Made by a program: the position numbers and the translations under genes
Source of the DNA: Chitinophaga pinensis
Lineage (GTDB): Bacteria; Bacteroidota; Bacteroidia; UKL13-3
DNA length: 58,843 bases
Direction: 5' to 3'
NCBI GenBank assembly: GCA_945898275.1
Contig: CAMDHZ010000017.1
Coordinates: 1 to 58,843 of the forward strand
Part shown: one piece after another, positions 1 to 58,843 of the stretch
Layout: each line of letters begins with the position of its first letter
How positions within the stretch are numbered: position 1 is the stretch's first letter
The notes under the pieces: generated by a model
Database searches by the model: none
What the model saw: the letters and a program-made list of their open reading frames with translations, nothing else
Told to the model about the DNA's origin: nothing

Positions 1-374
1 TAAGCTTTGTATCCACCTTTTAATTGGTAAACATCATACCCGGCAGTAGAAAGTAAATCTCCCATGATTCTGCTTCTAAGTCCGCCCCGCCAGCAATGCA
101 CCACGATTTCTCCTTTAGGAAATTGCTTCCAAGCCTTTTCAATATATTGGTAAAATTTGGGACCCACCAATTTATAACCAAGAAATATGGCGGCATCATG
201 TCCTTCTTTCTTGTAACAAGTGCCCACCAACTTTCTTTCCTCATTATTAAGCACAGGAAATGAAACAGCAGCAGGAATATGCCCCCAATCATACTCCCCT
301 TCACTCCTTGCGTCTAAAATTAGCAGGTGTTTTTTTGTGTTGACCCAAGTATTTATTTCAATGCTTTTTAACAT
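1..374 (-). CDS. mnmH: tRNA 2-selenouridine synthase, N-terminal part (runs off window)
   Basis: The gene starts with ATG at 374 and stays open for 124 codons to the window edge, so only the rhodanese domain is visible. MnmH (SelU) makes geranylated 2-thiouridine or 2-selenouridine at the wobble position of tRNA. An LDARS segment at residues 20-24 and the active-site loop HCWRGGLRS at 93-101, with C94 as the predicted catalytic cysteine, are the SelU signature; ordinary rhodaneses lack the WRGG form. The P-loop domain that should follow lies outside. It is divergent from guaA, with 57 bases between the two starts. Confidence 0.9.
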   Translation of the reverse strand, partial: MLKSIEINTWVNTKKHLLILDARSEGEYDWGHIPAAVSFPVLNNEERKLVGTCYKKEGHDAAIFLGYKLVGPKFYQYIEKAWKQFPKGEIVVHCWRGGLRSRIMGDLLSTAGYDVYQLKGGYKA

Positions 375-431
375 AATGGTAATGCAATCTAAATTTCTCC
401 TAAAAATTATTGAAATTCGCACTTATAATTT

Positions 432-1958
432 ATGGAAGAAAAAGTTCTTATCCTTGATTTTGGGTCGCAATATACCCAATTGATTGCCCGTCGACTCAGA
501 GAATTAAATGTTTACTCCGAGATTCACCCCTGCACGCACATACCTAATTTGGACGAAAGTACAAAAGCAGTAATATTAAGCGGTAGCCCCTACAGTGTGA
601 ATGACGGACTCTTACCTAATGTAGATTTAAGTAAATACAGAGGTAAATTACCTTTATTAGGAGTTTGTTACGGCGCACAACTTTTGGCAAATCAAAATGG
701 TGGATATGTAGTGCCAAGTAAAATAAGGGAATATGGTAGAGCTAATTTAACAGATGTTTCTGCTAATCAACTTTTTGAAGGCATTTCCGTTGGCAGTCAA
801 GTTTGGATGAGCCATGGAGATACCATACAAGATATTCCGGCAAATTTTGATATTATTGCTAGCACAGAATCTGTAAAGGTTGCAGCTTTTAAAATTAAAG
901 AAGAAGAAACCTACGCCATTCAATTTCATCCAGAGGTTACACATAGTATTGATGGGAAAACGCTACTACATAATTTCATTTCTAAAATTGCAAAGCTAAA
1001 ACAGAATTGGAATCCAGCTCATTTTATAGAAAACACCAATAAGGAGCTAAAAGAAAAACTTGGAAACGATAAAGTTATCCTTGGGCTTTCTGGTGGCGTA
1101 GACTCTTCAGTTGCAGCAGTTTTGTTAAAAGAGGCGATTGGGTCAAACCTTACAGGAATATTTATAGACAATGGCCTACTCAGAAAAAATGAGTTTGAGC
1201 AAGTATTGCATGCCTACGAAAATATGGGTTTAAATGTAATTGGGGTAGATGCCAAGGAAAGGTTTATAAGTGCATTAACTGGCATTAGTGACCCAGAGCA
1301 AAAAAGAAAAATAATTGGTAGAGTATTCATTGAAGTATTTGATGAAGAAGCAAAAAAGGTTGGAGACGCAAAATGGCTAGCTCAAGGCACAATTTATCCA
1401 GATGTTATTGAAAGCGTTAGTGTTAAAGGGCCATCAGCAACCATTAAATCTCATCACAATGTTGGGGGTTTACCCGAGAAAATGAATCTTAAAATAGTTG
1501 AACCGCTTAGGATGTTATTCAAAGATGAGGTTAGAAATGTTGGTGCAGCTTTAGGTATCGACCCAATTATTTTACAGAGGCATCCATTTCCAGGGCCTGG
1601 TTTAGCAATTAGAATTTTAGGTGATATTACCCATGAAAAAATTAAAATTCTGCAAGAAGCAGATTCAATTTTCATCACAGAGCTAAAAGAAAAGGGTCAA
1701 TATGGTAATGTTTGGCAAGCAGGTGCAATCTTCCTTCCTATTCAATCCGTTGGCGTTATGGGTGACGAAAGAACCTATGAGCATGTAATTTGCTTAAGAG
1801 CAGTAACTTCTGTAGATGGGATGACAGCAGATTTTTGCCATTTGCCCCATGATTTCCTTGGACATGTTGCCAATAGAATAATCAATGAGGTTAAAGGAAT
1901 TAATAGAGTTGTTTATGATATTAGCAGTAAACCACCAGCCACCATTGAATGGGAATAA
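432..1958 (+). CDS. guaA: GMP synthase (glutamine-hydrolysing)
   Basis: The enzyme converts XMP to GMP using ATP and glutamine, in the last step of guanine nucleotide synthesis. Its 508 residues are the normal family length. The N-terminal class I glutamine amidotransferase shows C79 in GVCYGAQ and H166/E168 in QFHPE. The ATP-pyrophosphatase P-loop LSGGVDSS is at 219-226. The C-terminal dimerisation domain ends in the canonical KPPATIEWE. The next gene follows after 4 bases and is probably cotranscribed. All catalytic residues are present. Confidence 0.97.
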
Positions 1959-1962
1959 GCAA

Positions 1963-3117
1963 ATGAATAAGCTATTATTATACTTAAGTTTACTGCTTTT
2001 AACAACACAAATCAAGGCACAAACAGATTCAAACTATATTGAAGTAAGTTTGATTTTACCTTTTTCAGCAAAAAGTGTTTATGAAAATCCAAAGGACAAA
2101 AACGCAGGGGTAAGTGAAGCGTGCAGGCAGTATTTCGAAGGATTTACCTTAGCCATTGACAGTTTAGAGAAAGCAGGAATCCCAGTAAGTTTAAGCGTAT
2201 ATGATACCAAATTAGACACCTTTTTTTTCAAAAAGATTTTAGAAAAAAAAGAAGTTCAAAACAGCGATTTAGTCTTTGGTCCGGTAATGCCAAATGGCAC
2301 ACAAATGATGAAGGATTTTGCCCAGAAAAACCAAGTTTTTCACATTTCACCGCTTATGACCCTAACAAAAACTTCTATAAATGATTCCTTTCTTATATCG
2401 GCATACCCAGATTTAAGATATTATGCCAATTTCATTTTAGAAGCAATTAAAAAGCAGGATTCCATGCATGCAAACATTGTTGTTTTGTCGGATAAAAAAA
2501 CAAATGACATTATTTTTAGCAAGCAGTTTTCGACTTTAAAAAGCAAATATAAATCCTTCACTATTAAAAATTTAGACATAGCGAAGTATTTAGATTATAG
2601 TTTGCACTATAAAATGGGAGCCCAAAATCATGTGGTGATTGCATGTGAAAACGAATTTTTGGTAAACAACGTGATTAAGCACTTAGCTGATAGCACCCAA
2701 TTTTTGAACATAAACTGTTGGACTACCAGAAAAATTCTAGAATTTAAAGCTATAAATCTGTCTCAATGGGAAGCGATTCATTTAAACATAATTACTCCAT
2801 TTTTTATAAATTATTCTGACACCCTTGTGAGGGCATTTTCGGAAAAATATAGAGAAAGATATTATACTGAACCAAGCGAATTTGCTGTGAATGGGTTTGA
2901 ACAGGCAGTTTATTTTATTAGCGCCTACCGCGAATTACATGGTGATTTTAGTAAACTTAAAGAATTAAAACCAAGAAGAGCACTTAGTAACTACTTTGAG
3001 GTTAAACCAAAAGAAGAACTTTTAAGTCAGCAAAATGTTGGTTTGAACCAATTGATAATTGAGGGGCATGAGATTAGGCAGCGACTAAAATATAGTCCTG
3101 AACAACAAAAACAATAA
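1963..3117 (+). CDS. Periplasmic-binding-fold (ABC substrate-binding-like) exported protein
   Basis: The 384-residue protein starts at ATG 1963, four bases after guaA; a longer frame exists upstream but overlaps guaA and has no signal peptide. Residues 1-20 are a signal peptide with a predicted cut after KAQ. The rest resembles the type I periplasmic-binding fold of branched-chain amino-acid receptors: an LPFS start, an SVYDTK strand, a VFGPVMPNG ligand-site loop and a NGFEQAVYF helix near the end. Bacteroidota often carry such receptors fused to LysM repeats in cell-wall proteins; no LysM is visible here and no ABC permease is nearby. The ligand is unknown. The last 33 bases overlap the convergent phosphate transporter gene. 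Confidence 0.7.
   Translation: MNKLLLYLSLLLLTTQIKAQTDSNYIEVSLILPFSAKSVYENPKDKNAGVSEACRQYFEGFTLAIDSLEKAGIPVSLSVYDTKLDTFFFKKILEKKEVQNSDLVFGPVMPNGTQMMKDFAQKNQVFHISPLMTLTKTSINDSFLISAYPDLRYYANFILEAIKKQDSMHANIVVLSDKKTNDIIFSKQFSTLKSKYKSFTIKNLDIAKYLDYSLHYKMGAQNHVVIACENEFLVNNVIKHLADSTQFLNINCWTTRKILEFKAINLSQWEAIHLNIITPFFINYSDTLVRAFSEKYRERYYTEPSEFAVNGFEQAVYFISAYRELHGDFSKLKELKPRRALSNYFEVKPKEELLSQQNVGLNQLIIEGHEIRQRLKYSPEQQKQ
3040..3049 (+). repeat. Dispersed palindrome copy 1
   Basis: GGTTTGAACC, here in a full TTGGTTTGAACCAA context; read as GLNQ in the periplasmic-binding-like gene. Confidence 0.8.
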
Positions 3118-4494
3118 TCCAGAAACTACTACACAAACGGGCAAAGTAAGTAGCCAAGCAATTGCAATATTCTTGATGGTTTTTGTTTGAAGATTTTTGA
3201 TTCCTTTACTTGCCACCATGCTTCCAGCAATACCAGAAGAAAGCACATGTGTTGTGCTCACAGGCAAACCTAACCATGTAGAGAAACCTATAGTAGATGC
3301 TGCAACAATTTCAGCACTAGCGCCTTGGGCGTAAGTTAAATGTTGTTTTCCAATTTTCTCTCCAATGGTTACAACAATTCGTTTCCAACCAATCATTGTA
3401 CCTAATCCTAAGCTAATTGATATCAAAAATATCACCCAAATTGGCGCATAATCTGTAATCGATTTCAATGCTGCAACCTTCTTTTTAAGTTTAAGTTTAT
3501 TAGTTGCGCTTAAACTAAGATTTTTACTGTCGAGTAAAACTTTAATAGACTTGCCAAGCATTAGCATATCTTTTCTAATGGCCATTTTTTCTTGAGTAGA
3601 GTAATCAGCAATGGGCAAATTCTTAGTAAGGACTGAATCAAAATCCTTCACAAATCCAATAGTTTGATTGTATTCAAAACGCTCTTCTACAGTAAGTTCT
3701 TCAACATTAACTTTATTTAAAATTGATATTACTTCTGCCGATAACTCTTTATATTCTTCTGAAGACTTTGACACATCAAGCGTAAAATAGGCAGGAACAA
3801 TAGCAATTAGGATCAACATAACCAATCCTACACCCTTTTGACCGTCGTTTGAACCATGCGAAAAACTAACCCCAGTACAAGTAAGTAATAAAATAAGGCG
3901 AATCCAAAACGGAGGTGGCGCATTACTTGTTGGCTCCTTAAAGATTTGACGATTCTTAATGACTTGCCTCATAATATACATTAAAAGAATAGCCAAGCTA
4001 AAACCAAGTAAAGGAGAAAGTAGCAAAGACAAACCAATATCGGAGGCCTTACCCCAGTTTACATAGCTATGTGATTTATCAACGGCAATAAAAGAAAAGG
4101 CAAGTCCTACTCCTATAATTGATCCAATTAAAGTATGTGAACTCGAACAAGGTATTCCAAAATACCAAGTACCTAAATTCCAAAGGATTGCTGTAAGTAA
4201 TAAGGCTAAGATGAGCGCAACGTTGTGGTAAATGTCAGTGTCTAATAATAACTCAGGTGGCAACAATGTTGAAATGCCCATAGCAACAGCTATTCCACCA
4301 GCAAAAACACCAATAGCATTCCAAACACCACTCCATATAACTGCAATCCAAGGCTTTAGTGAATTTGTGTAAATAACGGTAGCTACAGCATTTGCTGTAT
4401 CATGAAAGCCGTTAATAAATTCGAATGCTGCCGCGGCAAACAAACATAAAATAAGTAAGAGGGTAAGCGAAGTATCGAGTCCGAATAATTGCAT
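3085..4494 (-). CDS. PiT-family inorganic phosphate transporter
   Basis: The protein is a 469-residue inner-membrane phosphate permease driven by an ion gradient. The duplicated PiT signature is seen as INGFHDTANAVAT (27-39) and GLPVSTTHVLSSGIAG near the C terminus, with a GSNDGQKGVG motif between them. A hydrophilic insertion of about 115 residues (about 233-348), rich in K, E and L, splits the membrane halves and should be cytoplasmic or periplasmic. Unlike the second PiT at 7591, no DUF47 partner is adjacent. It is divergent from the S46 peptidase gene. Cation specificity (H+ or Na+) cannot be read from the sequence. Confidence 0.92.
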   Translation of the reverse strand: MQLFGLDTSLTLLLILCLFAAAAFEFINGFHDTANAVATVIYTNSLKPWIAVIWSGVWNAIGVFAGGIAVAMGISTLLPPELLLDTDIYHNVALILALLLTAILWNLGTWYFGIPCSSSHTLIGSIIGVGLAFSFIAVDKSHSYVNWGKASDIGLSLLLSPLLGFSLAILLMYIMRQVIKNRQIFKEPTSNAPPPFWIRLILLLTCTGVSFSHGSNDGQKGVGLVMLILIAIVPAYFTLDVSKSSEEYKELSAEVISILNKVNVEELTVEERFEYNQTIGFVKDFDSVLTKNLPIADYSTQEKMAIRKDMLMLGKSIKVLLDSKNLSLSATNKLKLKKKVAALKSITDYAPIWVIFLISISLGLGTMIGWKRIVVTIGEKIGKQHLTYAQGASAEIVAASTIGFSTWLGLPVSTTHVLSSGIAGSMVASKGIKNLQTKTIKNIAIAWLLTLPVCVVVSGLLFLLFRTIF

Positions 4495-4539
4495 TATTGC
4501 AAATTTAAGTTCAGTAAAGCCATTTCAATATTATGTATT

Positions 4540-4558
4540 TGTTAACATAAGGTTAACA
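4540..4558. promoter_or_regulatory. Small perfect inverted repeat between divergent genes
   Basis: TGTTAAC, five bases, then GTTAACA form a 7-bp perfect inverted repeat in the 140-base gap between the PiT gene and the S46 peptidase gene. The position would suit an operator, but two HpaI-type sites can occur by chance in AT-rich DNA. No regulator gene is adjacent. Confidence 0.25.
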
Positions 4559-4634
4559 TGATTTTTGCCATTTATCAAAAAAAAAGAATGAAACTAATGC
4601 AAGATAAGTAGATTGCGGGCGCAATTTTTTATTT

Positions 4635-6785
4635 ATGAAGAAATATATTTACACATTAAGCACATTATTATTGCTATTGGCAAGCACAGCAAAAGCTGAT
4701 GAAGGCATGTGGCTTCCTTTATTGCTCAAGAAATACAACTATGAGCAAATGAAAGCCAAGGGATTAAAATTAACTCCAGAACAATTGTACGATGTTAACA
4801 ATAGTTCATTAAAAGATGCGATTGTTTGGTTCAATGGCGGATGTACAGGAGAGATTATATCAAACCAAGGATTAATTTTAACCAATCACCACTGTGGTTA
4901 TGATGCAATTGCCTCCAAGTCTGTAAAGGGAGATAATATCCTTGACAATGGTTTTTGGGCAAAAAATAATGGTGAAGAAAAGCCAATTCCAGGCATGTGG
5001 GTTTCCATTGTAATTAGAATGGAAGACATGACTGACAGAGTACTTTCTGAAATTAAAGGCACTGCTGAAAAAGACCGTCCAGCCAAACTTCAAGAAATAT
5101 TCAAAAACATCACTGATGAAGCAAAAAAGGGAACTGGGTATGAAGCTCAAATGCGCGAAATGTTTAAAGGAAATGCTTATTACCTTTTTGTTTTCCAAAA
5201 ATATACAGACATCCGTTTAGTAGGAACACCACCTCAAAGTGTAGGGAAATTTGGTGGAGATGCCGATAATTGGATGTGGCCACGTCATACAGGTGACTTT
5301 TCAATGTTTAGAATATATGTGAATAAAAACAATGAAGCTGCTGCTTATTCTGCAGATAATGTTCCTTTTAAACCTAAACACCATTTACCAGTTAGCTTAA
5401 AAGGTGTTAAAGAAGGCGATTATGCAATGATTTATGGCTTTCCAGGCAGAACCAATAGATATGAATTCTCGCAAGGAATTGAATTAGCAGTTGATAAAAT
5501 AAATCCTACCATCGTAAATCTTAGAGACATCAGATTGAAAGCTTGGAAAGAAGTTATGGACAAAAGTGAAGAAGACCGATTAAAACTTTCCGCTGATTAT
5601 GCATCAATTGCTAACTATTGGAAATATTTTATTGGACAAACAGAACAATTAAAAAGACTCAATGTATATGGCTATAAAAAGGAAATGGAAACTAAATTTT
5701 CATCCTTTGCAAAAGGGAAGGCTGAATATGAGAACATTTTATTAAATGTAGAAAAAGCTTATGTAGACTATAGACCAATAGCCTTACAAAGAACTTACCT
5801 TACAGAAGGAATTTTAGGTGTTTCATTAAATGGCTTTGCAGCAAGTATGCTAACCTATGAAAAAGCTGCTAAAAATAATACTGATACTGCTGGTGCAAGA
5901 AAGGCAATTGCAGCAGCAAAGGCCAATGCAGAAGAATTTTACACAGCCTTTTTTCCTAGTGCTGATGAGAAAATTTTGGCTCAAATCCTAGAAATGTACT
6001 ATAACAATATTCCCGCTGAACAGCAAGCTCCGTACATGGCAATCATCTTAAAATCAAAAGGAAAAACAAATACAGAAAAATTCAAAGCATTTTCAGCTTT
6101 GGTTTATGCTAAAAGTATGTTTTCTACTAAAGAAAAATTTGAGGCATTTGCAGCAAAACCAGACTATAAAAAATTGGTTAACGACCCTTGTTTTGCTATG
6201 GTAAAGTCTTTTTATGATCATTATATAAATAACTACAAACCAAAAGTGGATGCATTTAACGCAGCAATAGGACCAGAATCACGCGGGTATATCAAAGGAT
6301 TAATGCAAATGATGCCTGAGAAAACTTTCTATCCTGATGCAAACTCATCGCTACGTTTAACTTATGGCTCGGTTCAAGCATATGAACCAAAAGATGCTGT
6401 TAAATTTACATTCCAAACAACCTTAGATGGAGTAATGGAAAAATACAATCCTAAAGATTTTGAATTTCAGGTTCCTCAAAAACTGATAGACCTTTATAAT
6501 GCAAAAGATTTTGGCGATTATAAATTAGAAAACGGTAAAATGCCAGTTGCCTTTATTACCAATAATGATATTACTGGCGGAAACAGCGGTTCTCCAGTTA
6601 TTGACGGAGAAGGAAGGTTAATTGGATTAGCTTTTGACGGCAATTGGGAAGCAATGAGCGGTGACATTGTATTTGATGAAAAATACAAACGCACCATCAA
6701 TGTAGATGTTAGATATGTCCTTTTCTTAATAGACAAATTAGGTGGAGCACCTCACATTGTCAATGAAATGACTTTGGTGAAATAG
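4635..6785 (+). CDS. S46-family dipeptidyl-peptidase (DPP7-like)
   Basis: The protein is an exported serine exopeptidase that removes dipeptides from N termini and so feeds peptide uptake. It has 716 residues with a signal peptide (1-21, cut after AKA). The chymotrypsin-like triad is visible: H85 in TNHHCGY, D221 in RHTGDF and S651 in GGNSGSP. In this family the residue 18 positions after the serine separates DPP7 (Gly, hydrophobic P1) from DPP11 (Arg, acidic P1). Here it is G669 in AFDGNWE, so I infer DPP7-type specificity; this should be held loosely. A strong terminator follows at 6802. The gene stands alone. Confidence 0.93.
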   Translation: MKKYIYTLSTLLLLLASTAKADEGMWLPLLLKKYNYEQMKAKGLKLTPEQLYDVNNSSLKDAIVWFNGGCTGEIISNQGLILTNHHCGYDAIASKSVKGDNILDNGFWAKNNGEEKPIPGMWVSIVIRMEDMTDRVLSEIKGTAEKDRPAKLQEIFKNITDEAKKGTGYEAQMREMFKGNAYYLFVFQKYTDIRLVGTPPQSVGKFGGDADNWMWPRHTGDFSMFRIYVNKNNEAAAYSADNVPFKPKHHLPVSLKGVKEGDYAMIYGFPGRTNRYEFSQGIELAVDKINPTIVNLRDIRLKAWKEVMDKSEEDRLKLSADYASIANYWKYFIGQTEQLKRLNVYGYKKEMETKFSSFAKGKAEYENILLNVEKAYVDYRPIALQRTYLTEGILGVSLNGFAASMLTYEKAAKNNTDTAGARKAIAAAKANAEEFYTAFFPSADEKILAQILEMYYNNIPAEQQAPYMAIILKSKGKTNTEKFKAFSALVYAKSMFSTKEKFEAFAAKPDYKKLVNDPCFAMVKSFYDHYINNYKPKVDAFNAAIGPESRGYIKGLMQMMPEKTFYPDANSSLRLTYGSVQAYEPKDAVKFTFQTTLDGVMEKYNPKDFEFQVPQKLIDLYNAKDFGDYKLENGKMPVAFITNNDITGGNSGSPVIDGEGRLIGLAFDGNWEAMSGDIVFDEKYKRTINVDVRYVLFLIDKLGGAPHIVNEMTLVK

Positions 6786-6801
6786 GAATTTTTTTTATTT
6801 C

Positions 6802-6838
6802 AAAAAAAGGAGGTCGGCATTGCCGACCTCCTTTTTTT
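6802..6838 (+). terminator. Intrinsic terminator after the S46 peptidase gene
   Basis: A 10-bp G+C-rich stem (GGAGGTCGGC paired with GCCGACCTCC, 3-base loop) is preceded by seven A and followed by seven T. It is symmetric and could work in both directions. Confidence 0.9.
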
Positions 6839-6901
6839 ACGCCTAAATCAGAAGCAATATTAAGTTATCGCTAACCCACGGTTAAGTTGATTCAATTCCC
6901 T

Positions 6902-6910
6902 TAAGTTTGC
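6902..6910 (+). promoter_or_regulatory. Bacteroidota-type -7 element upstream of the DUF47 gene
   Basis: TAAGTTTGC matches the TAnnTTTG -7 consensus of Bacteroidota sigma factors, 19 bases before the ATG at 6929. No clear TTTG -33 box is found at the usual spacing, so confidence is modest. Confidence 0.35.
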
Positions 6911-6928
6911 CTTCGAAATATTTTAACC

Positions 6929-7576
6929 ATGAGTTTGAACTCCATTATTCAGCTTTTTACGCCTAAAGACAAGGTTTTTTACTCCCTTTTTGAAGAGATT
7001 GCCATTAATGTGGCAGATATGGGAAAATTAATAAAGTCATTTACTTCCGAAACTGATCTCGAAAAAAGAAATCAAATTTTGGTTGAACTAGAAAATTTAG
7101 AACACAAAAATGATGAACGAACGCATCGTGTTTTTATAGAATTAGGAAAAAACTTTATTACGCCTTTTGATAGAGAAGACATTCATTATTTAGCTATTTC
7201 ATTGGATGATATATGTGATTATATTTATGCCGCTTCTAAAAAAATAAGCTATTATAAAGTTAACTCTAATGAAAAGGGTATTCAAAAAATGGCGGAAATT
7301 ATTGAATCAGGAGCAGATGCCATTAAAAAAGCTGTTTTTGAATTGCGAAATATGAAAAATGTAAATAACATTACAGATGCCATATTTAAAGTAAAAAACA
7401 TCGAAAACCAGGCAGATGATTTATTCTACGCCTGCATTGAAGAGCTTTTTGAGCAAGAAAATGATATTAAGATGCTAATCAAAAGACGCGAGATTTACCA
7501 AGTTTTAGAAATTGTAACAGACAAGTTCGAAGACGCCACAAATGTCATAGAGTCTATTGTAATTAAATACGCTTAA
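6929..7576 (+). CDS. DUF47 (PhoU-like) phosphate transport accessory protein
   Basis: The 215-residue, all-helical, charged cytoplasmic protein is of the DUF47/PhoU-like family, which is almost always encoded directly before a PiT transporter, as here (14-base gap to 7591). It is thought to modulate the transporter. Recognisable segments are the N-terminal FTPKDKVFYSLFEE and the metal-site-like EHKNDERTHRVFIEL, followed by a TPFDREDIHYLA stretch. There is no signal peptide or membrane segment. Its regulatory role is inferred from family and neighbourhood. Confidence 0.9.
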   Translation: MSLNSIIQLFTPKDKVFYSLFEEIAINVADMGKLIKSFTSETDLEKRNQILVELENLEHKNDERTHRVFIELGKNFITPFDREDIHYLAISLDDICDYIYAASKKISYYKVNSNEKGIQKMAEIIESGADAIKKAVFELRNMKNVNNITDAIFKVKNIENQADDLFYACIEELFEQENDIKMLIKRREIYQVLEIVTDKFEDATNVIESIVIKYA

Positions 7577-7590
7577 TTCAAATCAGGAGA

Positions 7591-8985
7591 ATGACCTTCC
7601 TTATCATCATTATCATTTTAGCACTGGTCTTCGATTACATCAATGGGTTTCATGATGCAGCCAATTCTATTGCTACAATCGTTTCTACAAAAGTATTAAC
7701 TCCTTTTCAAGCGGTAATTTGGGCTGCTTTCTTTAATACAGTAGCCTTTTTTATATTTAAAGACCATGCTGTTGCAAATACTATTGGTAAAACAGTTTAT
7801 AAAGAATTTATTACCCTTGAAGTTATTTTTTCTGGATTAATTGCTGCAATCATTTGGAATCTTCTTACTTGGTGGTATGGCATTCCATCTAGTTCTTCTC
7901 ATACTTTAATTGGTGGATTTGCTGGTGCGGCCATTTCACATGCTTGGGCAACCAAAGGCATGATTGGTATTCCTTCTATCGTAGAAATGGATAAAATTTC
8001 TAAGACCATATTGTTCATTTTCATTGCACCCTTTATGGGCATGGCTATTTCAATGTTTATCACATTGGTAACCATTATGCAAAATATTTGGTATCGAATT
8101 GCCATTATCTTGATTACCGCATTAGGTACATTTTTCCTCTTTGATTATTTAGAACAAGGCAAACTTGCAGAAAATTTAAATAAATACTACCATGTAGATA
8201 AATATGCGGCTGCAGCAGAGTTAAATCCACAACTCACTTATAAATTAGATTCGGTAAATGCATATGTAAATGCCGCTAAACCCTTGCTATCTCAATACGA
8301 TAAGTTGGGTGCCTTGCAGCTTGCAGAAAAAATAAAATTCGATACTAACCCAAATATCAATTCAGAAGTTTTAGCAAGCGACTTAGACCATGCTAATAAC
8401 TCAATCATTGCTTGGGGAATTATGGCGGTAGTGTTGCTTTTTATTTTAACATATCTTTATGTTGAAAAAGTAAAATCACCAACCTCATTTAGGGTTGCAA
8501 ACATGTTCAAAAGACTGCAATTGCTTTCTTCGGCAGCATTTAGCATTGGTCATGGCGGAAATGATGCACAAAAAGTAATGGGGATTATTGCCGCTGCTAT
8601 GGTTGCAAACGGCAATATTACGGACCTTAAGCAAATGCCAGATTGGGTTCCTATGGCCTGTTACACTGCAATTGGTTTAGGAACATTAAGTGGAGGTTGG
8701 AAAATTGTTAAAACCATGGGTTCAAAAATTACTAAAGTTACGCCTTTAGAAGGCGTAAGTGCTGAAACCGCTGGGGCCTTAACTTTATTTATGACCGAAC
8801 AAATGGGTATTCCGGTGAGTACAACACATACCATTACAGGTTCTATCATTGGCGTTGGTGCAACTAAAAGATTATCTGCAGTGAGATGGGGTGTAACAGT
8901 TAGCTTACTTTGGGCTTGGGTTCTTACCATTCCAGTAAGCGCTGTATTAGCTGGCTTAACCTATTTTGTTGTTAGCTTGTTTTAA
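7591..8985 (+). CDS. PiT-family inorganic phosphate transporter
   Basis: The 464-residue membrane protein is the second PiT of the window. It carries both signature repeats: INGFHDAANSIAT (17-29) and GIPVSTTHTITGSIIG near the C terminus, plus GHGGNDAQKVMG in the middle. A hydrophilic loop of about 80 residues (about 188-265) divides the halves. An AGGAGA sequence sits almost against the ATG. It forms a two-gene unit with the DUF47 gene, the classic low-affinity phosphate uptake pair. The final 14 bases overlap the convergent glycosyltransferase gene. Confidence 0.93.
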   Translation: MTFLIIIIILALVFDYINGFHDAANSIATIVSTKVLTPFQAVIWAAFFNTVAFFIFKDHAVANTIGKTVYKEFITLEVIFSGLIAAIIWNLLTWWYGIPSSSSHTLIGGFAGAAISHAWATKGMIGIPSIVEMDKISKTILFIFIAPFMGMAISMFITLVTIMQNIWYRIAIILITALGTFFLFDYLEQGKLAENLNKYYHVDKYAAAAELNPQLTYKLDSVNAYVNAAKPLLSQYDKLGALQLAEKIKFDTNPNINSEVLASDLDHANNSIIAWGIMAVVLLFILTYLYVEKVKSPTSFRVANMFKRLQLLSSAAFSIGHGGNDAQKVMGIIAAAMVANGNITDLKQMPDWVPMACYTAIGLGTLSGGWKIVKTMGSKITKVTPLEGVSAETAGALTLFMTEQMGIPVSTTHTITGSIIGVGATKRLSAVRWGVTVSLLWAWVLTIPVSAVLAGLTYFVVSLF

Positions 8986-10123
8986 GTGTTTCGGTTTGAA
9001 CCAAGCCTTCATAACAATAGAATAGTTTGTCCAAATCTATTTGCCAATTATATTTCAATTCGCTAGCATTAGCTGCATTTTGAACCTTTTGGTTCAAAAC
9101 AATACTATTGCTTAAGAGTGTTTCAATGGCTGAAGCTATTGCCTTGGCATCCGTTAAATCAACACAAACACCGATAGCTGTTTCATCGTTTAATTCTTGA
9201 TAAATATGGGTATTTGCAAATATGGAAGGCAATCCGATTGCCATGTATTCGAACAATTTTCTTTCATGGCTAACCAACATTTCAGCAGGCTGGTTTTTTA
9301 AACAAATTCCAATTTTACATTGCTTTGAAATTTGATACGCTTCAGCCATTTCAAGCCTTCCATAATATTGAACTTGTGCTTCAATTTCATTCCAATAACT
9401 CAAATGGGAAAAGCCGTGGTTTGCATTTGAACCAAAATAACCGATGAGATGAAGTTTAACCAAAATACCCTTTTGTTTTAGCAAGAAAATAGCTTCCAAC
9501 AATGAATCTACCTCATAGTACATGTCTCTAATCATGCCAATGTAGAAGATTTCATTTGTTGTCAAAGAGGCTCTATCTAAAATTCTAAAAGGCTTTAATT
9601 GTTCAATGTCTGCAAAATTCTGAATGATAGTGCATTCCTCCTCCTTTACAAAAAAAGCAGGTAGAAACCTTGGATGTGCCACCACCACAATAAAGTGTAA
9701 AAACTGTTTTGCAAATCTTAACAGGAAATTGTAAGTTTTTGCAACTATCTTTTTAAGCCATGGTTTGACCCAAGGTTTTAATAAAATATCATGGTAGGTG
9801 TTTTCATGAATATCATAAATAACCTTTTTGCCAGATAAAGCCAAGACAATTCCATAAGGAATCATCTCGGCATCATGAATATGGTACAATTGCGCATCTG
9901 CATAAAGCGCTTCTTTAAAAACCTGAAAGGCGGTTAGTGTAAAGCGTTTTAAAAAAGATTTTGGCTTTTGAATACCAATTACCTTTACACCATTTATAAT
10001 GCCACTTCTATCTCCAATTGCAATCAGGGTTACTTCATATTTTGTAGCCAATGAGACACATTCTCTATAAAAAACACGTGTATCCCAAATATGATGAACC
10101 GAAGAGAAATGGCAAACCCTCAT
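8972..10123 (-). CDS. Glycosyltransferase of the GT4/GT1 (GT-B) type
   Basis: The 383-residue cytoplasmic enzyme probably transfers a sugar from a nucleotide donor to a glycan or lipid acceptor. The start at ATG 10123 overlaps the acyl-CoA dehydrogenase stop (ATGA), which supports it over a longer frame. The N-terminal half has [12 protein letters not shown] and [12 protein letters not shown] segments; the C-terminal half has [17 protein letters not shown], the E-x7-E-like donor-binding region typical of GT-B glycosyltransferases. The last codons carry one copy of the dispersed palindrome (8993). Pairing with a fatty-acid oxidation gene is unexpected, and the acceptor is unknown. Confidence 0.82.
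8993..9002 (+). repeat. Dispersed palindrome copy 2
   Basis: TTCGGTTTGAACCAAG; antisense to the glycosyltransferase gene, where the codons read VQTE near the C terminus. Confidence 0.8.
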
Positions 10124-11262
10124 TTTAGAACCGCACGAGAAATCACCAATTTTTGTATTTCGCTGGTTCCTTCTCCAATCGTACAAAGTTTTGAGTCGCG
10201 GTAGAATTTCTCTACAGGGAAATCTTTGGTGTACCCATAACCACCAAATATTTGCACAGCCTCTGTTGAAGCCCAAACAGCAACTTCACTCGCATAATAC
10301 TTTGCCATGGCACCTTCTTTATTTACAGAAAGATTTTTATTCTTTTTATCTGCAGCTTGCATGATTAGAAGTTCTGATGCTTCAATTCTTGTAGCCATAT
10401 CAGCTATCTTGAATGCAATTCCTTGGAAATTACTAATTGGTTGTCCAAATTGTTGACGTTCTTTAGAATATTTCAACGCAGCTTCATAAGCTCCTTTTGC
10501 AATCCCTAAAGATAATGCAGCTATAGAGATTCTACCTCCATCTAGTATTTTCATGGCTTGTTTAAAACCATCCCCAACGTTTCCTAAAATATTTTCTTCT
10601 GGAATTCTACAATCCTCAAAAATAAGCTCGGCAGTTTCACTTGCACGCATACCCAACTTGTTTTCTTTTTTTCCGCCTTTAAAACCTGGAGTGCCTCTTT
10701 CTACTACAAATGCTGTTATTCCATTGCTATCCAATAATTCTCCAGTTCTAGCTAAAACCACAGCAACATTTCCTGTCAAACCATGAGTAATCCAATTTTT
10801 GGTACCATTCAAAACCCAATGATTTCCATCTTTTTTAGCCACACATTGCATGCGCATAGCATCCGAACCAGTATTGGCTTCTGTTAAACCCCAAGCACCA
10901 ATCCATTCTCCGCTCGCTAATTTTGGTAACCATTTTGTCTTTTGTTCTTCATTACCAAAGTACATGATATGGCCTGTGCAAAGACTATTATGTGCAGCCA
11001 TGCTTAAACCTACAGAACCGCAAACTTTGGATAATTCAACTATAGCAGTTACATATTCAAAGTAACCAAAACCTGCACCACCATAGTTTTCTGGCACAAG
11101 CACTCCTAACAAACCAAGTTTACCCATTTCCTTAAATGCTTCAATTGGAAAATATTGAGCCTCGTCCCACTCCATCACATTGGGGCGAATGTGCTTTTCT
11201 GCGAAGTCCCTAACCATTTGGGCAATCATTTTTTGATTTTCAGTTTGATCGAAATTCATCAT
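10120..11262 (-). CDS. Acyl-CoA dehydrogenase (short/medium-chain type)
   Basis: The FAD enzyme forms the alpha-beta double bond of acyl-CoA and passes electrons to electron-transfer flavoprotein. The 380 residues are the usual length. Seen are [13 protein letters not shown] (FAD/substrate region), the NWITHG segment, and [16 protein letters not shown] with the catalytic base E364 in [10 protein letters not shown], which is the butyryl-CoA dehydrogenase position. ATG codons at 11262 and 11259 are both possible. The downstream glycosyltransferase start overlaps its stop by 4 bases. Confidence 0.93.
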
Positions 11263-11385
11263 ATATGTTAAGTTTTAAATATTATTTTTTAGACTTAGTT
11301 GCAAGTATATTAGATTTTTTTCTAAGTGCCATTATCGTTTCAATTAACCAAAAAGATTAAATTATGTTTATAAAATAGTTCTGAT

Positions 11386-12099
11386 TTACTCTTGGTTAAT
11401 AGTCAAGTAAATGGCTATCCTTTCAAAAATGCTATCGTTAATAATTTTAATTTCTTTCAGCTCCTCTAAACGTTTAAATTTCCCGTGTTGCTTTCTATAA
11501 TTTAAAATTGCCTTAGACAAGGAAAACTTAAAATATGGATGCGTAGAAAGTGTTTTAAAATCGACTTCATTGATATCAAATATTGCATTTGAGGAAGGAG
11601 TTATGGTTAAACGTTCCTTTAAATCAAAGAGTAAATCCTCTTTAAATCCATACACTTCGGTTAATTGGTTTAAAGTTATGAATCCACCCAATCCTGCTCT
11701 GTACTTTATAATACGGGAGGCCAAGGTTGGACCAATTCCTGGCAAAGAAACCAAATCGGCGCTATCTGCAGTGTTTACTTCTAAAGCTATAATTTTCTTA
11801 GGAATAAAGCTCTTTTCATAGGGAACAAAAGTTTTTCTTTTTTCGGTTTGAACCGAGTTTTTGCGACTCCAATTTTTATAGTTTGATTTCTTTTCTGAGT
11901 CGTAACTTGGAATGGAATCTTTGAGAGCAGCTAAATAGTTTAAATCAAAATCAGCTTGCGGTGTAGGTTCAAACCGACCATAAATAAAACTTACAACCAA
12001 TAAAAATGAAAGGAGATAAAGTAAACTTCTTATTCCCTTTTGTTCTTGTTGAGTAAAGAAAAAGTAAGTCCGAATAAACCGCTTAATCCTCCTCTTCAT
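11386..12099 (-). CDS. ComEA-like helix-hairpin-helix protein, membrane-anchored
   Basis: The 237-residue protein has one N-terminal membrane segment (about 23-40), a polar linker, and two helix-hairpin-helix units in the second half: VNTADSADLVSLPGIGPTLA and, more divergent, FDINEVDFKTLSTHPYF. This is the domain by which ComEA binds DNA non-specifically during natural transformation; many Bacteroidota have such proteins of untested function. I place the start at ATG 12099, overlapping the small upstream gene by 17 bases; a frame from TTG 12138 is the alternative. It contains two copies of the dispersed palindrome (11845, 11966), 121 bases apart. Confidence 0.8.
   Translation of the reverse strand: MKRRIKRFIRTYFFFTQQEQKGIRSLLYLLSFLLVVSFIYGRFEPTPQADFDLNYLAALKDSIPSYDSEKKSNYKNWSRKNSVQTEKRKTFVPYEKSFIPKKIIALEVNTADSADLVSLPGIGPTLASRIIKYRAGLGGFITLNQLTEVYGFKEDLLFDLKERLTITPSSNAIFDINEVDFKTLSTHPYFKFSLSKAILNYRKQHGKFKRLEELKEIKIINDSIFERIAIYLTINQE
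11845..11854 (+). repeat. Dispersed palindrome copy 3
   Basis: TTCGGTTTGAACCGAG; in the helix-hairpin-helix gene, read as VQTE on the minus strand. Confidence 0.8.
11966..11975 (-). repeat. Dispersed palindrome copy 4
   Basis: GTCGGTTTGAACCTAC on minus; in the same helix-hairpin-helix gene, read as RFEP. Confidence 0.8.
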
Positions 12100-12241
12100 C
12101 CTCCTCAGGTTTTGGATTGATTTTAGGGTTTTTAACAAAGAAGAAATATAATAAAGCCACTACCACCGCTGCGAAAAAAAATTCGGTTAAAAACCAAAAC
12201 ATAAATCCGGCAGGTGCAGGTTCTGAAAGTATAAAGAACAT
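12083..12241 (-). CDS. 52-residue single-span membrane protein with acidic tail
   Basis: A small gene fills the space between the RmlD-like gene (stop at 12243, one base away) and the helix-hairpin-helix gene, whose start it overlaps. It encodes a hydrophobic span (about residues 13-36, rich in F, A, V and L) followed by KNPKINPKPEEDEEED, a strongly acidic cytoplasmic tail. No family is recognised. The tight junctions on both sides and the membrane-protein pattern support a real gene. A role as a small subunit or scaffold is a guess. Confidence 0.65.
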   Translation of the reverse strand: MFFILSEPAPAGFMFWFLTEFFFAAVVVALLYFFFVKNPKINPKPEEDEEED

Positions 12242-12242
12242 A

Positions 12243-13145
12243 TTATTGTTGATTCAATTGTTTATCTAAAACGGCCAAGCCTTCTTCAAAAGAATGAGGT
12301 GCATATCCTAAATCTTTTACAGCCTTATCTAAGATAAACCCTGTAATAGGTGGGCGTTTGGCTGGCTGTTTAATTCCTTCACTGGTAGAAATATTTAGCA
12401 ATGATTTATCCAATTTCCAATAAGTAGCAACTTTGTAAACCAAATCAAACACACTCATAAAATCCCTACCACTGATGTTATAAATACCTTGTGCTTTTTT
12501 TGATGCAAGCAATGCACATCCTTGCGCCAAATCTTCTGCTAAGGTAGGCGTTCTAAATTGATCGGACACTACATTAATTGACTTTCCAGATTCTAATGCA
12601 CCCTTGGCCCAAAGTACAATATTGCTTCTGCTCATATCACTCACGATGCCATAAACCAAAACAGTTCTGGCAATTGACCAACTTTTTGCTTTTTCTATTA
12701 CCACTTGCTCTGCTTTCCATTTTGAGTGGCCATAGTAACTGAGCGGGTCTGGTTGCTCTTCCTCGGTAACGGGTCCATGCGTGCCATTAAAAATAAAGTC
12801 GGTGCTTAAGTGCACCAAATGAACACCATTGTCATTGCAGGCTTGAACCAAGTATAAAACAGCATCAACATTTAGCTTATCACAACCTTCTTTATCGCTT
12901 TCACATGCATCTACATTGGTCATTGCAGCAGTATTGATAATTACCTCTGGTTTGTGCTTTGCAATGATGGTAGAAACTTCTATTTCATTGGTAATATCTA
13001 GGCTTTCGTAAACGTAACCACTTGGATTTGGAAATCTATCTGCACCTCTAGCGGTTGCAATAAGCTGAACCTCTGGGGTAGATTGGTATCTTTCAATTAA
13101 CTTTTGACCTAATAGGCCATTGCTTCCGGTAATTAAGATTTTCAT
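12243..13145 (-). CDS. RmlD-like dTDP-4-dehydrorhamnose reductase family protein
   Basis: The 300-residue NAD(P)-dependent extended SDR resembles RmlD, which reduces dTDP-4-keto-rhamnose. The nucleotide-binding motif GSNGLLGQ is at 7-14. The catalytic pair is Y138/K142 in YYGHSK, and LVHLSTDFIFNGT is the conserved strand before it. No rmlA, rmlB or rmlC is adjacent, so the actual substrate is uncertain; isolated RmlD-like proteins in Bacteroidota often have other sugar substrates. It heads a likely operon with the 52-residue protein and the helix-hairpin-helix protein. Confidence 0.85.
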   Translation of the reverse strand: MKILITGSNGLLGQKLIERYQSTPEVQLIATARGADRFPNPSGYVYESLDITNEIEVSTIIAKHKPEVIINTAAMTNVDACESDKEGCDKLNVDAVLYLVQACNDNGVHLVHLSTDFIFNGTHGPVTEEEQPDPLSYYGHSKWKAEQVVIEKAKSWSIARTVLVYGIVSDMSRSNIVLWAKGALESGKSINVVSDQFRTPTLAEDLAQGCALLASKKAQGIYNISGRDFMSVFDLVYKVATYWKLDKSLLNISTSEGIKQPAKRPPITGFILDKAVKDLGYAPHSFEEGLAVLDKQLNQQ

Positions 13146-13165
13146 AAATAAATAATTGAAATAAA

Positions 13166-13396
13166 TTAAATTACTTTGATCAAAGTAAAAGTAATTGCAA
13201 TTGAAGCTGCAATCATGGCTCCTAAACGGATAACTATTCCTTTTTCCAAATCACGTAAATCACGTTTAGTTGCAATTTGATCTTCAAGTAAACCCCTTAA
13301 TGATTCTGCTTGAACCTCGGCTTGTTTATTAGTAAAACCAGCTTCTTTCATTTTTTTTACGTAGGCCAAGGTATCGAAAATAATCGCTTTTTCCAT
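13166..13396 (-). CDS. Small coiled-coil protein with C-terminal membrane helix (DUF1640-like)
   Basis: The 76-residue protein starts at ATG 13396; an upstream frame exists but reads through AT-rich spacer. It is a helix-forming N-terminal part (KKMKEAGFTNKQAEVQAESL), a heptad-like DQIATKRDLRDLEKGI segment and a final membrane span (about 57-76). The pattern is that of bacterial DUF1640/CCDC90-like proteins, whose function is not settled. It lies 20 bases upstream of the RmlD-like gene on the same strand. Confidence 0.7.
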   Translation of the reverse strand: MEKAIIFDTLAYVKKMKEAGFTNKQAEVQAESLRGLLEDQIATKRDLRDLEKGIVIRLGAMIAASIAITFTLIKVI

Positions 13397-13571
13397 TGTT
13401 TTCAAATTTAAACTTTGTGAAGGAGAATTAAAAATCATACCCGAAATAAGAAATTGTGACAATTAGAACCAAATAAATTCCAAAAAACGAATAATTATAA
13501 AAGACAAAAAAATGCACAAAAATCTGATTATCTGTTCAATATATCCATCATATCAAATCGGGTTTACTGGA

Positions 13572-13778
13572 TTAATCTTTCCGATACTCAAGAATATCCG
13601 CAGGTTGACATTCAAGTACTTTGCAAATAGACTCAAGGGTAGAAAAGCGTATTGCTTTTGCCTTTCCTGTTTTTAAAATAGATAAATTAGATAATGTAAT
13701 ATCTACTTTTTCGGATAACTCATTCAGGCTCATTTTTCGCTTAGCCATCATCACATCTAGGTTTACTATTATGGCCAT
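13572..13778 (-). CDS. XRE/Cro-type helix-turn-helix regulator
   Basis: The 68-residue protein is essentially one HTH_3 domain: MSLNELSEKVDITLSNLSIL gives the two DNA-binding helices, and STLESICKVLECQPADILEY is the conserved last part. It resembles the YozG group of short regulators. It is transcribed away from miaB across a 198-base gap that holds two pairs of direct repeats (13854-13935), which I infer may be its operator. No partner toxin or antitoxin gene is evident. Confidence 0.85.
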   Translation of the reverse strand: MAIIVNLDVMMAKRKMSLNELSEKVDITLSNLSILKTGKAKAIRFSTLESICKVLECQPADILEYRKD

Positions 13779-13853
13779 GTTTATATAGTTAAATCGTTTT
13801 CATTTTTTAATTTGGCTCCTTGGATAAAAACCTGAACAAACTTTATTTATTAT

Positions 13854-13887
13854 TTATCAATAATTTTTTATTACTTATCAATTATTT
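13854..13887. repeat. Two near-identical 13-mers spaced 21 bases apart
   Basis: TTATCAATAATTT at 13854-13866 and TTATCAATTATTT at 13875-13887 differ at one position, and their starts are 21 bases (two helical turns) apart. They lie in the divergent control region between the XRE regulator and miaB, so binding by a dimeric regulator is plausible. Confidence 0.4.
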
Positions 13888-13935
13888 CACTATGTTTTTT
13901 TCTTGCCATATATCGCAAAAAATCTGTCACTATGT
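13887..13935. repeat. TCACTATGT direct repeat, 40-base period
   Basis: TCACTATGT occurs at 13887-13895 and again at 13927-13935. The 40-base spacing and the location upstream of miaB and its XRE neighbour make an operator pair possible; chance in AT-rich DNA is not excluded. Confidence 0.35.
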
Positions 13936-13947
13936 CATAATAATCCA

Positions 13948-13956
13948 TATATTTGC
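13948..13956 (+). promoter_or_regulatory. Bacteroidota-type -7 element upstream of miaB
   Basis: TATATTTGC fits TAnnTTTG and lies 20 bases before the miaB ATG at 13977. No good -33 box is seen. Confidence 0.4.
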
Positions 13957-13976
13957 ACTTCAAAAAAATTGAGTAA

Positions 13977-15359
13977 ATGCGCGGAGTTATTGCAGATAAT
14001 GCACCAGAAACAGCCACAAGGAATTTATATATTGAAACATACGGATGTGCTATGAACTTAGCTGATAGCGAAGTTGTAGCCTCTATTATGGCAGAAAAAG
14101 GATTTAAGACAACACAAGATATTAATGAAGCAGATGTAGTTTTTGTAAATACCTGTTCTATAAGAGACAATGCAGAAGCCCATGTTTGGGGAAGACTTAG
14201 GGAAATTAAACATCATAAGAAAACAAATCCGGGAATGATTGTAGGCGTTTTAGGATGCATGGCAGAACGGTTAAAAACTCAGTTGCTCGAAAAAGAACAA
14301 GTTATAGATATAGTGGTTGGACCAGATGCCTACCGAGATATTCCTCAATTAATTACCCAAGTTGAAGAAGGACACAAAGCTGTTAATGTTCTTTTATCAA
14401 GGGAAGAAACTTATGCAGAAATTACACCAGTAAGATTGAGTTCGAATGGGGTAAATGCTTTTATCAGCATTATGCGTGGTTGCGATAACATGTGCTCGTT
14501 TTGCGTAGTTCCATTTACCCGCGGCCGCGAGCGCAGCCGACCATCAGATTCAATAATAAAGGAAGCAAATGATTTGTATACCCAAGGGTACAAAGAGGTA
14601 ACACTTTTGGGTCAAAACGTAGACTCTTACAAGGAATTAGATGAACAAGGAAATGTGATTTGTAACTTTGCGCAGTTACTTGAAAAAGTTGCTCTACTTA
14701 GAAAAGACTTGCGAATTAGGTTTGTGAGCTCACACCCAAAAGACATAACAGATGAAGTATTGCATACCATTAAGCGTTACGACAACATTTGTAATTATAT
14801 TCATTACCCTTTACAAAGCGGGAATAGTCGTATTCTGGAATTAATGAACCGAACTTATGATAGGAATTGGTTCAAACAAAGACTAGATAAAATTAGGGAA
14901 ATCATTCCAGACTGTGGTATTTCTACAGATATCATAACAGGATTTTGCACAGAAACAGAAGAGGAACATCAAGACACTGTTACTATGATGGAATATGGCA
15001 AATTTAATTTTGCATTTATGTATCAATACAGTGAAAGGCCCGGAACTTTAGCTGCAAGAAGATATAAAGATGATATTCCATCAGAAGTAAAACTCAGAAG
15101 GCTCCAAGAAGTTATTGAGATTCAACACAAGAATAGTTTGGCCTTGAACCAAGCAAAAGTTGGCACTGTTCAAACAGTATTAATTGAAGGATTATCAAAG
15201 AAATCAGACCAAAGTTTAAGAGGACGAAACGACCAAAATAGCGTGGTGATTTTTCCAAAAGAAAATTATAATAAAGGGCAGTATGTTAAAGTTTTAATTG
15301 AAAATGCCACCCAAACAAGTTTGATTGGAAAAGCATTAGAAGAAGTGGTATTTGATTAA
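13977..15359 (+). CDS. miaB: tRNA-i6A37 methylthiotransferase
   Basis: The radical-SAM enzyme adds a methylthio group to isopentenyl-adenosine 37 of tRNA. Its 460 residues comprise the N-terminal MTTase domain with cluster ligands C24, C60 and C94 (YGCAMN, NTCSIR, LGCMAE), the radical-SAM core with C169-x3-C173-x2-C176 ([19 protein letters not shown]), and a C-terminal TRAM domain ending near FD. The RGRERSRP motif favours MiaB over RimO or MtaB. It is followed after 14 bases by the MtfA-like gene. Confidence 0.96.
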
Positions 15360-15373
15360 GATAAAATTGGAAA

Positions 15374-16669
15374 ATGACTGAAAAACTCTTTTACGATACT
15401 TGGAGTAGCTTTTTGGACAATTACCATTTGTATTATCGAAACTTGGGTCAAAAAGCCAAATTGCGTTTTCTAAAAAGAGTAAACTCTATTTACCATAATG
15501 TTGAAATCATTGGCAAAGGCGGACTTGAAGTAACTGAAGATATTAAAATTTTAGTGGTTTCAAACTTGGTTCAACTAACCTTTGGCTTAAAAGAATATTG
15601 GCTTTATGGCTATGAATATATTCACCTTCACCCAGAAGCATTTGTATTGCCAAAATCTGGAGAATTAGTAAAAGGTTCAACCTACAATACAAAAATTATT
15701 GCTTTAAGTTGGCAACATTTTGCCTTCGACCATTTGCATCCTCAATTAGGCAGAAATGTAAGCTTAGCTCAATATGCACTAGCCTTGTTGAGAACAGTTT
15801 TTAATGGCAAACACTACGATTTACACTTTGGCTCATACATAGATACTTGGTTTGAAATCATCAAAAAAGAATGTGAACTTAAGAACAGCAGTTCTGAATA
15901 CCAAAGGTTTAATGAAAATGCGGAGGATTATAATTATGTATTTTCTCAATGTGTTGAATTGTTTTTTGAAAAGCCAGAAGTGCTCAAGAAAGACTTGCCA
16001 ACTACCTATGCGCATTTATGTTTATTGTTGAACCAAGACCCAGCCAACTCATTTGAAGATTATAGTTTTGACCGAACAAGCTTAGAAAAAAACAACCTAA
16101 TTGTTAAGCTTCCAAAACATATCCCAATTCACTATAAATATAAAAGCTGGCATTGGTTATATAATTTCAGTTTTTTCGGTTTGAGCCTATGCCCACTGGT
16201 AATGTATTTTCAATTAGATAAATTGTTAGTGCATACTCATGAACTATTTGTTTTTGCCTCGATTTGCAGCATTATTGTTTCAATTTTAATCTATAAACCA
16301 CTTAAGCAAATTGGCATTTTTGATAAGTATTGGGTGGTATTTTTAAATTGCTTTTTAGGTTATATACCTTGCCTTATTACCTTATTGATTAGCATTAATA
16401 ACCTTGGAAGTTTGCCAAATACTTCGCAAAAAAGTAAACATGAGATTATCACTTATTATTTAAGTGAATCCTATGTTAACCGCGAAAGAAGTAATCCAAT
16501 TACGTTTGTGTTACAAGACAATTTTCTAATAGATTATCCAAATGCTAGAACATTTGAGAGTTTTGACAAAACGCCATTAAATGGGCATAACTTTTTCAAT
16601 GGCATAGAATATGACATTAGAAGAGGCTGGTTAGGCATTCCAATTATTTACAATAGAGACTTATATTAA
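15374..16669 (+). CDS. MtfA-like (peptidase family M90) protein with lost zinc site and membrane tail
   Basis: The 431-residue protein has an N-terminal part resembling MtfA, a zinc peptidase known for binding the glucose repressor Mlc. Shared landmarks are SWQHFAFDHLHPQLGRNVSL (112-131), matching the SWDEV...GxNVVL region, and VELFFEKP (194-201) plus LLLNQDP (217-223), matching SEAFFE and FYRQDP. The zinc motif HEFAH that should follow NVVL reads AQYAL (132-136), so both histidines and the catalytic glutamate are gone. Three membrane spans (about 262-280, 290-307, 319-341) follow. It lies between miaB and a sigma-54 activator (1-base gap), so a signalling or scaffolding role is possible. The family assignment is from memory. 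Confidence 0.6.
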   Translation: MTEKLFYDTWSSFLDNYHLYYRNLGQKAKLRFLKRVNSIYHNVEIIGKGGLEVTEDIKILVVSNLVQLTFGLKEYWLYGYEYIHLHPEAFVLPKSGELVKGSTYNTKIIALSWQHFAFDHLHPQLGRNVSLAQYALALLRTVFNGKHYDLHFGSYIDTWFEIIKKECELKNSSSEYQRFNENAEDYNYVFSQCVELFFEKPEVLKKDLPTTYAHLCLLLNQDPANSFEDYSFDRTSLEKNNLIVKLPKHIPIHYKYKSWHWLYNFSFFGLSLCPLVMYFQLDKLLVHTHELFVFASICSIIVSILIYKPLKQIGIFDKYWVVFLNCFLGYIPCLITLLISINNLGSLPNTSQKSKHEIITYYLSESYVNRERSNPITFVLQDNFLIDYPNARTFESFDKTPLNGHNFFNGIEYDIRRGWLGIPIIYNRDLY

Positions 16670-16670
16670 C

Positions 16671-17912
16671 ATGAATATTCAAGATATTAAACAAAGATTC
16701 GAAATTATTGGCTCATCGCCATTGCTTAACATTGCTTTAGAAACAGCAGTTAAAGTTTCTGGGACAGATATTACAGTTTTAATAAATGGAGAAAGTGGCG
16801 TAGGTAAAGAAGCATTTTCAAAAATCATTCACGCCTTAAGTGGCAGAAAACACGGACCTTTTATTGCAGTAAACTGCGGTGCAATTCCAGAAGGAACCAT
16901 AGACAGCGAGCTATTTGGCCATGAGAAAGGAGCGTTTACGGGTGCGCATGATACCAGGAAGGGTTATTTTGAAACCGTAAATGGAGGAACTATTTTTTTA
17001 GATGAAATAGGTGAACTACCCTTAGAGACTCAAAGTAGACTGCTTAGAATCTTAGAAAGTGGGGAATTTATTAAAGTTGGTTCAAGCAAAGTTCAAAAAA
17101 CGGATGTAAGAATTGTTGCGGCAACTCATAGAGACTTATTAGACCTTGCCAATAAAGGAAAATTTAGAGAAGATTTGTATTATAGGTTATCTACAGTTCC
17201 AATAAAAGTGCCGCCATTACGCGAAAGAAAAGAAGATATTCATCTTTTATTTAGAAAATTTAGTGCCGACTTTGCTGAAAAATACAAGAGTAAACCAGTT
17301 GTTTTAGAACCCGATGCTTTGCAAATACTTGGGAGTTATAGTTGGCCTGGTAATATCAGACAATTGAAAAATATAGCAGAGCAGCTTTCTGTTTTAGATG
17401 AAGATAAAATAGTGAATGGGAAAGAACTTGCAAGGGTTTTACCTCCTGAAAAAACTTCCCTACCAATGTTAATTGGTTCAAACCAAACCGGAACAGAAAC
17501 CTTAAGTGAAAGAGATATATTTTATAAGGTTCTGTATGATTTAAGAAAAGACCTGAGTGATTTAAAAACGATTGTGTTTGATATGATGCAAGGGAACAAC
17601 CCGATAAACAATTCAGAGCACCATACAAGTTATTCAGCGGTTATGAATAGAGAAGAGGCAATGGCACCAAATCCACAGAATAATTATGTGCCAATTGTTT
17701 CACAATCTTCCTCCACACCGCCAAATCCTCAATACATTGATATAACAGAAGCTAATCATGAACCTGAGTCGTTGAGTTTGGAAGACAAAGAGATAGAGTT
17801 GATTCGAAAATCTTTGAAGAAACACAATGGAAAAAGGAAAAGGGCGGCACAAGAACTTGGAATTTCTGAAAGAACCCTTTATAGAAAAATCAAGCAATAC
17901 GACTTAGAATAG
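16671..17912 (+). CDS. Sigma-54-dependent transcriptional activator without receiver domain
   Basis: The 413-residue AAA+ activator opens RNA polymerase-sigma-54 complexes. The AAA+ domain begins almost at the N terminus: Walker A GESGVGKE (40-47), the sigma-54-contacting loop GAFTGA (87-92) and Walker B GGTIFLDE (105-112). A long variable linker (about 260-360) precedes a Fis-type helix-turn-helix ([19 protein letters not shown]) at the C terminus. There is no response-regulator, GAF or PAS domain, so the activator may be controlled by a partner protein. The only close candidate is the upstream MtfA-like membrane protein, one base away. Confidence 0.93.
17475..17484 (-). repeat. Dispersed palindrome copy 5
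   Basis: TTTGGTTTGAACCAATT on minus; in the linker of the sigma-54 activator, read as GSNQ. Confidence 0.8.
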
Positions 17913-17997
17913 GCTAAAAAGCTGGCAATTTGCATTTTCTGCAAAATTTTATTTTCCATTATTAAGCTTTTTTGAAACAAACTATTAAATTAGTGTA

Positions 17998-18237
17998 ATG
18001 GAAAACATTGAAACTAATCTTCAAACAGAAGAGGAAATCAGTCGTAAAGAAATTTTGATTAGCAAAACCCAAAAAGGCTTCAAAATTATTTTATGGGGAG
18101 CTTTGACATTGCTGGTTAGTGGCTTAATAGCCTTGTTTGCTCCTATGTCTCAATCTGGATTTGAAATTGTAATGTATGGTTTTACCTCCTTGGGTTCAAC
18201 CATGATAATTTACGGTCTTTACTTAGCAATTGGATAA
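17998..18237 (+). CDS. Small membrane protein with two spans
   Basis: The 79-residue protein has an acidic, helical N terminus (about 1-28) followed by two hydrophobic spans (about 29-50 and 57-79). No family is recognised. A strong terminator directly after its stop and a separate 85-base gap before it suggest an independent transcript. Confidence 0.65.
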   Translation: MENIETNLQTEEEISRKEILISKTQKGFKIILWGALTLLVSGLIALFAPMSQSGFEIVMYGFTSLGSTMIIYGLYLAIG

Positions 18238-18274
18238 AAACGAGGAAGGCGCCCTTCGGGCGCCTTCCTCGTTT
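18238..18274. terminator. Bidirectional terminator between convergent genes
   Basis: A 14-bp perfect stem (CGAGGAAGGCGCCC and its complement, TTC loop) is flanked by AAA and TTT. It serves the small membrane gene on plus and the thioredoxin-like gene on minus. Confidence 0.88.
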
Positions 18275-18283
18275 CATCAAACA

Positions 18284-18751
18284 CTATTTTCCGTAAAACT
18301 TCTTTTTCATATCGGCTAAAATTGGAGCCATCTGCTCTGCATTTTTATAGCCAACTACTACTTCAGATTTTTTCTGCTTTGGATAAATAAATATCGTTGT
18401 TGGATAACCACTAATTTGATAGTTGCTTATCACACCAGCTAATTGCTCTCCAGTGTAGCTTTTACCTTCATAAGAATAAGTAACATTTGTAATTTCTGGA
18501 TTGAATTTAACAGATACAAAATCCGTATTTAAAACTTGCGAAATCGCAGGTTTGGCATATGCATCCCTGTCCATTTTCTTGCACCATCCGCACCACTCAG
18601 TATATACATCTACCAACATGATTTTGTTCTTTTTCTTAGCAAGTGCATATCCTTCATTAAAATCCATCCACTTAACTTCAGTGTTGTCTGCCTTAAATGC
18701 AGTAATTACAAAAAATGCCATTACTGCTACTAAAATTTTTGCTTTCATCAT
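18284..18751 (-). CDS. Exported thioredoxin-like protein (thioredoxin_7 type)
   Basis: The 155-residue protein has an N-terminal signal sequence (about 1-20) and a single thioredoxin fold. The redox motif is C54-G-W-C57 in TEWCGWCKKM, followed by the typical DRDAYAKPAI helix, and the cis-Pro is in SGYPTT. Such proteins act as periplasmic thiol oxidoreductases in Bacteroidota; the partner is unknown. Two ATG codons in tandem (18751, 18748) could both serve. It ends ten bases from the bidirectional terminator. Confidence 0.87.
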   Translation of the reverse strand: MMKAKILVAVMAFFVITAFKADNTEVKWMDFNEGYALAKKKNKIMLVDVYTEWCGWCKKMDRDAYAKPAISQVLNTDFVSVKFNPEITNVTYSYEGKSYTGEQLAGVISNYQISGYPTTIFIYPKQKKSEVVVGYKNAEQMAPILADMKKKFYGK

Positions 18752-18842
18752 ATTTACTTTAACAAATTAGCTTGTCAATTATTGTACCGCAATTGCAGAA
18801 CTCCTGACAAACAAATTTCAATGATTTAATTTTAATATTAAC

Positions 18843-20096
18843 TTAAATCTTCTCAGCCATATCAATAACCTTATCTGACTTATATGCTCCTGCATTCAAC
18901 TTCTCGCGAATTTCTGTAAAAGCTTGAATGGTTCTTTCAACTTGCTCAAGGGTGTGAACAGCAGTTGGTATTAACCTTAGTAAAATCATTCCTTTGGGTA
19001 TAACTGGATAAACCACAACCGAACAAAAGATTTTATAATTCTCTCTAAGGTCATGAACTACTGCGGTTGATTCTGCCACCGTTCCATGCATAATTACAGG
19101 TGTAACACAACTTGAGGTTCTTCCTAAATCGAAACCTTGCTCGCGCAAACCTTTTTGTAAAGCATTTACGATGGTCCAAAGATTTGCCTTATATTCTGGA
19201 TGTTTACGAATTAAATCCAAACGTTTAAGCGCGCCAACAACTATCGGCATTGGAACCGACTTTGCATAAATTTGTGAGCGTAGGTTGTAGCGTAAAAACT
19301 TTACAACTTCTTTGTTTGAAGCGATGAATCCACCAATTAAGGCCATTGATTTTGCAAAAGTTCCAAAATAAATATCAATTTGATCTTGAACACCTTGCTC
19401 TTCTCCCGCGCCAGCGCCTGTTTTTCCTAAAGTACCAAAACCATGGGCGTCGTCTACAAATAACCTAAATTTATATTTTGATTTAAGTTCTACAATTCCT
19501 TTTAAATTACCTTGTGCTCCAGTCATCCCAAAAACACCTTCTGTAATTACAAGAATTGCACCTCCTGATTCTTCTGTTAGTCTGGTTGCACGCTGCAATT
19601 GTTTCTCAAGACTTGCCATATCATTGTGTTCATAGACAAAGCGTTTACCCATATGCAAACGCACGCCATCAACAATACAAGCATGACTTTCTGCATCGTA
19701 AACAATCACATCATGTCTGTCTACTAATGCGTCAATTGTGCTTACCATTCCTTGGTATCCATAATTTAACAAAACAGCATCTTCCTTCATTTCAAAGGCA
19801 GCTAATTCTCTATCCAATTGTTCGTGGTAAGTTGAGTTTCCGCTCATCATTCTCGCTCCCATAGGGTAGGCTAAACCAAAATTCGCAGCGGCATCTTTGT
19901 CGGCCTCTCTAACTTCTGGATGATTGGCTAAACCTAAATAATTATTTAAACTCCAATTCAACATTTCCATGCCTCTAAAGTTCATCATTGGACCAATCTC
20001 CCCTTCCAACTTTGGAAACATATAATATCCGTAAGCGTCATCTGCATACTGACCTAACGGGCCAGCTTTCTTGCTAAGTTTTTCGAATAAATCCAT
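18843..20096 (-). CDS. AOS-family PLP acyltransferase (serine palmitoyltransferase-like or cysteate acyltransferase-like)
   Basis: The 417-residue fold-type I PLP enzyme of the alpha-oxoamine synthase family condenses an amino acid with an acyl thioester. The PLP lysine is K249 in GTFAKSMALIGGF; H138 in DAESHACIVDG stacks on the cofactor, and VDDAHGFG holds D215 and H218. ATG 20096 is preferred because the region upstream of it is non-conserved. Its N terminus (MNFRGMEMLNWSLNNYLGLANHP) belongs to a Bacteroidota group distinct from the soluble Sphingobacterium serine palmitoyltransferase as I remember it. It could therefore start either sphingolipid or sulfonolipid (capnine) synthesis. KBL and BioF are less likely because no biotin or threonine genes are near. 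Confidence 0.75.
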   Translation of the reverse strand: MDLFEKLSKKAGPLGQYADDAYGYYMFPKLEGEIGPMMNFRGMEMLNWSLNNYLGLANHPEVREADKDAAANFGLAYPMGARMMSGNSTYHEQLDRELAAFEMKEDAVLLNYGYQGMVSTIDALVDRHDVIVYDAESHACIVDGVRLHMGKRFVYEHNDMASLEKQLQRATRLTEESGGAILVITEGVFGMTGAQGNLKGIVELKSKYKFRLFVDDAHGFGTLGKTGAGAGEEQGVQDQIDIYFGTFAKSMALIGGFIASNKEVVKFLRYNLRSQIYAKSVPMPIVVGALKRLDLIRKHPEYKANLWTIVNALQKGLREQGFDLGRTSSCVTPVIMHGTVAESTAVVHDLRENYKIFCSVVVYPVIPKGMILLRLIPTAVHTLEQVERTIQAFTEIREKLNAGAYKSDKVIDMAEKI

Positions 20097-20173
20097 TTTT
20101 GATAATATATAATCTCGCAAAAATAAGTTAATCGCAAGGAAACGCAAGTGACACTTGTGCACCTATGTTAATT

Positions 20174-22090
20174 TTACCAACGACAAAGTATTTGAAAAGA
20201 AAAATCTGTTATTGCATTTCCCGAAATTTCGTCCCAGCCAGAACCTGGTTGCGTTCCATCAGCCTGTGCCAAATGCCCTATTTTCAGGTAAATATCCCAT
20301 AAATCAGAGATTTTATACCGAACCAACAAATATGATTTTGAACCCACTCCATTAAATGAACCTAGCGCATATTGGTAAGGCAAATCTTTTTCCATGGCGT
20401 AAATTCGGGTTGCATCCTTCAGGCTTTGAAAGGCTAAATACCTAGCTGTCAAATTCAAAGCATGATTAGGTACCTGCCAAGAAGCTTCTATAAAAAAGCT
20501 GGAACCATCCCATGTTTGCCAACGATTATAATCGAATCGAGCTTTTAAGTTAAGGTGTTTATTGGGAAGTGAAATGGCTTGAAGGCGAAGCTGCTGCTTG
20601 GTTTCCCAAATATTATTCAATAGAAATCCATCCTCCTTCATGTCTTTTTTATATTTTTTATAACTCAAACGAATTTCCCAACTTAGGCTTTTGGAACTTT
20701 TTATCTGAGCATTTGCTAGCCATTCAGCACCTTTAGCATCTATTTCCTTTTGGTAACGAGCAGCTGGCGCCGAAAAAACATCTTGAAAAAACCCAATTTG
20801 TAATTTTCTACTAGGTTTTAAAAACAAGGCCTGATAAATACCTCGTTCATTATAAGTTCCAGAAAACTCACTCCATGCAGCAGCAAAAAAATTCTGACCA
20901 TTGGCTGCATAATTTCTATATAAAATCAAGTAATCAACCTTGCTATGAAACGGCTTTAACACTTGCAAAAGCAAATTGTATGAACTTTTATATACACTAA
21001 ACTCTGAATCAAATAAGACGTTCTTATAATTCTTCTTCAAATAAATTCCATATCGAATGTTTGGTTCAAACCGAAAACTGAAATGTGGTTGTTGTGCACT
21101 CATTTGGTAAATTAATCCTATGTTTCCATCTGAAAAGGTTCTTGATAAATGAATACAAGAAACAAAATTTCTCAATGCATTTTTACCCTCTATTTCTCTT
21201 GGAGTTCTGTGCAAACCAGAGCCGTTGTCTCCTAATCCTGAAAGCAGAAAATCCAGTTTAGTCTTTTTAATTTCCAACCCAATAGCTGCACCTTTTAAAA
21301 AACCAAACTCGCTCACAGACCGGTATGGTTGAATGCCAACAATTCTTCCACCTGTTTGAAAAACTTGTGCACTTTTTCCCATGGGCGCCCTGCTTGCAAA
21401 GGTTAATCCAAGTCCAAATGCCGCTTGATAATCCCCTATTGCCAGCGTTTTAATTAGTCCTTTGCCACGATAAAAAAGGTGAACACTTAAAAAATCTGGT
21501 CGTTCATACTTTTCTCCTGCATCTTTTTCGACTGCCAAACCAAAATACAATTGTTGCTTATAAGAAAATCTATAACGCATTAAAGTACGTGTTCTATCTC
21601 CTAGGTAATGTTTCTCGCCCTGTTGGTTTTCCTTAAATCCTTTAGGTTTTTGCAAACTAAATTCGGTTTGAACCAAACATTCTTGTTGGCCGTTTTTAAT
21701 CCAATCCATAAAGGGTTCCTCCGTAATTTGCTTAGGCTGAATGCTAACTACCTTGGACAGAATTATTACCAATTCTGGAGAAATGCCTTCAATTGATTGT
21801 AATTCATAGATTGAAATCAACTTACCATAAAGTTGCAAATGCTTTTTGATGGCTAACTTTTCAGGTTCACTTAAAAAAAATAGCTTTTGAACTGAGTTCG
21901 AATCAAGTGAAATTGGATGTTGCTCCAGGTCCATTAAGAGCTGAGAGAATTCAGAAAGCTCAATATTTAAATCAACCTCGGATTGCCTTTCTAGAAAATT
22001 TTGCCACCAAAGTGTTTTTTCTATTTCGGTTTGACCCAAAATGAATAGCGAGCATAGCATGAAAGTTAATATAAGCATGCACTTTTTCAT
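20174..22090 (-). CDS. Outer-membrane barrel protein with N-terminal helix-hairpin-helix region
   Basis: The 638-residue exported protein begins at ATG 22090 (four bases after the upstream gene) with a signal peptide (1-20). Residues about 60-115 (LSEPEKLAIKKHLQLYGKLI, then YELQSIEGI) match the helix-hairpin-helix repeat of ComEA-type proteins. The remainder alternates polar and aromatic strands and ends in FSFQILCRW, the C-terminal aromatic typical of outer-membrane beta barrels. A surface DNA- or polymer-contacting role is an inference. It holds two copies of the dispersed palindrome (21063, 21665). It is paired with another barrel gene at 22095. Confidence 0.75.
   Translation of the reverse strand: MKKCMLILTFMLCSLFILGQTEIEKTLWWQNFLERQSEVDLNIELSEFSQLLMDLEQHPISLDSNSVQKLFFLSEPEKLAIKKHLQLYGKLISIYELQSIEGISPELVIILSKVVSIQPKQITEEPFMDWIKNGQQECLVQTEFSLQKPKGFKENQQGEKHYLGDRTRTLMRYRFSYKQQLYFGLAVEKDAGEKYERPDFLSVHLFYRGKGLIKTLAIGDYQAAFGLGLTFASRAPMGKSAQVFQTGGRIVGIQPYRSVSEFGFLKGAAIGLEIKKTKLDFLLSGLGDNGSGLHRTPREIEGKNALRNFVSCIHLSRTFSDGNIGLIYQMSAQQPHFSFRFEPNIRYGIYLKKNYKNVLFDSEFSVYKSSYNLLLQVLKPFHSKVDYLILYRNYAANGQNFFAAAWSEFSGTYNERGIYQALFLKPSRKLQIGFFQDVFSAPAARYQKEIDAKGAEWLANAQIKSSKSLSWEIRLSYKKYKKDMKEDGFLLNNIWETKQQLRLQAISLPNKHLNLKARFDYNRWQTWDGSSFFIEASWQVPNHALNLTARYLAFQSLKDATRIYAMEKDLPYQYALGSFNGVGSKSYLLVRYKISDLWDIYLKIGHLAQADGTQPGSGWDEISGNAITDFSFQILCRW
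21063..21072 (-). repeat. Dispersed palindrome copy 6
   Basis: TTTCGGTTTGAACCAAACA on minus; in the helix-hairpin-helix barrel gene, read as RFEP. Confidence 0.8.
21665..21674 (+). repeat. Dispersed palindrome copy 7
   Basis: TTCGGTTTGAACCAAACA on plus; in the same barrel gene, read as VQTE on minus. Confidence 0.8.
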
Positions 22091-22094
22091 CACC

Positions 22095-22880
22095 TTACTC
22101 AATTAGATAATGAAGGGTAAAACAAGCTTGCCAGCCAGCCAATTCTTGCAATTGAGAGCCAAGCCCAAGGTTAATCTTCTTGATGGGCAACAAAATTCCA
22201 AAAGCACTTGTTAAAGGCGATGCACTAAATCCAGAAAGCAAGTAATATTCATCCTTGATTCGGTAACGCAATCCAGATTTGAATGATTGAGGATAAACAC
22301 CCCTCTTTTGAAAGGAAAAACTCCATTCTAAATTGTTGCTTGCAGCCCAAGTTGCGGCTATGCTTATCTGTTGCAAGGCATGTATTGGTTGCTGGTAGGT
22401 AAGTCCAAAACTCCAATTTTTATAAGGCTTCCAGCATAATCCAAATCCTATTGAGGGTTCTACACGAGGAGAAAATTCTTCAGTTGGAAAAGTATTTAAA
22501 CCCAAAAGCACACCAAGTGCAAAATTTTCATTTAGCTTACTCGCTAGAGCCAGTTGGGCTGAAAAAATGCGATAAAATGGCGTTCCAAATTGGGTCAGGC
22601 TATATCCTTTTTTAAATTTTCCACCGTGTTTAAAGGAAATACTGTTTAAGGATAAATTTGGTAAAGAAGGATAAGATTGTTGAAACAAGGAGAATCCAGA
22701 AGAAAGGTTAAAACTGGCTGCTGCTGCGTTTTGAGCAAATCCATTTATTGCGCTAGGAATTGCGGCAGAACCACAGAGCATAATAGACTCAAATTCGGCA
22801 ATAGGTGCAGCAACCTGAGCGATGGCAGCTTGAAATGGAATTATCCAAAATAGAATAATCGTAAATTTTGCGGTTTTCAT
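22095..22880 (-). CDS. Predicted outer-membrane beta-barrel protein
   Basis: The 261-residue exported protein starts best at ATG 22880, giving signal peptide MKTAKFTIILFWIIPFQAAI (cut after AIA). The body has alternating strands such as FALGVLLGLNTF, WSFGLTYQQPI and YYLLSGFSAS, and a C-terminal ACFTLHYLIE strand. It resembles small Bacteroidota barrels of the PorV/OmpP1 type, but no diagnostic motif is seen. It is cotranscribed with the helix-hairpin-helix barrel protein (4-base gap), so the two may form a complex. Confidence 0.7.
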   Translation of the reverse strand: MKTAKFTIILFWIIPFQAAIAQVAAPIAEFESIMLCGSAAIPSAINGFAQNAAAASFNLSSGFSLFQQSYPSLPNLSLNSISFKHGGKFKKGYSLTQFGTPFYRIFSAQLALASKLNENFALGVLLGLNTFPTEEFSPRVEPSIGFGLCWKPYKNWSFGLTYQQPIHALQQISIAATWAASNNLEWSFSFQKRGVYPQSFKSGLRYRIKDEYYLLSGFSASPLTSAFGILLPIKKINLGLGSQLQELAGWQACFTLHYLIE

Positions 22881-22980
22881 TAAAATAGGTTTGGCTGCAA
22901 GAAATGAAAACATTTAAACTACTGAAAACTAGGAAACTGAACTAATTCCATTTTTATTATACAAAATTGCCTGCAATCCC

Positions 22981-22989
22981 TATTTTTGC
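22981..22989 (+). promoter_or_regulatory. Bacteroidota-type -7 element upstream of hppA
   Basis: TATTTTTGC fits TAnnTTTG, 34 bases before the ATG at 23024. No -33 element is evident. Confidence 0.35.
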
Positions 22990-23023
22990 CCACTTATTAG
23001 AAATACCATTTATAAGAAAAAAT

Positions 23024-25381
23024 ATGAGTGAATTGATTTACCTAGTACCTGCCTTAGGGGTAGTTGGACTAATTGTTATGGCAGTAAAAAGTGCTTGGGT
23101 TTCTAAGCAAGATGCCGGAGATGCCAAAATGCAAGAGTTAGCTGGTTACATTGCAGATGGAGCCATGGCCTTTTTAAAAGCTGAATGGAAAGTGTTAGGA
23201 ATTTTTGTGGTATTTGCCGCAGCCTTATTAGCCTATTCTGGAACCATTCATGAAGTGAATGGAAAAGCTATCCATTCAAGTTGGATTATTTCTATTTCAT
23301 TTATCATTGGAGCAGTTTTCTCAGCAACTGCAGGATACATTGGAATGAAAGTGGCTACAAAAGCAAATGTTAGAACTACACAAGCTGCCCGCACCAGTCT
23401 TAAACAAGCTTTGAAAGTTTCATTTACAGGTGGAACTGTTATGGGATTAGGTGTTGCTGGTTTAGCAGTTTTAGGCTTAGGAGGCTTATTTATAGTTTTC
23501 CTTCAAGTGTTTGCCGATCTTGGCGAAAACACTGTATTAACCGCAATTGAAGTACTTACAGGCTTTTCTTTAGGTGCAGAATCTATCGCATTGTTTGCGC
23601 GCGTGGGCGGCGGTATTTATACTAAAGCGGCCGACGTTGGTGCAGACTTAGTTGGTAAAGTAGAAGCTGGTATCCCAGAAGATGATGTGCGTAACCCTGC
23701 TACAATTGCAGATAATGTGGGTGATAACGTTGGAGACGTTGCCGGAATGGGTGCCGATTTATTCGGTTCTTATGTTGCAACCATTCTTGCTACCATGGTT
23801 TTGGGTCAAGAAATAAAAGTAACTGATAATTTTGGAGGTTTATCTCCTATCCTATTGCCTATGGTTATTTGTGGATTAGGTATTATTTTCTCAATTGTAG
23901 GAACTTGGTTTGTTACTATTAAAGATGATAAGTCTAGCGTTCAAAATGCTTTGAACCTAGGTAATTGGTCTTCAATGCTACTTACAGTTATAGCATCTTA
24001 TTTCATTGTAGATATGATGCTTCCTGAAACCTTAAACCTACGTGGATACGAGTTTTCTAAATTAAATGTATTCTTTGCCATTATTGTTGGAACTGTAGTT
24101 GGTGCCATCATGAGTATTGTAACAGAATATTATACAGCAATGGGTAAAGCACCAGTTTTATCCATTATTCAACAATCCTCAACTGGCCATGCAACCAATA
24201 TTATTGGCGGTCTGTCAGTGGGTATGAAATCTACTGTTATTCCAATTCTTACCTTAGCAGGTGGAATTATGGCTTCATACTATTTTGCAGGATTATACGG
24301 CGTAGCTATAGCTGCTGCGGGTATGATGGCAACTACTGCTATGCAATTAGCCATCGACGCATTTGGACCAATTGCAGATAATGCTGGTGGTATTGCAGAA
24401 ATGAGCCAATTGCCTCCAGAAGTTCGCGAGCGCACAGACAACTTAGATGCTGTTGGTAATACAACTGCTGCAACCGGAAAAGGATTTGCAATTGCTTCTG
24501 CAGCTTTAACCTCATTGGCATTATTTGCAGCATTTGTGGGTATTGCAGGCATTGATGCTATTGATATCTATAAAGCTAACGTATTGGCTGGTTTATTTGT
24601 AGGTGGAATGATACCGTTTATATTTTCAGCATTGTGTATTCAAGCTGTTGGAAAAGCAGCCATGGATATGGTACAAGAAGTTCGTCGTCAGTTTCGTGAA
24701 ATTCCAGGTATTATGGAATACAAAGCGAAACCTGAATATGAAAAATGTGTGGCGATTTCAACAGAAGCTTCTATTAGAGAAATGATGTTGCCTGGAGCTA
24801 TTGCTTTAATTAGCCCTGTAATTGTGGGTTTTGTTTTTGGCCCAGAAGTTTTGGGAGGTATGTTGGCAGGTGTTACAGTTTCTGGGGTATTGATGGGAAT
24901 TTTCCAATCAAACGCAGGTGGAGCTTGGGACAATGCAAAAAAATCTTTTGAAAAAGGTGTTTTAATTAATGGTGAAATGTTCTACAAAAAATCTGAGCCA
25001 CACAAAGCTTCAGTAACTGGAGATACCGTAGGAGATCCTTTCAAAGATACTTCAGGTCCTTCAATGAATATTTTGATTAAGTTAATGTCAATCGTTTCAT
25101 TAGTAATTGCACCTTACATTGCTGTTAACGGTGGTGATACTACAAAAGCTGAAGGCATGGTTAACGGTCAAAAAACAGAATGCTGCGCACCAGGAATGGA
25201 TATGGGTTCTTGCGATATGGATAAGTGCACAAATATGACAAAAGAAGAATGTGCAGCTTATTGCGATAGCATGGGATGTACTTCTGAGCAAAAAGAACAT
25301 TGCTTAAACATGCGTGAAGAAAAACTTGGACAAGAAAAGAAACATGAGCATGAGCATAATCATGAACATGAAGGTCACTAA
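23024..25381 (+). CDS. hppA: Membrane-bound ion-pumping pyrophosphatase with Cys/His-rich tail
   Basis: The 785-residue integral membrane protein couples PPi hydrolysis to H+ or Na+ pumping. ATG 23024 (MSELIYLVP) is the family start. Conserved catalytic segments are [20 protein letters not shown] and [20 protein letters not shown]. The sequence [10 protein letters not shown], with Ala rather than Lys after NTT, is characteristic of the K+-dependent class. The normal family end is followed by about 71 extra residues (715-785) with eight cysteines and a terminal [13 protein letters not shown] run. This tail is unusual and looks metal-binding. The codon use of the tail is like the rest, and a terminator follows directly. 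Confidence 0.95.
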
Positions 25382-25395
25382 TGCTAATATTTAAT

Positions 25396-25434
25396 AAAAA
25401 AGCCCTGAAAGTTTAAACTTCCAGGGCTTTTTTT
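25396..25434. terminator. Bidirectional terminator between hppA and lipA
   Basis: AGCCCTG pairs with CAGGGCT around an inner AAGTTTAAACTT palindrome with one mismatch, with A-run and T-run on the two sides. It separates convergent hppA and lipA. Confidence 0.85.
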
Positions 25435-25449
25435 ATGAATAAATTCGTA

Positions 25450-26316
25450 TTAAATATGCTTTTCTGCGTGGTAACTAGACCTTACTAAGGCGCCTGATTC
25501 TACGTACTTAAATCCCATTTCCATTCCTGCAGTTTTGTAATAAGCAAACTGCTCTGGGGTGATAAACTCTTCTACATTTAAATGCATTTTAGTAGGTTGC
25601 AAATACTGACCAAGCGTAATCACATCACAATCATGAGAAACCAAGTCTTGCATTACCTTTAAAACCTCAGCTTCGGTTTCGCCTAAACCAAGCATAACAC
25701 CACTCTTAGTTCTTCTGCCACGTGCTTTAGTAAGTTTAATTTGTTCTAAACTGCGTTCATACTTTGCTTGAGGACGAACCCTTCTATACAAACGCTCCAC
25801 TGTTTCCATGTTATGCGAAACAACTTCTGGCTTTTCATCAATTACTTGGTATAACAAATCCCAATGGGTCATAAAATCTGGGATTAAGGTTTCCATGGTA
25901 GTACCCGGACTTTCTTGCTTGATTAATCTAATGGTATCTGCCCAAACTTTTGCCCCTTTATCAGGAAGCTCGTCTCTATTTACAGAAGTGATAACCGCAT
26001 GTTTAACACTCATTAATTTGATTGCTTCAGCTACACGCCTTGGTTCATCCAAATCGTAACTGTTGGCGCGTCCTGTGGCCACAGCGCAAAAGGAACAACT
26101 TCTGGTGCAGGTATTTCCTAATATCATGAAAGTAGCTGTACCAGCACCCCAACATTCGCCCATATTAGGGCAATTTCCACTTTCGCAAATGGTATGTAGT
26201 TTATGTTCTTCTACAAGTTTTCTAACTTTTCTATAATTCTCGCCAGTAGGCAACTTCACTTTCAACCAAGAAGGTTTCTTCACTTTCTCTTCTCCAAGAA
26301 CCGGTAATTCAATCAT
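25450..26316 (-). CDS. lipA: Lipoyl synthase
   Basis: The radical-SAM enzyme inserts two sulfurs into octanoyl groups of lipoyl-dependent enzymes. Its 288 residues show the auxiliary cluster ligands C44, C49 and C55 ([12 protein letters not shown]) and the radical-SAM ligands C70, C74 and C77 (CTRSCSFC), and end in the usual [11 protein letters not shown] with the conserved RSSY that also binds the auxiliary cluster. The start ATG overlaps the upstream gene's stop (ATGA), so the two are translationally coupled. lipB is not in the window. Confidence 0.96.
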
Positions 26317-27089
26317 TTCTTACTTCCCCAGTTATATGCTAAATAAAATCCGTAAAATAAATTATTAGGGTTGGATTTGGCCATAATTGGCACCCCTTTT
26401 AAAAATCCGTCTATCGTAATCCCTGCCTCTATGCCTCTAATTTCATCCGCATATTCTGCCCAATCTACTTGAAAACCAGCCTTTCCTCCAAAACCCAATT
26501 GCAAAGTAGTTTCCGAAAATCCACTCATAAAAGAAGATTTACCATAAATTCTATAAATATCGTTGTGCTTAGCAGGATCATATTTTTCAGAGACTAAATA
26601 GCCTGTATTTCTGATATTGTCATCTGGATAATACACCTCTAGATATTGAGGTTTTAAAAAAGCTACAGTAACTCCTAAGGAATAAACAAAATTAAATCCA
26701 ATGGCATTTTTGTAAGGTCTTTCAGTAATGGCTATGGTTTGACCCAAACTGTTACGCATGAAAAATACAGTGTTTAATTTTCCAAAAGTATACTGACTTG
26801 GATTATCTGAAAAACCTTGTCTGCGCACCTCTTTAGGATGCTTTATTCGAGCAAATTCTATTTCCCAATGATTTTGCTCTTTGCCTGTTTTGTGCCAACC
26901 TAACCTATAATATAATCCCAATCCCATAAATGTATTCCTGTTTACTCCAAAAACGTCGCTGCGCGTGTACATCAGCTGTGGAGAAGTGATTGGATTATTT
27001 TGTGCCTTAATCCCAAGCATCGGGAAAAGACAACATAAGAAAAAAAATATGCGATAAGACTTTATCAAGTTGTTTAACTTTGTTTCCAA
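26313..27089 (-). CDS. Predicted outer-membrane beta-barrel protein
   Basis: The 258-residue exported protein has no ATG in a suitable place; TTG 27089 or a nearby TTG is the likely start, giving a signal sequence [20 protein letters not shown]. The body is rich in amphipathic strands ([27 protein letters not shown]) and ends in [14 protein letters not shown]. No family is recognised. It precedes lipA with a 4-base overlap. The start overlaps the promoter and 5' region of the divergent OsmC gene by a few bases. Confidence 0.65.
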
Positions 27090-27102
27090 AAATAAGAAAA
27101 AT

Positions 27103-27516
27103 ATGTCAACATCAAGTGTTCTTTACAAAGGAGATTTACGTTGTGTATCCACACATTTAAAATCAACTACCGAAATATTAACCGATGCTCCAATAGATAA
27201 CCATGGAAAAGGAGAAACGTTTTCACCAACCGATTTAGTGGCCACAGCACTTGCTAATTGCATGATAACGATTATGGGAATCGAGGCCAATGCCTTACAA
27301 GTGAATATTGATGGAACTTTTGCAGAGGTAACAAAAGTTATGGGAATTGGCCCTAGAAGAATAAGTAAAGTCATTATAAAAATGACAGTTCCAGATAATA
27401 ATTTAACTGAGGAACAGAAACAAGCCCTTACAAAGGCTGGCCTAAACTGTCCTGTTGCCAAAAGCCTTCACCCCGATTTAGTTCAGGATGTTCAGATTGA
27501 ATACTTAAAAAATTGA
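27103..27516 (+). CDS. OsmC-family protein
   Basis: The 137-residue cytoplasmic protein of the OsmC/Ohr fold belongs to a family that reduces organic hydroperoxides through a cysteine pair. C53 in ALANCMITIMG and C116 in GLNCPVAKSLHPD are the two conserved cysteines. ATG 27103 is preferred over upstream codons that would read into the divergent gene. The sequence is closer to the broad OsmC group than to Ohr, so the substrate is uncertain. The 3' end overlaps a tiny lipoprotein gene on the other strand by 12 bases. Confidence 0.88.
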   Translation: MSTSSVLYKGDLRCVSTHLKSTTEILTDAPIDNHGKGETFSPTDLVATALANCMITIMGIEANALQVNIDGTFAEVTKVMGIGPRRISKVIIKMTVPDNNLTEEQKQALTKAGLNCPVAKSLHPDLVQDVQIEYLKN

Positions 27517-27618
27517 TTGAATAGAAGGAACCGGTAGAGAGAATTTAGGGCAAGTGCTTTTACATGATACTAAGCTCAGTAAGCAAAAGGCAGCTAATAA
27601 AACCAATAACTTTTTCAT
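27505..27618 (-). CDS. 37-residue predicted lipoprotein
   Basis: A short frame with ATG 27618 encodes MKKLLVLLAAFCLLSLVSC, a textbook lipoprotein signal peptide whose lipobox LVSC places lipid on C19, followed by only 18 mature residues (KSTCPKFSLPVPSIQSIF). No family is recognised. The hydrophobic core, lysines and lipobox are unlikely by chance in the only gap between two plus-strand genes. It overlaps the OsmC stop by 12 bases. Confidence 0.6.
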   Translation of the reverse strand: MKKLLVLLAAFCLLSLVSCKSTCPKFSLPVPSIQSIF

Positions 27619-27636
27619 ATTATTAAAATTTAACTA

Positions 27637-28836
27637 TTGAATCCAACGAATAAAAATGAAAACCTGATACAAGGGTTTGATTTGGAACTTTTTTTGACCC
27701 AAAACAAACATTTGGATGGAGAGACATTTTTACTACGTGACAAAAGTAGTACAATTTTTCTAAAAGGCCTACTTGCCAATCAATTAAACTTATACCCTAA
27801 AGCAAAAAACAAACTTCCTACCTTCTTCAACAACTATTGTTGGTTCAGCCCAAAAGGCTTTGAACAATGCAGTAGCGAAGCCACAGCACTACATAAATCT
27901 TGCCTTTTTTCAGGCGAAAACCTACTTGATTTAAGTGGCGGTTTGGGTGTAGATGATTGGGCTTTTTCTAAAACTTTTGAACAAATTATTTCTCTCGATC
28001 CAGATAATGAACTTAATTTTCTGGTGAGAGAAAACTTTAGAAAGCTTGGAGTATCAAATGTCAATAGAATTGACCTAACTGCTGAAGTTTATTTAGAACA
28101 AAATGCTAACCTCAATTTTGATTTGATATTTTTGGATGCTGATAGAAGAAATCCAGATGGTAAAGATTATTCCTTGGAAGGTGGAAGCCCATCTTACCCC
28201 GAATTAAAAAATCAGCTATTGCGCCAAGGAAAAAAAATACTTTTGAAGCTCTCTCCAATGGCTGATATTAGCTATTTATCAAGGAATATTTCGCATTTAA
28301 AACAGCTTATTGTTATTGGTTATAAAAGTGAGGTGAAAGAAATTTTAGCAGAAATAGAACCCAATTATCTTGGAGATGTAAAAGTGTTGGCACATGTTTT
28401 GGATCAAAATGAAACCTTTTCAAAATGGCCCAATGAAAATTCAATGCCTAAACCCAATGTCAAAGATGATTTGTACTTTTTCGAAACCCATAATGCCTTA
28501 GTAAAGGCAAACTTGTCAAAAGAGTATTTAGGCGCAAATGAGATTGAAACTTGGGGAGTTTCAGGAATATTTGGTATGGCTCGGTTTGAACCAAAAGATT
28601 TTATGGGTAGAATGTTTTTGGTAAAAAAAATAATGTCTTATCAAAAGTCTGAATTGAAACGCTATTTTAAAACATTGGGAATTAATCAGGCGAATTTTAC
28701 CAAAAGAAATTTTCCCACTCAAATCGAAGTGCTAAGAAAAACCTTTGGCATATTAGAAGGCGGAAGCGACTATTTTTTCTTCACGCAGATGGAGGATGGC
28801 AGTTTAGAAGTTTGCCATTGTATCAAAATATTTTAA
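27637..28836 (+). CDS. Class I SAM methyltransferase with THUMP-like domain
   Basis: The 399-residue protein has no early ATG; TTG 27637 is the probable start. A Rossmann methyltransferase core occupies the middle: motif I DLSGGLGVDDWAF, motif II IISLDPDNEL and the acidic FLDADRRNPDG segment in place of an NPPY loop. The C-terminal part (about 290-399) corresponds to the THUMP-like domain found in this Bacteroidota family. The substrate is not established; RNA is likely from the domain. It contains a copy of the palindrome read as RFEP (28583). Its last 4 bases overlap mltD. Confidence 0.8.
   Translation: MNPTNKNENLIQGFDLELFLTQNKHLDGETFLLRDKSSTIFLKGLLANQLNLYPKAKNKLPTFFNNYCWFSPKGFEQCSSEATALHKSCLFSGENLLDLSGGLGVDDWAFSKTFEQIISLDPDNELNFLVRENFRKLGVSNVNRIDLTAEVYLEQNANLNFDLIFLDADRRNPDGKDYSLEGGSPSYPELKNQLLRQGKKILLKLSPMADISYLSRNISHLKQLIVIGYKSEVKEILAEIEPNYLGDVKVLAHVLDQNETFSKWPNENSMPKPNVKDDLYFFETHNALVKANLSKEYLGANEIETWGVSGIFGMARFEPKDFMGRMFLVKKIMSYQKSELKRYFKTLGINQANFTKRNFPTQIEVLRKTFGILEGGSDYFFFTQMEDGSLEVCHCIKIF
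28583..28592 (+). repeat. Dispersed palindrome copy 8
   Basis: CTCGGTTTGAACCAAAAG; in the methyltransferase gene, read as RFEP. Confidence 0.8.
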
Positions 28837-30086
28837 GCTCTATTTGGGTAAATATATAATTTTTGCCCTTTGATAACTTTACTTCCCTTAATAACCTTTT
28901 TGTTCCATTGTTTCAATTCGGCCACACTCACATCATGCTTCTTAGCAATTTTCGCAAGATTATCTCCTGATTGAACCTTATAAATGACTTTTCCAGAACT
29001 TACAGGTGCTTGTTTCTCTTTGCTGCTTAAGGCCAACCATTGTCCATTAACCTGAGATTGGAAACTTGTATCTGCGCGCAATGCCGCAACTCGCATGGCC
29101 TGTTGGTATGGTAAGGTTAGTACTATCCCATTTGGATTAAAAGGAATAACTCCTTTCTTCAAAGATGGATTTAATTGCCTAATTTCTTCGGGTGTACTTT
29201 GAATAGCTAATGCCAATTTCTGAATTGAAATATGGTTATCTACGATTACGGTATCTAAATGCAAGTACATGTTATTTGGGGCAGGATAAATATTATGCTC
29301 GCTCGCATAATTCATTACATAAGTTGCCGCAATAAAAGCTGGAACATATCCTCTGGTTTCTCTAGGAAGATAAGGCATGATATCCCAAATCCCTCTTTTT
29401 CCGCCAGCCCTTTTGATAGCTTTATTTACATTACCTGGACCACAATTATATGAGGCGATAACCAACAACCAATCATTATAAATGCGGTAAGAATTTTTGA
29501 AATATTCTACAGCGGCTTCGGTTGACTTTATAATATCTTTTCTATCGTCAAAATAGTTATCTGTGCGCAAGCCGTACATTCTGCCTGTTGCTGGCATAAA
29601 CTGCCACAAACCAGCAGCGCCTACTGGCGATATTGCCTTTTGATTTAAGGCACTTTCAATCACGGCTAGGTATTTAAATTCTAAAGGAATATTCTCCCTA
29701 TCAAATACTTCTTCAAAAATTGGAAAGTAAAATTGGGAGGTAGTTAAAACCTTACTAATTAAACCACGGCGTCTGTTTGCGTATAAGTCGATATAATTTT
29801 TTACTTGGTCGTTGTATTCAAGTGGAATTTCAGTTTCAAGTAAGCTTAAACGTAGGGCAATCAATGAATCTGAATAAACCGGAATATCACCTTGCTCAAA
29901 ACCATAGATGTTTAATTCACCCGGCTCTACAAATGTGTATAGTTTATTTCTTAGGTTAAGCGTGGCACTATCAATTCTAGCAATGGCCGCTTCGTTTTTT
30001 GAAGTAGCTATTCCACTTGCCAAAGGTTGCGCAAAAACCGCCCCTCCAAGAAGTAAAAAAGTGATAAGTACTCGTATTTTAATCAT
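28833..30086 (-). CDS. Membrane-bound lytic murein transglycosylase D-like protein with LysM
   Basis: The 417-residue exported enzyme cleaves peptidoglycan to anhydro-muropeptides. It has a signal peptide (1-19). In the SLT domain the catalytic glutamate is E144 in YLAVIESALNQ, followed by SPVGAAGLWQFMPATGR and SYNCGPGNV. One LysM domain occupies about 368-414 (VQSGDNLAKIAKKHDV). The length is shorter than E. coli MltD, with one rather than two LysM repeats. A -7-like element lies upstream on the minus strand (30144-30152). Confidence 0.93.
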   Translation of the reverse strand: MIKIRVLITFLLLGGAVFAQPLASGIATSKNEAAIARIDSATLNLRNKLYTFVEPGELNIYGFEQGDIPVYSDSLIALRLSLLETEIPLEYNDQVKNYIDLYANRRRGLISKVLTTSQFYFPIFEEVFDRENIPLEFKYLAVIESALNQKAISPVGAAGLWQFMPATGRMYGLRTDNYFDDRKDIIKSTEAAVEYFKNSYRIYNDWLLVIASYNCGPGNVNKAIKRAGGKRGIWDIMPYLPRETRGYVPAFIAATYVMNYASEHNIYPAPNNMYLHLDTVIVDNHISIQKLALAIQSTPEEIRQLNPSLKKGVIPFNPNGIVLTLPYQQAMRVAALRADTSFQSQVNGQWLALSSKEKQAPVSSGKVIYKVQSGDNLAKIAKKHDVSVAELKQWNKKVIKGSKVIKGQKLYIYPNRA

Positions 30087-30143
30087 TCAAAATAATTAGT
30101 TATTCAATCAAAATTTCGTCAACTTCGCAATACTTCAATCCGA

Positions 30144-30152
30144 GCAAAGATA
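30144..30152 (-). promoter_or_regulatory. Bacteroidota-type -7 element upstream of the MltD-like gene
   Basis: On the minus strand TATCTTTGC fits TAnnTTTG, 57 bases before the ATG at 30086. No clear -33 box is present. Confidence 0.35.
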
Positions 30153-30263
30153 AGCCATCTAAACTATATTTCCTAATATTCAACAAATGAGCTATTTATG
30201 AAATAGCTGTAATTAAACTTCTGCATTAATTATTTAAAAAGTTCATTTTGCAAGAAAATTTCT

Positions 30264-31325
30264 GTGCTTAAGATTATACAAATATTGCTTTTGCCTTTAG
30301 CGTTTATTTATGAATTAATATTACGTTTAAGGAACCATATTTATGATGTTAAATTGGTTGCGCCCACAAGTTTTAATATTCCTACAATATGTGTTGGCAA
30401 CCTTGCTTTTGGAGGAACAGGGAAAACACCGCACATAGAATTTCTTATTCAACTTTTAAAAGACAATTTTAAAATTGCTGTTTTAAGTAGAGGTTATGCT
30501 AGAAAAACACAAGGGTATGTTTTTGCAGGTGAATCAAGTAATGCCTTGCTAATTGGGGATGAACCTTTTCAAATTTTCCTTGGCCATCCTGAAGTGGCGG
30601 TTGGAGTTTGTGAAAGCCGTGTTTTAGGAATTCCAAACTTGTTATTTGATGCGCCAGAAACCAATTTAATTTTATTGGATGATGCCTATCAACACCGTCA
30701 ATTGCAATGCGGATTAAACATCTTATTAACCGATTATGAAAGGCCTTATTATAAAGATTTTTTAGTTCCATCTGGCTATTTAAGAGAATACCGTGGTGCG
30801 GCTAAAAGAGCTGATATTATTATTGTTAGTAAATGTAAGCCAACACTAAGTAAACAAGAAGCAGAAGCCATAAAAAAAGCAATTTCGCCAAAAGCGCATC
30901 AAACTGTTTTTTTTAGCAACATGGCTTACGCAAACCCTGTTCCGGTATTTGGTTCAAACCAAACCTTAACTAAAAACTCGCAAATTTTAGCCTTTTCGAG
31001 CATTGCAAAACCTGAACCATTTTTCAATTATTTAAAAGAACAATTTATTGTTGTTAAACATAAAACTTATCCCGATCATCACTTATTAACTGAAAGGGAA
31101 ATTATTGATTTAACTGAAAGATTTGAATTGCTTGAAGGGCAAAATAAAGCAATTATCACCACAGTAAAAGATAGCAGTAAATTGCTTTCCCTAGATTTAC
31201 CAGATAGCTTTAAGCAGTTGCCAATTTATAGTCTTTCCATCTCCCCTATAATATTATTTGAAGAGGAAGCAAAGTTTAAGAATTTAATCCAGTTACATAT
31301 TGAACAAATGCAAATGGAAGCTTAA
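30264..31325 (+). CDS. lpxK: Tetraacyldisaccharide 4'-kinase
   Basis: The inner-membrane-associated kinase phosphorylates the lipid A disaccharide at the 4' position. The start codon is GTG at 30264, giving an N-terminal hydrophobic helix (about 3-20) normal for LpxK. The P-loop GGTGKT is at 50-55, and LLDDAYQHRQL is the conserved catalytic segment (DDGFQH in enterobacteria). The length of 353 is normal. Its last 4 bases overlap the convergent EamA gene. Its presence supports a Gram-negative lipid A-making organism. Confidence 0.94.
   Translation: MLKIIQILLLPLAFIYELILRLRNHIYDVKLVAPTSFNIPTICVGNLAFGGTGKTPHIEFLIQLLKDNFKIAVLSRGYARKTQGYVFAGESSNALLIGDEPFQIFLGHPEVAVGVCESRVLGIPNLLFDAPETNLILLDDAYQHRQLQCGLNILLTDYERPYYKDFLVPSGYLREYRGAAKRADIIIVSKCKPTLSKQEAEAIKKAISPKAHQTVFFSNMAYANPVPVFGSNQTLTKNSQILAFSSIAKPEPFFNYLKEQFIVVKHKTYPDHHLLTEREIIDLTERFELLEGQNKAIITTVKDSSKLLSLDLPDSFKQLPIYSLSISPIILFEEEAKFKNLIQLHIEQMQMEA
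30951..30960 (-). repeat. Dispersed palindrome copy 9
   Basis: TTTGGTTTGAACCAAATA on minus; in lpxK, read as GSNQ. Confidence 0.8.
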
Positions 31326-32206
31326 TCTTTATAGAACCTTCGTTTAAATAAAGGATAAGAAAAAACAGCGAGTAATAAAATACTAGCGCCAACATAAAAA
31401 CCATTGCTCATAAGCTCGCTTGAACCAAACAACCATAACGAAAATACCACACCATAAACCAATTCAAGGTTATTGGTGATAATTACAGTCAAGGGGTCAA
31501 TGTCTTTTAATATTTCTACACTCAAGGTAAAGGCTAGCGTAGTGCAAGCCAAACTCAACACCAGCAGTGCAGCCAAGTCGATGCCCTTAGGAATTGGTAT
31601 GCTTAACAACTCACCTTGAATTGCCTGAATGATTGTTATGGTTATAAAAGCACCAAAAAATTCATAAAAGGTAATTTTACCAGCCTCGTGTTTGGTGATT
31701 AACTTTCCATTGTAAACGCCAAACATTGCGCCAGTTAAGGCAGCTAAAGCTCCGTAAATTACGCCTTTGTAATACAAGCTTTCAAATTGCAAAATTACAA
31801 TTAGGGCTGCAATGATGACTATTCCATAAAAGATATCTCCCCAGAAAAATTTACGTCTGAGCAGGATTGGTTGCAGGATACTTGCAAATAAGGTGATGGT
31901 GCTAAACCCAGCCATGGCCATGCTCACATTAGAAACTTTGATGGCATGATAAAAGCAAAACCAGTGAATGCCAACTATAAATCCCCATCCTAAAAGAAAA
32001 AATAAATTTTTAGTATCTATTTTTAAAGAAACGCCTTTCCAACGTAAATATAAATACAAGCTTACACCAGCAAGAAGTAACCTCCACCAAACTAAGTCTA
32101 AGGCTTGAAAACTAATTAATTTTCCAAGTACAGGCGTGAATCCCCAAAGCAGAATGATAAAATGCAAAAGGAGATATTTGTTTAATCCTGGTTTTTTACT
32201 TGTCAT
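31322..32206 (-). CDS. EamA-family (DMT superfamily) transporter
   Basis: The 294-residue inner-membrane protein has about ten spans arranged as two EamA repeats; the first opens with LLHFIILLWGFTPVLGKL and the second around YGALAALTGAMFGVYNGK. The substrate is unknown. It is the last gene of the ubiE-porT-tgt-lptG/F run, and its ATG overlaps the preceding stop (ATGA). Confidence 0.88.
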   Translation of the reverse strand: MTSKKPGLNKYLLLHFIILLWGFTPVLGKLISFQALDLVWWRLLLAGVSLYLYLRWKGVSLKIDTKNLFFLLGWGFIVGIHWFCFYHAIKVSNVSMAMAGFSTITLFASILQPILLRRKFFWGDIFYGIVIIAALIVILQFESLYYKGVIYGALAALTGAMFGVYNGKLITKHEAGKITFYEFFGAFITITIIQAIQGELLSIPIPKGIDLAALLVLSLACTTLAFTLSVEILKDIDPLTVIITNNLELVYGVVFSLWLFGSSELMSNGFYVGASILLLAVFSYPLFKRRFYKD

Positions 32207-33306
32207 TTAGGTGCTCGTTTCAACATGAATAAGGCAATGATAAAAAACAGCACTGGCGGAATCCAAACAGCTATCCAAGCTGGTAAAACGCCGGTATTTC
32301 CAGCTGTATTAAACACTTGGATCAACAATAAATAAATGAAAGTTAATATGATACCAATGCCTAAATGATACCCAACACCTCCCCTACTTTTCCCGCTACT
32401 TACGGCAACTGCCAAGATTGTTAAAATAAAAAAAGCAATAGGAACTACAATACGTTTATATAATTCAACCTTAAACAAATTAACTTTTGGATTACCCTTT
32501 TCGGCTTCTTTTCTGATATACTCATTTAATTCTGGGTTAGTCATAGATGAAACCTTTTTAGATTTCTCGAAAAACTCATCAGGCCTAAGTTTAAAAGAGG
32601 TATCTAGTTTATTACCCCTTATGATAAACTCGCGTTCATTGGCGAAAATTCTTTGCGTATACCCTTCTAAAGTCCAAGATTGCTTTTGCCTATTCCAAGT
32701 TAGTTTGTTAGCATAAGTTCTTTGGGTAAGCTTTCCACCAGAGAAACTTTCTAAATTGAAGTTAAAACCAGAACTATCAATATAATTAAACGACTCCATG
32801 TGAATCATGTTTGAGTCGTTGAGCATATTATAAATATTGTTATTTTGAGTTGGCTCATTATCATGAATCCAATCGTCTTCAAACTGCAACCTGTGTTTAT
32901 CTGCAATTGGAAGAAATTGGGTATTTAAAATTAGGAACATCACAAAAAGCAAAGAAGCGCCTATGATGTATGGTTTAAGAAATCTTCTGTAAGAAAGTCC
33001 ACTATTTAAGATAGCAATAATTTCGGTGTTTTGCGCCAGTTTAGAATTGAAAAACAAGGTAGATAAAAAGATAAACACCGAGCTAAACAAGCCCATGAAG
33101 TAGGGAATAAACCAAATATAATAGTCAAAAACCAATACCTTAAAGGGTGGTTTATTTTTGATAAAGTCATCCATTTTTTCACTGATGTCAATGAAAATAG
33201 CGATGAACGTAAAAAGCAAAACTGAATAAAAAAAAGATTGTAGGTATTTCTTGATGATATACCTGTCAATTATCCCTAATCTTAGCCATTCGAATATGCG
33301 CTTCAT
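32203..33306 (-). CDS. LptF/LptG-family lipopolysaccharide export permease
   Basis: The 367-residue YjgP/YjgQ-family membrane protein forms part of the LptB2FG complex that extracts LPS. It has three N-terminal spans, a large periplasmic domain (about 125-270) and three C-terminal spans ending in FFIIALFMLKRA. ATG 33306 lies one base after the tgt stop; an upstream frame overlaps tgt and is rejected. Whether it is LptF or LptG cannot be told; a paralogue must lie elsewhere. Confidence 0.88.
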   Translation of the reverse strand: MKRIFEWLRLGIIDRYIIKKYLQSFFYSVLLFTFIAIFIDISEKMDDFIKNKPPFKVLVFDYYIWFIPYFMGLFSSVFIFLSTLFFNSKLAQNTEIIAILNSGLSYRRFLKPYIIGASLLFVMFLILNTQFLPIADKHRLQFEDDWIHDNEPTQNNNIYNMLNDSNMIHMESFNYIDSSGFNFNLESFSGGKLTQRTYANKLTWNRQKQSWTLEGYTQRIFANEREFIIRGNKLDTSFKLRPDEFFEKSKKVSSMTNPELNEYIRKEAEKGNPKVNLFKVELYKRIVVPIAFFILTILAVAVSSGKSRGGVGYHLGIGIILTFIYLLLIQVFNTAGNTGVLPAWIAVWIPPVLFFIIALFMLKRAPK

Positions 33307-33307
33307 G

Positions 33308-35095
<1,788 letters not shown>

Positions 35096-35123
<28 letters not shown>

Positions 35124-35821
35124 GTTCCGAAGGTTAATGGGTTGATAGAAATATTCTTAAAAATACATTTTTCTAGGTGTGCAGCAAATTGAACTCCCTC
35201 AGGAAAATGTTTTACACTTTCTGGCAAATAGGAATATGCATTGCTACTTTTACTAAACAGATTTCCTACTATTGGTAGTATAGAACTAAAATAAAAATTA
35301 TAAAATTGTTTGTAAGGAAACCCAGAAGGTTTTGAGAACTCAAGCACAATCATCCTTCCTCCAGGCTTTAGTACACGGTACATTTCAGCCAAACCTTGGT
35401 CGAGGTGCTGAAAATTTCTCACACCAAATGCAACCATAATGGCATCAAAAGAATTATTGGCAAAAGGCAAAGCGGCGCTATCGGCATTTATGAATTCAAT
35501 TTTAGTATCAAAACCTGCCCTTTGACTTTTTAACTTTCCAATATCTAGCATTCCTTGGGCAATATCAGCACCAATTATCTTGTCTGGATTTAAGCGCATA
35601 GCAGCCAAAGCCAAATCGCCTGTGCCAGTTGCCACATCTAAAATAATTTTGGGCTGGATTGGTTCAAGCATTTTTATTGCCTTTTTGCGCCAACCTTTAT
35701 CAATGCCCAACGACAGTACCCTATTTAATAAATCGTATTTGGGGGCAATGCTGTTAAACATCTCCTCAACTTGCTCTCTTTTACTCTTTTCTGAATGTTG
35801 GTCAGGTTTAATTTCCTTCAT
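35096..35821 (-). CDS. ubiE: Demethylmenaquinone methyltransferase
   Basis: The SAM-dependent C-methyltransferase makes menaquinone from demethylmenaquinone. The 241 residues start at ATG 35821 and include RVLSLGIDKGWRKKAI, motif I DVATGTGDLAL, and VAFGVRNFQHLDQGLAEMYR, all diagnostic for UbiE/MenG. Being in Bacteroidota, menaquinone is the expected product. It opens a five-gene minus-strand run (ubiE, porT, tgt, lptG/F, EamA) with overlaps or 1-base gaps throughout. A copy of the dispersed palindrome lies 38 bases upstream of its ATG. Confidence 0.94.
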
Positions 35822-35858
35822 GTGCGGGCGAAGATAGTATAAAAAATTCTTAGTATTC

Positions 35859-35868
35859 GGTTTGAACC
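35859..35868 (+). repeat. Dispersed palindrome copy 10
   Basis: TATTCGGTTTGAACCAAACC in the gap between ubiE and the DUF2256 gene; one of only two intergenic copies. Confidence 0.8.
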
Positions 35869-35915
35869 AAACCCTTATGTCAGAAAACAATCCACTGCAA
35901 ATTTGTTTTTAAATT

Positions 35916-36059
35916 ATGCGCGGTGTAAAAAAACAAAACCTGCCACAAAAGGTATGTTTAACATGTAAAAGACCTTTTACTTGGCGAAAAAAATGGGAGA
36001 TGAATTGGGAACAAGTCAAGTATTGCAGCCAAAAATGCAGGCAAGAGAAGGTAAATTGA
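35916..36059 (+). CDS. DUF2256 zinc-finger-like mini-protein
   Basis: A 47-residue gene was found by reading the gap between ubiE and engB. It matches the DUF2256 pattern: [19 protein letters not shown] followed by [13 protein letters not shown]14, C17, C37 and C41 would bind one zinc. The family function is unknown to me; members are often next to photolyase-type or DNA-related genes. Here engB follows 13 bases later. Confidence 0.88.
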
Positions 36060-36060
36060 T

Positions 36061-36069
36061 TATCTTCGC
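36061..36069 (+). promoter_or_regulatory. -7-like element abutting engB
   Basis: TATCTTCGC is followed by AAC and then the engB ATG at 36073. The same TTCGCAAC-ATG junction occurs at tyrS (52863-52877). If used, the transcript would be leaderless or nearly so. No -33 box is evident here. Confidence 0.35.
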
Positions 36070-36072
36070 AAC

Positions 36073-36693
36073 ATGCTCATTGAAAGTGCAAAATTTACCA
36101 TAAGTGCCGCCAGTCTCAAAGATTGTCCAAAAGGCGATTTGCCAGAATATGCCTTTATAGGCAGAAGTAATGTTGGAAAATCTTCTTTAATTAATACCTT
36201 ACTTCAAAGAAACGAATTGGCTAGAACCAGCTCTACACCTGGAAAAACCATTACCATGAACTATTTTCTTATCAATGAAGATTGGTATGTAGTAGATTTA
36301 CCGGGCTATGGCTACGCCAAAAGATCCAAAACCCTTAGAAGCGCTTGGGAAAAAAGCTTGTGGCAATACCTCAAAAGCAGAGAAAACCTTGTAAACCTTT
36401 TCGTGCTCGTTGATTCTCGCATTCCCCCTCAAGAAAAAGACCTCACTTTCATCAATGAATTAGGCGAAGCAGGCATTCCTTTCTCTATAGTTTATACTAA
36501 ATTAGATAAACTGAAAGCCATAGAAGCAGAGGAAAATATCAAACAATTTGAAGCGAAACTATTAGAAAACTGGGAAGAATTACCTTCAAGTTTTCAAACT
36601 TCGTCTGTAAGCAAATTGGGCAAAGAAGAACTATTAAAGTTCATTGTAAAACACAGTAAAAACTGGTATCAAGACCTTCAACGCAAGTTGTAA
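36073..36693 (+). CDS. engB: Ribosome-biogenesis GTPase EngB (YihA/YsxC)
   Basis: The 206-residue Era-like GTPase is needed for late assembly of the 50S subunit. G1 is GRSNVGKSS (30-38), the G2 region is STPGKTITMNYF, G3 is DLPG (75-78) within VVDLPGYGYAK, and G4 is TKLDKL. Length and motif order are standard. Its last 16 bases overlap the convergent TonB-receptor gene. Confidence 0.95.
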   Translation: MLIESAKFTISAASLKDCPKGDLPEYAFIGRSNVGKSSLINTLLQRNELARTSSTPGKTITMNYFLINEDWYVVDLPGYGYAKRSKTLRSAWEKSLWQYLKSRENLVNLFVLVDSRIPPQEKDLTFINELGEAGIPFSIVYTKLDKLKAIEAEENIKQFEAKLLENWEELPSSFQTSSVSKLGKEELLKFIVKHSKNWYQDLQRKL

Positions 36694-38933
36694 CGAATTC
36701 CAACAAAATACCTTCGTGCCATCATCGGTGCATAATTATAGGTTGGGTCAAAAGTGAAATTATTGGGGTTTGAAATAGGATCATTCACATTTTTATCAAA
36801 TGGGTCGAACCAACGCATGATGGGGTCTTTGGGAAGGAAGTTAAATACGTTTTTTATGCCTGCATAGATTTCCAAACGTCTATCAAAATTTTTGATAAAC
36901 TGTATATTTTGCAAGGTATACCAAGGGGAATATTCTGGTCTGAAATCGTTTGGCAACACAGGTAAACGCATCGGACCATAAACTTGGCCGGTATAATCTA
37001 CAGTTATGTTATAAAACCTTTTAAACTTATAACTCACGCCAAATACCCCTGAGAAATTGGGTGCATGTATTTGATTTGACTTTACCAATTCCCCGCTTTG
37101 GTTGCTAACAATGGAATAAACACGCATAAAAGTGACCCCTGCATTAAGTTTTAAAGGTTGGGCAAATTGCGCGTTTAGGTTCAAACTAATTCCTTTAGAA
37201 ACTGCATGTTCATTGATATTGGTATAAATAATTGCGTTGGGGTCAGTATCATAATCAGGTATGATTTTATTAGAGAAATAGGTGTAAAAAACGGAGGCAT
37301 CAAAATCTAAAAATCCTTTATCAAAACCTTTCCATTTGCTGTATTGCAGGTTAACATTCCAACTTTTTTCGGGTTCCAAATCTTCCTTGATAATTAGTTT
37401 TCTGGCGCCCGTTAATGCAGCATGGTCTTCTGTAAAAAGGTTTACAATTCTAAATCCATTTCCAACGCCCATACGAAACGTGTGCCCTCTCCATTCTCCT
37501 ATTTTATAGTTTATGCGCGGAGAATAAATAAATCCATGTCGTGCGTTAAAATCCATTCTTAGACCTATCAATAACGACTGATAAGCATCCAATTGAATTT
37601 CATCCTGAACAAATACACCAGGCAAATAGGTTATATCTGGTTGGTTCAAACCAAAACCATTTGTAGTAGCAACAGAGTTATCGTCATAAAATGTGTAGCG
37701 CAACGCTGTTCCAAAAAGAAGGCGATGCCTTGAACCTATATTTTTATTGTATAGCAACTGACCAAAACCAGTAGTTTGTTTCCCTAAATATAAGCTTGTT
37801 CCATAAGCTGCATCTTGGTTGTGGAGGTTAAAAGAAAGTTGAAACCTAACATGTTGATTAAATAGTTTGAAGGGATGCAAGCCAATTAATTCTAACCTAT
37901 CTGTAAAAATAGATTCTCCATAAATACTATCCCCTCCTCTAAAATCTTCAGTCCAATTCATTTCTCCACCAAAACGATTTTCCTTAAATAGTCGCAAAGA
38001 AACTTGGGAGGCCAATGAATTACTGCGTTGCCAATGCATTTTAGCAAAAACCGAGGCTCTTTTTTGTAAGGCGATATCTGTAAAATTATCTTTATTTAAA
38101 TCTACCTTTTGGTTCAAGCCAAATAAATTGGCACTAAAAAGATAACTTAATTTCTCCTTTTTAACAGAAAACCCTACATCAAGATTTTGTTCTAAGTAGG
38201 AAGTTCCAAAATAATCAATGCTTAGTTTGGGCGCAGTATTCGCATTTTTTGTGATGATGTTAATTAAACCTCCAACAGCTTCGCTACCATAAAGTGTGGC
38301 GGCAGGACCTTTAACAATTTCTACTTTTTCAATCATGCTATTTGGAATTCCCATTAAGCCATAAACAGCGGAAAGGGCGCTAACAATGGGCATTCCATCT
38401 ATAAGCACAAGGGTGTAAGGGCCATCCAAACCATTAATTTGAATGTCGCCAGTATTGCACACATTGCAGTTCATGGTTGGCAAAACACCATTTACCATTT
38501 GTATTGATTCGAATAGGTTATTTGTAGGATTTTTCTGAAAAAATTTACTATTAATAACTTCAACTGCAATTGGTGAAGATGAGCGAGAAGTCTCGCTAAG
38601 CGTGCCGCTAATGGTAACTTCTTTAAGACTTTGATTTAAGGCTTCTAAGTTTACAAGCAAGGGTTTATTGCTTTTCTCGGTTTGAACCCAAACGCTGAAA
38701 TTTGAAAATCCAATCATGCGAACCTCTAAAAGAAATCTTCCAGCAGGTAAATTTTCTAACAAAAATTCCCCGTTTTGGTTGGTTGTAGTTCCTTTACCTA
38801 AAGCTGAAATCCCAACCGAAGCAAATGCTAATGGTTGTTTTTCTGAAAGCACTTTCCCGCTAATATGTAGCGACTGAGCACCTAATTGGGAATTAAATAA
38901 ACAAATTAGAACTAAAATCTTGAGGTATTTCAC
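36678..38933 (-). CDS. TonB-dependent outer-membrane receptor
   Basis: The 751-residue receptor imports a ligand across the outer membrane by TonB energy. It starts with GTG 38933 and a signal peptide (1-19). A carboxypeptidase-regulatory-like domain (about 22-100, with NGEFLLENLPAGRF) precedes the plug, which shows NGLDGPYTLVLIDGMP and VEIVKGPAATLYGSEAVGGLINI. The barrel ends YFVGIRYNLR with a non-aromatic last residue. The plug carries NCNVC (C156, C159) just before its ligand loops, which points to metal or metal-complex binding. No TonB, ExbB or uptake partner is adjacent. Confidence 0.93.
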   Translation of the reverse strand: MKYLKILVLICLFNSQLGAQSLHISGKVLSEKQPLAFASVGISALGKGTTTNQNGEFLLENLPAGRFLLEVRMIGFSNFSVWVQTEKSNKPLLVNLEALNQSLKEVTISGTLSETSRSSSPIAVEVINSKFFQKNPTNNLFESIQMVNGVLPTMNCNVCNTGDIQINGLDGPYTLVLIDGMPIVSALSAVYGLMGIPNSMIEKVEIVKGPAATLYGSEAVGGLINIITKNANTAPKLSIDYFGTSYLEQNLDVGFSVKKEKLSYLFSANLFGLNQKVDLNKDNFTDIALQKRASVFAKMHWQRSNSLASQVSLRLFKENRFGGEMNWTEDFRGGDSIYGESIFTDRLELIGLHPFKLFNQHVRFQLSFNLHNQDAAYGTSLYLGKQTTGFGQLLYNKNIGSRHRLLFGTALRYTFYDDNSVATTNGFGLNQPDITYLPGVFVQDEIQLDAYQSLLIGLRMDFNARHGFIYSPRINYKIGEWRGHTFRMGVGNGFRIVNLFTEDHAALTGARKLIIKEDLEPEKSWNVNLQYSKWKGFDKGFLDFDASVFYTYFSNKIIPDYDTDPNAIIYTNINEHAVSKGISLNLNAQFAQPLKLNAGVTFMRVYSIVSNQSGELVKSNQIHAPNFSGVFGVSYKFKRFYNITVDYTGQVYGPMRLPVLPNDFRPEYSPWYTLQNIQFIKNFDRRLEIYAGIKNVFNFLPKDPIMRWFDPFDKNVNDPISNPNNFTFDPTYNYAPMMARRYFVGIRYNLR
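37643..37652 (-). repeat. Dispersed palindrome copy 11
   Basis: TTTGGTTTGAACCAACC on minus; in the TonB-receptor gene, read as GLNQ. Confidence 0.8.
38679..38688 (+). repeat. Dispersed palindrome copy 12
   Basis: CTCGGTTTGAACCCAAAC; in the TonB-receptor gene, read as VQTE on minus. Confidence 0.8.
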
Positions 38934-39020
38934 AAGGCAAAAATGAACAATTTTTAGAATTTACAAAAATTATTTTTAGACAAGTCTAAAATTAATAACA
39001 TTAATTGAACGTAGAATAAT

Positions 39021-39028
39021 TATTTTTG
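39021..39028 (+). promoter_or_regulatory. -7-like element upstream of aroE
   Basis: TATTTTTG lies five bases before the aroE ATG at 39034. A TTG at 39005 is too close to be a standard -33 box. Confidence 0.3.
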
Positions 39029-39033
39029 ATTTT

Positions 39034-39777
39034 ATGTCACTTTTTGCACTACTAGGATTCCCACTTGAAAACTCATTCTCACAAGATTACTTCACAAAAA
39101 AATTTGAGCAACTTAGTCTGGACCATTCCTATATTAATTTGTCTTTACCCGATTTAAAAGGGATAAATAAATGGATTGCGTCACATCCTGAATTGAAAGG
39201 CATGAATGTTACTCGTCCTTACAAGGAACAAATTATACCTTATTTAGATGAACTAAGTGGGGAGGCTGCATTGTGTGGCGCTGTCAACTGCATCAAGGTA
39301 GAAAATGGAAGACGCATAGGATATAATACTGATGTTTTAGGATTTAAAAATTCGTTGATTCGATTGATGGAAGGCAAGCAACCAAAGAAAGCATTGGTAA
39401 TCGGAAATGGCGGTGCCTCTAAGGCGGTTAAAGCAGCACTTACCCAACTAGGAATAAACTATTTAGTGTTTGCAAGGACGCCAAAAAGTTTAGATGAAAT
39501 TCCATTACACCACATCACACATGGGCACTTTGTAGAACACCAATTAATTATAAACACCACACCAGTAGGTATGTTTCCAAAAGTGAATGAGTCATTAGAT
39601 TTACCTTTTGAAGCAATCAATCCATGGCATTGTTGCTATGATTTAATTTACTTACCTACACATACCAAATTTTTAGAGAAAGCCCAAAAACAGGGAGCAA
39701 AAGTAGTTAATGGTTTAGAAATGCTGCATTTACAGGCTGATTTATCCTGGGAAATTTGGCGAGATGAAATTCAATAA
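39034..39777 (+). CDS. aroE: Shikimate dehydrogenase
   Basis: The enzyme reduces 3-dehydroshikimate with NADPH in aromatic amino-acid synthesis. The 247 residues carry the catalytic lysine K64 in NVTRPYKEQ and its partner D100 in GYNTDVLGF, and the nucleotide-binding loop GNGGASKAV. It is at the short end of the family, as usual in Bacteroidota. The acyltransferase gene follows after 14 bases. Confidence 0.93.
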   Translation: MSLFALLGFPLENSFSQDYFTKKFEQLSLDHSYINLSLPDLKGINKWIASHPELKGMNVTRPYKEQIIPYLDELSGEAALCGAVNCIKVENGRRIGYNTDVLGFKNSLIRLMEGKQPKKALVIGNGGASKAVKAALTQLGINYLVFARTPKSLDEIPLHHITHGHFVEHQLIINTTPVGMFPKVNESLDLPFEAINPWHCCYDLIYLPTHTKFLEKAQKQGAKVVNGLEMLHLQADLSWEIWRDEIQ

Positions 39778-39791
39778 TTACTATTGTAGCC

Positions 39792-40754
39792 ATGGGGCTA
39801 TTTTACAATTATTGTAAACTCAATACACAATTAATATCAAAGGTTTTTTTTGATAAACTGTTGATTAGCGGGGAAGAAAACATTCCTGCAAACAAGCCGA
39901 TTTTACTGGCACTTAATCATCCCAATTCCTTTTTAGATGCCGTAATAGTTGGAGGACACCTCAAAAGAGAAACCTATTTTTTAGCAAGAGGCGATGCATT
40001 TAAAAACAATATAGCACGGCCCATTTTGCATTCACTTAACATGTTGCCCATTTACCGACTTAGTGAAGGGAAAGAAAACCTAGGTAAAAACAATGACACT
40101 TTTGATGCTTGCCAAAAAATATTGGTTCAAAACAAAATGGTAATTCTTTTTGCAGAAGGACTTTCAGAAAATAATTGGGATTTAAGGCCCATGCGCAAAG
40201 GATTGGCGAGATTAGCCCATAAAGCATGGCAAAGCAACAATGATTCGAACCAATTACAAGTTGTGCCTATTGGTTTAACATACGAACATTTTGAAGGAGA
40301 AGGAAAAATCATGCTCATTAACATAGGCAAGCCCATTGTTGCCGAAAAGTTTGATTTAGAAGGAAATGAGGCTCAATTTGTTAGAGAATTCAATCAGTCT
40401 GTTTCTGAAGGTTTGGCTGGTTTAATTCCGGTTTTCCCCGAATTGAAACCCAAAAGCAAGCAACATCAAGTTTTTCGCGCTCAACTTAGAAATTTGGTTC
40501 AAACAGAAACAAACGTAAGCAAGATATTATCCTCAATAAACCTTTCTTCTGAAGCTGAAAACCAATCTTTCCGAGAAAATAAATTAATAAAAAGCACTTT
40601 GGTGTTTTGGCCCTTATATGCCTTTAGCGAATGGACCGCGAGGAAATTATTCAAACAATCCCTATTTCACGATAGTGTAATCTTTGGATTGTTGCTATTT
40701 CTTTGGCCTTTATATGTTTTATTGGTTTTCGGTTTGATCCAACTCATTTTCTGA
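39792..40754 (+). CDS. PlsC-like phospholipid/glycerol acyltransferase
   Basis: The 320-residue protein of the LPLAT family transfers acyl groups to lysophospholipid or a related acceptor. The block I motif is NHPNSFLD with H43 and D49, which is one residue longer than the classic HX4D; PIGLTYEHFEGEGKIMLINIG gives a later block. Two hydrophobic stretches near the C terminus (about 265-282 and 293-318) suggest membrane anchoring. The acceptor is unknown. It is cotranscribed with aroE. Confidence 0.82.
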   Translation: MGLFYNYCKLNTQLISKVFFDKLLISGEENIPANKPILLALNHPNSFLDAVIVGGHLKRETYFLARGDAFKNNIARPILHSLNMLPIYRLSEGKENLGKNNDTFDACQKILVQNKMVILFAEGLSENNWDLRPMRKGLARLAHKAWQSNNDSNQLQVVPIGLTYEHFEGEGKIMLINIGKPIVAEKFDLEGNEAQFVREFNQSVSEGLAGLIPVFPELKPKSKQHQVFRAQLRNLVQTETNVSKILSSINLSSEAENQSFRENKLIKSTLVFWPLYAFSEWTARKLFKQSLFHDSVIFGLLLFLWPLYVLLVFGLIQLIF

Positions 40755-40755
40755 G

Positions 40756-41802
40756 TTAGTCTTTTACTTTATTTAAACCCATTAAACTAACCATCCAGTT
40801 AGGAAGTGGCTTGTGTTGCCCGCGCTTCTTTAAGTTTAAATACCAGTTTAGCTTTTTCAGAATTGGCACTTTATGGGTTTCAACCATTTCAATCAATGTC
40901 CCATCTGGGTCTTCCACATAGGCAAATCTACCTCCAGACTCTCCCATATCAAAGGTGTCTCCGCTATCCACTGTTAATTTATATTTAAATTTTTCTAGGT
41001 TAATTTTGAGTCGATTCATATCTGGCACATCAAAACATAGATGGATAAAGCCTAAGTCGCCCCAAAATCTGTTCTCAAAAGTTTTGGTTGGAACCCTATC
41101 CAAAGATTGAATCAATTCTATTTGCACATCACCTAATAGTTTACTAAAAGGTGCTGTAAATGGATTACTAAATTTTAGGAGTGCTCTTCTAAATTGCCTC
41201 CCTTTATTTTCTTCGCCTAAGTCGTCAAAGGTGCCAGAAACATCGTAAATAACAGAATTAATGCCTAAACCATTTTGGTAAAAGGCAATAGAATTATCTA
41301 TGTTGCTAACGCCAATTAGGGCGCCGCAGGCGCCTCCTTGCATAAAGTTAGCGTTTTTGAACCAACTCGAATCTTTCACCACTTGGTACTTATTGCCCGC
41401 TAAATCGCTCAATAAATAATTTGCCTCTCCTTTTGGATCAACCCCTAAATTAGAAACTGCTATGCCTTTAGTTTTGCTATCCTCTAACGCCAATTTAGGG
41501 TCAGTAGATTTAAACTTAACCGCATTAATTCCCAAATCACCAATTTGAATGGCTGGCCCTTTAGAAGGAGTTCTGCTGGTAAACTGCCATATTTCTGCGC
41601 CACCACCACCATTCATATTCATTGCAAGAATTGCTCTTCTTTTATGCACCTCACCGCCTGTATATGGCGTCATTAAAGGTGCTGGTGCTTCATCATCAAA
41701 TATTTGAACGTTTACCCCAAATGCTTTTCTAAGCCATTTGAAGGTTTCAGGAGAATTGACACATCCAATTCCTACTTGCTGTATTCCAGAAATAAAAGCC
41801 AT
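40756..41802 (-). CDS. VOC (glyoxalase/bleomycin-resistance fold) superfamily protein, two modules
   Basis: The 348-residue protein has two VOC modules: the N-terminal one (GIQQVGIGCVNSPETFKWLR) and a second (ALIGVSNIDNSIAFYQNGLG onward), followed by LGFIHLCFDVPDMNRL and a final DPDGTLIEMVETHKVP, which is a typical metal-binding strand with its glutamate. It could be a dioxygenase or isomerase; no substrate can be assigned. The SDR gene lies 4 bases upstream on the same strand, so the two may act in one pathway. Confidence 0.78.
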   Translation of the reverse strand: MAFISGIQQVGIGCVNSPETFKWLRKAFGVNVQIFDDEAPAPLMTPYTGGEVHKRRAILAMNMNGGGGAEIWQFTSRTPSKGPAIQIGDLGINAVKFKSTDPKLALEDSKTKGIAVSNLGVDPKGEANYLLSDLAGNKYQVVKDSSWFKNANFMQGGACGALIGVSNIDNSIAFYQNGLGINSVIYDVSGTFDDLGEENKGRQFRRALLKFSNPFTAPFSKLLGDVQIELIQSLDRVPTKTFENRFWGDLGFIHLCFDVPDMNRLKINLEKFKYKLTVDSGDTFDMGESGGRFAYVEDPDGTLIEMVETHKVPILKKLNWYLNLKKRGQHKPLPNWMVSLMGLNKVKD

Positions 41803-41806
41803 AATA

Positions 41807-42607
41807 TCAAGAAAGTTTTAATTTTTTAACGAGTCTAAAATAGATAAAAGGGAAGAATTTTCTCAGTATTACTAATACCATTTCTCCTTTTGCCACATAA
41901 ATTTTGCGTTTATTTTTCAAAACACCAGCAATAATCTTATTAGCACAATCTTTTGCACTAATTCCCTTTGCCTGACCATCATCCATGGTTGCATGGGCAG
42001 TGCCATCAGATTTGAGGGCACTGTAAGAAATATTAGTTTTTATCCTCCCTGGCGAAACGATTGAAAAATGAATGTTAGCGTGCTTGTTTTCTAATAACCA
42101 TGATTCAAAAAATCCTTCAAGCGCATGTTTAGAAGCCGAATAAGCACTTCTTTGCGGGAAACCAAATGTTCCAACTACAGAACTTATTAGAACAATATTC
42201 GCTTTCTCAGCTTTTAAAAGTAACGTCCATAAACTCTTGGTTAAGTTAACTTGTCCAAAAAAATTCACTTCCATTATTCTACGGTCAACTGCAAGCGGTG
42301 TTTCTTCTGCTTGGGAACGCTGACTAATACCAGCGTTATTTATTAATAGATCAATTTTGGCATGACTAAGCTTTACTTTAGAAACAAATTCTTCAATTGA
42401 GGTTTCGGTTGAAATATCCAAAAATTGAATTTCACAGGTTGCTCCTTTTGATTCACAAATGGATTTAGTACTTTCTAATTCTTCTAAGCGCCTTGCTGCC
42501 AAAATTAAGATTGTGCCATTTGTTGCAATTTCTTCTGCCAATGCTTTGCCAATGCCTGAAGAGGCACCAGTGATTACAACTGTTTTATTTTCAAAGTAAG
42601 TATTCAT
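41807..42607 (-). CDS. Classical short-chain dehydrogenase/reductase
   Basis: The 266-residue NAD(P)-dependent oxidoreductase has a cofactor loop TGASSGIG (13-20), the NNAG motif at 90-93, and catalytic Y156 and K160 in SAYSASK with S143 nearby. The C-terminal stretch (FPFIYFRLVKKLKLS) is hydrophobic and basic, like the membrane-associated DHRS7-type members. It is probably cotranscribed with the VOC gene 4 bases downstream and with rnhB upstream (10-base gap). Confidence 0.9.
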   Translation of the reverse strand: MNTYFENKTVVITGASSGIGKALAEEIATNGTILILAARRLEELESTKSICESKGATCEIQFLDISTETSIEEFVSKVKLSHAKIDLLINNAGISQRSQAEETPLAVDRRIMEVNFFGQVNLTKSLWTLLLKAEKANIVLISSVVGTFGFPQRSAYSASKHALEGFFESWLLENKHANIHFSIVSPGRIKTNISYSALKSDGTAHATMDDGQAKGISAKDCANKIIAGVLKNKRKIYVAKGEMVLVILRKFFPFIYFRLVKKLKLS

Positions 42608-42617
42608 GAAATTGCTG

Positions 42618-43217
42618 CTAAAATAATTGGATTTGCGAAGGTAACAAGGTAAAAGTCATTCTATGGTGTTGGGTTGGACCAAAATTCTTAATGGCATTTC
42701 GGTGGTCGAGTGTTGGATATCCTTTGTTTTTCTTCCAATTATATTGAGGAAATTCCTCACTTAGTTTTGTCATAAAATCATCTCTATAAGTTTTTGCTAA
42801 AATACTTGCTGCGGCAATTGCTTGAAACTTGCCATCACCTTTAATGATGCAATGGTGCTGAATTTGTTTGTAAGGAGTAAACCGATTGCCATCAATAATT
42901 AGCAATTGGGGGACAATTTTTAAACTATCAATTGCACGGTGCATCGCTAAAAAGGAGGCTTTTAAAATGTTAATTTTGTCAATTTCTACATTGCTGCAAG
43001 AAGAAACTGCAAAGGCTAAAGCTTTTTCCTCTATTTCACTTCTCAATTGAAACCTCAACTTTTCATTCAGCTTTTTTGAATCGTTGAGCAATGCAATAGG
43101 TTTTTTAGGGTCAAGAATTACTGCTGCGGCAAAAACAGGACCGGCCAAACAGCCTCGTCCTGCTTCATCACAACCTGCTTCTATCAATTCTTTTTGAAAA
43201 AAACGTTTCAGCCCCAT
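42618..43217 (-). CDS. rnhB: Ribonuclease HII
   Basis: The enzyme removes ribonucleotides from DNA. The 199 residues start at ATG 43217; a TTG five codons upstream is rejected. Catalytic residues are D17 and E18 in GCDEAGRGCLAGPV and D109 in LLIIDGNRF. The C-terminal KNKGYPTLDHRNAI is the conserved lysine/tyrosine region with the fourth acid. All features are standard. Confidence 0.96.
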   Translation of the reverse strand: MGLKRFFQKELIEAGCDEAGRGCLAGPVFAAAVILDPKKPIALLNDSKKLNEKLRFQLRSEIEEKALAFAVSSCSNVEIDKINILKASFLAMHRAIDSLKIVPQLLIIDGNRFTPYKQIQHHCIIKGDGKFQAIAAASILAKTYRDDFMTKLSEEFPQYNWKKNKGYPTLDHRNAIKNFGPTQHHRMTFTLLPSQIQLF

Positions 43218-43273
43218 TTGGCAATGATACAAAGTTTAATTGAAACCTTTATTTTTACCCGCAATCAGACTGC

Positions 43274-44713
43274 ATGAAGAAAACTTTTGTTAGTAATCTC
43301 ATTCTCTTGATGAGTGTGAACCTTTTAGTGAAACCATTTTGGATTTTGGGCATCGATAGAGGTGTACAAAATAAAGTTGGATATGAGGCGTATGGCATTT
43401 ATGCAGATTTGTTTGCGTTCTCAATGCTTTTCATCACGCTTTTAGATTTAGGGTTAAACACCTACATGTCTTCTAATGTGGCCAAAGACCCAGAAAAACT
43501 TCGTTCTGAATTTGCTGCACTAACAGGGTTCAAACTTGCCTCATCCCTGGTATATTTAGGTATTACTTTAATACTTGGCACCTTTAATAATTATGATTCA
43601 GATAGAATTAGTTTGCTGCTAATGTTAGGTTTGAACCAAATCCTAGGCTATTTTTATACGTACTTTAGAAGTATCGTTGGTGGACTTCAATTGTTTAAAA
43701 CAGATGCCTTACTTTCTATTGTGGACCGTACCTTAATGATAATATTCTGTGGCTTAATGTTATGGTCTGGATTATTTGAAATAAGTATTTCTAGGTTCAT
43801 CTATGCACAAACCATAGCTTATTCGGTAGCTGCAACTTTAGCGCTTTGGTTTATTTTGCCGCACCTTAAACATATAAATCGAGAAATAAACTTCCTCATT
43901 CTCAAAAAGGTTATCAGACAAATGCTACCTTATGCGTTACTATCACTACTAATGACATTTTACACCAGACTAGATGTGGTTCTAATAAGAAACTTGGCTT
44001 CTGAAGGAGATTTACAGAATGGTATTTATGCTTCTGCCTACCGTTTATTAGAAGCTGCTAACATGATGGCAGCCTTGGTTGCGATGTTGTTGCTTCCAAT
44101 ATTTTCAAAAATGATTGCTAAAAAGGAGGCTTTAAGTCCTTTGGTCCAATTTAGCACAGGATTAATGCTTTTACCAGCATTTTCTTTAGGCATGATTACT
44201 TTTTTTTGGAAACAACCTTTGATACGTTTACTTAACCATCAAAGTACAGATTATAGCGGGGATGTATTTGGAATTGTAATGCTATGTTTTGTACCGCTTG
44301 CTTTAATGTATATTTATGGAACCTTATTAACAGCTAATGGAAACTTAAGGGTTTTAAACATAATGGCAGCCATAGGTTTACTGTTAAATATCGGATTTAA
44401 TTTGTGGTTAATTCCTATCCATCAAGCTTTGGGAGCAGCTATAGCAGCCATAATTACGCAAGGTTTTGTAGGCATTAGCAATTTTTATTTAGGTAAAAAG
44501 CAGTTAAAAATTCGGTTTGAACCAAGCTTTAGTAAAAATCTAATGATTTCTCTTATCCTCGTCTTTGGTATGGCTTACAGCACTTTCAGTATGAAGTTAG
44601 ATTGGGTATTTGGGTCAACCCTAATAATTCTTACCACAATTTTATGTATGTTTATCTTTAAAATGATTGATTTGAAACAGGCATTTGCACTAATTAAATC
44701 CAGAAATGAATAA
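43274..44713 (+). CDS. Wzx-like polysaccharide flippase
   Basis: The 479-residue membrane protein has about 12-14 spans and belongs to the MOP superfamily polysaccharide-export group, which flips lipid-linked oligosaccharides. Segments such as LLDLGLNTYMSSNVAKDPEKL and YTRLDVVLIRNLASEGDLQNGIYASAYR fit Wzx-type proteins. It is followed by a Wzz-like and a ligase/polymerase gene, so it opens a small glycan-export cluster lacking glycosyltransferases. It carries two palindrome copies (43629, 44514). Confidence 0.85.
   Translation: MKKTFVSNLILLMSVNLLVKPFWILGIDRGVQNKVGYEAYGIYADLFAFSMLFITLLDLGLNTYMSSNVAKDPEKLRSEFAALTGFKLASSLVYLGITLILGTFNNYDSDRISLLLMLGLNQILGYFYTYFRSIVGGLQLFKTDALLSIVDRTLMIIFCGLMLWSGLFEISISRFIYAQTIAYSVAATLALWFILPHLKHINREINFLILKKVIRQMLPYALLSLLMTFYTRLDVVLIRNLASEGDLQNGIYASAYRLLEAANMMAALVAMLLLPIFSKMIAKKEALSPLVQFSTGLMLLPAFSLGMITFFWKQPLIRLLNHQSTDYSGDVFGIVMLCFVPLALMYIYGTLLTANGNLRVLNIMAAIGLLLNIGFNLWLIPIHQALGAAIAAIITQGFVGISNFYLGKKQLKIRFEPSFSKNLMISLILVFGMAYSTFSMKLDWVFGSTLIILTTILCMFIFKMIDLKQAFALIKSRNE
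43629..43638 (+). repeat. Dispersed palindrome copy 13
   Basis: TTAGGTTTGAACCAAATCC; in the flippase gene, read as GLNQ. Confidence 0.8.
44514..44523 (+). repeat. Dispersed palindrome copy 14
   Basis: TTCGGTTTGAACCAAGC; in the flippase gene, read as RFEP. Confidence 0.8.
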
Positions 44714-44739
44714 AAAGCCTCTATTTGATTTGAAAATTA

Positions 44740-44748
44740 TATTTTTGC
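44740..44748 (+). promoter_or_regulatory. -7-like element upstream of the Wzz-like gene
   Basis: TATTTTTGC is nine bases before the ATG at 44758. A TTTG at 44724 is too close (12 bases) for a normal -33 box. It may allow separate expression of the Wzz-like gene. Confidence 0.35.
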
Positions 44749-44757
44749 GCTATTAAT

Positions 44758-45762
44758 ATGAACAAGAAAAAGAAACAATATTATTTTGAGCTAATTGATG
44801 TATTTGAGTTTATCGTAAGGTGGAGAAAGAAACTCATTATCATTTGCTTCATATCAGCGATTCTATCGATAATCGTGTCAAGTCCTTGGATAATTAAGCC
44901 AAAATTTCAATCAACAGCGGTTTTTTATCCTTCTACCAACAACTCAATTTCGAGTGCTTTGCTAACAGATAGTAGGGTTAGACAAAAAGATCCACTAGAA
45001 TTTGGAGAACAAGTTAGTGCGCAACAATTTGTACAAATCCTTGAATCTGATTATTTGAAGGGAAAAGTTATCAGTCAATTCAACCTTAGAGAACATTACG
45101 GCATTGAGGAAGATGACACAGAAAAAAACTATAAACTAGGCAAGAAGTACGAAAAAAATATCAGTACCAAGAAAACGCCCTATGCATCTATAGAGGTTAG
45201 GGTGCTTGATGAAAACCCAGACTCAGCGGCAAAAATTGCAAATGGGATTGTCATGATTTTAGACAGTGTAAAAACTGAAGTTCAAAGGCGAGTAGCTTTG
45301 CAAGCTTTAAACATTATAGAGAGTGAATATAACAGAAAAGAAGAGGAGATAAATTCCATTAAACAGCGCATGAATGAACTAGGTGCAAAAGGAATTTACA
45401 ATGTAGAAGAGCAATCCAAAGCCATCACAGAATTAGCTGGTAAAAGTGGCATGACAGCATCCATTCAAAAACAGCAAGAAAACCTAGCTAAATATGGCGC
45501 TGAATCCCAAAGTCTACAAGCAACATTAGAATACCAAATTGAGCAATCAACAGAGTTGAAAAAGAAGTTGGATCAAGCCAGAATTGATGTTAATGGAAAC
45601 CTTTCCAATGTTTTCATACTTCAAACTGCTACTCCAGCAGAAAGAAAAACTTACCCAATTAGGTCATTAATTGTAATTGGAGCTATTTTAGGTTCATTTA
45701 TTCTTTCTTGCATAGTGCTTTTGTTTGTAGAGAAATTTCAAAAGAAGGCGAATAACGACTAA
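44758..45762 (+). CDS. Wzz-like polysaccharide chain-length determinant
   Basis: The 334-residue inner-membrane protein has the typical Wzz topology: spans at about 27-48 and 304-327 flank a periplasmic region with a long coiled coil (about 190-275, starting NIIESEYNRKEEEINSIKQR). A TYPIRSLIVIGAILGS end matches the proline-rich second span. There is no C-terminal kinase domain. It regulates glycan chain length with the neighbouring polymerase or ligase. Confidence 0.88.
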   Translation: MNKKKKQYYFELIDVFEFIVRWRKKLIIICFISAILSIIVSSPWIIKPKFQSTAVFYPSTNNSISSALLTDSRVRQKDPLEFGEQVSAQQFVQILESDYLKGKVISQFNLREHYGIEEDDTEKNYKLGKKYEKNISTKKTPYASIEVRVLDENPDSAAKIANGIVMILDSVKTEVQRRVALQALNIIESEYNRKEEEINSIKQRMNELGAKGIYNVEEQSKAITELAGKSGMTASIQKQQENLAKYGAESQSLQATLEYQIEQSTELKKKLDQARIDVNGNLSNVFILQTATPAERKTYPIRSLIVIGAILGSFILSCIVLLFVEKFQKKANND

Positions 45763-45765
45763 GTC

Positions 45766-47208
45766 TTGCAAAATCAGGAGAAGAATAAATGGTTTTGGGC
45801 CATTGGGATTACCTTTATCCTTCTTAATTCCATTGGAATAGCTTTAGAATGGTATTGGATTGCGGCTTTGCCTGCCTTTGCTTTTTTGGCTTTATTGGCC
45901 TTGCTTAAGCTAGATCATTTGCTTATTGTTTTAGTTTTTTTAGTGCCTTTTTCCATTAATATAGAGGATGTAGTGTTAGGAATGGGCTTAAGCCTACCTG
46001 TTGAACCCATGATAATTGGCGTCTTTTTATTGGTTATCTATAAATTTATCATTGATGGTCAATATGATTATAGGGTTTTAAAACATCCTATTACCATTGC
46101 TATTTTGGTAAATCTGGCTTGGATTTTCTTCACCTCAATTAGTTCTCAAGAAAAAGTAGTTAGTCTTAAATTCTTTTTGTCGAGAAGTTGGTTTTTGTTG
46201 GTTTTTTACTTTTTGGGAGTTGTCCTTTTTAAGCGATTTAGCCAAATAAAAGCCTATTTATGGGCTTACATGATTCCATTGGCTATTGTTATTGTAATTA
46301 CTTTGATTAAGCATAGTGCCGACAATTTCTCTCAAATTAGTTCCTTTGAAATAATGTCTCCCTTTTACATTGCGCATGGCATATATGCAGCGGCAATTGC
46401 ATTTTTTATTCCGTTGCTATTAATGTTCATTTTATTTGGGTACAAGCTAAAGTTTAACTTTTTAACTGTACTTATTTCAATTGGGCTTTTAGTATTATTT
46501 ACGGTAGGGTTAATTTTTAGCTACACGCGCGCTGGTTGGATAAGTTTAGTTGCAGCTGCAATTTTAGGAATTGCATTTATGCTAAGATTACGTTTGTGGC
46601 ACATGCTGGTGGTTTTAGGGGTTGTGGCCATTATGGCGGTGGTAAATTTTGATGACATCTTTTACCAATTGTACCAAAACAAACAAAATTCTGCTGAAGG
46701 ATTTGAAAAGCACTTAGAATCTGTTTCAAATGTTAGAAATGATGTTTCTAATTTGGAACGAGTGAATAGGTGGATGGCGGCGGTAAACATGGTAAAAGAA
46801 AGGCCAATTTTAGGTTTTGGACCAGGTGCCTATTCGTTTACTTATGCCCCTTATCAAGACCCAGAATTTGTTACTCCAATAACTACAGCCTTTGGCGATC
46901 AGGGGCACGCTCACAGTGAATATTTAAATCCACTTTCTGAAAGTGGATGGATTGGGTTATTTACCTTTTTGGCAATTATTTTCACCACCTTTAAAACAGG
47001 TATTAAACTGTTTTATGAAGGCAGGACCCCAATGATCCGTATTTTTAGCGCTGGTCTTTTGTTGGGATTGATAACTTACTTAGCACATGGTTTATTAAAC
47101 GCCTACAGTGAGCAGGATAAAATAGCGGTCTTGTTTTGGGGATTTATAGCTATGATTACAGCTATGGATTTATACCACCAACCAGAAAACGGGGAAGAGA
47201 TTGATTAA
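45766..47208 (+). CDS. O-antigen ligase/polymerase (Wzy/WaaL) family protein
   Basis: The 480-residue polytopic membrane protein has ten or more spans. The large periplasmic loop has ERPILGFGPGAYSF and GHAHSEYLNPLSESG, the HSEYL motif of the Wzy_C domain. It starts with TTG at 45766, three bases after the Wzz-like gene, since no ATG precedes the first span. Polymerase and ligase roles cannot be separated by sequence. Its last 4 bases overlap the convergent PorV-like gene. Confidence 0.85.
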   Translation: MQNQEKNKWFWAIGITFILLNSIGIALEWYWIAALPAFAFLALLALLKLDHLLIVLVFLVPFSINIEDVVLGMGLSLPVEPMIIGVFLLVIYKFIIDGQYDYRVLKHPITIAILVNLAWIFFTSISSQEKVVSLKFFLSRSWFLLVFYFLGVVLFKRFSQIKAYLWAYMIPLAIVIVITLIKHSADNFSQISSFEIMSPFYIAHGIYAAAIAFFIPLLLMFILFGYKLKFNFLTVLISIGLLVLFTVGLIFSYTRAGWISLVAAAILGIAFMLRLRLWHMLVVLGVVAIMAVVNFDDIFYQLYQNKQNSAEGFEKHLESVSNVRNDVSNLERVNRWMAAVNMVKERPILGFGPGAYSFTYAPYQDPEFVTPITTAFGDQGHAHSEYLNPLSESGWIGLFTFLAIIFTTFKTGIKLFYEGRTPMIRIFSAGLLLGLITYLAHGLLNAYSEQDKIAVLFWGFIAMITAMDLYHQPENGEEID

Positions 47209-48275
47209 CCTTTACGGTTGATTCCGTACTTTAAACTAATGATATTACTCATTCCAATCAAACCTTGATTGAATGCGTTTCCTAGGGCATAATCAATGGA
47301 GAGTGTTTTCAATTTTATGCCAATTCCCATGCTTGGCATTCCATTAAAACTTTGTTTACCAGAAATATCAGTTACTCTTTGTAAAGTGCTATACCCACCT
47401 CTAACAAAAACAAAATCATTGTAACCAAACTCCAAACCCATTCTTGGGTCAAGATTAATAATTTTACTGCTTATTAAAACATTTCTTTGACCATCTGTAG
47501 TTAAATCAAAATTAAACTCTGGTAAAAGCGAATATCTATCTTTAGAAAAATAAAATTTCCTAGCAACTCCAAATGTAAACCTAGGAACTGTAATTTCTAA
47601 CCCACCGTTGGGAACTGCATTTCCAGCAGCAATTAATTGTTGTTTATCCGCTTCTGAAAGGTTGAAAGTCCAAGCATTAAAGGTACTGCTAATATCTCTA
47701 GCCATTGCTGCAAACTGCCAGTCATTTCGTTCATACGTTGCACCAGCATCTATCCCAAATCCCCAAGCGCCACCAAATTCGCCAACTACCCTTCTAATTA
47801 CTTTTGCGTTCAAACCAATATTTAAGCCTTTAATTTTAGTAGTTTTGGCATAAGAGCCTACAAAAGCATAATCTACAGCCGAAAAGCTTCTGATGAGAGA
47901 ATAATTTATTTGGCCATCTTGCATGATATACAAGGTATTTGGGATACCATCTACTCCAAATCTTATGAGGGAGAACGCTAATTTTGAGTTTTCTGAAAGA
48001 GAAAAACCAATACTACCATAATCATGCTTGGCAATACCTGCAAACTGTTCATTGTGCATCCCACTGATTTGCAGATTTTCGGTCATTTTGAGTAAAGTTG
48101 CTGGATTCCAATACGCACCAGTTACATCATTTGAACTTGCTATAACAGAGCCTCCCATGGCCATTGCGCGTCCACCTATGCCAATGTTTAGAAACTCATT
48201 ACTGTATTTTAATACTTGCGCTTGCGTTTGGTTCAAACCGAGCACTAATGTTAACAGCAAAAGATAATTTTTCAT
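47205..48275 (-). CDS. PorV/PorQ-family outer-membrane barrel protein
   Basis: The 356-residue exported barrel has a signal peptide of about 1-19 (cut after TQA). The N-terminal FLNIGIGGRAMAMGGSVIAS then GAYWNPATL is the hallmark of the PorV/PorQ (UPF0164-like) family, whose members include type IX secretion shuttle and attachment proteins. The barrel ends with NIISLKYGINRKG. The exact paralogue (PorV, PorQ or other) is unclear. A palindrome copy lies inside the signal-peptide codons (48230). Confidence 0.85.
   Translation of the reverse strand: MKNYLLLLTLVLGLNQTQAQVLKYSNEFLNIGIGGRAMAMGGSVIASSNDVTGAYWNPATLLKMTENLQISGMHNEQFAGIAKHDYGSIGFSLSENSKLAFSLIRFGVDGIPNTLYIMQDGQINYSLIRSFSAVDYAFVGSYAKTTKIKGLNIGLNAKVIRRVVGEFGGAWGFGIDAGATYERNDWQFAAMARDISSTFNAWTFNLSEADKQQLIAAGNAVPNGGLEITVPRFTFGVARKFYFSKDRYSLLPEFNFDLTTDGQRNVLISSKIINLDPRMGLEFGYNDFVFVRGGYSTLQRVTDISGKQSFNGMPSMGIGIKLKTLSIDYALGNAFNQGLIGMSNIISLKYGINRKG
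48230..48239 (-). repeat. Dispersed palindrome copy 15
   Basis: CTCGGTTTGAACCAAAC on minus; in the signal-peptide codons of the PorV-like gene, read as GLNQ. Confidence 0.8.
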
Positions 48276-48940
48276 TCAAAAACGTTTTTCAATTCATACA
48301 ACAATGCTTGCCTATTGGCAAAAAATCCAGATTCTAGTTGCTGCACGCCTTCCATTAAAATTTGCTTATCGGCAAAACTTAGAGGAGGCAAGCCAGCGCG
48401 CATTAACACCCTGCTTAACGAATAAGCAAATAGGTTATTATCCGGATAGTTTGCAATATAACCTACTTTGCGAAAATGCTCAAAATTTCTGAGAAATCTT
48501 ACGGTGTCGGTACAATTGTGGTGGTTCATAAAATCTGCCAAGTTATTTTCTTCAATTTGGCGCATGTAATTGTAAAATCTAGGTGCAACAATAGTTATGT
48601 GTTGAACCAATAAACGATCTATTAGCATTTCGAAGAGAATATGTCCTATAAACCATTTGCGATGAATTGTTTCTTGAAAAGGTAATTGCTTAATTATTTC
48701 TAAACACTTTGCCGACCCATGTTCAAAAAATGGGGAAGCATGAAAACACTTATCGGCAGCCAAATGCTTGCGGCATCCTTCATTTAAATCCATAAAAAAC
48801 TCATTCTCAATTACCAAAGTTGGATGCCTGCCTAATCCTTTAACCAAACCCCTGCTAATGTCGGGCAGGATTAAGCCCAAGTGGTAGGCTGCACTTTTAT
48901 GTGATTGTTCGTCGATATAGAAATGAGAGAGAAAGTTCAA
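48272..48940 (-). CDS. AcpH-like (ACP phosphodiesterase family) protein
   Basis: The 222-residue helical protein starts MNFLSHFYI, close to the MNFLAHLHL start of acyl-carrier-protein hydrolyse AcpH, which supports TTG 48940 as start. Further landmarks are GLILPDISRGL (matching the GNLLADFVRG helix), and several histidines (HxxxFFEH, RKWFIGHILFEMLIDR) that could form the HD-like metal site. Removal of phosphopantetheine from ACP is the family reaction, but divergence is high. Its stop overlaps the PorV-like start (ATGA). Confidence 0.65.
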   Translation of the reverse strand: MNFLSHFYIDEQSHKSAAYHLGLILPDISRGLVKGLGRHPTLVIENEFFMDLNEGCRKHLAADKCFHASPFFEHGSAKCLEIIKQLPFQETIHRKWFIGHILFEMLIDRLLVQHITIVAPRFYNYMRQIEENNLADFMNHHNCTDTVRFLRNFEHFRKVGYIANYPDNNLFAYSLSRVLMRAGLPPLSFADKQILMEGVQQLESGFFANRQALLYELKNVFE

Positions 48941-48966
48941 TAGTTTTAGGTATAGTGAGGTGCTGT

Positions 48967-50259
48967 TTATTCTACTTTTAAAAAATTGATGTAGGTGTAC
49001 TCCAATTCCTTATCATTTCTTCTTATTGAGAGTCCGTATTGAGCTTGCAATAAGTTTTCAAGCTCATTGAAATCCTTTCTAGGAATAATGAAATCGAAAT
49101 TGCCCTTAAGGTCTGTATTATTTATTATGTATTTATTATAACTTGAAGAAAGTTCCTTTGCTATTTGAACCAGGTTTGCATTTTCTATTTTTATTTCTTC
49201 AGAGGACATGCTTATAATGCTTGAATTCCCATTGCTGCTAGATTTATGCTTTAATAATTTAGTAGAATCTTGCAAATCCATTTCCCAAACTAACTGAATT
49301 ACTTTATTGCGCTCAAGCTTAAAATTGTAAACCTGAGATAGCTGTTTCAGAATTGTTTTTTTGTCATCGAAAGAATCCTTGCTAAACTTTTTAAAACTTA
49401 AGTTAATTTTTTTATCGGCCATTAGATTGCTACTACAATCAATAAGTTTTTCATCTTTTTCAAGTAGATAGGCAATTATTGATTTAAGGCTTGTTCCATT
49501 AAAGTTAAGCGTATCGGTGCCAAAAGAGGATGAAATATCCATTTGCTTTAGGGTATGTTCCTCAATTTTTAAGGAATAGCTATTTGTTTTAACATTGAGT
49601 TTTTCAACCGCACCACTCATGAAGATGATCGGTATGATAAGAAAAATTGCATTGTGAAGGGCATGCATTAGTATTCCTAAAATTAGATTATATCTTACCC
49701 GTAAATAACCTAAGAAAAGTCCCATGATAAATTGCGGGGCTAATAATATTGGAGAGAAAAGTAATATGTTGATTGAGTATTCAAAGTTTGCTAAATGAAC
49801 AATGGAAAATATTATAGCAGAAAAGTAAAAAATGGCTCTAAAATTATTTACCCAGAAATTTTTCAATAGGGTTTCGACAATAATTTTGTTCTGTTGACCT
49901 GTTAAAGAGGCCAAGAGAATTATCAAACGAGCTAAGTAATTTTGCTTGAATCGGAGATAAAGTCGAAAAATTAATTCTTCAATAAGTGGCATCAACACTA
50001 CTCCAAAAAGTATTATCCACCAAATGGGTAATTGTTGCAAAAGCATCACCATTTTATGCTTGTCTGTATTAATCAATCCAAATTTTTCAATCGCATACAC
50101 AATAGCCATTAAAACACCCATGATGGGAATGTCTATTGCTAAAAGAGAGAAAAGTCTCTTTACTTTTTGCTCCCTTGTCTGTATTGGATCTGGCTGGTCA
50201 ATGGGACTTTTAAGGAAAGTTGAAAAATCTTTGTAAGTCTCTTTAATCGAATTTATCAT
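48967..50259 (-). CDS. CPBP-family intramembrane protease fused to a DUF3738-like domain
   Basis: The 430-residue protein has an N-terminal CPBP (Abi) membrane protease domain with about seven spans; the metal and catalytic motifs are intact: E94, E95 and R99 in IEELIFR, H155 in FSIVHLANF, and H199/N203 in HALHN. Residues about 220-430 form an extracytoplasmic domain whose last part (LVQIAKELSSSYNKYIINN, then TDLKGNFDFIIPRKDF) resembles DUF3738/TIGR03435. The fusion is unusual. Typical CPBP targets are prenylated or small peptides; here the target is unknown. It stands alone. Confidence 0.72.
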   Translation of the reverse strand: MINSIKETYKDFSTFLKSPIDQPDPIQTREQKVKRLFSLLAIDIPIMGVLMAIVYAIEKFGLINTDKHKMVMLLQQLPIWWIILFGVVLMPLIEELIFRLYLRFKQNYLARLIILLASLTGQQNKIIVETLLKNFWVNNFRAIFYFSAIIFSIVHLANFEYSINILLFSPILLAPQFIMGLFLGYLRVRYNLILGILMHALHNAIFLIIPIIFMSGAVEKLNVKTNSYSLKIEEHTLKQMDISSSFGTDTLNFNGTSLKSIIAYLLEKDEKLIDCSSNLMADKKINLSFKKFSKDSFDDKKTILKQLSQVYNFKLERNKVIQLVWEMDLQDSTKLLKHKSSSNGNSSIISMSSEEIKIENANLVQIAKELSSSYNKYIINNTDLKGNFDFIIPRKDFNELENLLQAQYGLSIRRNDKELEYTYINFLKVE

Positions 50260-50506
50260 TGGATGAACTTGTTTCTTTACTAATTGAAATTTAAAGTGTT
50301 CTTGCGTTGTTAATCATTGCTTAATGAGGGAGGTATAAATTTTATTATCTACGAATAACGCATTTTTTGTGGATTTATGAATGGTGCCGTTTTAAAGAAA
50401 ATGTAATTTGATAACTAAATAAATAATATTGAAGATAAATATAAAAAACAAAAATTTAGATTTGAACCTAGGCTGATTAGTCAACCTAATCAAAAAAGTT
50501 AAAACT

Positions 50507-50931
50507 ATGAATAAGTTATTTAAAAGTAAGAATTATCAAACTTTAGAATCAATCGGATTTATTGCATTTATGACTACTATTATGGTGCAGAATTTTATTC
50601 GACCAAATAGCAAAGATTACGATGAAATAATTAAACAACTGCTGGGTGTTTTGCCAAATTTTCTGGCGGGCATAGGCATGAGTATCGCCATCTTTATTTA
50701 TAATAATGGTTATTTTGAGAAGATTAAGCTCAACCCAGAAAAAAGAATGCTTGCCTCGGTAAAATACTATCCATTTTAGGTCTCACCTTATGGGAGTACA
50801 TTCAGATTTTCGCTTATCGTCCGTTTGACATAAACGACGTAATAGCAACTATTTTGGGAAGTTTGTTAAGTGGTGTTCTGATTTACCTAAATATAAATTA
50901 CAATAAAAAGCATAACAAAGTGGAATTTTAG
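50507..50931 (+). pseudogene. Small membrane protein gene with a one-base frameshift
   Basis: The frame from ATG 50507 closes at 50779 after 90 residues, but the sense continues in another frame to 50931 (LTLWEYIQIFAYRPFDINDV through KHNKVEF). Adding one A to the AAAA run at 50761-50764 joins both parts into about 141 residues with about four membrane spans. The joined C terminus (FDINDVIATILGSLLSGVLI) resembles a VanZ-like membrane end. Either a real recent frameshift, a sequencing error in a homopolymer, or less likely programmed slippage explains it. The family is not certain. Confidence 0.65.
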
Positions 50932-50964
50932 CACTAGGGCAACATAAATAATTCACCTTACTAA

Positions 50965-52650
50965 TTAATTTTGTTGCGTACTTGGCGCAATTATTTGGTC
51001 TGAGAGATAGGTTTTCTCTGATATATGTTTGATAATTTCATCTAACTCATGCGCAGATTCTCTGATAGACTTTAATACTTTCTCATTACTAAAAAACGCA
51101 TCATCTTCACCATTTGAATCGTTGTAAAGATTTATTAGACCTAGCATTCGCGCCAATGGGGCCCTAACCTGATGTGATTGCATCCAAGCAATTTCTTTTA
51201 ATATTTGATTTTGCTTTTCAATGGTATCAAAATGAGCATCTCGCTCTTCAATAGCCAAAATTTGTTTAGTAAGATTTCTGCTAAATACGGCAACGCCAAC
51301 AACCTCTTCATCAACGATAACAGGAAACATTCGAATATTGAGGTAAAAAACCTCTGATTCTCCTAATACTTTTTCATTAAAATCTAGAACTTCTCCTTTA
51401 AGCACATAGGCATATTTTTCCTTCCAATATTCTCTAAGAATTTCTGGAAGTAAATCTATTATGCAAACACCTTTCTTTAACTCTTTACCAAAAGCTCTTA
51501 AGAAATCTTCATATAAAATATTGTTAACAAAAGTAATTTCATAATTGCTATTGATAGACCAAATACTTTCTAAAGAACTATTTAAAATTGCGTTCAGATG
51601 GGCTTCTTGCTCACGTAGAAATGATTCTACCCTTTTTAACTCAGTAATTTCAGTGCTCATTCCGGCCATCCCAATTACCAAACCTTTTGCATCGTATGTT
51701 GGAAATTTAACACTTATAAAATGTTTTAGATTGTTATTGACTAGTAAAATTTCTTCAATAATAATTTTCTTATTTTCCTGCATTACCTGTAAATCGTTTT
51801 GCCTGAATTGCTTAGCAATACCTTCTTCAAACAAATCAAAATCGGTTCTTCCAATTACATTTTCGCGAGGATGTCCAGTAACTTCTTCCCAAGTTTTATT
51901 AACACGTACATAGGTTCCATCTAACTTTTTAATATAAGTAACCGAACCAGAATTTTCCATTAAATCTGCCAAAAATCTTTCTTTACCCTTAATTTCAGAA
52001 ATTGCATAAATTCTATTTTTTAGGTTCACCAACATTTTTGCAATAACAGTAGGCAGTTTTTCTTGCGCCAAAGCTCCAGTATTGAACTGCCTGATAAAAT
52101 CAATACCTACGAAACCGATGAGTTGCCCATCATTCATCAAGGGCACAGAAAACACACTTTTTATTCCTTCTTTTGAAAAACCTCTTTTGATTGAATTGTT
52201 ATCATTTAACGACGTAATATCTGGAACATAATAAATCTCTCCCCTTTTATGGGCATCATACCATTCAGGAAAATTTCTACATGGAATATTTTTTAAGGAA
52301 TTAAATTGACTACTAGTTCCTTCTGCACACCATTCAAAAGAAATGGAAGCAAACCCTGTTGCTGGGTTAATATCAAAAATAAAAATTCTTGCGGCGCCAA
52401 AAAAGTTCCCTAATTTCTTCAATGAGGTATTTAACTCTAGATCTGCATCTTCTAATTTTATATCTATAAAAGCATCTAATATCTCTACATATAAGTCTTG
52501 TATTTCATTTTCATAACTCGATTGAAAAGCCTTTTCAGCATTGGATTTCCTGAGTTGAATGATAAACTCTAGGAGTTCAGATTTACTCAATAAGTCTAAA
52601 GAATTGTTTAAACTTTCATCACTAATATCACTTTGAAAAAGATTTATCAT
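50965..52650 (-). CDS. GAF-PAS-PAS sensor protein with HisKA-like end but no ATPase domain
   Basis: The 561-residue cytoplasmic protein starts at ATG 52650. It has a GAF domain (about 55-210, with SVFSVPLMNDGQLIGFVGID), a PAS domain (about 225-345, with YVRVNKTWEEVTGHPRENVI) and a second PAS (about 350-460). The end carries the H-box-like MQSHQVRAPLARMLGLI with H493, but the protein stops about 68 residues later, before any HATPase_c domain (no N, G1 or G2 boxes). It cannot phosphorylate by itself. There is no response regulator next to it. An 18-base palindrome precedes it. Confidence 0.82.
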   Translation of the reverse strand: MINLFQSDISDESLNNSLDLLSKSELLEFIIQLRKSNAEKAFQSSYENEIQDLYVEILDAFIDIKLEDADLELNTSLKKLGNFFGAARIFIFDINPATGFASISFEWCAEGTSSQFNSLKNIPCRNFPEWYDAHKRGEIYYVPDITSLNDNNSIKRGFSKEGIKSVFSVPLMNDGQLIGFVGIDFIRQFNTGALAQEKLPTVIAKMLVNLKNRIYAISEIKGKERFLADLMENSGSVTYIKKLDGTYVRVNKTWEEVTGHPRENVIGRTDFDLFEEGIAKQFRQNDLQVMQENKKIIIEEILLVNNNLKHFISVKFPTYDAKGLVIGMAGMSTEITELKRVESFLREQEAHLNAILNSSLESIWSINSNYEITFVNNILYEDFLRAFGKELKKGVCIIDLLPEILREYWKEKYAYVLKGEVLDFNEKVLGESEVFYLNIRMFPVIVDEEVVGVAVFSRNLTKQILAIEERDAHFDTIEKQNQILKEIAWMQSHQVRAPLARMLGLINLYNDSNGEDDAFFSNEKVLKSIRESAHELDEIIKHISEKTYLSDQIIAPSTQQN

Positions 52651-52707
52651 AGGTAAAGGAATTAGTTTTTTGTTAACATAAAGGTACGGATTCAATTGCA
52701 ATAAAAA

Positions 52708-52725
52708 ATACCCATTAATGGGTAT
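52708..52725. terminator. Perfect 18-base palindrome with A/T runs, terminator-like
   Basis: ATACCCATTAATGGGTAT is a perfect palindrome (7-bp stem with TTAA loop), with six A before and six T after, in the divergent gap between the sensor gene and tyrS. It lies 58 bases upstream of the sensor ATG, so on the minus strand it would sit in the leader as an attenuator or block. An operator is the alternative. Confidence 0.5.
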
Positions 52726-52839
52726 CTTTTTTATTACTTAAATTTTAAACCCACGAATAAAGATAAATGTTTGTTTTCAACAATTAATTAACTCAGACAA
52801 AAAATTAATTTACTCATGACCTTTCTTAATGTTTAATGC

Positions 52840-52871
52840 TTTGCAATCTTTGGCTTTAGCTATATTTTCGC
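52840..52871 (+). promoter_or_regulatory. Bacteroidota-type promoter of tyrS
   Basis: TTTG at 52840-52843, 19 bases, then TATTTTCGC at 52863-52871 gives a complete -33/-7 pair. The expected start point falls on or next to the tyrS ATG (52875), implying a leaderless or near-leaderless mRNA. Confidence 0.5.
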
Positions 52872-52874
52872 AAC

Positions 52875-54161
52875 ATGAGTAATTTCGTTGAAGAACTAAA
52901 ATGGAGAGGCATGTTACACGACATGATGCCTGGCACTGAAGAACAATTGAACAAAGAAGTTACCAATGGTTATATTGGTTTTGACCCAACAGCGGATAGC
53001 TTGCATGTAGGACATTTGGTTCAAATTATGACCCTTATTCATTTTCAAAAAGCTGGACATAGACCTTTTGCCTTAGTTGGCGGTGCCACAGGAATGGTGG
53101 GCGACCCCTCTGGAAAATCTGCTGAAAGAAATTTACTTTCAGAAGAAGTATTATTCCATAACGTAAATTGTATTGAAGCACAACTCAAAAAATTCTTGGA
53201 TTTTAAGGATGAAGCAAAGGGTGCTAAAATGGTTAATAACTATGATTGGTTTAAAAACATAAGCTTTCTGGATTTTATTAGGGATGTGGGCAAACACCTA
53301 ACTGTAAATTACATGATGGCCAAAGACTCAGTGAAAATGCGTTTGGAGGGAGAAACAGGAATGAGTTTTACTGAGTTTACTTACCAACTCGTGCAAGGAT
53401 TCGACTTTTTTCACCTTTGGAAAAATGAAAATTGTCTTATTCAAATGGGAGGTTCCGACCAATGGGGAAATATTGTTACAGGCACAGAGTTAATCAGAAG
53501 AAAATCGCAAGGAACGGCATTTGCTTTAACTACCAATCTTATTAAGAAAAGTGATGGGACCAAGTTTGGAAAAACAGAAAGTGGCGCAGTTTGGCTCGAT
53601 CCAAAGCGCACTTCACCTTATAAATTTTACCAGTTTTGGCTAAATTCAAGTGATGCTGATGCGTCAACATGGATTAGAATTTTCACCTTACTCAACAAAG
53701 AAACCATTGAATCCTTAGAAGCTGAACATGCTTTAGCCCCACATACACGAATTTTGCAAAAAGCCTTAGCCAAAGACATTACTTCAAGGGTACACTCCGA
53801 TGAAGCCTATGAACAAGCATTGGAAGCATCAGCAATTTTGTTTGGACAGGGTACGGCAGATACACTTTCCCAATTAGACGAGGCTACTTTTTTAGATATT
53901 TTTGAGGGAGTGCCAAACTTCCAATTAACCCAAACAGAATTGAGTTCTGGTATTCCAATAATTGATTTATTGGCAGAAAAAACAACAGTATTTCCTTCAA
54001 AAAGTGAGGCGCGCAAAATGTTACAAGGTGGAGGCGTTGGTATAAATAAAATTAAAATTGAAGATGCCAACCTAATAGTTAAAATTGAACATTTAATTAA
54101 TGAAAAGTATTTATTGGTTCAAAAAGGAAAGAAAAACTATTTCTTAATTAACTTTTCATAA
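52875..54161 (+). CDS. tyrS: Tyrosyl-tRNA synthetase
   Basis: The enzyme charges tRNA-Tyr. The 428 residues include the HIGH-type motif HVGH (44-47) in [11 protein letters not shown], the GGSDQWGNI substrate loop (192-200) and the KMSKS-type motif KFGKT (230-234), typical of bacterial TyrRS. A C-terminal S4-like RNA-binding domain is seen as [20 protein letters not shown]. The upstream region has no T-box; transcription seems to begin at the start codon. The flavin-reductase gene follows after 13 bases. Confidence 0.97.
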
Positions 54162-54174
54162 TACTTAGAAATTA

Positions 54175-55077
54175 ATGCATACAAAAATGAAAACAATTGG
54201 TCCAAAAGACCTGCCATTGGCAGAGTTTCATAATACCCTTTTAACGGCCATTGCGCCGAGGCCAATCTGCTTTGCAAGCACAATTGATGAGGCAGGAAAT
54301 CCTAATTTAAGTCCGTTTAGCTTTTTTAACATTTTTGGATCAAACCCAACCCGATTTATTTTTTCGCCTGCTAGGAGGGTGCGTGATAATACTATAAAAC
54401 ATACTTTAGAAAACGCCTTTGCTACCAAAGAAGTTGTAATAAATGTAGTAAACTACGCCATGGTTCAACAGATGAGTTTAGCAAGTTGCGAGTATCCAAA
54501 AGGCATAAACGAATTCGAAAAAGCAGGATTTACAATGGTTCCTTCCTTGCATGTAAAACCATTTAGGGTAAAGGAAAGTCCGGTTCAAATTGAATGCAAA
54601 ATAGTAGATATACAAGAAACAGGAACTGAAGGTGGTGCAGGAAATCTCATCATTGCAGAGATGATTTGTATGCATATTTCTCCTGAAGTATTAACTGCAG
54701 ATGGAAAAATTAACCAGCATCAACTTGATGTGGTGGGCAGATTGGGCAGCGATTGGTATGTGCGCGCTAGTGGTTCTGCATTGTTTGAGGTGGCCAAGCC
54801 AGCAAGAAACCTAGGAATTGGATTTGACCAATTACCATTGGGTATAAAAAACAGTAAATTTTTAACTGGCAACGACTTGGGCATGCTTGCCAATTGTGAG
54901 CAATTGCCAGATTTAGATTCGGTGGCAATATTTCAACGCATGAATAAAGAATTGAGCAAAATATTGGCTCAAGAATTAACCAAGGAAGAAAAAAGTGAGT
55001 TGCTTCATAAACTTGCACATCAAATATTACTTGAAGCAAAAGTTTTGGAGGCTTGGAAAATACTTTTGAGCGAATAA
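54175..55077 (+). CDS. Flavin reductase-like FMN-binding split-barrel protein
   Basis: The 300-residue protein resembles the flavin reductase/DIM6-NTAB group: TAIAPRPICFASTIDEAGNPN and LSPFSFFNIFGSNPTRFIFSPARR form the FMN-binding split barrel, and the C-terminal about 90 residues are an added helical part. Two possible ATG codons are 54175 and 54187. Flavin reduction or a related FMN-linked reaction is inferred from family only. It is likely cotranscribed with tyrS. Confidence 0.82.
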   Translation: MHTKMKTIGPKDLPLAEFHNTLLTAIAPRPICFASTIDEAGNPNLSPFSFFNIFGSNPTRFIFSPARRVRDNTIKHTLENAFATKEVVINVVNYAMVQQMSLASCEYPKGINEFEKAGFTMVPSLHVKPFRVKESPVQIECKIVDIQETGTEGGAGNLIIAEMICMHISPEVLTADGKINQHQLDVVGRLGSDWYVRASGSALFEVAKPARNLGIGFDQLPLGIKNSKFLTGNDLGMLANCEQLPDLDSVAIFQRMNKELSKILAQELTKEEKSELLHKLAHQILLEAKVLEAWKILLSE

Positions 55078-55141
55078 GTGTACAAAATAGTGTCTAAATT
55101 GAGGAAATTATTTCCACTAAAAAATACACATCATAAGTTTC

Positions 55142-55151
55142 GGTTTGAACC
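55142..55151 (+). repeat. Dispersed palindrome copy 16
   Basis: TTTCGGTTTGAACCAAATG in the gap between the flavin reductase gene and yidC; the second intergenic copy. Confidence 0.8.
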
Positions 55152-55274
55152 AAATGCTAATTTATGTTTTTTAAACGCTGATAATCATTAAAAAGAACAA
55201 CTAATTCTGTTTTAAGAGGAGGTTTGGCAAAGTTTCTGAAAGGTAAAAAGTATTATTTTCATTTTACTTGGATA

Positions 55275-55320
55275 CAAAAAAAACCCGATTGAGTAGCTCT
55301 CAATCGGGTTTCTTTTTTTT
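55275..55320. terminator. Bidirectional terminator between flavin reductase and yidC
   Basis: AAACCCGATTGAG pairs perfectly with CTCAATCGGGTTT around TAGCT, with A-run upstream and eight T downstream. It closes the convergent yidC gene and the tyrS unit. The rest of the 250-base gap shows only one palindrome copy (55142). Confidence 0.9.
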
Positions 55321-55327
55321 ATAGGTA

Positions 55328-57151
55328 TTACTTTCCCAATTTATCTGGGTCGTAACCCCTTTTGCGCGCCATATCTTCCAGCTTTTGCTGAAACTTACTT
55401 TTGGTAACGGGCTTCTTTTTATTTTCTTGAATCTGAGCATGCAGCGCTTTTTCATCAACAAAAGCGCGAATTAACAATTGCTGACCAATTGTAAATAAGT
55501 TTGAAAGGAAATAGTAATAGGTTAATCCACTTGCATAATTGTTAAAGAAACCCAAGAAAGCAATAGGCATAATATAACTAATTATCTTCATTTGGCCAGT
55601 TACACCTGTCATTTGATTGTTGTAAATGGTATAGATGATGGTAGAAACTGTCATCAAAATGGTAAATAAACTCACATGGTCGCCATAAAAAGGAATGCTA
55701 AAACCAAGGTTTAAAATACTGTCATAACTACTTAAATCATTGCTCCATAAAAATGCCTTTTGACGCAAATCGAAGGCACTTGGAAAAAATTGGAACATGG
55801 CAATTAGTATAGGCATTTGAAGCAAAACAGGAACACAACCACCAAGTGGATTTACGCCTGCCTTGCGATAAATCTTCATGTTTTCTTGTTGTTGTTTGGC
55901 CATGTCATTGCCATATTTTTCTTTGATTTCGTCGATTTCTGGCTTGAGCACACGCATTTTAGCAGAACTCATATAAGAACGATACACAAGCGGAAAAAGA
56001 ATTGTCTTAACAATTACTGTGAGCAATAGAATAATCAAACCAAAATTACTAAGGTATTGGCCCAAGAAGTAGAACACGTTAACAGTTAATGCCTTATTAA
56101 CCCAACCAAAAATCCCCCAACCCATTGGAACAATGTTATCAAGTTCGATATCCAATGATTTCAGTTCTTTATAAGAATTTGGACCAAAATAGAATTGCAA
56201 AGGATAAGTTGTATTCACTTCATGGCCATAAGCCAAACCAATATTTGAACTTAATACTTTAACATATTTTTTACGCTCATCTAATTTGCTTTCTACAACA
56301 GCATTTTCAAAATTCTGGTTTGCGATTAAAGAGCTATTAAAATACTGTTGTTTGTAGCTAATCCAATTAACCGCAGTTTTTAGTTCTTCTTTTCCAGCTT
56401 TTGTTTCATTAAGGTAATCCGGTTCGTCATTTGCGTATCGGTAATACACTGTAGAAGTTTTTTCTTCTGCTTCATGTGTCTTTTCTTGTTGAAGTAAATT
56501 TTGATTCCAGATAAGGTCTAAGTAACTAGTGTTAACTGCAATCACGTCGTTCATACCAATTAGATTGATTTTAAAATCAACTAGGTTTTGGTTTTGGTTC
56601 AAACTAAAAACATGTTCTATCATTTTGCCTTCTGATAGTTTAACTTGCATGCTTAGTTTTTTTCCGCCCTCAGAAATTACGGGTGTAAAAAACAGGTCCT
56701 TGGTTGAAATAGCTTTAGCATCTCGGGTTGCAAAACCATAGCTAAATTCACTTTCTTTAACATCAGTTAGGACCAATGGAGAGCCATCTGCTCTCTTATA
56801 CTGTTTAAGTTCTACATAAGCAATGCGACCGCCTTTGTTAAGAACACCAATTTTCAACTGTTCGTTTTCAAGGGTTAGCAATTGTTCATTTCCGTTTGCA
56901 AACGCTGCAAAAACACCAAATGAATTAGCAATTGCATTAGTATCAACAGCAATTAAATTGGAAGTTTGTGGTTTAACTTGCTGAGCTTGAGTAGCAAGAA
57001 CAAGACTATCATTTTTATAACGCACCAAAGACAATGAATCTTGCTGACGTTTAGCAGCTTCTAAATCTGCTTGCGAAGGTTGGTTTACATAAGCAAAACC
57101 AATAAGGATCAAAAAAATTAAGGTTAATCCAATGAGGGAATTTCTATCCAT
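55328..57151 (-). CDS. yidC: Membrane protein insertase YidC
   Basis: The 607-residue inner-membrane protein inserts and folds membrane proteins alone or with Sec. ATG 57151 (MDRNSLIGLTLIF) matches the family start; a TTG frame 14 codons longer would overlap the divergent gene's promoter. Residues 5-21 form the first span, a large periplasmic domain reaches about 350, and the C-terminal five-span core has SAKMRVLKPEIDEIKEKYG and NPLGGCVPVLLQMPILIAMF, with a basic tail KSKFQQKLEDMARKRGYDP. The signature residues are intact. oxaA-type partners (rnpA, rpmH) are not adjacent here. Confidence 0.96.
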   Translation of the reverse strand: MDRNSLIGLTLIFLILIGFAYVNQPSQADLEAAKRQQDSLSLVRYKNDSLVLATQAQQVKPQTSNLIAVDTNAIANSFGVFAAFANGNEQLLTLENEQLKIGVLNKGGRIAYVELKQYKRADGSPLVLTDVKESEFSYGFATRDAKAISTKDLFFTPVISEGGKKLSMQVKLSEGKMIEHVFSLNQNQNLVDFKINLIGMNDVIAVNTSYLDLIWNQNLLQQEKTHEAEEKTSTVYYRYANDEPDYLNETKAGKEELKTAVNWISYKQQYFNSSLIANQNFENAVVESKLDERKKYVKVLSSNIGLAYGHEVNTTYPLQFYFGPNSYKELKSLDIELDNIVPMGWGIFGWVNKALTVNVFYFLGQYLSNFGLIILLLTVIVKTILFPLVYRSYMSSAKMRVLKPEIDEIKEKYGNDMAKQQQENMKIYRKAGVNPLGGCVPVLLQMPILIAMFQFFPSAFDLRQKAFLWSNDLSSYDSILNLGFSIPFYGDHVSLFTILMTVSTIIYTIYNNQMTGVTGQMKIISYIMPIAFLGFFNNYASGLTYYYFLSNLFTIGQQLLIRAFVDEKALHAQIQENKKKPVTKSKFQQKLEDMARKRGYDPDKLGK

Positions 57152-57169
57152 TCTTTTTCTAAGTGAGCG

Positions 57170-57188
57170 GCGAAAATAGTATATTTCG
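57170..57188. promoter_or_regulatory. Back-to-back -7-like elements between yidC and the EEP gene
   Basis: On minus TATTTTCGC (57170-57178) faces yidC; on plus TATATTTCG (57180-57188) faces the EEP-family gene at 57194. The two elements are separated by one base, so the divergent genes probably share one compact control region. The yidC side has a leader of about 15 bases. Confidence 0.4.
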
Positions 57189-57193
57189 GGCAA

Positions 57194-58033
57194 ATGAAAA
57201 CGGCAAAACTTATCCTTATTTTTTCTCTTTTATTTTGGGTTGACCCAATATTTTCTCAAAATATTAAAGTTATTACTTACAACATAAGGTATAGCAACCC
57301 ATCAGACAGTTTAAATTATTGGGAATTTAGGAAAACTGAAATGTTGGATTTTTTGAGAATTGAAAATCCCCAAATCATTGGATTGCAAGAGGTACTTTTA
57401 AATCAGTTACAATATTTAAAAGCTAATCTATCTGGCTATCAACAAGTTGGTGTGGGTAGAGAGGATGGCATCAATGGTGGGGAATTCTCTCCAATTTTTG
57501 TGGATACAGCGCAGTTTAAAATCCTAGGAAGTGGTACCTTTTGGCTATCAGAAACTCCTGAAAAGCCTTCTAAAGGTTGGGATGCAGCCTTAAACAGAAT
57601 TTGTACCTGGGTAAAAATAAAAGATAAAAAAACTGGCAATCAAATACTTGTTTGCAATTCTCACTTTGACCATATGGGTAAAATTGCTAGGGATTCCTCA
57701 TCGGTATTGATTACTAGATTTGCCGAAGAAAATTTAACACAAGAGAAAATGTCCTTAATTTTGATGGGGGATTTTAATAGTGAACCTAATGAAGCAGCAA
57801 TTCAAAATTTCAGAAAAAACCATAAGGATGCCTCAATAAATGAAACAGATAGTTTAGGTTTAGGTACTTTTAATGGTTTTAAAGCACATCAGAGTGATTT
57901 TAAACAGATTGATTATATATTTTATAATAGATTAGATAAGATAAGCTACCGCACAAAACGACCTTTACGTTCAAACCAACTTCAGCTATCCGACCATTAT
58001 GCTGTGGGCGTTCAATTTTCAATTAAGAACTAG
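57194..58033 (+). CDS. Exported endonuclease/exonuclease/phosphatase (EEP) family protein
   Basis: The 279-residue protein has a signal peptide (1-22, cut before QNIKV). EEP-fold residues are visible: NIRYSN (30-35), E66 in GLQEV, the HFDHMG strand, GDFNSEP near 190, and the terminal SDHYAVG with the catalytic histidine. The metal-dependent fold is shared by nucleases, sphingomyelinase-like and inositol phosphatases; the substrate is unknown. Only a 6-base spacer separates the ATG from a -7-like element. Confidence 0.87.
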   Translation: MKTAKLILIFSLLFWVDPIFSQNIKVITYNIRYSNPSDSLNYWEFRKTEMLDFLRIENPQIIGLQEVLLNQLQYLKANLSGYQQVGVGREDGINGGEFSPIFVDTAQFKILGSGTFWLSETPEKPSKGWDAALNRICTWVKIKDKKTGNQILVCNSHFDHMGKIARDSSSVLITRFAEENLTQEKMSLILMGDFNSEPNEAAIQNFRKNHKDASINETDSLGLGTFNGFKAHQSDFKQIDYIFYNRLDKISYRTKRPLRSNQLQLSDHYAVGVQFSIKN

Positions 58034-58099
58034 GAAACAATTATTTCATTTAAAAATTTAAATAAGCTACTTATTTTCACAATCTAAATTTATAAACTC

Positions 58100-58558
58100 A
58101 TGTCGCTACCAAATTACTTTAGTAAAGAAGTTTCAGAAAAACTCATTCAAAGGATTAATTCGCTTAATCCAAGTACAACACCAGTTTGGGGAACTATGCA
58201 GGTTTCACAAATGCTTGCCCATTGCAATGTTACTTATGATATGTTGTTTACAGATAAATACCCATCACCAAACTTTTTTGTAAAGGCACTTTTAAAGCTA
58301 TTTGTTAAGCCAACAGTTGTTGGAGAAAAACCTTATAAAAAACAAAGTCAGACTGCACCAGCATTTTTAATTAAAGATGAGCGCAATTTTGAGATTGAAA
58401 AGCAGAAGTTGCTTGCAAATATTTCAAAAACTGTTGATTTGGGAGAAAGTCATTTTGAAGGTAAAGCCTCAAATTCTTTTGGAAATTTGAGCTCGAAAGA
58501 ATGGAATAATTTGCTTTATAAACACTTAGATCATCATTTGAGTCAATTTGGGGTTTAA
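58100..58558 (+). CDS. DUF1569 protein (DinB-like fold)
   Basis: The 152-residue cytoplasmic protein matches the DUF1569 pattern: WGTMQVSQMLAHCNVTYDML at about 35-54, FGNLSSKEWNNLLYKHLDHH at the end. H46 and the terminal HLDHH histidines are positioned like the metal ligands of DinB-type four-helix proteins. The function is unknown; thiol-linked or metal roles are typical of the fold. Confidence 0.87.
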   Translation: MSLPNYFSKEVSEKLIQRINSLNPSTTPVWGTMQVSQMLAHCNVTYDMLFTDKYPSPNFFVKALLKLFVKPTVVGEKPYKKQSQTAPAFLIKDERNFEIEKQKLLANISKTVDLGESHFEGKASNSFGNLSSKEWNNLLYKHLDHHLSQFGV

Positions 58559-58631
58559 AATAAACCCAATTAACAAAAGGAATTTTGGGGTTAAACAAAA
58601 ATATTCGATAATGCAGGTTCAAAAAAAAATC

Positions 58632-58843
58632 ATGAAAAAATTAATTATTTTATTAGCATTTGGATTCATAATTAATATCCAAAGCAGTTTTGCCCAAGCA
58701 AAAGAGGAGTACAAAAAAGCCTTATTAGAAATGTTTACAGCATCTGGTACAGATGAGGCTTATATTTCTGCTATCAAGCAAATGATGACTATGTTTAAAG
58801 AAAACTACAAGGATGTTCCAGCTAATTTTTGGAAAGAGGCAGA
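58632..58843 (+). CDS. DUF2059-like exported protein, N-terminal part (runs off window)
   Basis: The gene starts at ATG 58632 after an A-rich stretch and is cut by the window end after 70 codons. It has a signal peptide (1-22, cut after SFA, followed by QAKEEYKKA) and then ALLEMFTASGTDEAYISAI, a pattern like DUF2059 exported proteins. The function of the family is unknown. Confidence 0.8.
   Translation, partial: MKKLIILLAFGFIINIQSSFAQAKEEYKKALLEMFTASGTDEAYISAIKQMMTMFKENYKDVPANFWKEA

What the first reader, a model, noticed from the sequence alone, without database searches (positions are those of the whole stretch)
3040..55151. A dispersed near-palindromic DNA word, TTCGGTTTGAACCAAA, occurs 16 times across the window
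I counted 16 exact copies of GGTTTGAACC or its complement: 3040, 8993, 11845, 11966, 17475, 21063, 21665, 28583, 30951, 35859, 37643, 38679, 43629, 44514, 48230 and 55142. At about 36% G+C the expected number over both orientations is near 0.1. Thirteen are followed by AA and eleven preceded by C, giving consensus TTCGGTTTGAACCAAA, palindromic except for the central TG. Fourteen lie in genes on either strand and are read in different frames (RFEP, GLNQ, GSNQ, VQTE), so selection is on DNA rather than protein. Near copies with one change (9762, 16179, 22028, 26736, 38111, 40731, 56596 and others) add to the signal. The pattern recalls cyanobacterial HIP1 or a DNA uptake sequence. I know of no such element described for Bacteroidota.
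Basis: partly seen in the sequence, partly recalled or inferred. Interest (0 to 1): 0.88.

Follow-up and report, generated by a model that had tools for sequence, protein, structure and literature searches.

The report
Dispersed DNA word marking one genus
A near-palindromic DNA word of about 16 letters is scattered hundreds of times through the genomes of one uncultured Bacteroidota genus, is kept unchanged even inside genes, and differs between branches of the genus like a dialect, so it is probably a signal these bacteria use to recognise or handle their own DNA.

Summary
GGTTTGAACC occurs 16 times in 58.8 kb (expected 0.1-0.5) and 785 times in the 3.52 Mb genome (reversed word: 29). All 18 other held genomes of the genus carry an excess (46-1318 copies); no sampled genome of another genus comes near. 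Coding does not explain it: 86 copies in ORFs against 8.2 after synonymous shuffling. In a relative with 77.5% nucleotide identity 25 of 39 orthologous sites are unchanged (background 7%); third codon positions inside the word are 90.5% identical, elsewhere 53.8%. Intergenic copies are denser and more often perfect. There is no strand bias. The word is an imperfect palindrome; GAnCCnA is the steadier half, and clades use different versions (centre TG, centre CG, or left arm GGTCT), matching a ComEC tree. None of three DNA-methyltransferase classes is shared, so a HIP1-type origin is not supported. No convincing type IV pilus ATPase or second ParB was found; ComEC is universal, hence uninformative. 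Best reading: a genus-specific self-recognition sequence, most likely an analogue of DNA uptake sequences with an unknown receptor (0.45). A chromosome-architecture site is the main rival (0.27).

The parts
3040..3049 (+). exact core copy
   Evidence: in ORF 1885-3117 +
8993..9002 (+). exact core copy
   Evidence: in ORF 8972-10276 -
11845..11854 (+). exact core copy
   Evidence: in helix-hairpin-helix ORF 11386-12138 -
11966..11975 (-). exact core copy, inverted relative to 11845
   Evidence: same ORF
17475..17484 (-). exact core copy
   Evidence: in ORF 16671-17912 +
21063..21072 (-). exact core copy
   Evidence: in ORF 20174-22102 -
21665..21674 (+). exact core copy
   Evidence: same ORF
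28583..28592 (+). exact core copy
   Evidence: in ORF 27637-28836 +
30951..30960 (-). exact core copy
   Evidence: in ORF 30264-31325 +
35859..35868 (+). exact core copy, probably just upstream of the true gene start
   Evidence: inside the TTG-started ORF 35096-35890 -
37643..37652 (-). exact core copy
   Evidence: in ORF 36678-38933 -
38679..38688 (+). exact core copy
   Evidence: in ORF 36678-38933 -
43628..43637 (+). exact core copy
   Evidence: in ORF 43274-44713 +
44514..44523 (+). exact core copy
   Evidence: in ORF 43274-44713 +
48230..48239 (-). exact core copy
   Evidence: in ORF 47205-48275 -
55142..55151 (+). exact core copy, intergenic between converging ORFs

Best explanation
The word is a genus-specific self-recognition sequence. 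One sequence-specific DNA-binding protein reads GAnCCnA as the stronger half-site and a weaker inverted half-site (GGTTT, GGTTC or GGTCT) next to it, and selection or a copying bias keeps about one exact copy per 4.5 kb. The most likely use is as a DNA uptake sequence: competent cells bind free DNA that carries the word and take it in through ComEC, so that DNA of close kin is preferred; receptor and word drifted together into clade dialects. Shown: over-representation, DNA-level conservation, restriction to the genus among the genomes sampled, no strand bias, and dialects along a ComEC tree. Inferred: the binding protein, its geometry, competence, and the uptake role. No receptor was identified, and it would have to work without the usual type IV pilus ATPase.
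For: 785 copies vs 29 for the control. TG form: 46-1318 in 18 of 18 other genus members (controls 6-37; the weakest ratios are G012 60:24 and G010 71:21, both rich in the CG form), 4-19 in the six genomes of other genera of the family (highest G024, 19:8) and 0-20 in 16 of other families. CG form GGTTCGAACC: above control in 18 of 19 genus members (6-300 sites; G017 9 vs 9), 0-4 in 45 of 45 other family genomes. Of 395 class genomes the five genus members have 163-907 of GGTTYGAACC, the other 390 at most 46. ORFs: 86 vs 8.2 (sd 1.7, max 13 of 30) after synonymous shuffling. Unchanged sites vs the 77.5%-identical relative 25 of 39, background 7.0% of 9031 10-mers; vs the 94.3% relative 43 of 50, background 58% of 9200. 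Third codon positions 0.905 (n=116) inside vs 0.538 (n=52,088) outside. Exact copies 0.60/kb intergenic vs 0.21/kb coding, P 1.3e-4; exact share 19 of 24 vs 88 of 240, P 1.0e-4. Dialect sets coincide with clades of a ComEC tree. A fixed core with dialects that follow the core-genome tree is what Frye et al. report for Neisseriaceae DUS (PMC3630211, abstract and passages). Own DNA competes better than foreign DNA in another Bacteroidota, Riemerella columbina (PMC7965970, section 16).
Against: PF00437 (pilus/secretion ATPase): 1 of 64 family genomes passes the cut-off, by a 54-position fragment, in genus member G003 (8% contamination). ComEC is in 19 of 19 genus members but also in 44 of 45 others, so it explains nothing specific. 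No receptor gene is known. The CG dialect is a perfect palindrome, unlike the known DUS/USS (recalled). Intergenic sites are 12 tandem, 6 divergent, 6 convergent: no terminator association. The two longest gaps between relaxed sites hold core genes such as ribosomal proteins, the third accessory-looking ones, so depletion in foreign DNA was not shown. At about 68-70% identity few positions are shared. The basal pair G015/G018 is only weakly enriched by matrix (0.29 vs 0.18 per kb). The orientation step favours the better half, so the half-site asymmetry is partly a matter of method. The organism is uncultured as far as seen and competence is unknown.
Confidence: 0.45

Rival explanations
1. Binding site of a genus-specific chromosome-architecture protein (nucleoid-associated, condensin-loading or segregation factor) that binds as a dimer to the imperfect palindrome and needs sites spread over the chromosome.
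For: Near-palindromic, 14-16 bp, two half-sites at fixed spacing with a pyrimidine-purine centre; strong conservation at fixed sites; both orientations equal; relaxed sites 7-13 per 20 kb along 240 kb of C1, though 4-20 along 160 kb of C2.
Against: No clear second ParB-type protein: PF02195 matched in 17 of 19 genus members, 16 with one match, G004 with a second, partial one just over the cut-off. Spacing not distinguishable from random (KS P 0.49 exact, 0.69 relaxed). Drift into dialects inside one genus and such copy numbers are unusual for parS, Noc or matS sites (recalled).
Confidence: 0.27
2. HIP1-like word: a DNA methyltransferase recognises part of it and methyl-directed mismatch repair creates and keeps copies, without a function of the word itself.
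For: One dialect is the perfect palindrome GGTTCGAACC and the TG form is one transition from it. Elhai 2015 describes alternative HIPs that replace HIP1 where a methyltransferase specific for them is present (PMC4390886, abstract, section 7 and part 1 of section 18). Conservation at fixed sites would also fit a repair bias.
Against: Over the cut-off in the genus: PF01555 6 of 19, PF00145 6 of 19, PF02086 7 of 19; six genomes pass none of the three (two of these are only 68% and 84% complete), and G013 (1318 copies, 100% complete) passes only with a PF02086 fragment that holds two stops. A centre of TG 109, CG 2, TA 0 in G000 does not suit an enzyme with a palindromic site.
Confidence: 0.12
3. 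Recombination or repair signal of the Chi type that acts on a helicase-nuclease.
For: Most over-represented 10-mer of the sampled genome; an orientation can be assigned from centre and flanks.
Against: No orientation bias: 391 vs 394 in the genome; relaxed sites 122 vs 118 in stretches of negative GC skew and 16 vs 11 in positive. Clade dialects.
Confidence: 0.08
4. By-product of codon usage, conserved peptides or tRNA T-arms (GGTTCRAAC resembles the T-arm, recalled).
For: Peptides LVQT, GLNQ, RFEP recur at the sites.
Against: Synonymous shuffle gives 8.2 vs 86; both strands and several frames; third-position conservation; denser between genes; 0 of 114 own copies in the 4 tRNAs predicted there.
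Confidence: 0.01

Closest known systems
DNA uptake sequences (DUS) of Neisseriaceae and USS of Pasteurellaceae
   Same: Short word in very many copies, in and between genes, with an essential core and dialects that follow the phylogeny (PMC3630211, abstract and passages).
   Different: Pseudo-palindromic with two half-sites; another phylum; no convincing pilus ATPase; no receptor known; competence untested; 785 exact copies (0.22 per kb) against thousands in Neisseria.
HIP1 and alternative HIPs of cyanobacteria
   Same: Dispersed palindrome-like word, with one word replacing another between relatives (PMC4390886, section 7).
   Different: Longer, not G+C-rich, dominant form here not palindromic, no shared methyltransferase in the three classes tested.
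parS, Noc-binding and matS type palindromes (recalled)
   Same: Palindromic sites of similar length read by a dimer.
   Different: Copy number, dialects within a genus, no clear extra ParB.
Self-DNA preference in Riemerella columbina
   Same: Bacteroidota; own DNA halves transformation at 1 ug where foreign DNA has no significant effect, though 10 ug of foreign DNA does (PMC7965970, section 16).
   Different: Only A/T-rich k-mers are listed there; no defined word.

Membership tests
DUS/USS | Strong genome-wide over-representation on both strands | tested here: met
   391 + 394 vs 20 + 9; 109 vs 2.0 expected (order 2) in 458,843 bases
DUS/USS | Dialects congruent with phylogeny around a conserved core | tested here: met
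   the tree is of one protein (ComEC), 5 of 17 inner branches are open and G002, G003, G013 are not placed
DUS/USS | Competence channel ComEC present | tested here: inconclusive
   19 of 19 in the genus but 44 of 45 in other genera of the family
DUS/USS | Type IV pilus with a DUS-binding minor pilin | tested here: not met
   PF00437: 1 of 64 over the cut-off, 54-position fragment; pilins themselves not searched
DUS/USS | Depleted in recently acquired DNA | tested here: inconclusive
   only three gaps looked at; no core/accessory comparison
DUS/USS | Word enhances DNA uptake | not testable with these tools
   needs a culture or a heterologous assay
HIP | Cognate methyltransferase present where the word is frequent | tested here: not met
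   PF01555, PF00145, PF02086 patchy; other classes not tested
HIP | Word is a palindrome | tested here: inconclusive
   true where the CG form dominates (G010, G012, G016), not for the TG form
Chi/KOPS | Orientation bias along the replichore | tested here: not met
   391:394; 122:118 and 16:11 against local GC skew
ParB/Noc sites | A dedicated extra ParB-like protein | tested here: not met
   one PF02195 match in 16, two in 1 and none in 2 of 19 genus genomes

The most novel reading that the evidence does not exclude
A self-DNA recognition (uptake) sequence system in Bacteroidota that works without type IV pili: an imperfect palindrome read by an unknown receptor, with at least three clade dialects inside one genus that act as barriers to gene exchange.
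Probability: 0.38. Interest if true: 0.9.

Novelty: new variant of a known kind. Interest (0 to 1): 0.78.

Why it matters
Pasteurellaceae and Neisseriaceae preferentially take up DNA with specific short sequences (PMC1939737, abstract in the listing). A comparable word in another phylum, without the usual pilus ATPase and without a shared methyltransferase of the classes tested, would suggest that self-recognition words arise repeatedly and with other machinery. The 19 genomes, with 46 to 1318 copies and several dialects, are a natural experiment: the cognate protein should occur throughout the genus, be absent from sister genera, and vary with the dialect.

Tried and rejected
Amino-acid or codon origin: rejected. 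tRNA T-arm origin: 0 of 114 copies in the own stretches lie in predicted tRNAs, but only 4 tRNAs were predicted there. Chi-like strand bias: none seen. Methyltransferase link: three classes tested, none shared; PF02384, PF07669 and others not tested. Type IV pilus: nothing convincing. Extra ParB: nothing convincing. Phosphorothioation at GAAC (recalled) was set aside because GGTTTGACCC, which lacks GAAC, is also over-represented (22 copies, vs 0.5 expected). Deserts as foreign DNA: by the look of their translations the two longest gaps between relaxed sites on C2 (14.9 and 11.7 kb) hold ribosomal-protein, tsf, mnmG and other core genes; an 8.8 kb gap on C1 holds accessory-looking ORFs. No support either way. 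A soft two-strand EM gave a symmetrised matrix; an oriented soft EM collapsed onto codon periodicity and was replaced by a thresholded version with a read-backwards control. One search failed on unsupported BLAST scores; repeated. A first ORF set called two window sites intergenic; corrected, where the 3 sites at ORF edges are left out of the comparison. The frame counts and the synonymous shuffle use the first ORF set. A gene-content comparison to find the cognate protein could not be done with the searches left.
Full report
Observation. The 16 exact copies of GGTTTGAACC are there, one coordinate off by one base. Expectation from the window's own composition is 0.13 (order 1) to 0.47 (order 4), P at most 1.6e-19. 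In a 458,843-base sample of the own genome (window plus 400 kb of contigs C1 and C2) the word occurs 109 times against 2.0 (order 2) or 3.2 (order 4) expected; the first five 9-mers and first six 10-mers by excess are the word or pieces overlapping it. The whole genome of 3.52 Mb in 106 contigs holds 785, against 29 for the word read backwards.

Who has it. The 18 other held genomes of the genus have 46 to 1318 copies of the TG form, controls 6-37; the weakest ratios are G012 60:24 and G010 71:21, which are rich in the CG form. Six genomes of other genera of the family have 4-19 (highest G024, 19:8) and 16 of other families 0-20. The CG form GGTTCGAACC has 6-300 sites in the 19 genus genomes, above control in 18 (G017 9 vs 9), and 0-4 in the 45 other family genomes. 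Among 395 class genomes of 196 genera the five genus members drawn have 163-907 of GGTTYGAACC and the other 390 at most 46; a few mild excesses exist (G429 46:5 in 6.5 Mb, G364 44:10). By GuaA the nearest named records (81-86% identity, best of 80 kept) are MAGs titled only 'Bacteroidia' or 'Bacteroidetes bacterium'; the 86% one has one copy in 10.4 kb, the two 81% ones none in 33 kb and may be another genus.

Anatomy. GGTT and AACC two bases apart occur 119 times in the own sample against 8 for the arms swapped; one base apart 48 against 4. The centre is TG/CA 109 times, CG 2, TA 0. Flanks are asymmetric: before the core C 62 and T 37 of 109; after it A 64 and T 31, then A 105. Among one-mismatch words, changes in TTGA and in the right CC are rare, while the left GG, T3 and A8 tolerate change; GGGTTGAACC is at the same time the one-base-spacing form. 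Oriented matrices, with a read-backwards control, give 0.94 sites/kb in clade I (control 0.25), 0.79 (0.16) in clade II, 0.68 (0.15) in clade III, 0.29 (0.18) in the basal pair and 0.09 (0.29) in the outgroup G078. In clade III and G013 the positions of GAnCCnA are 97-99% fixed while the left arm varies (first G 65-79%, third position T 46% in clade III). That procedure orients each site by its better half, which exaggerates asymmetry; in clade II the two halves come out nearly equal, so the effect seems small, but it is not zero.

Held at the DNA level. In 390 ORFs the word occurs 86 times; shuffling synonymous codons within genes gives 8.2 on average (30 shuffles, maximum 13). It runs with the gene in 36 and against it in 50, in five of six frames. 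Against G005 (77.5% identity over 165 kb) 25 of 39 aligned sites are unchanged, against 7.0% of 9031 random 10-mers of the same G+C; against G008 (94.3%) 43 of 50 and 58% of 9200. The profile against G005 rises at -2 and falls after +11. Inside the word third codon positions are 90.5% identical (n=116), elsewhere in ORFs 53.8% (n=52,088). At the 14 sites where G000 and G008 differ, the outgroup G005 has the word in three of seven G008-only and two of seven G000-only cases, so losses occur and gains are likely. Exact copies are three times denser between genes (0.60 vs 0.21 per kb, P 1.3e-4) and sites there are more often exact (19 of 24 vs 88 of 240, P 1.0e-4; three edge sites left out). At 68-70% identity few exact positions are shared (G000 vs G004 2 of 13, G013 2 of 11, G011 2 of 8, G016 0 of 6; backgrounds 2.7-4.3%): positions turn over at that distance.

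Distribution. Gaps between sites are not distinguishable from random (KS P 0.49 exact, 0.69 relaxed, with fitted mean). Orientation is balanced in the genome (391:394) and, for relaxed sites, relative to GC skew (122:118 and 16:11). Of 52 relaxed pairs closer than 300 bp 34 are inverted, a mild excess. Intergenic sites lie in tandem (12), divergent (6) and convergent (6) gaps, which speaks against a promoter or terminator role.

Dialects. Whole-genome counts of TG (both orientations) / CG (a palindrome, counted once) / GGTCTGAACC (both orientations, controls at most 6) are: G000 785/30/38, G008 839/34/38, G005 655/36/17; G012 60/300/7, G010 71/272/3, G016 46/186/6; G001 320/142/219, G007 213/96/184, G004 175/82/90, G014 133/75/84, G006 96/47/73; G002 224/207/268; G003 213/164/94; G009 376/103/44, G011 368/90/40; G013 1318/92/96; G017 170/9/21; G015 151/6/21, G018 90/6/20. 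In a ComEC tree the first three, the next three, the next five, the pair G009/G011 and the pair G015/G018 are each clades at 100/99 or better; G002, G003 and G013 are not placed, 5 of 17 inner branches are open, and the G017 and G007 sequences are partial. Use of the forms is thus alike within clades and differs between them.

Machinery. PF00437 passes its cut-off in 1 of 64 family genomes, G003, as a 54-position fragment in a 921-aa frame. ComEC is in 63 of 64. Methyltransferases over the cut-off in the genus: PF01555 6 of 19, PF00145 6 of 19, PF02086 7 of 19; six genomes pass none, and G013, with the most copies, passes only with a PF02086 fragment holding two stops. ParB: one match in 16, two in G004 (one partial), none in G007 and G017. 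None of these names a reader for the word.

Reading. Restriction to one genus, a steadier half plus a drifting half, and dialects that follow the tree are closest to DNA uptake sequences as described for Neisseriaceae (PMC3630211, abstract and passages seen). HIP words are replaced along with their methyltransferases (PMC4390886, abstract, section 7 and part 1 of section 18 seen), which was not seen here for three classes. Riemerella columbina prefers its own DNA in competition, about two-fold, yet its k-mer table shows only A/T-rich words (PMC7965970, passages and section 16 seen). The uptake role is an inference; an architecture protein remains a serious rival because the site looks like a dimer site. 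Searches for the words or for such an element listed no paper that, from title, abstract start and counts, describes it; of 31 papers holding GGTTTGAACC only 10 were listed, the library holds open-licence papers only, and listed papers with the letters concern other organisms.

Noticed in passing
window 11386-12138 -: A ComEA-like helix-hairpin-helix protein (two PF12836 stretches) carries two exact copies of the word 121 bp apart in inverted orientation.
   Followed up: partly
window 48967-50259 -: A CAAX-protease domain (PF02517) and DUF3738 (PF12543) in one 430-aa ORF.
   Followed up: no
window 3085-8985: Two ORFs that look like PiT-type phosphate transporters (by eye, no search) on either side of a putative peptidase ORF.
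   Followed up: no
G004 stretches (L112, L134-L138, L207): A different word, ACGAATTACG, 14 copies against 0.11 expected; probably a local repeat.
   Followed up: no
G003 and G013 stretches: Other over-represented words (GACGTCAAC in G003; CGACACGAC and CGAGAGGCG in G013), not related to this word; source unknown.
   Followed up: no
G429 and G364 (class genomes): GGTTYGAACC 46 vs 5 and 44 vs 10 for the control: mild excesses in other families.
   Followed up: no
L265, L279, L297, L309: Four viral contigs with two exact copies of the core each; phages of this genus or chance.
   Followed up: no
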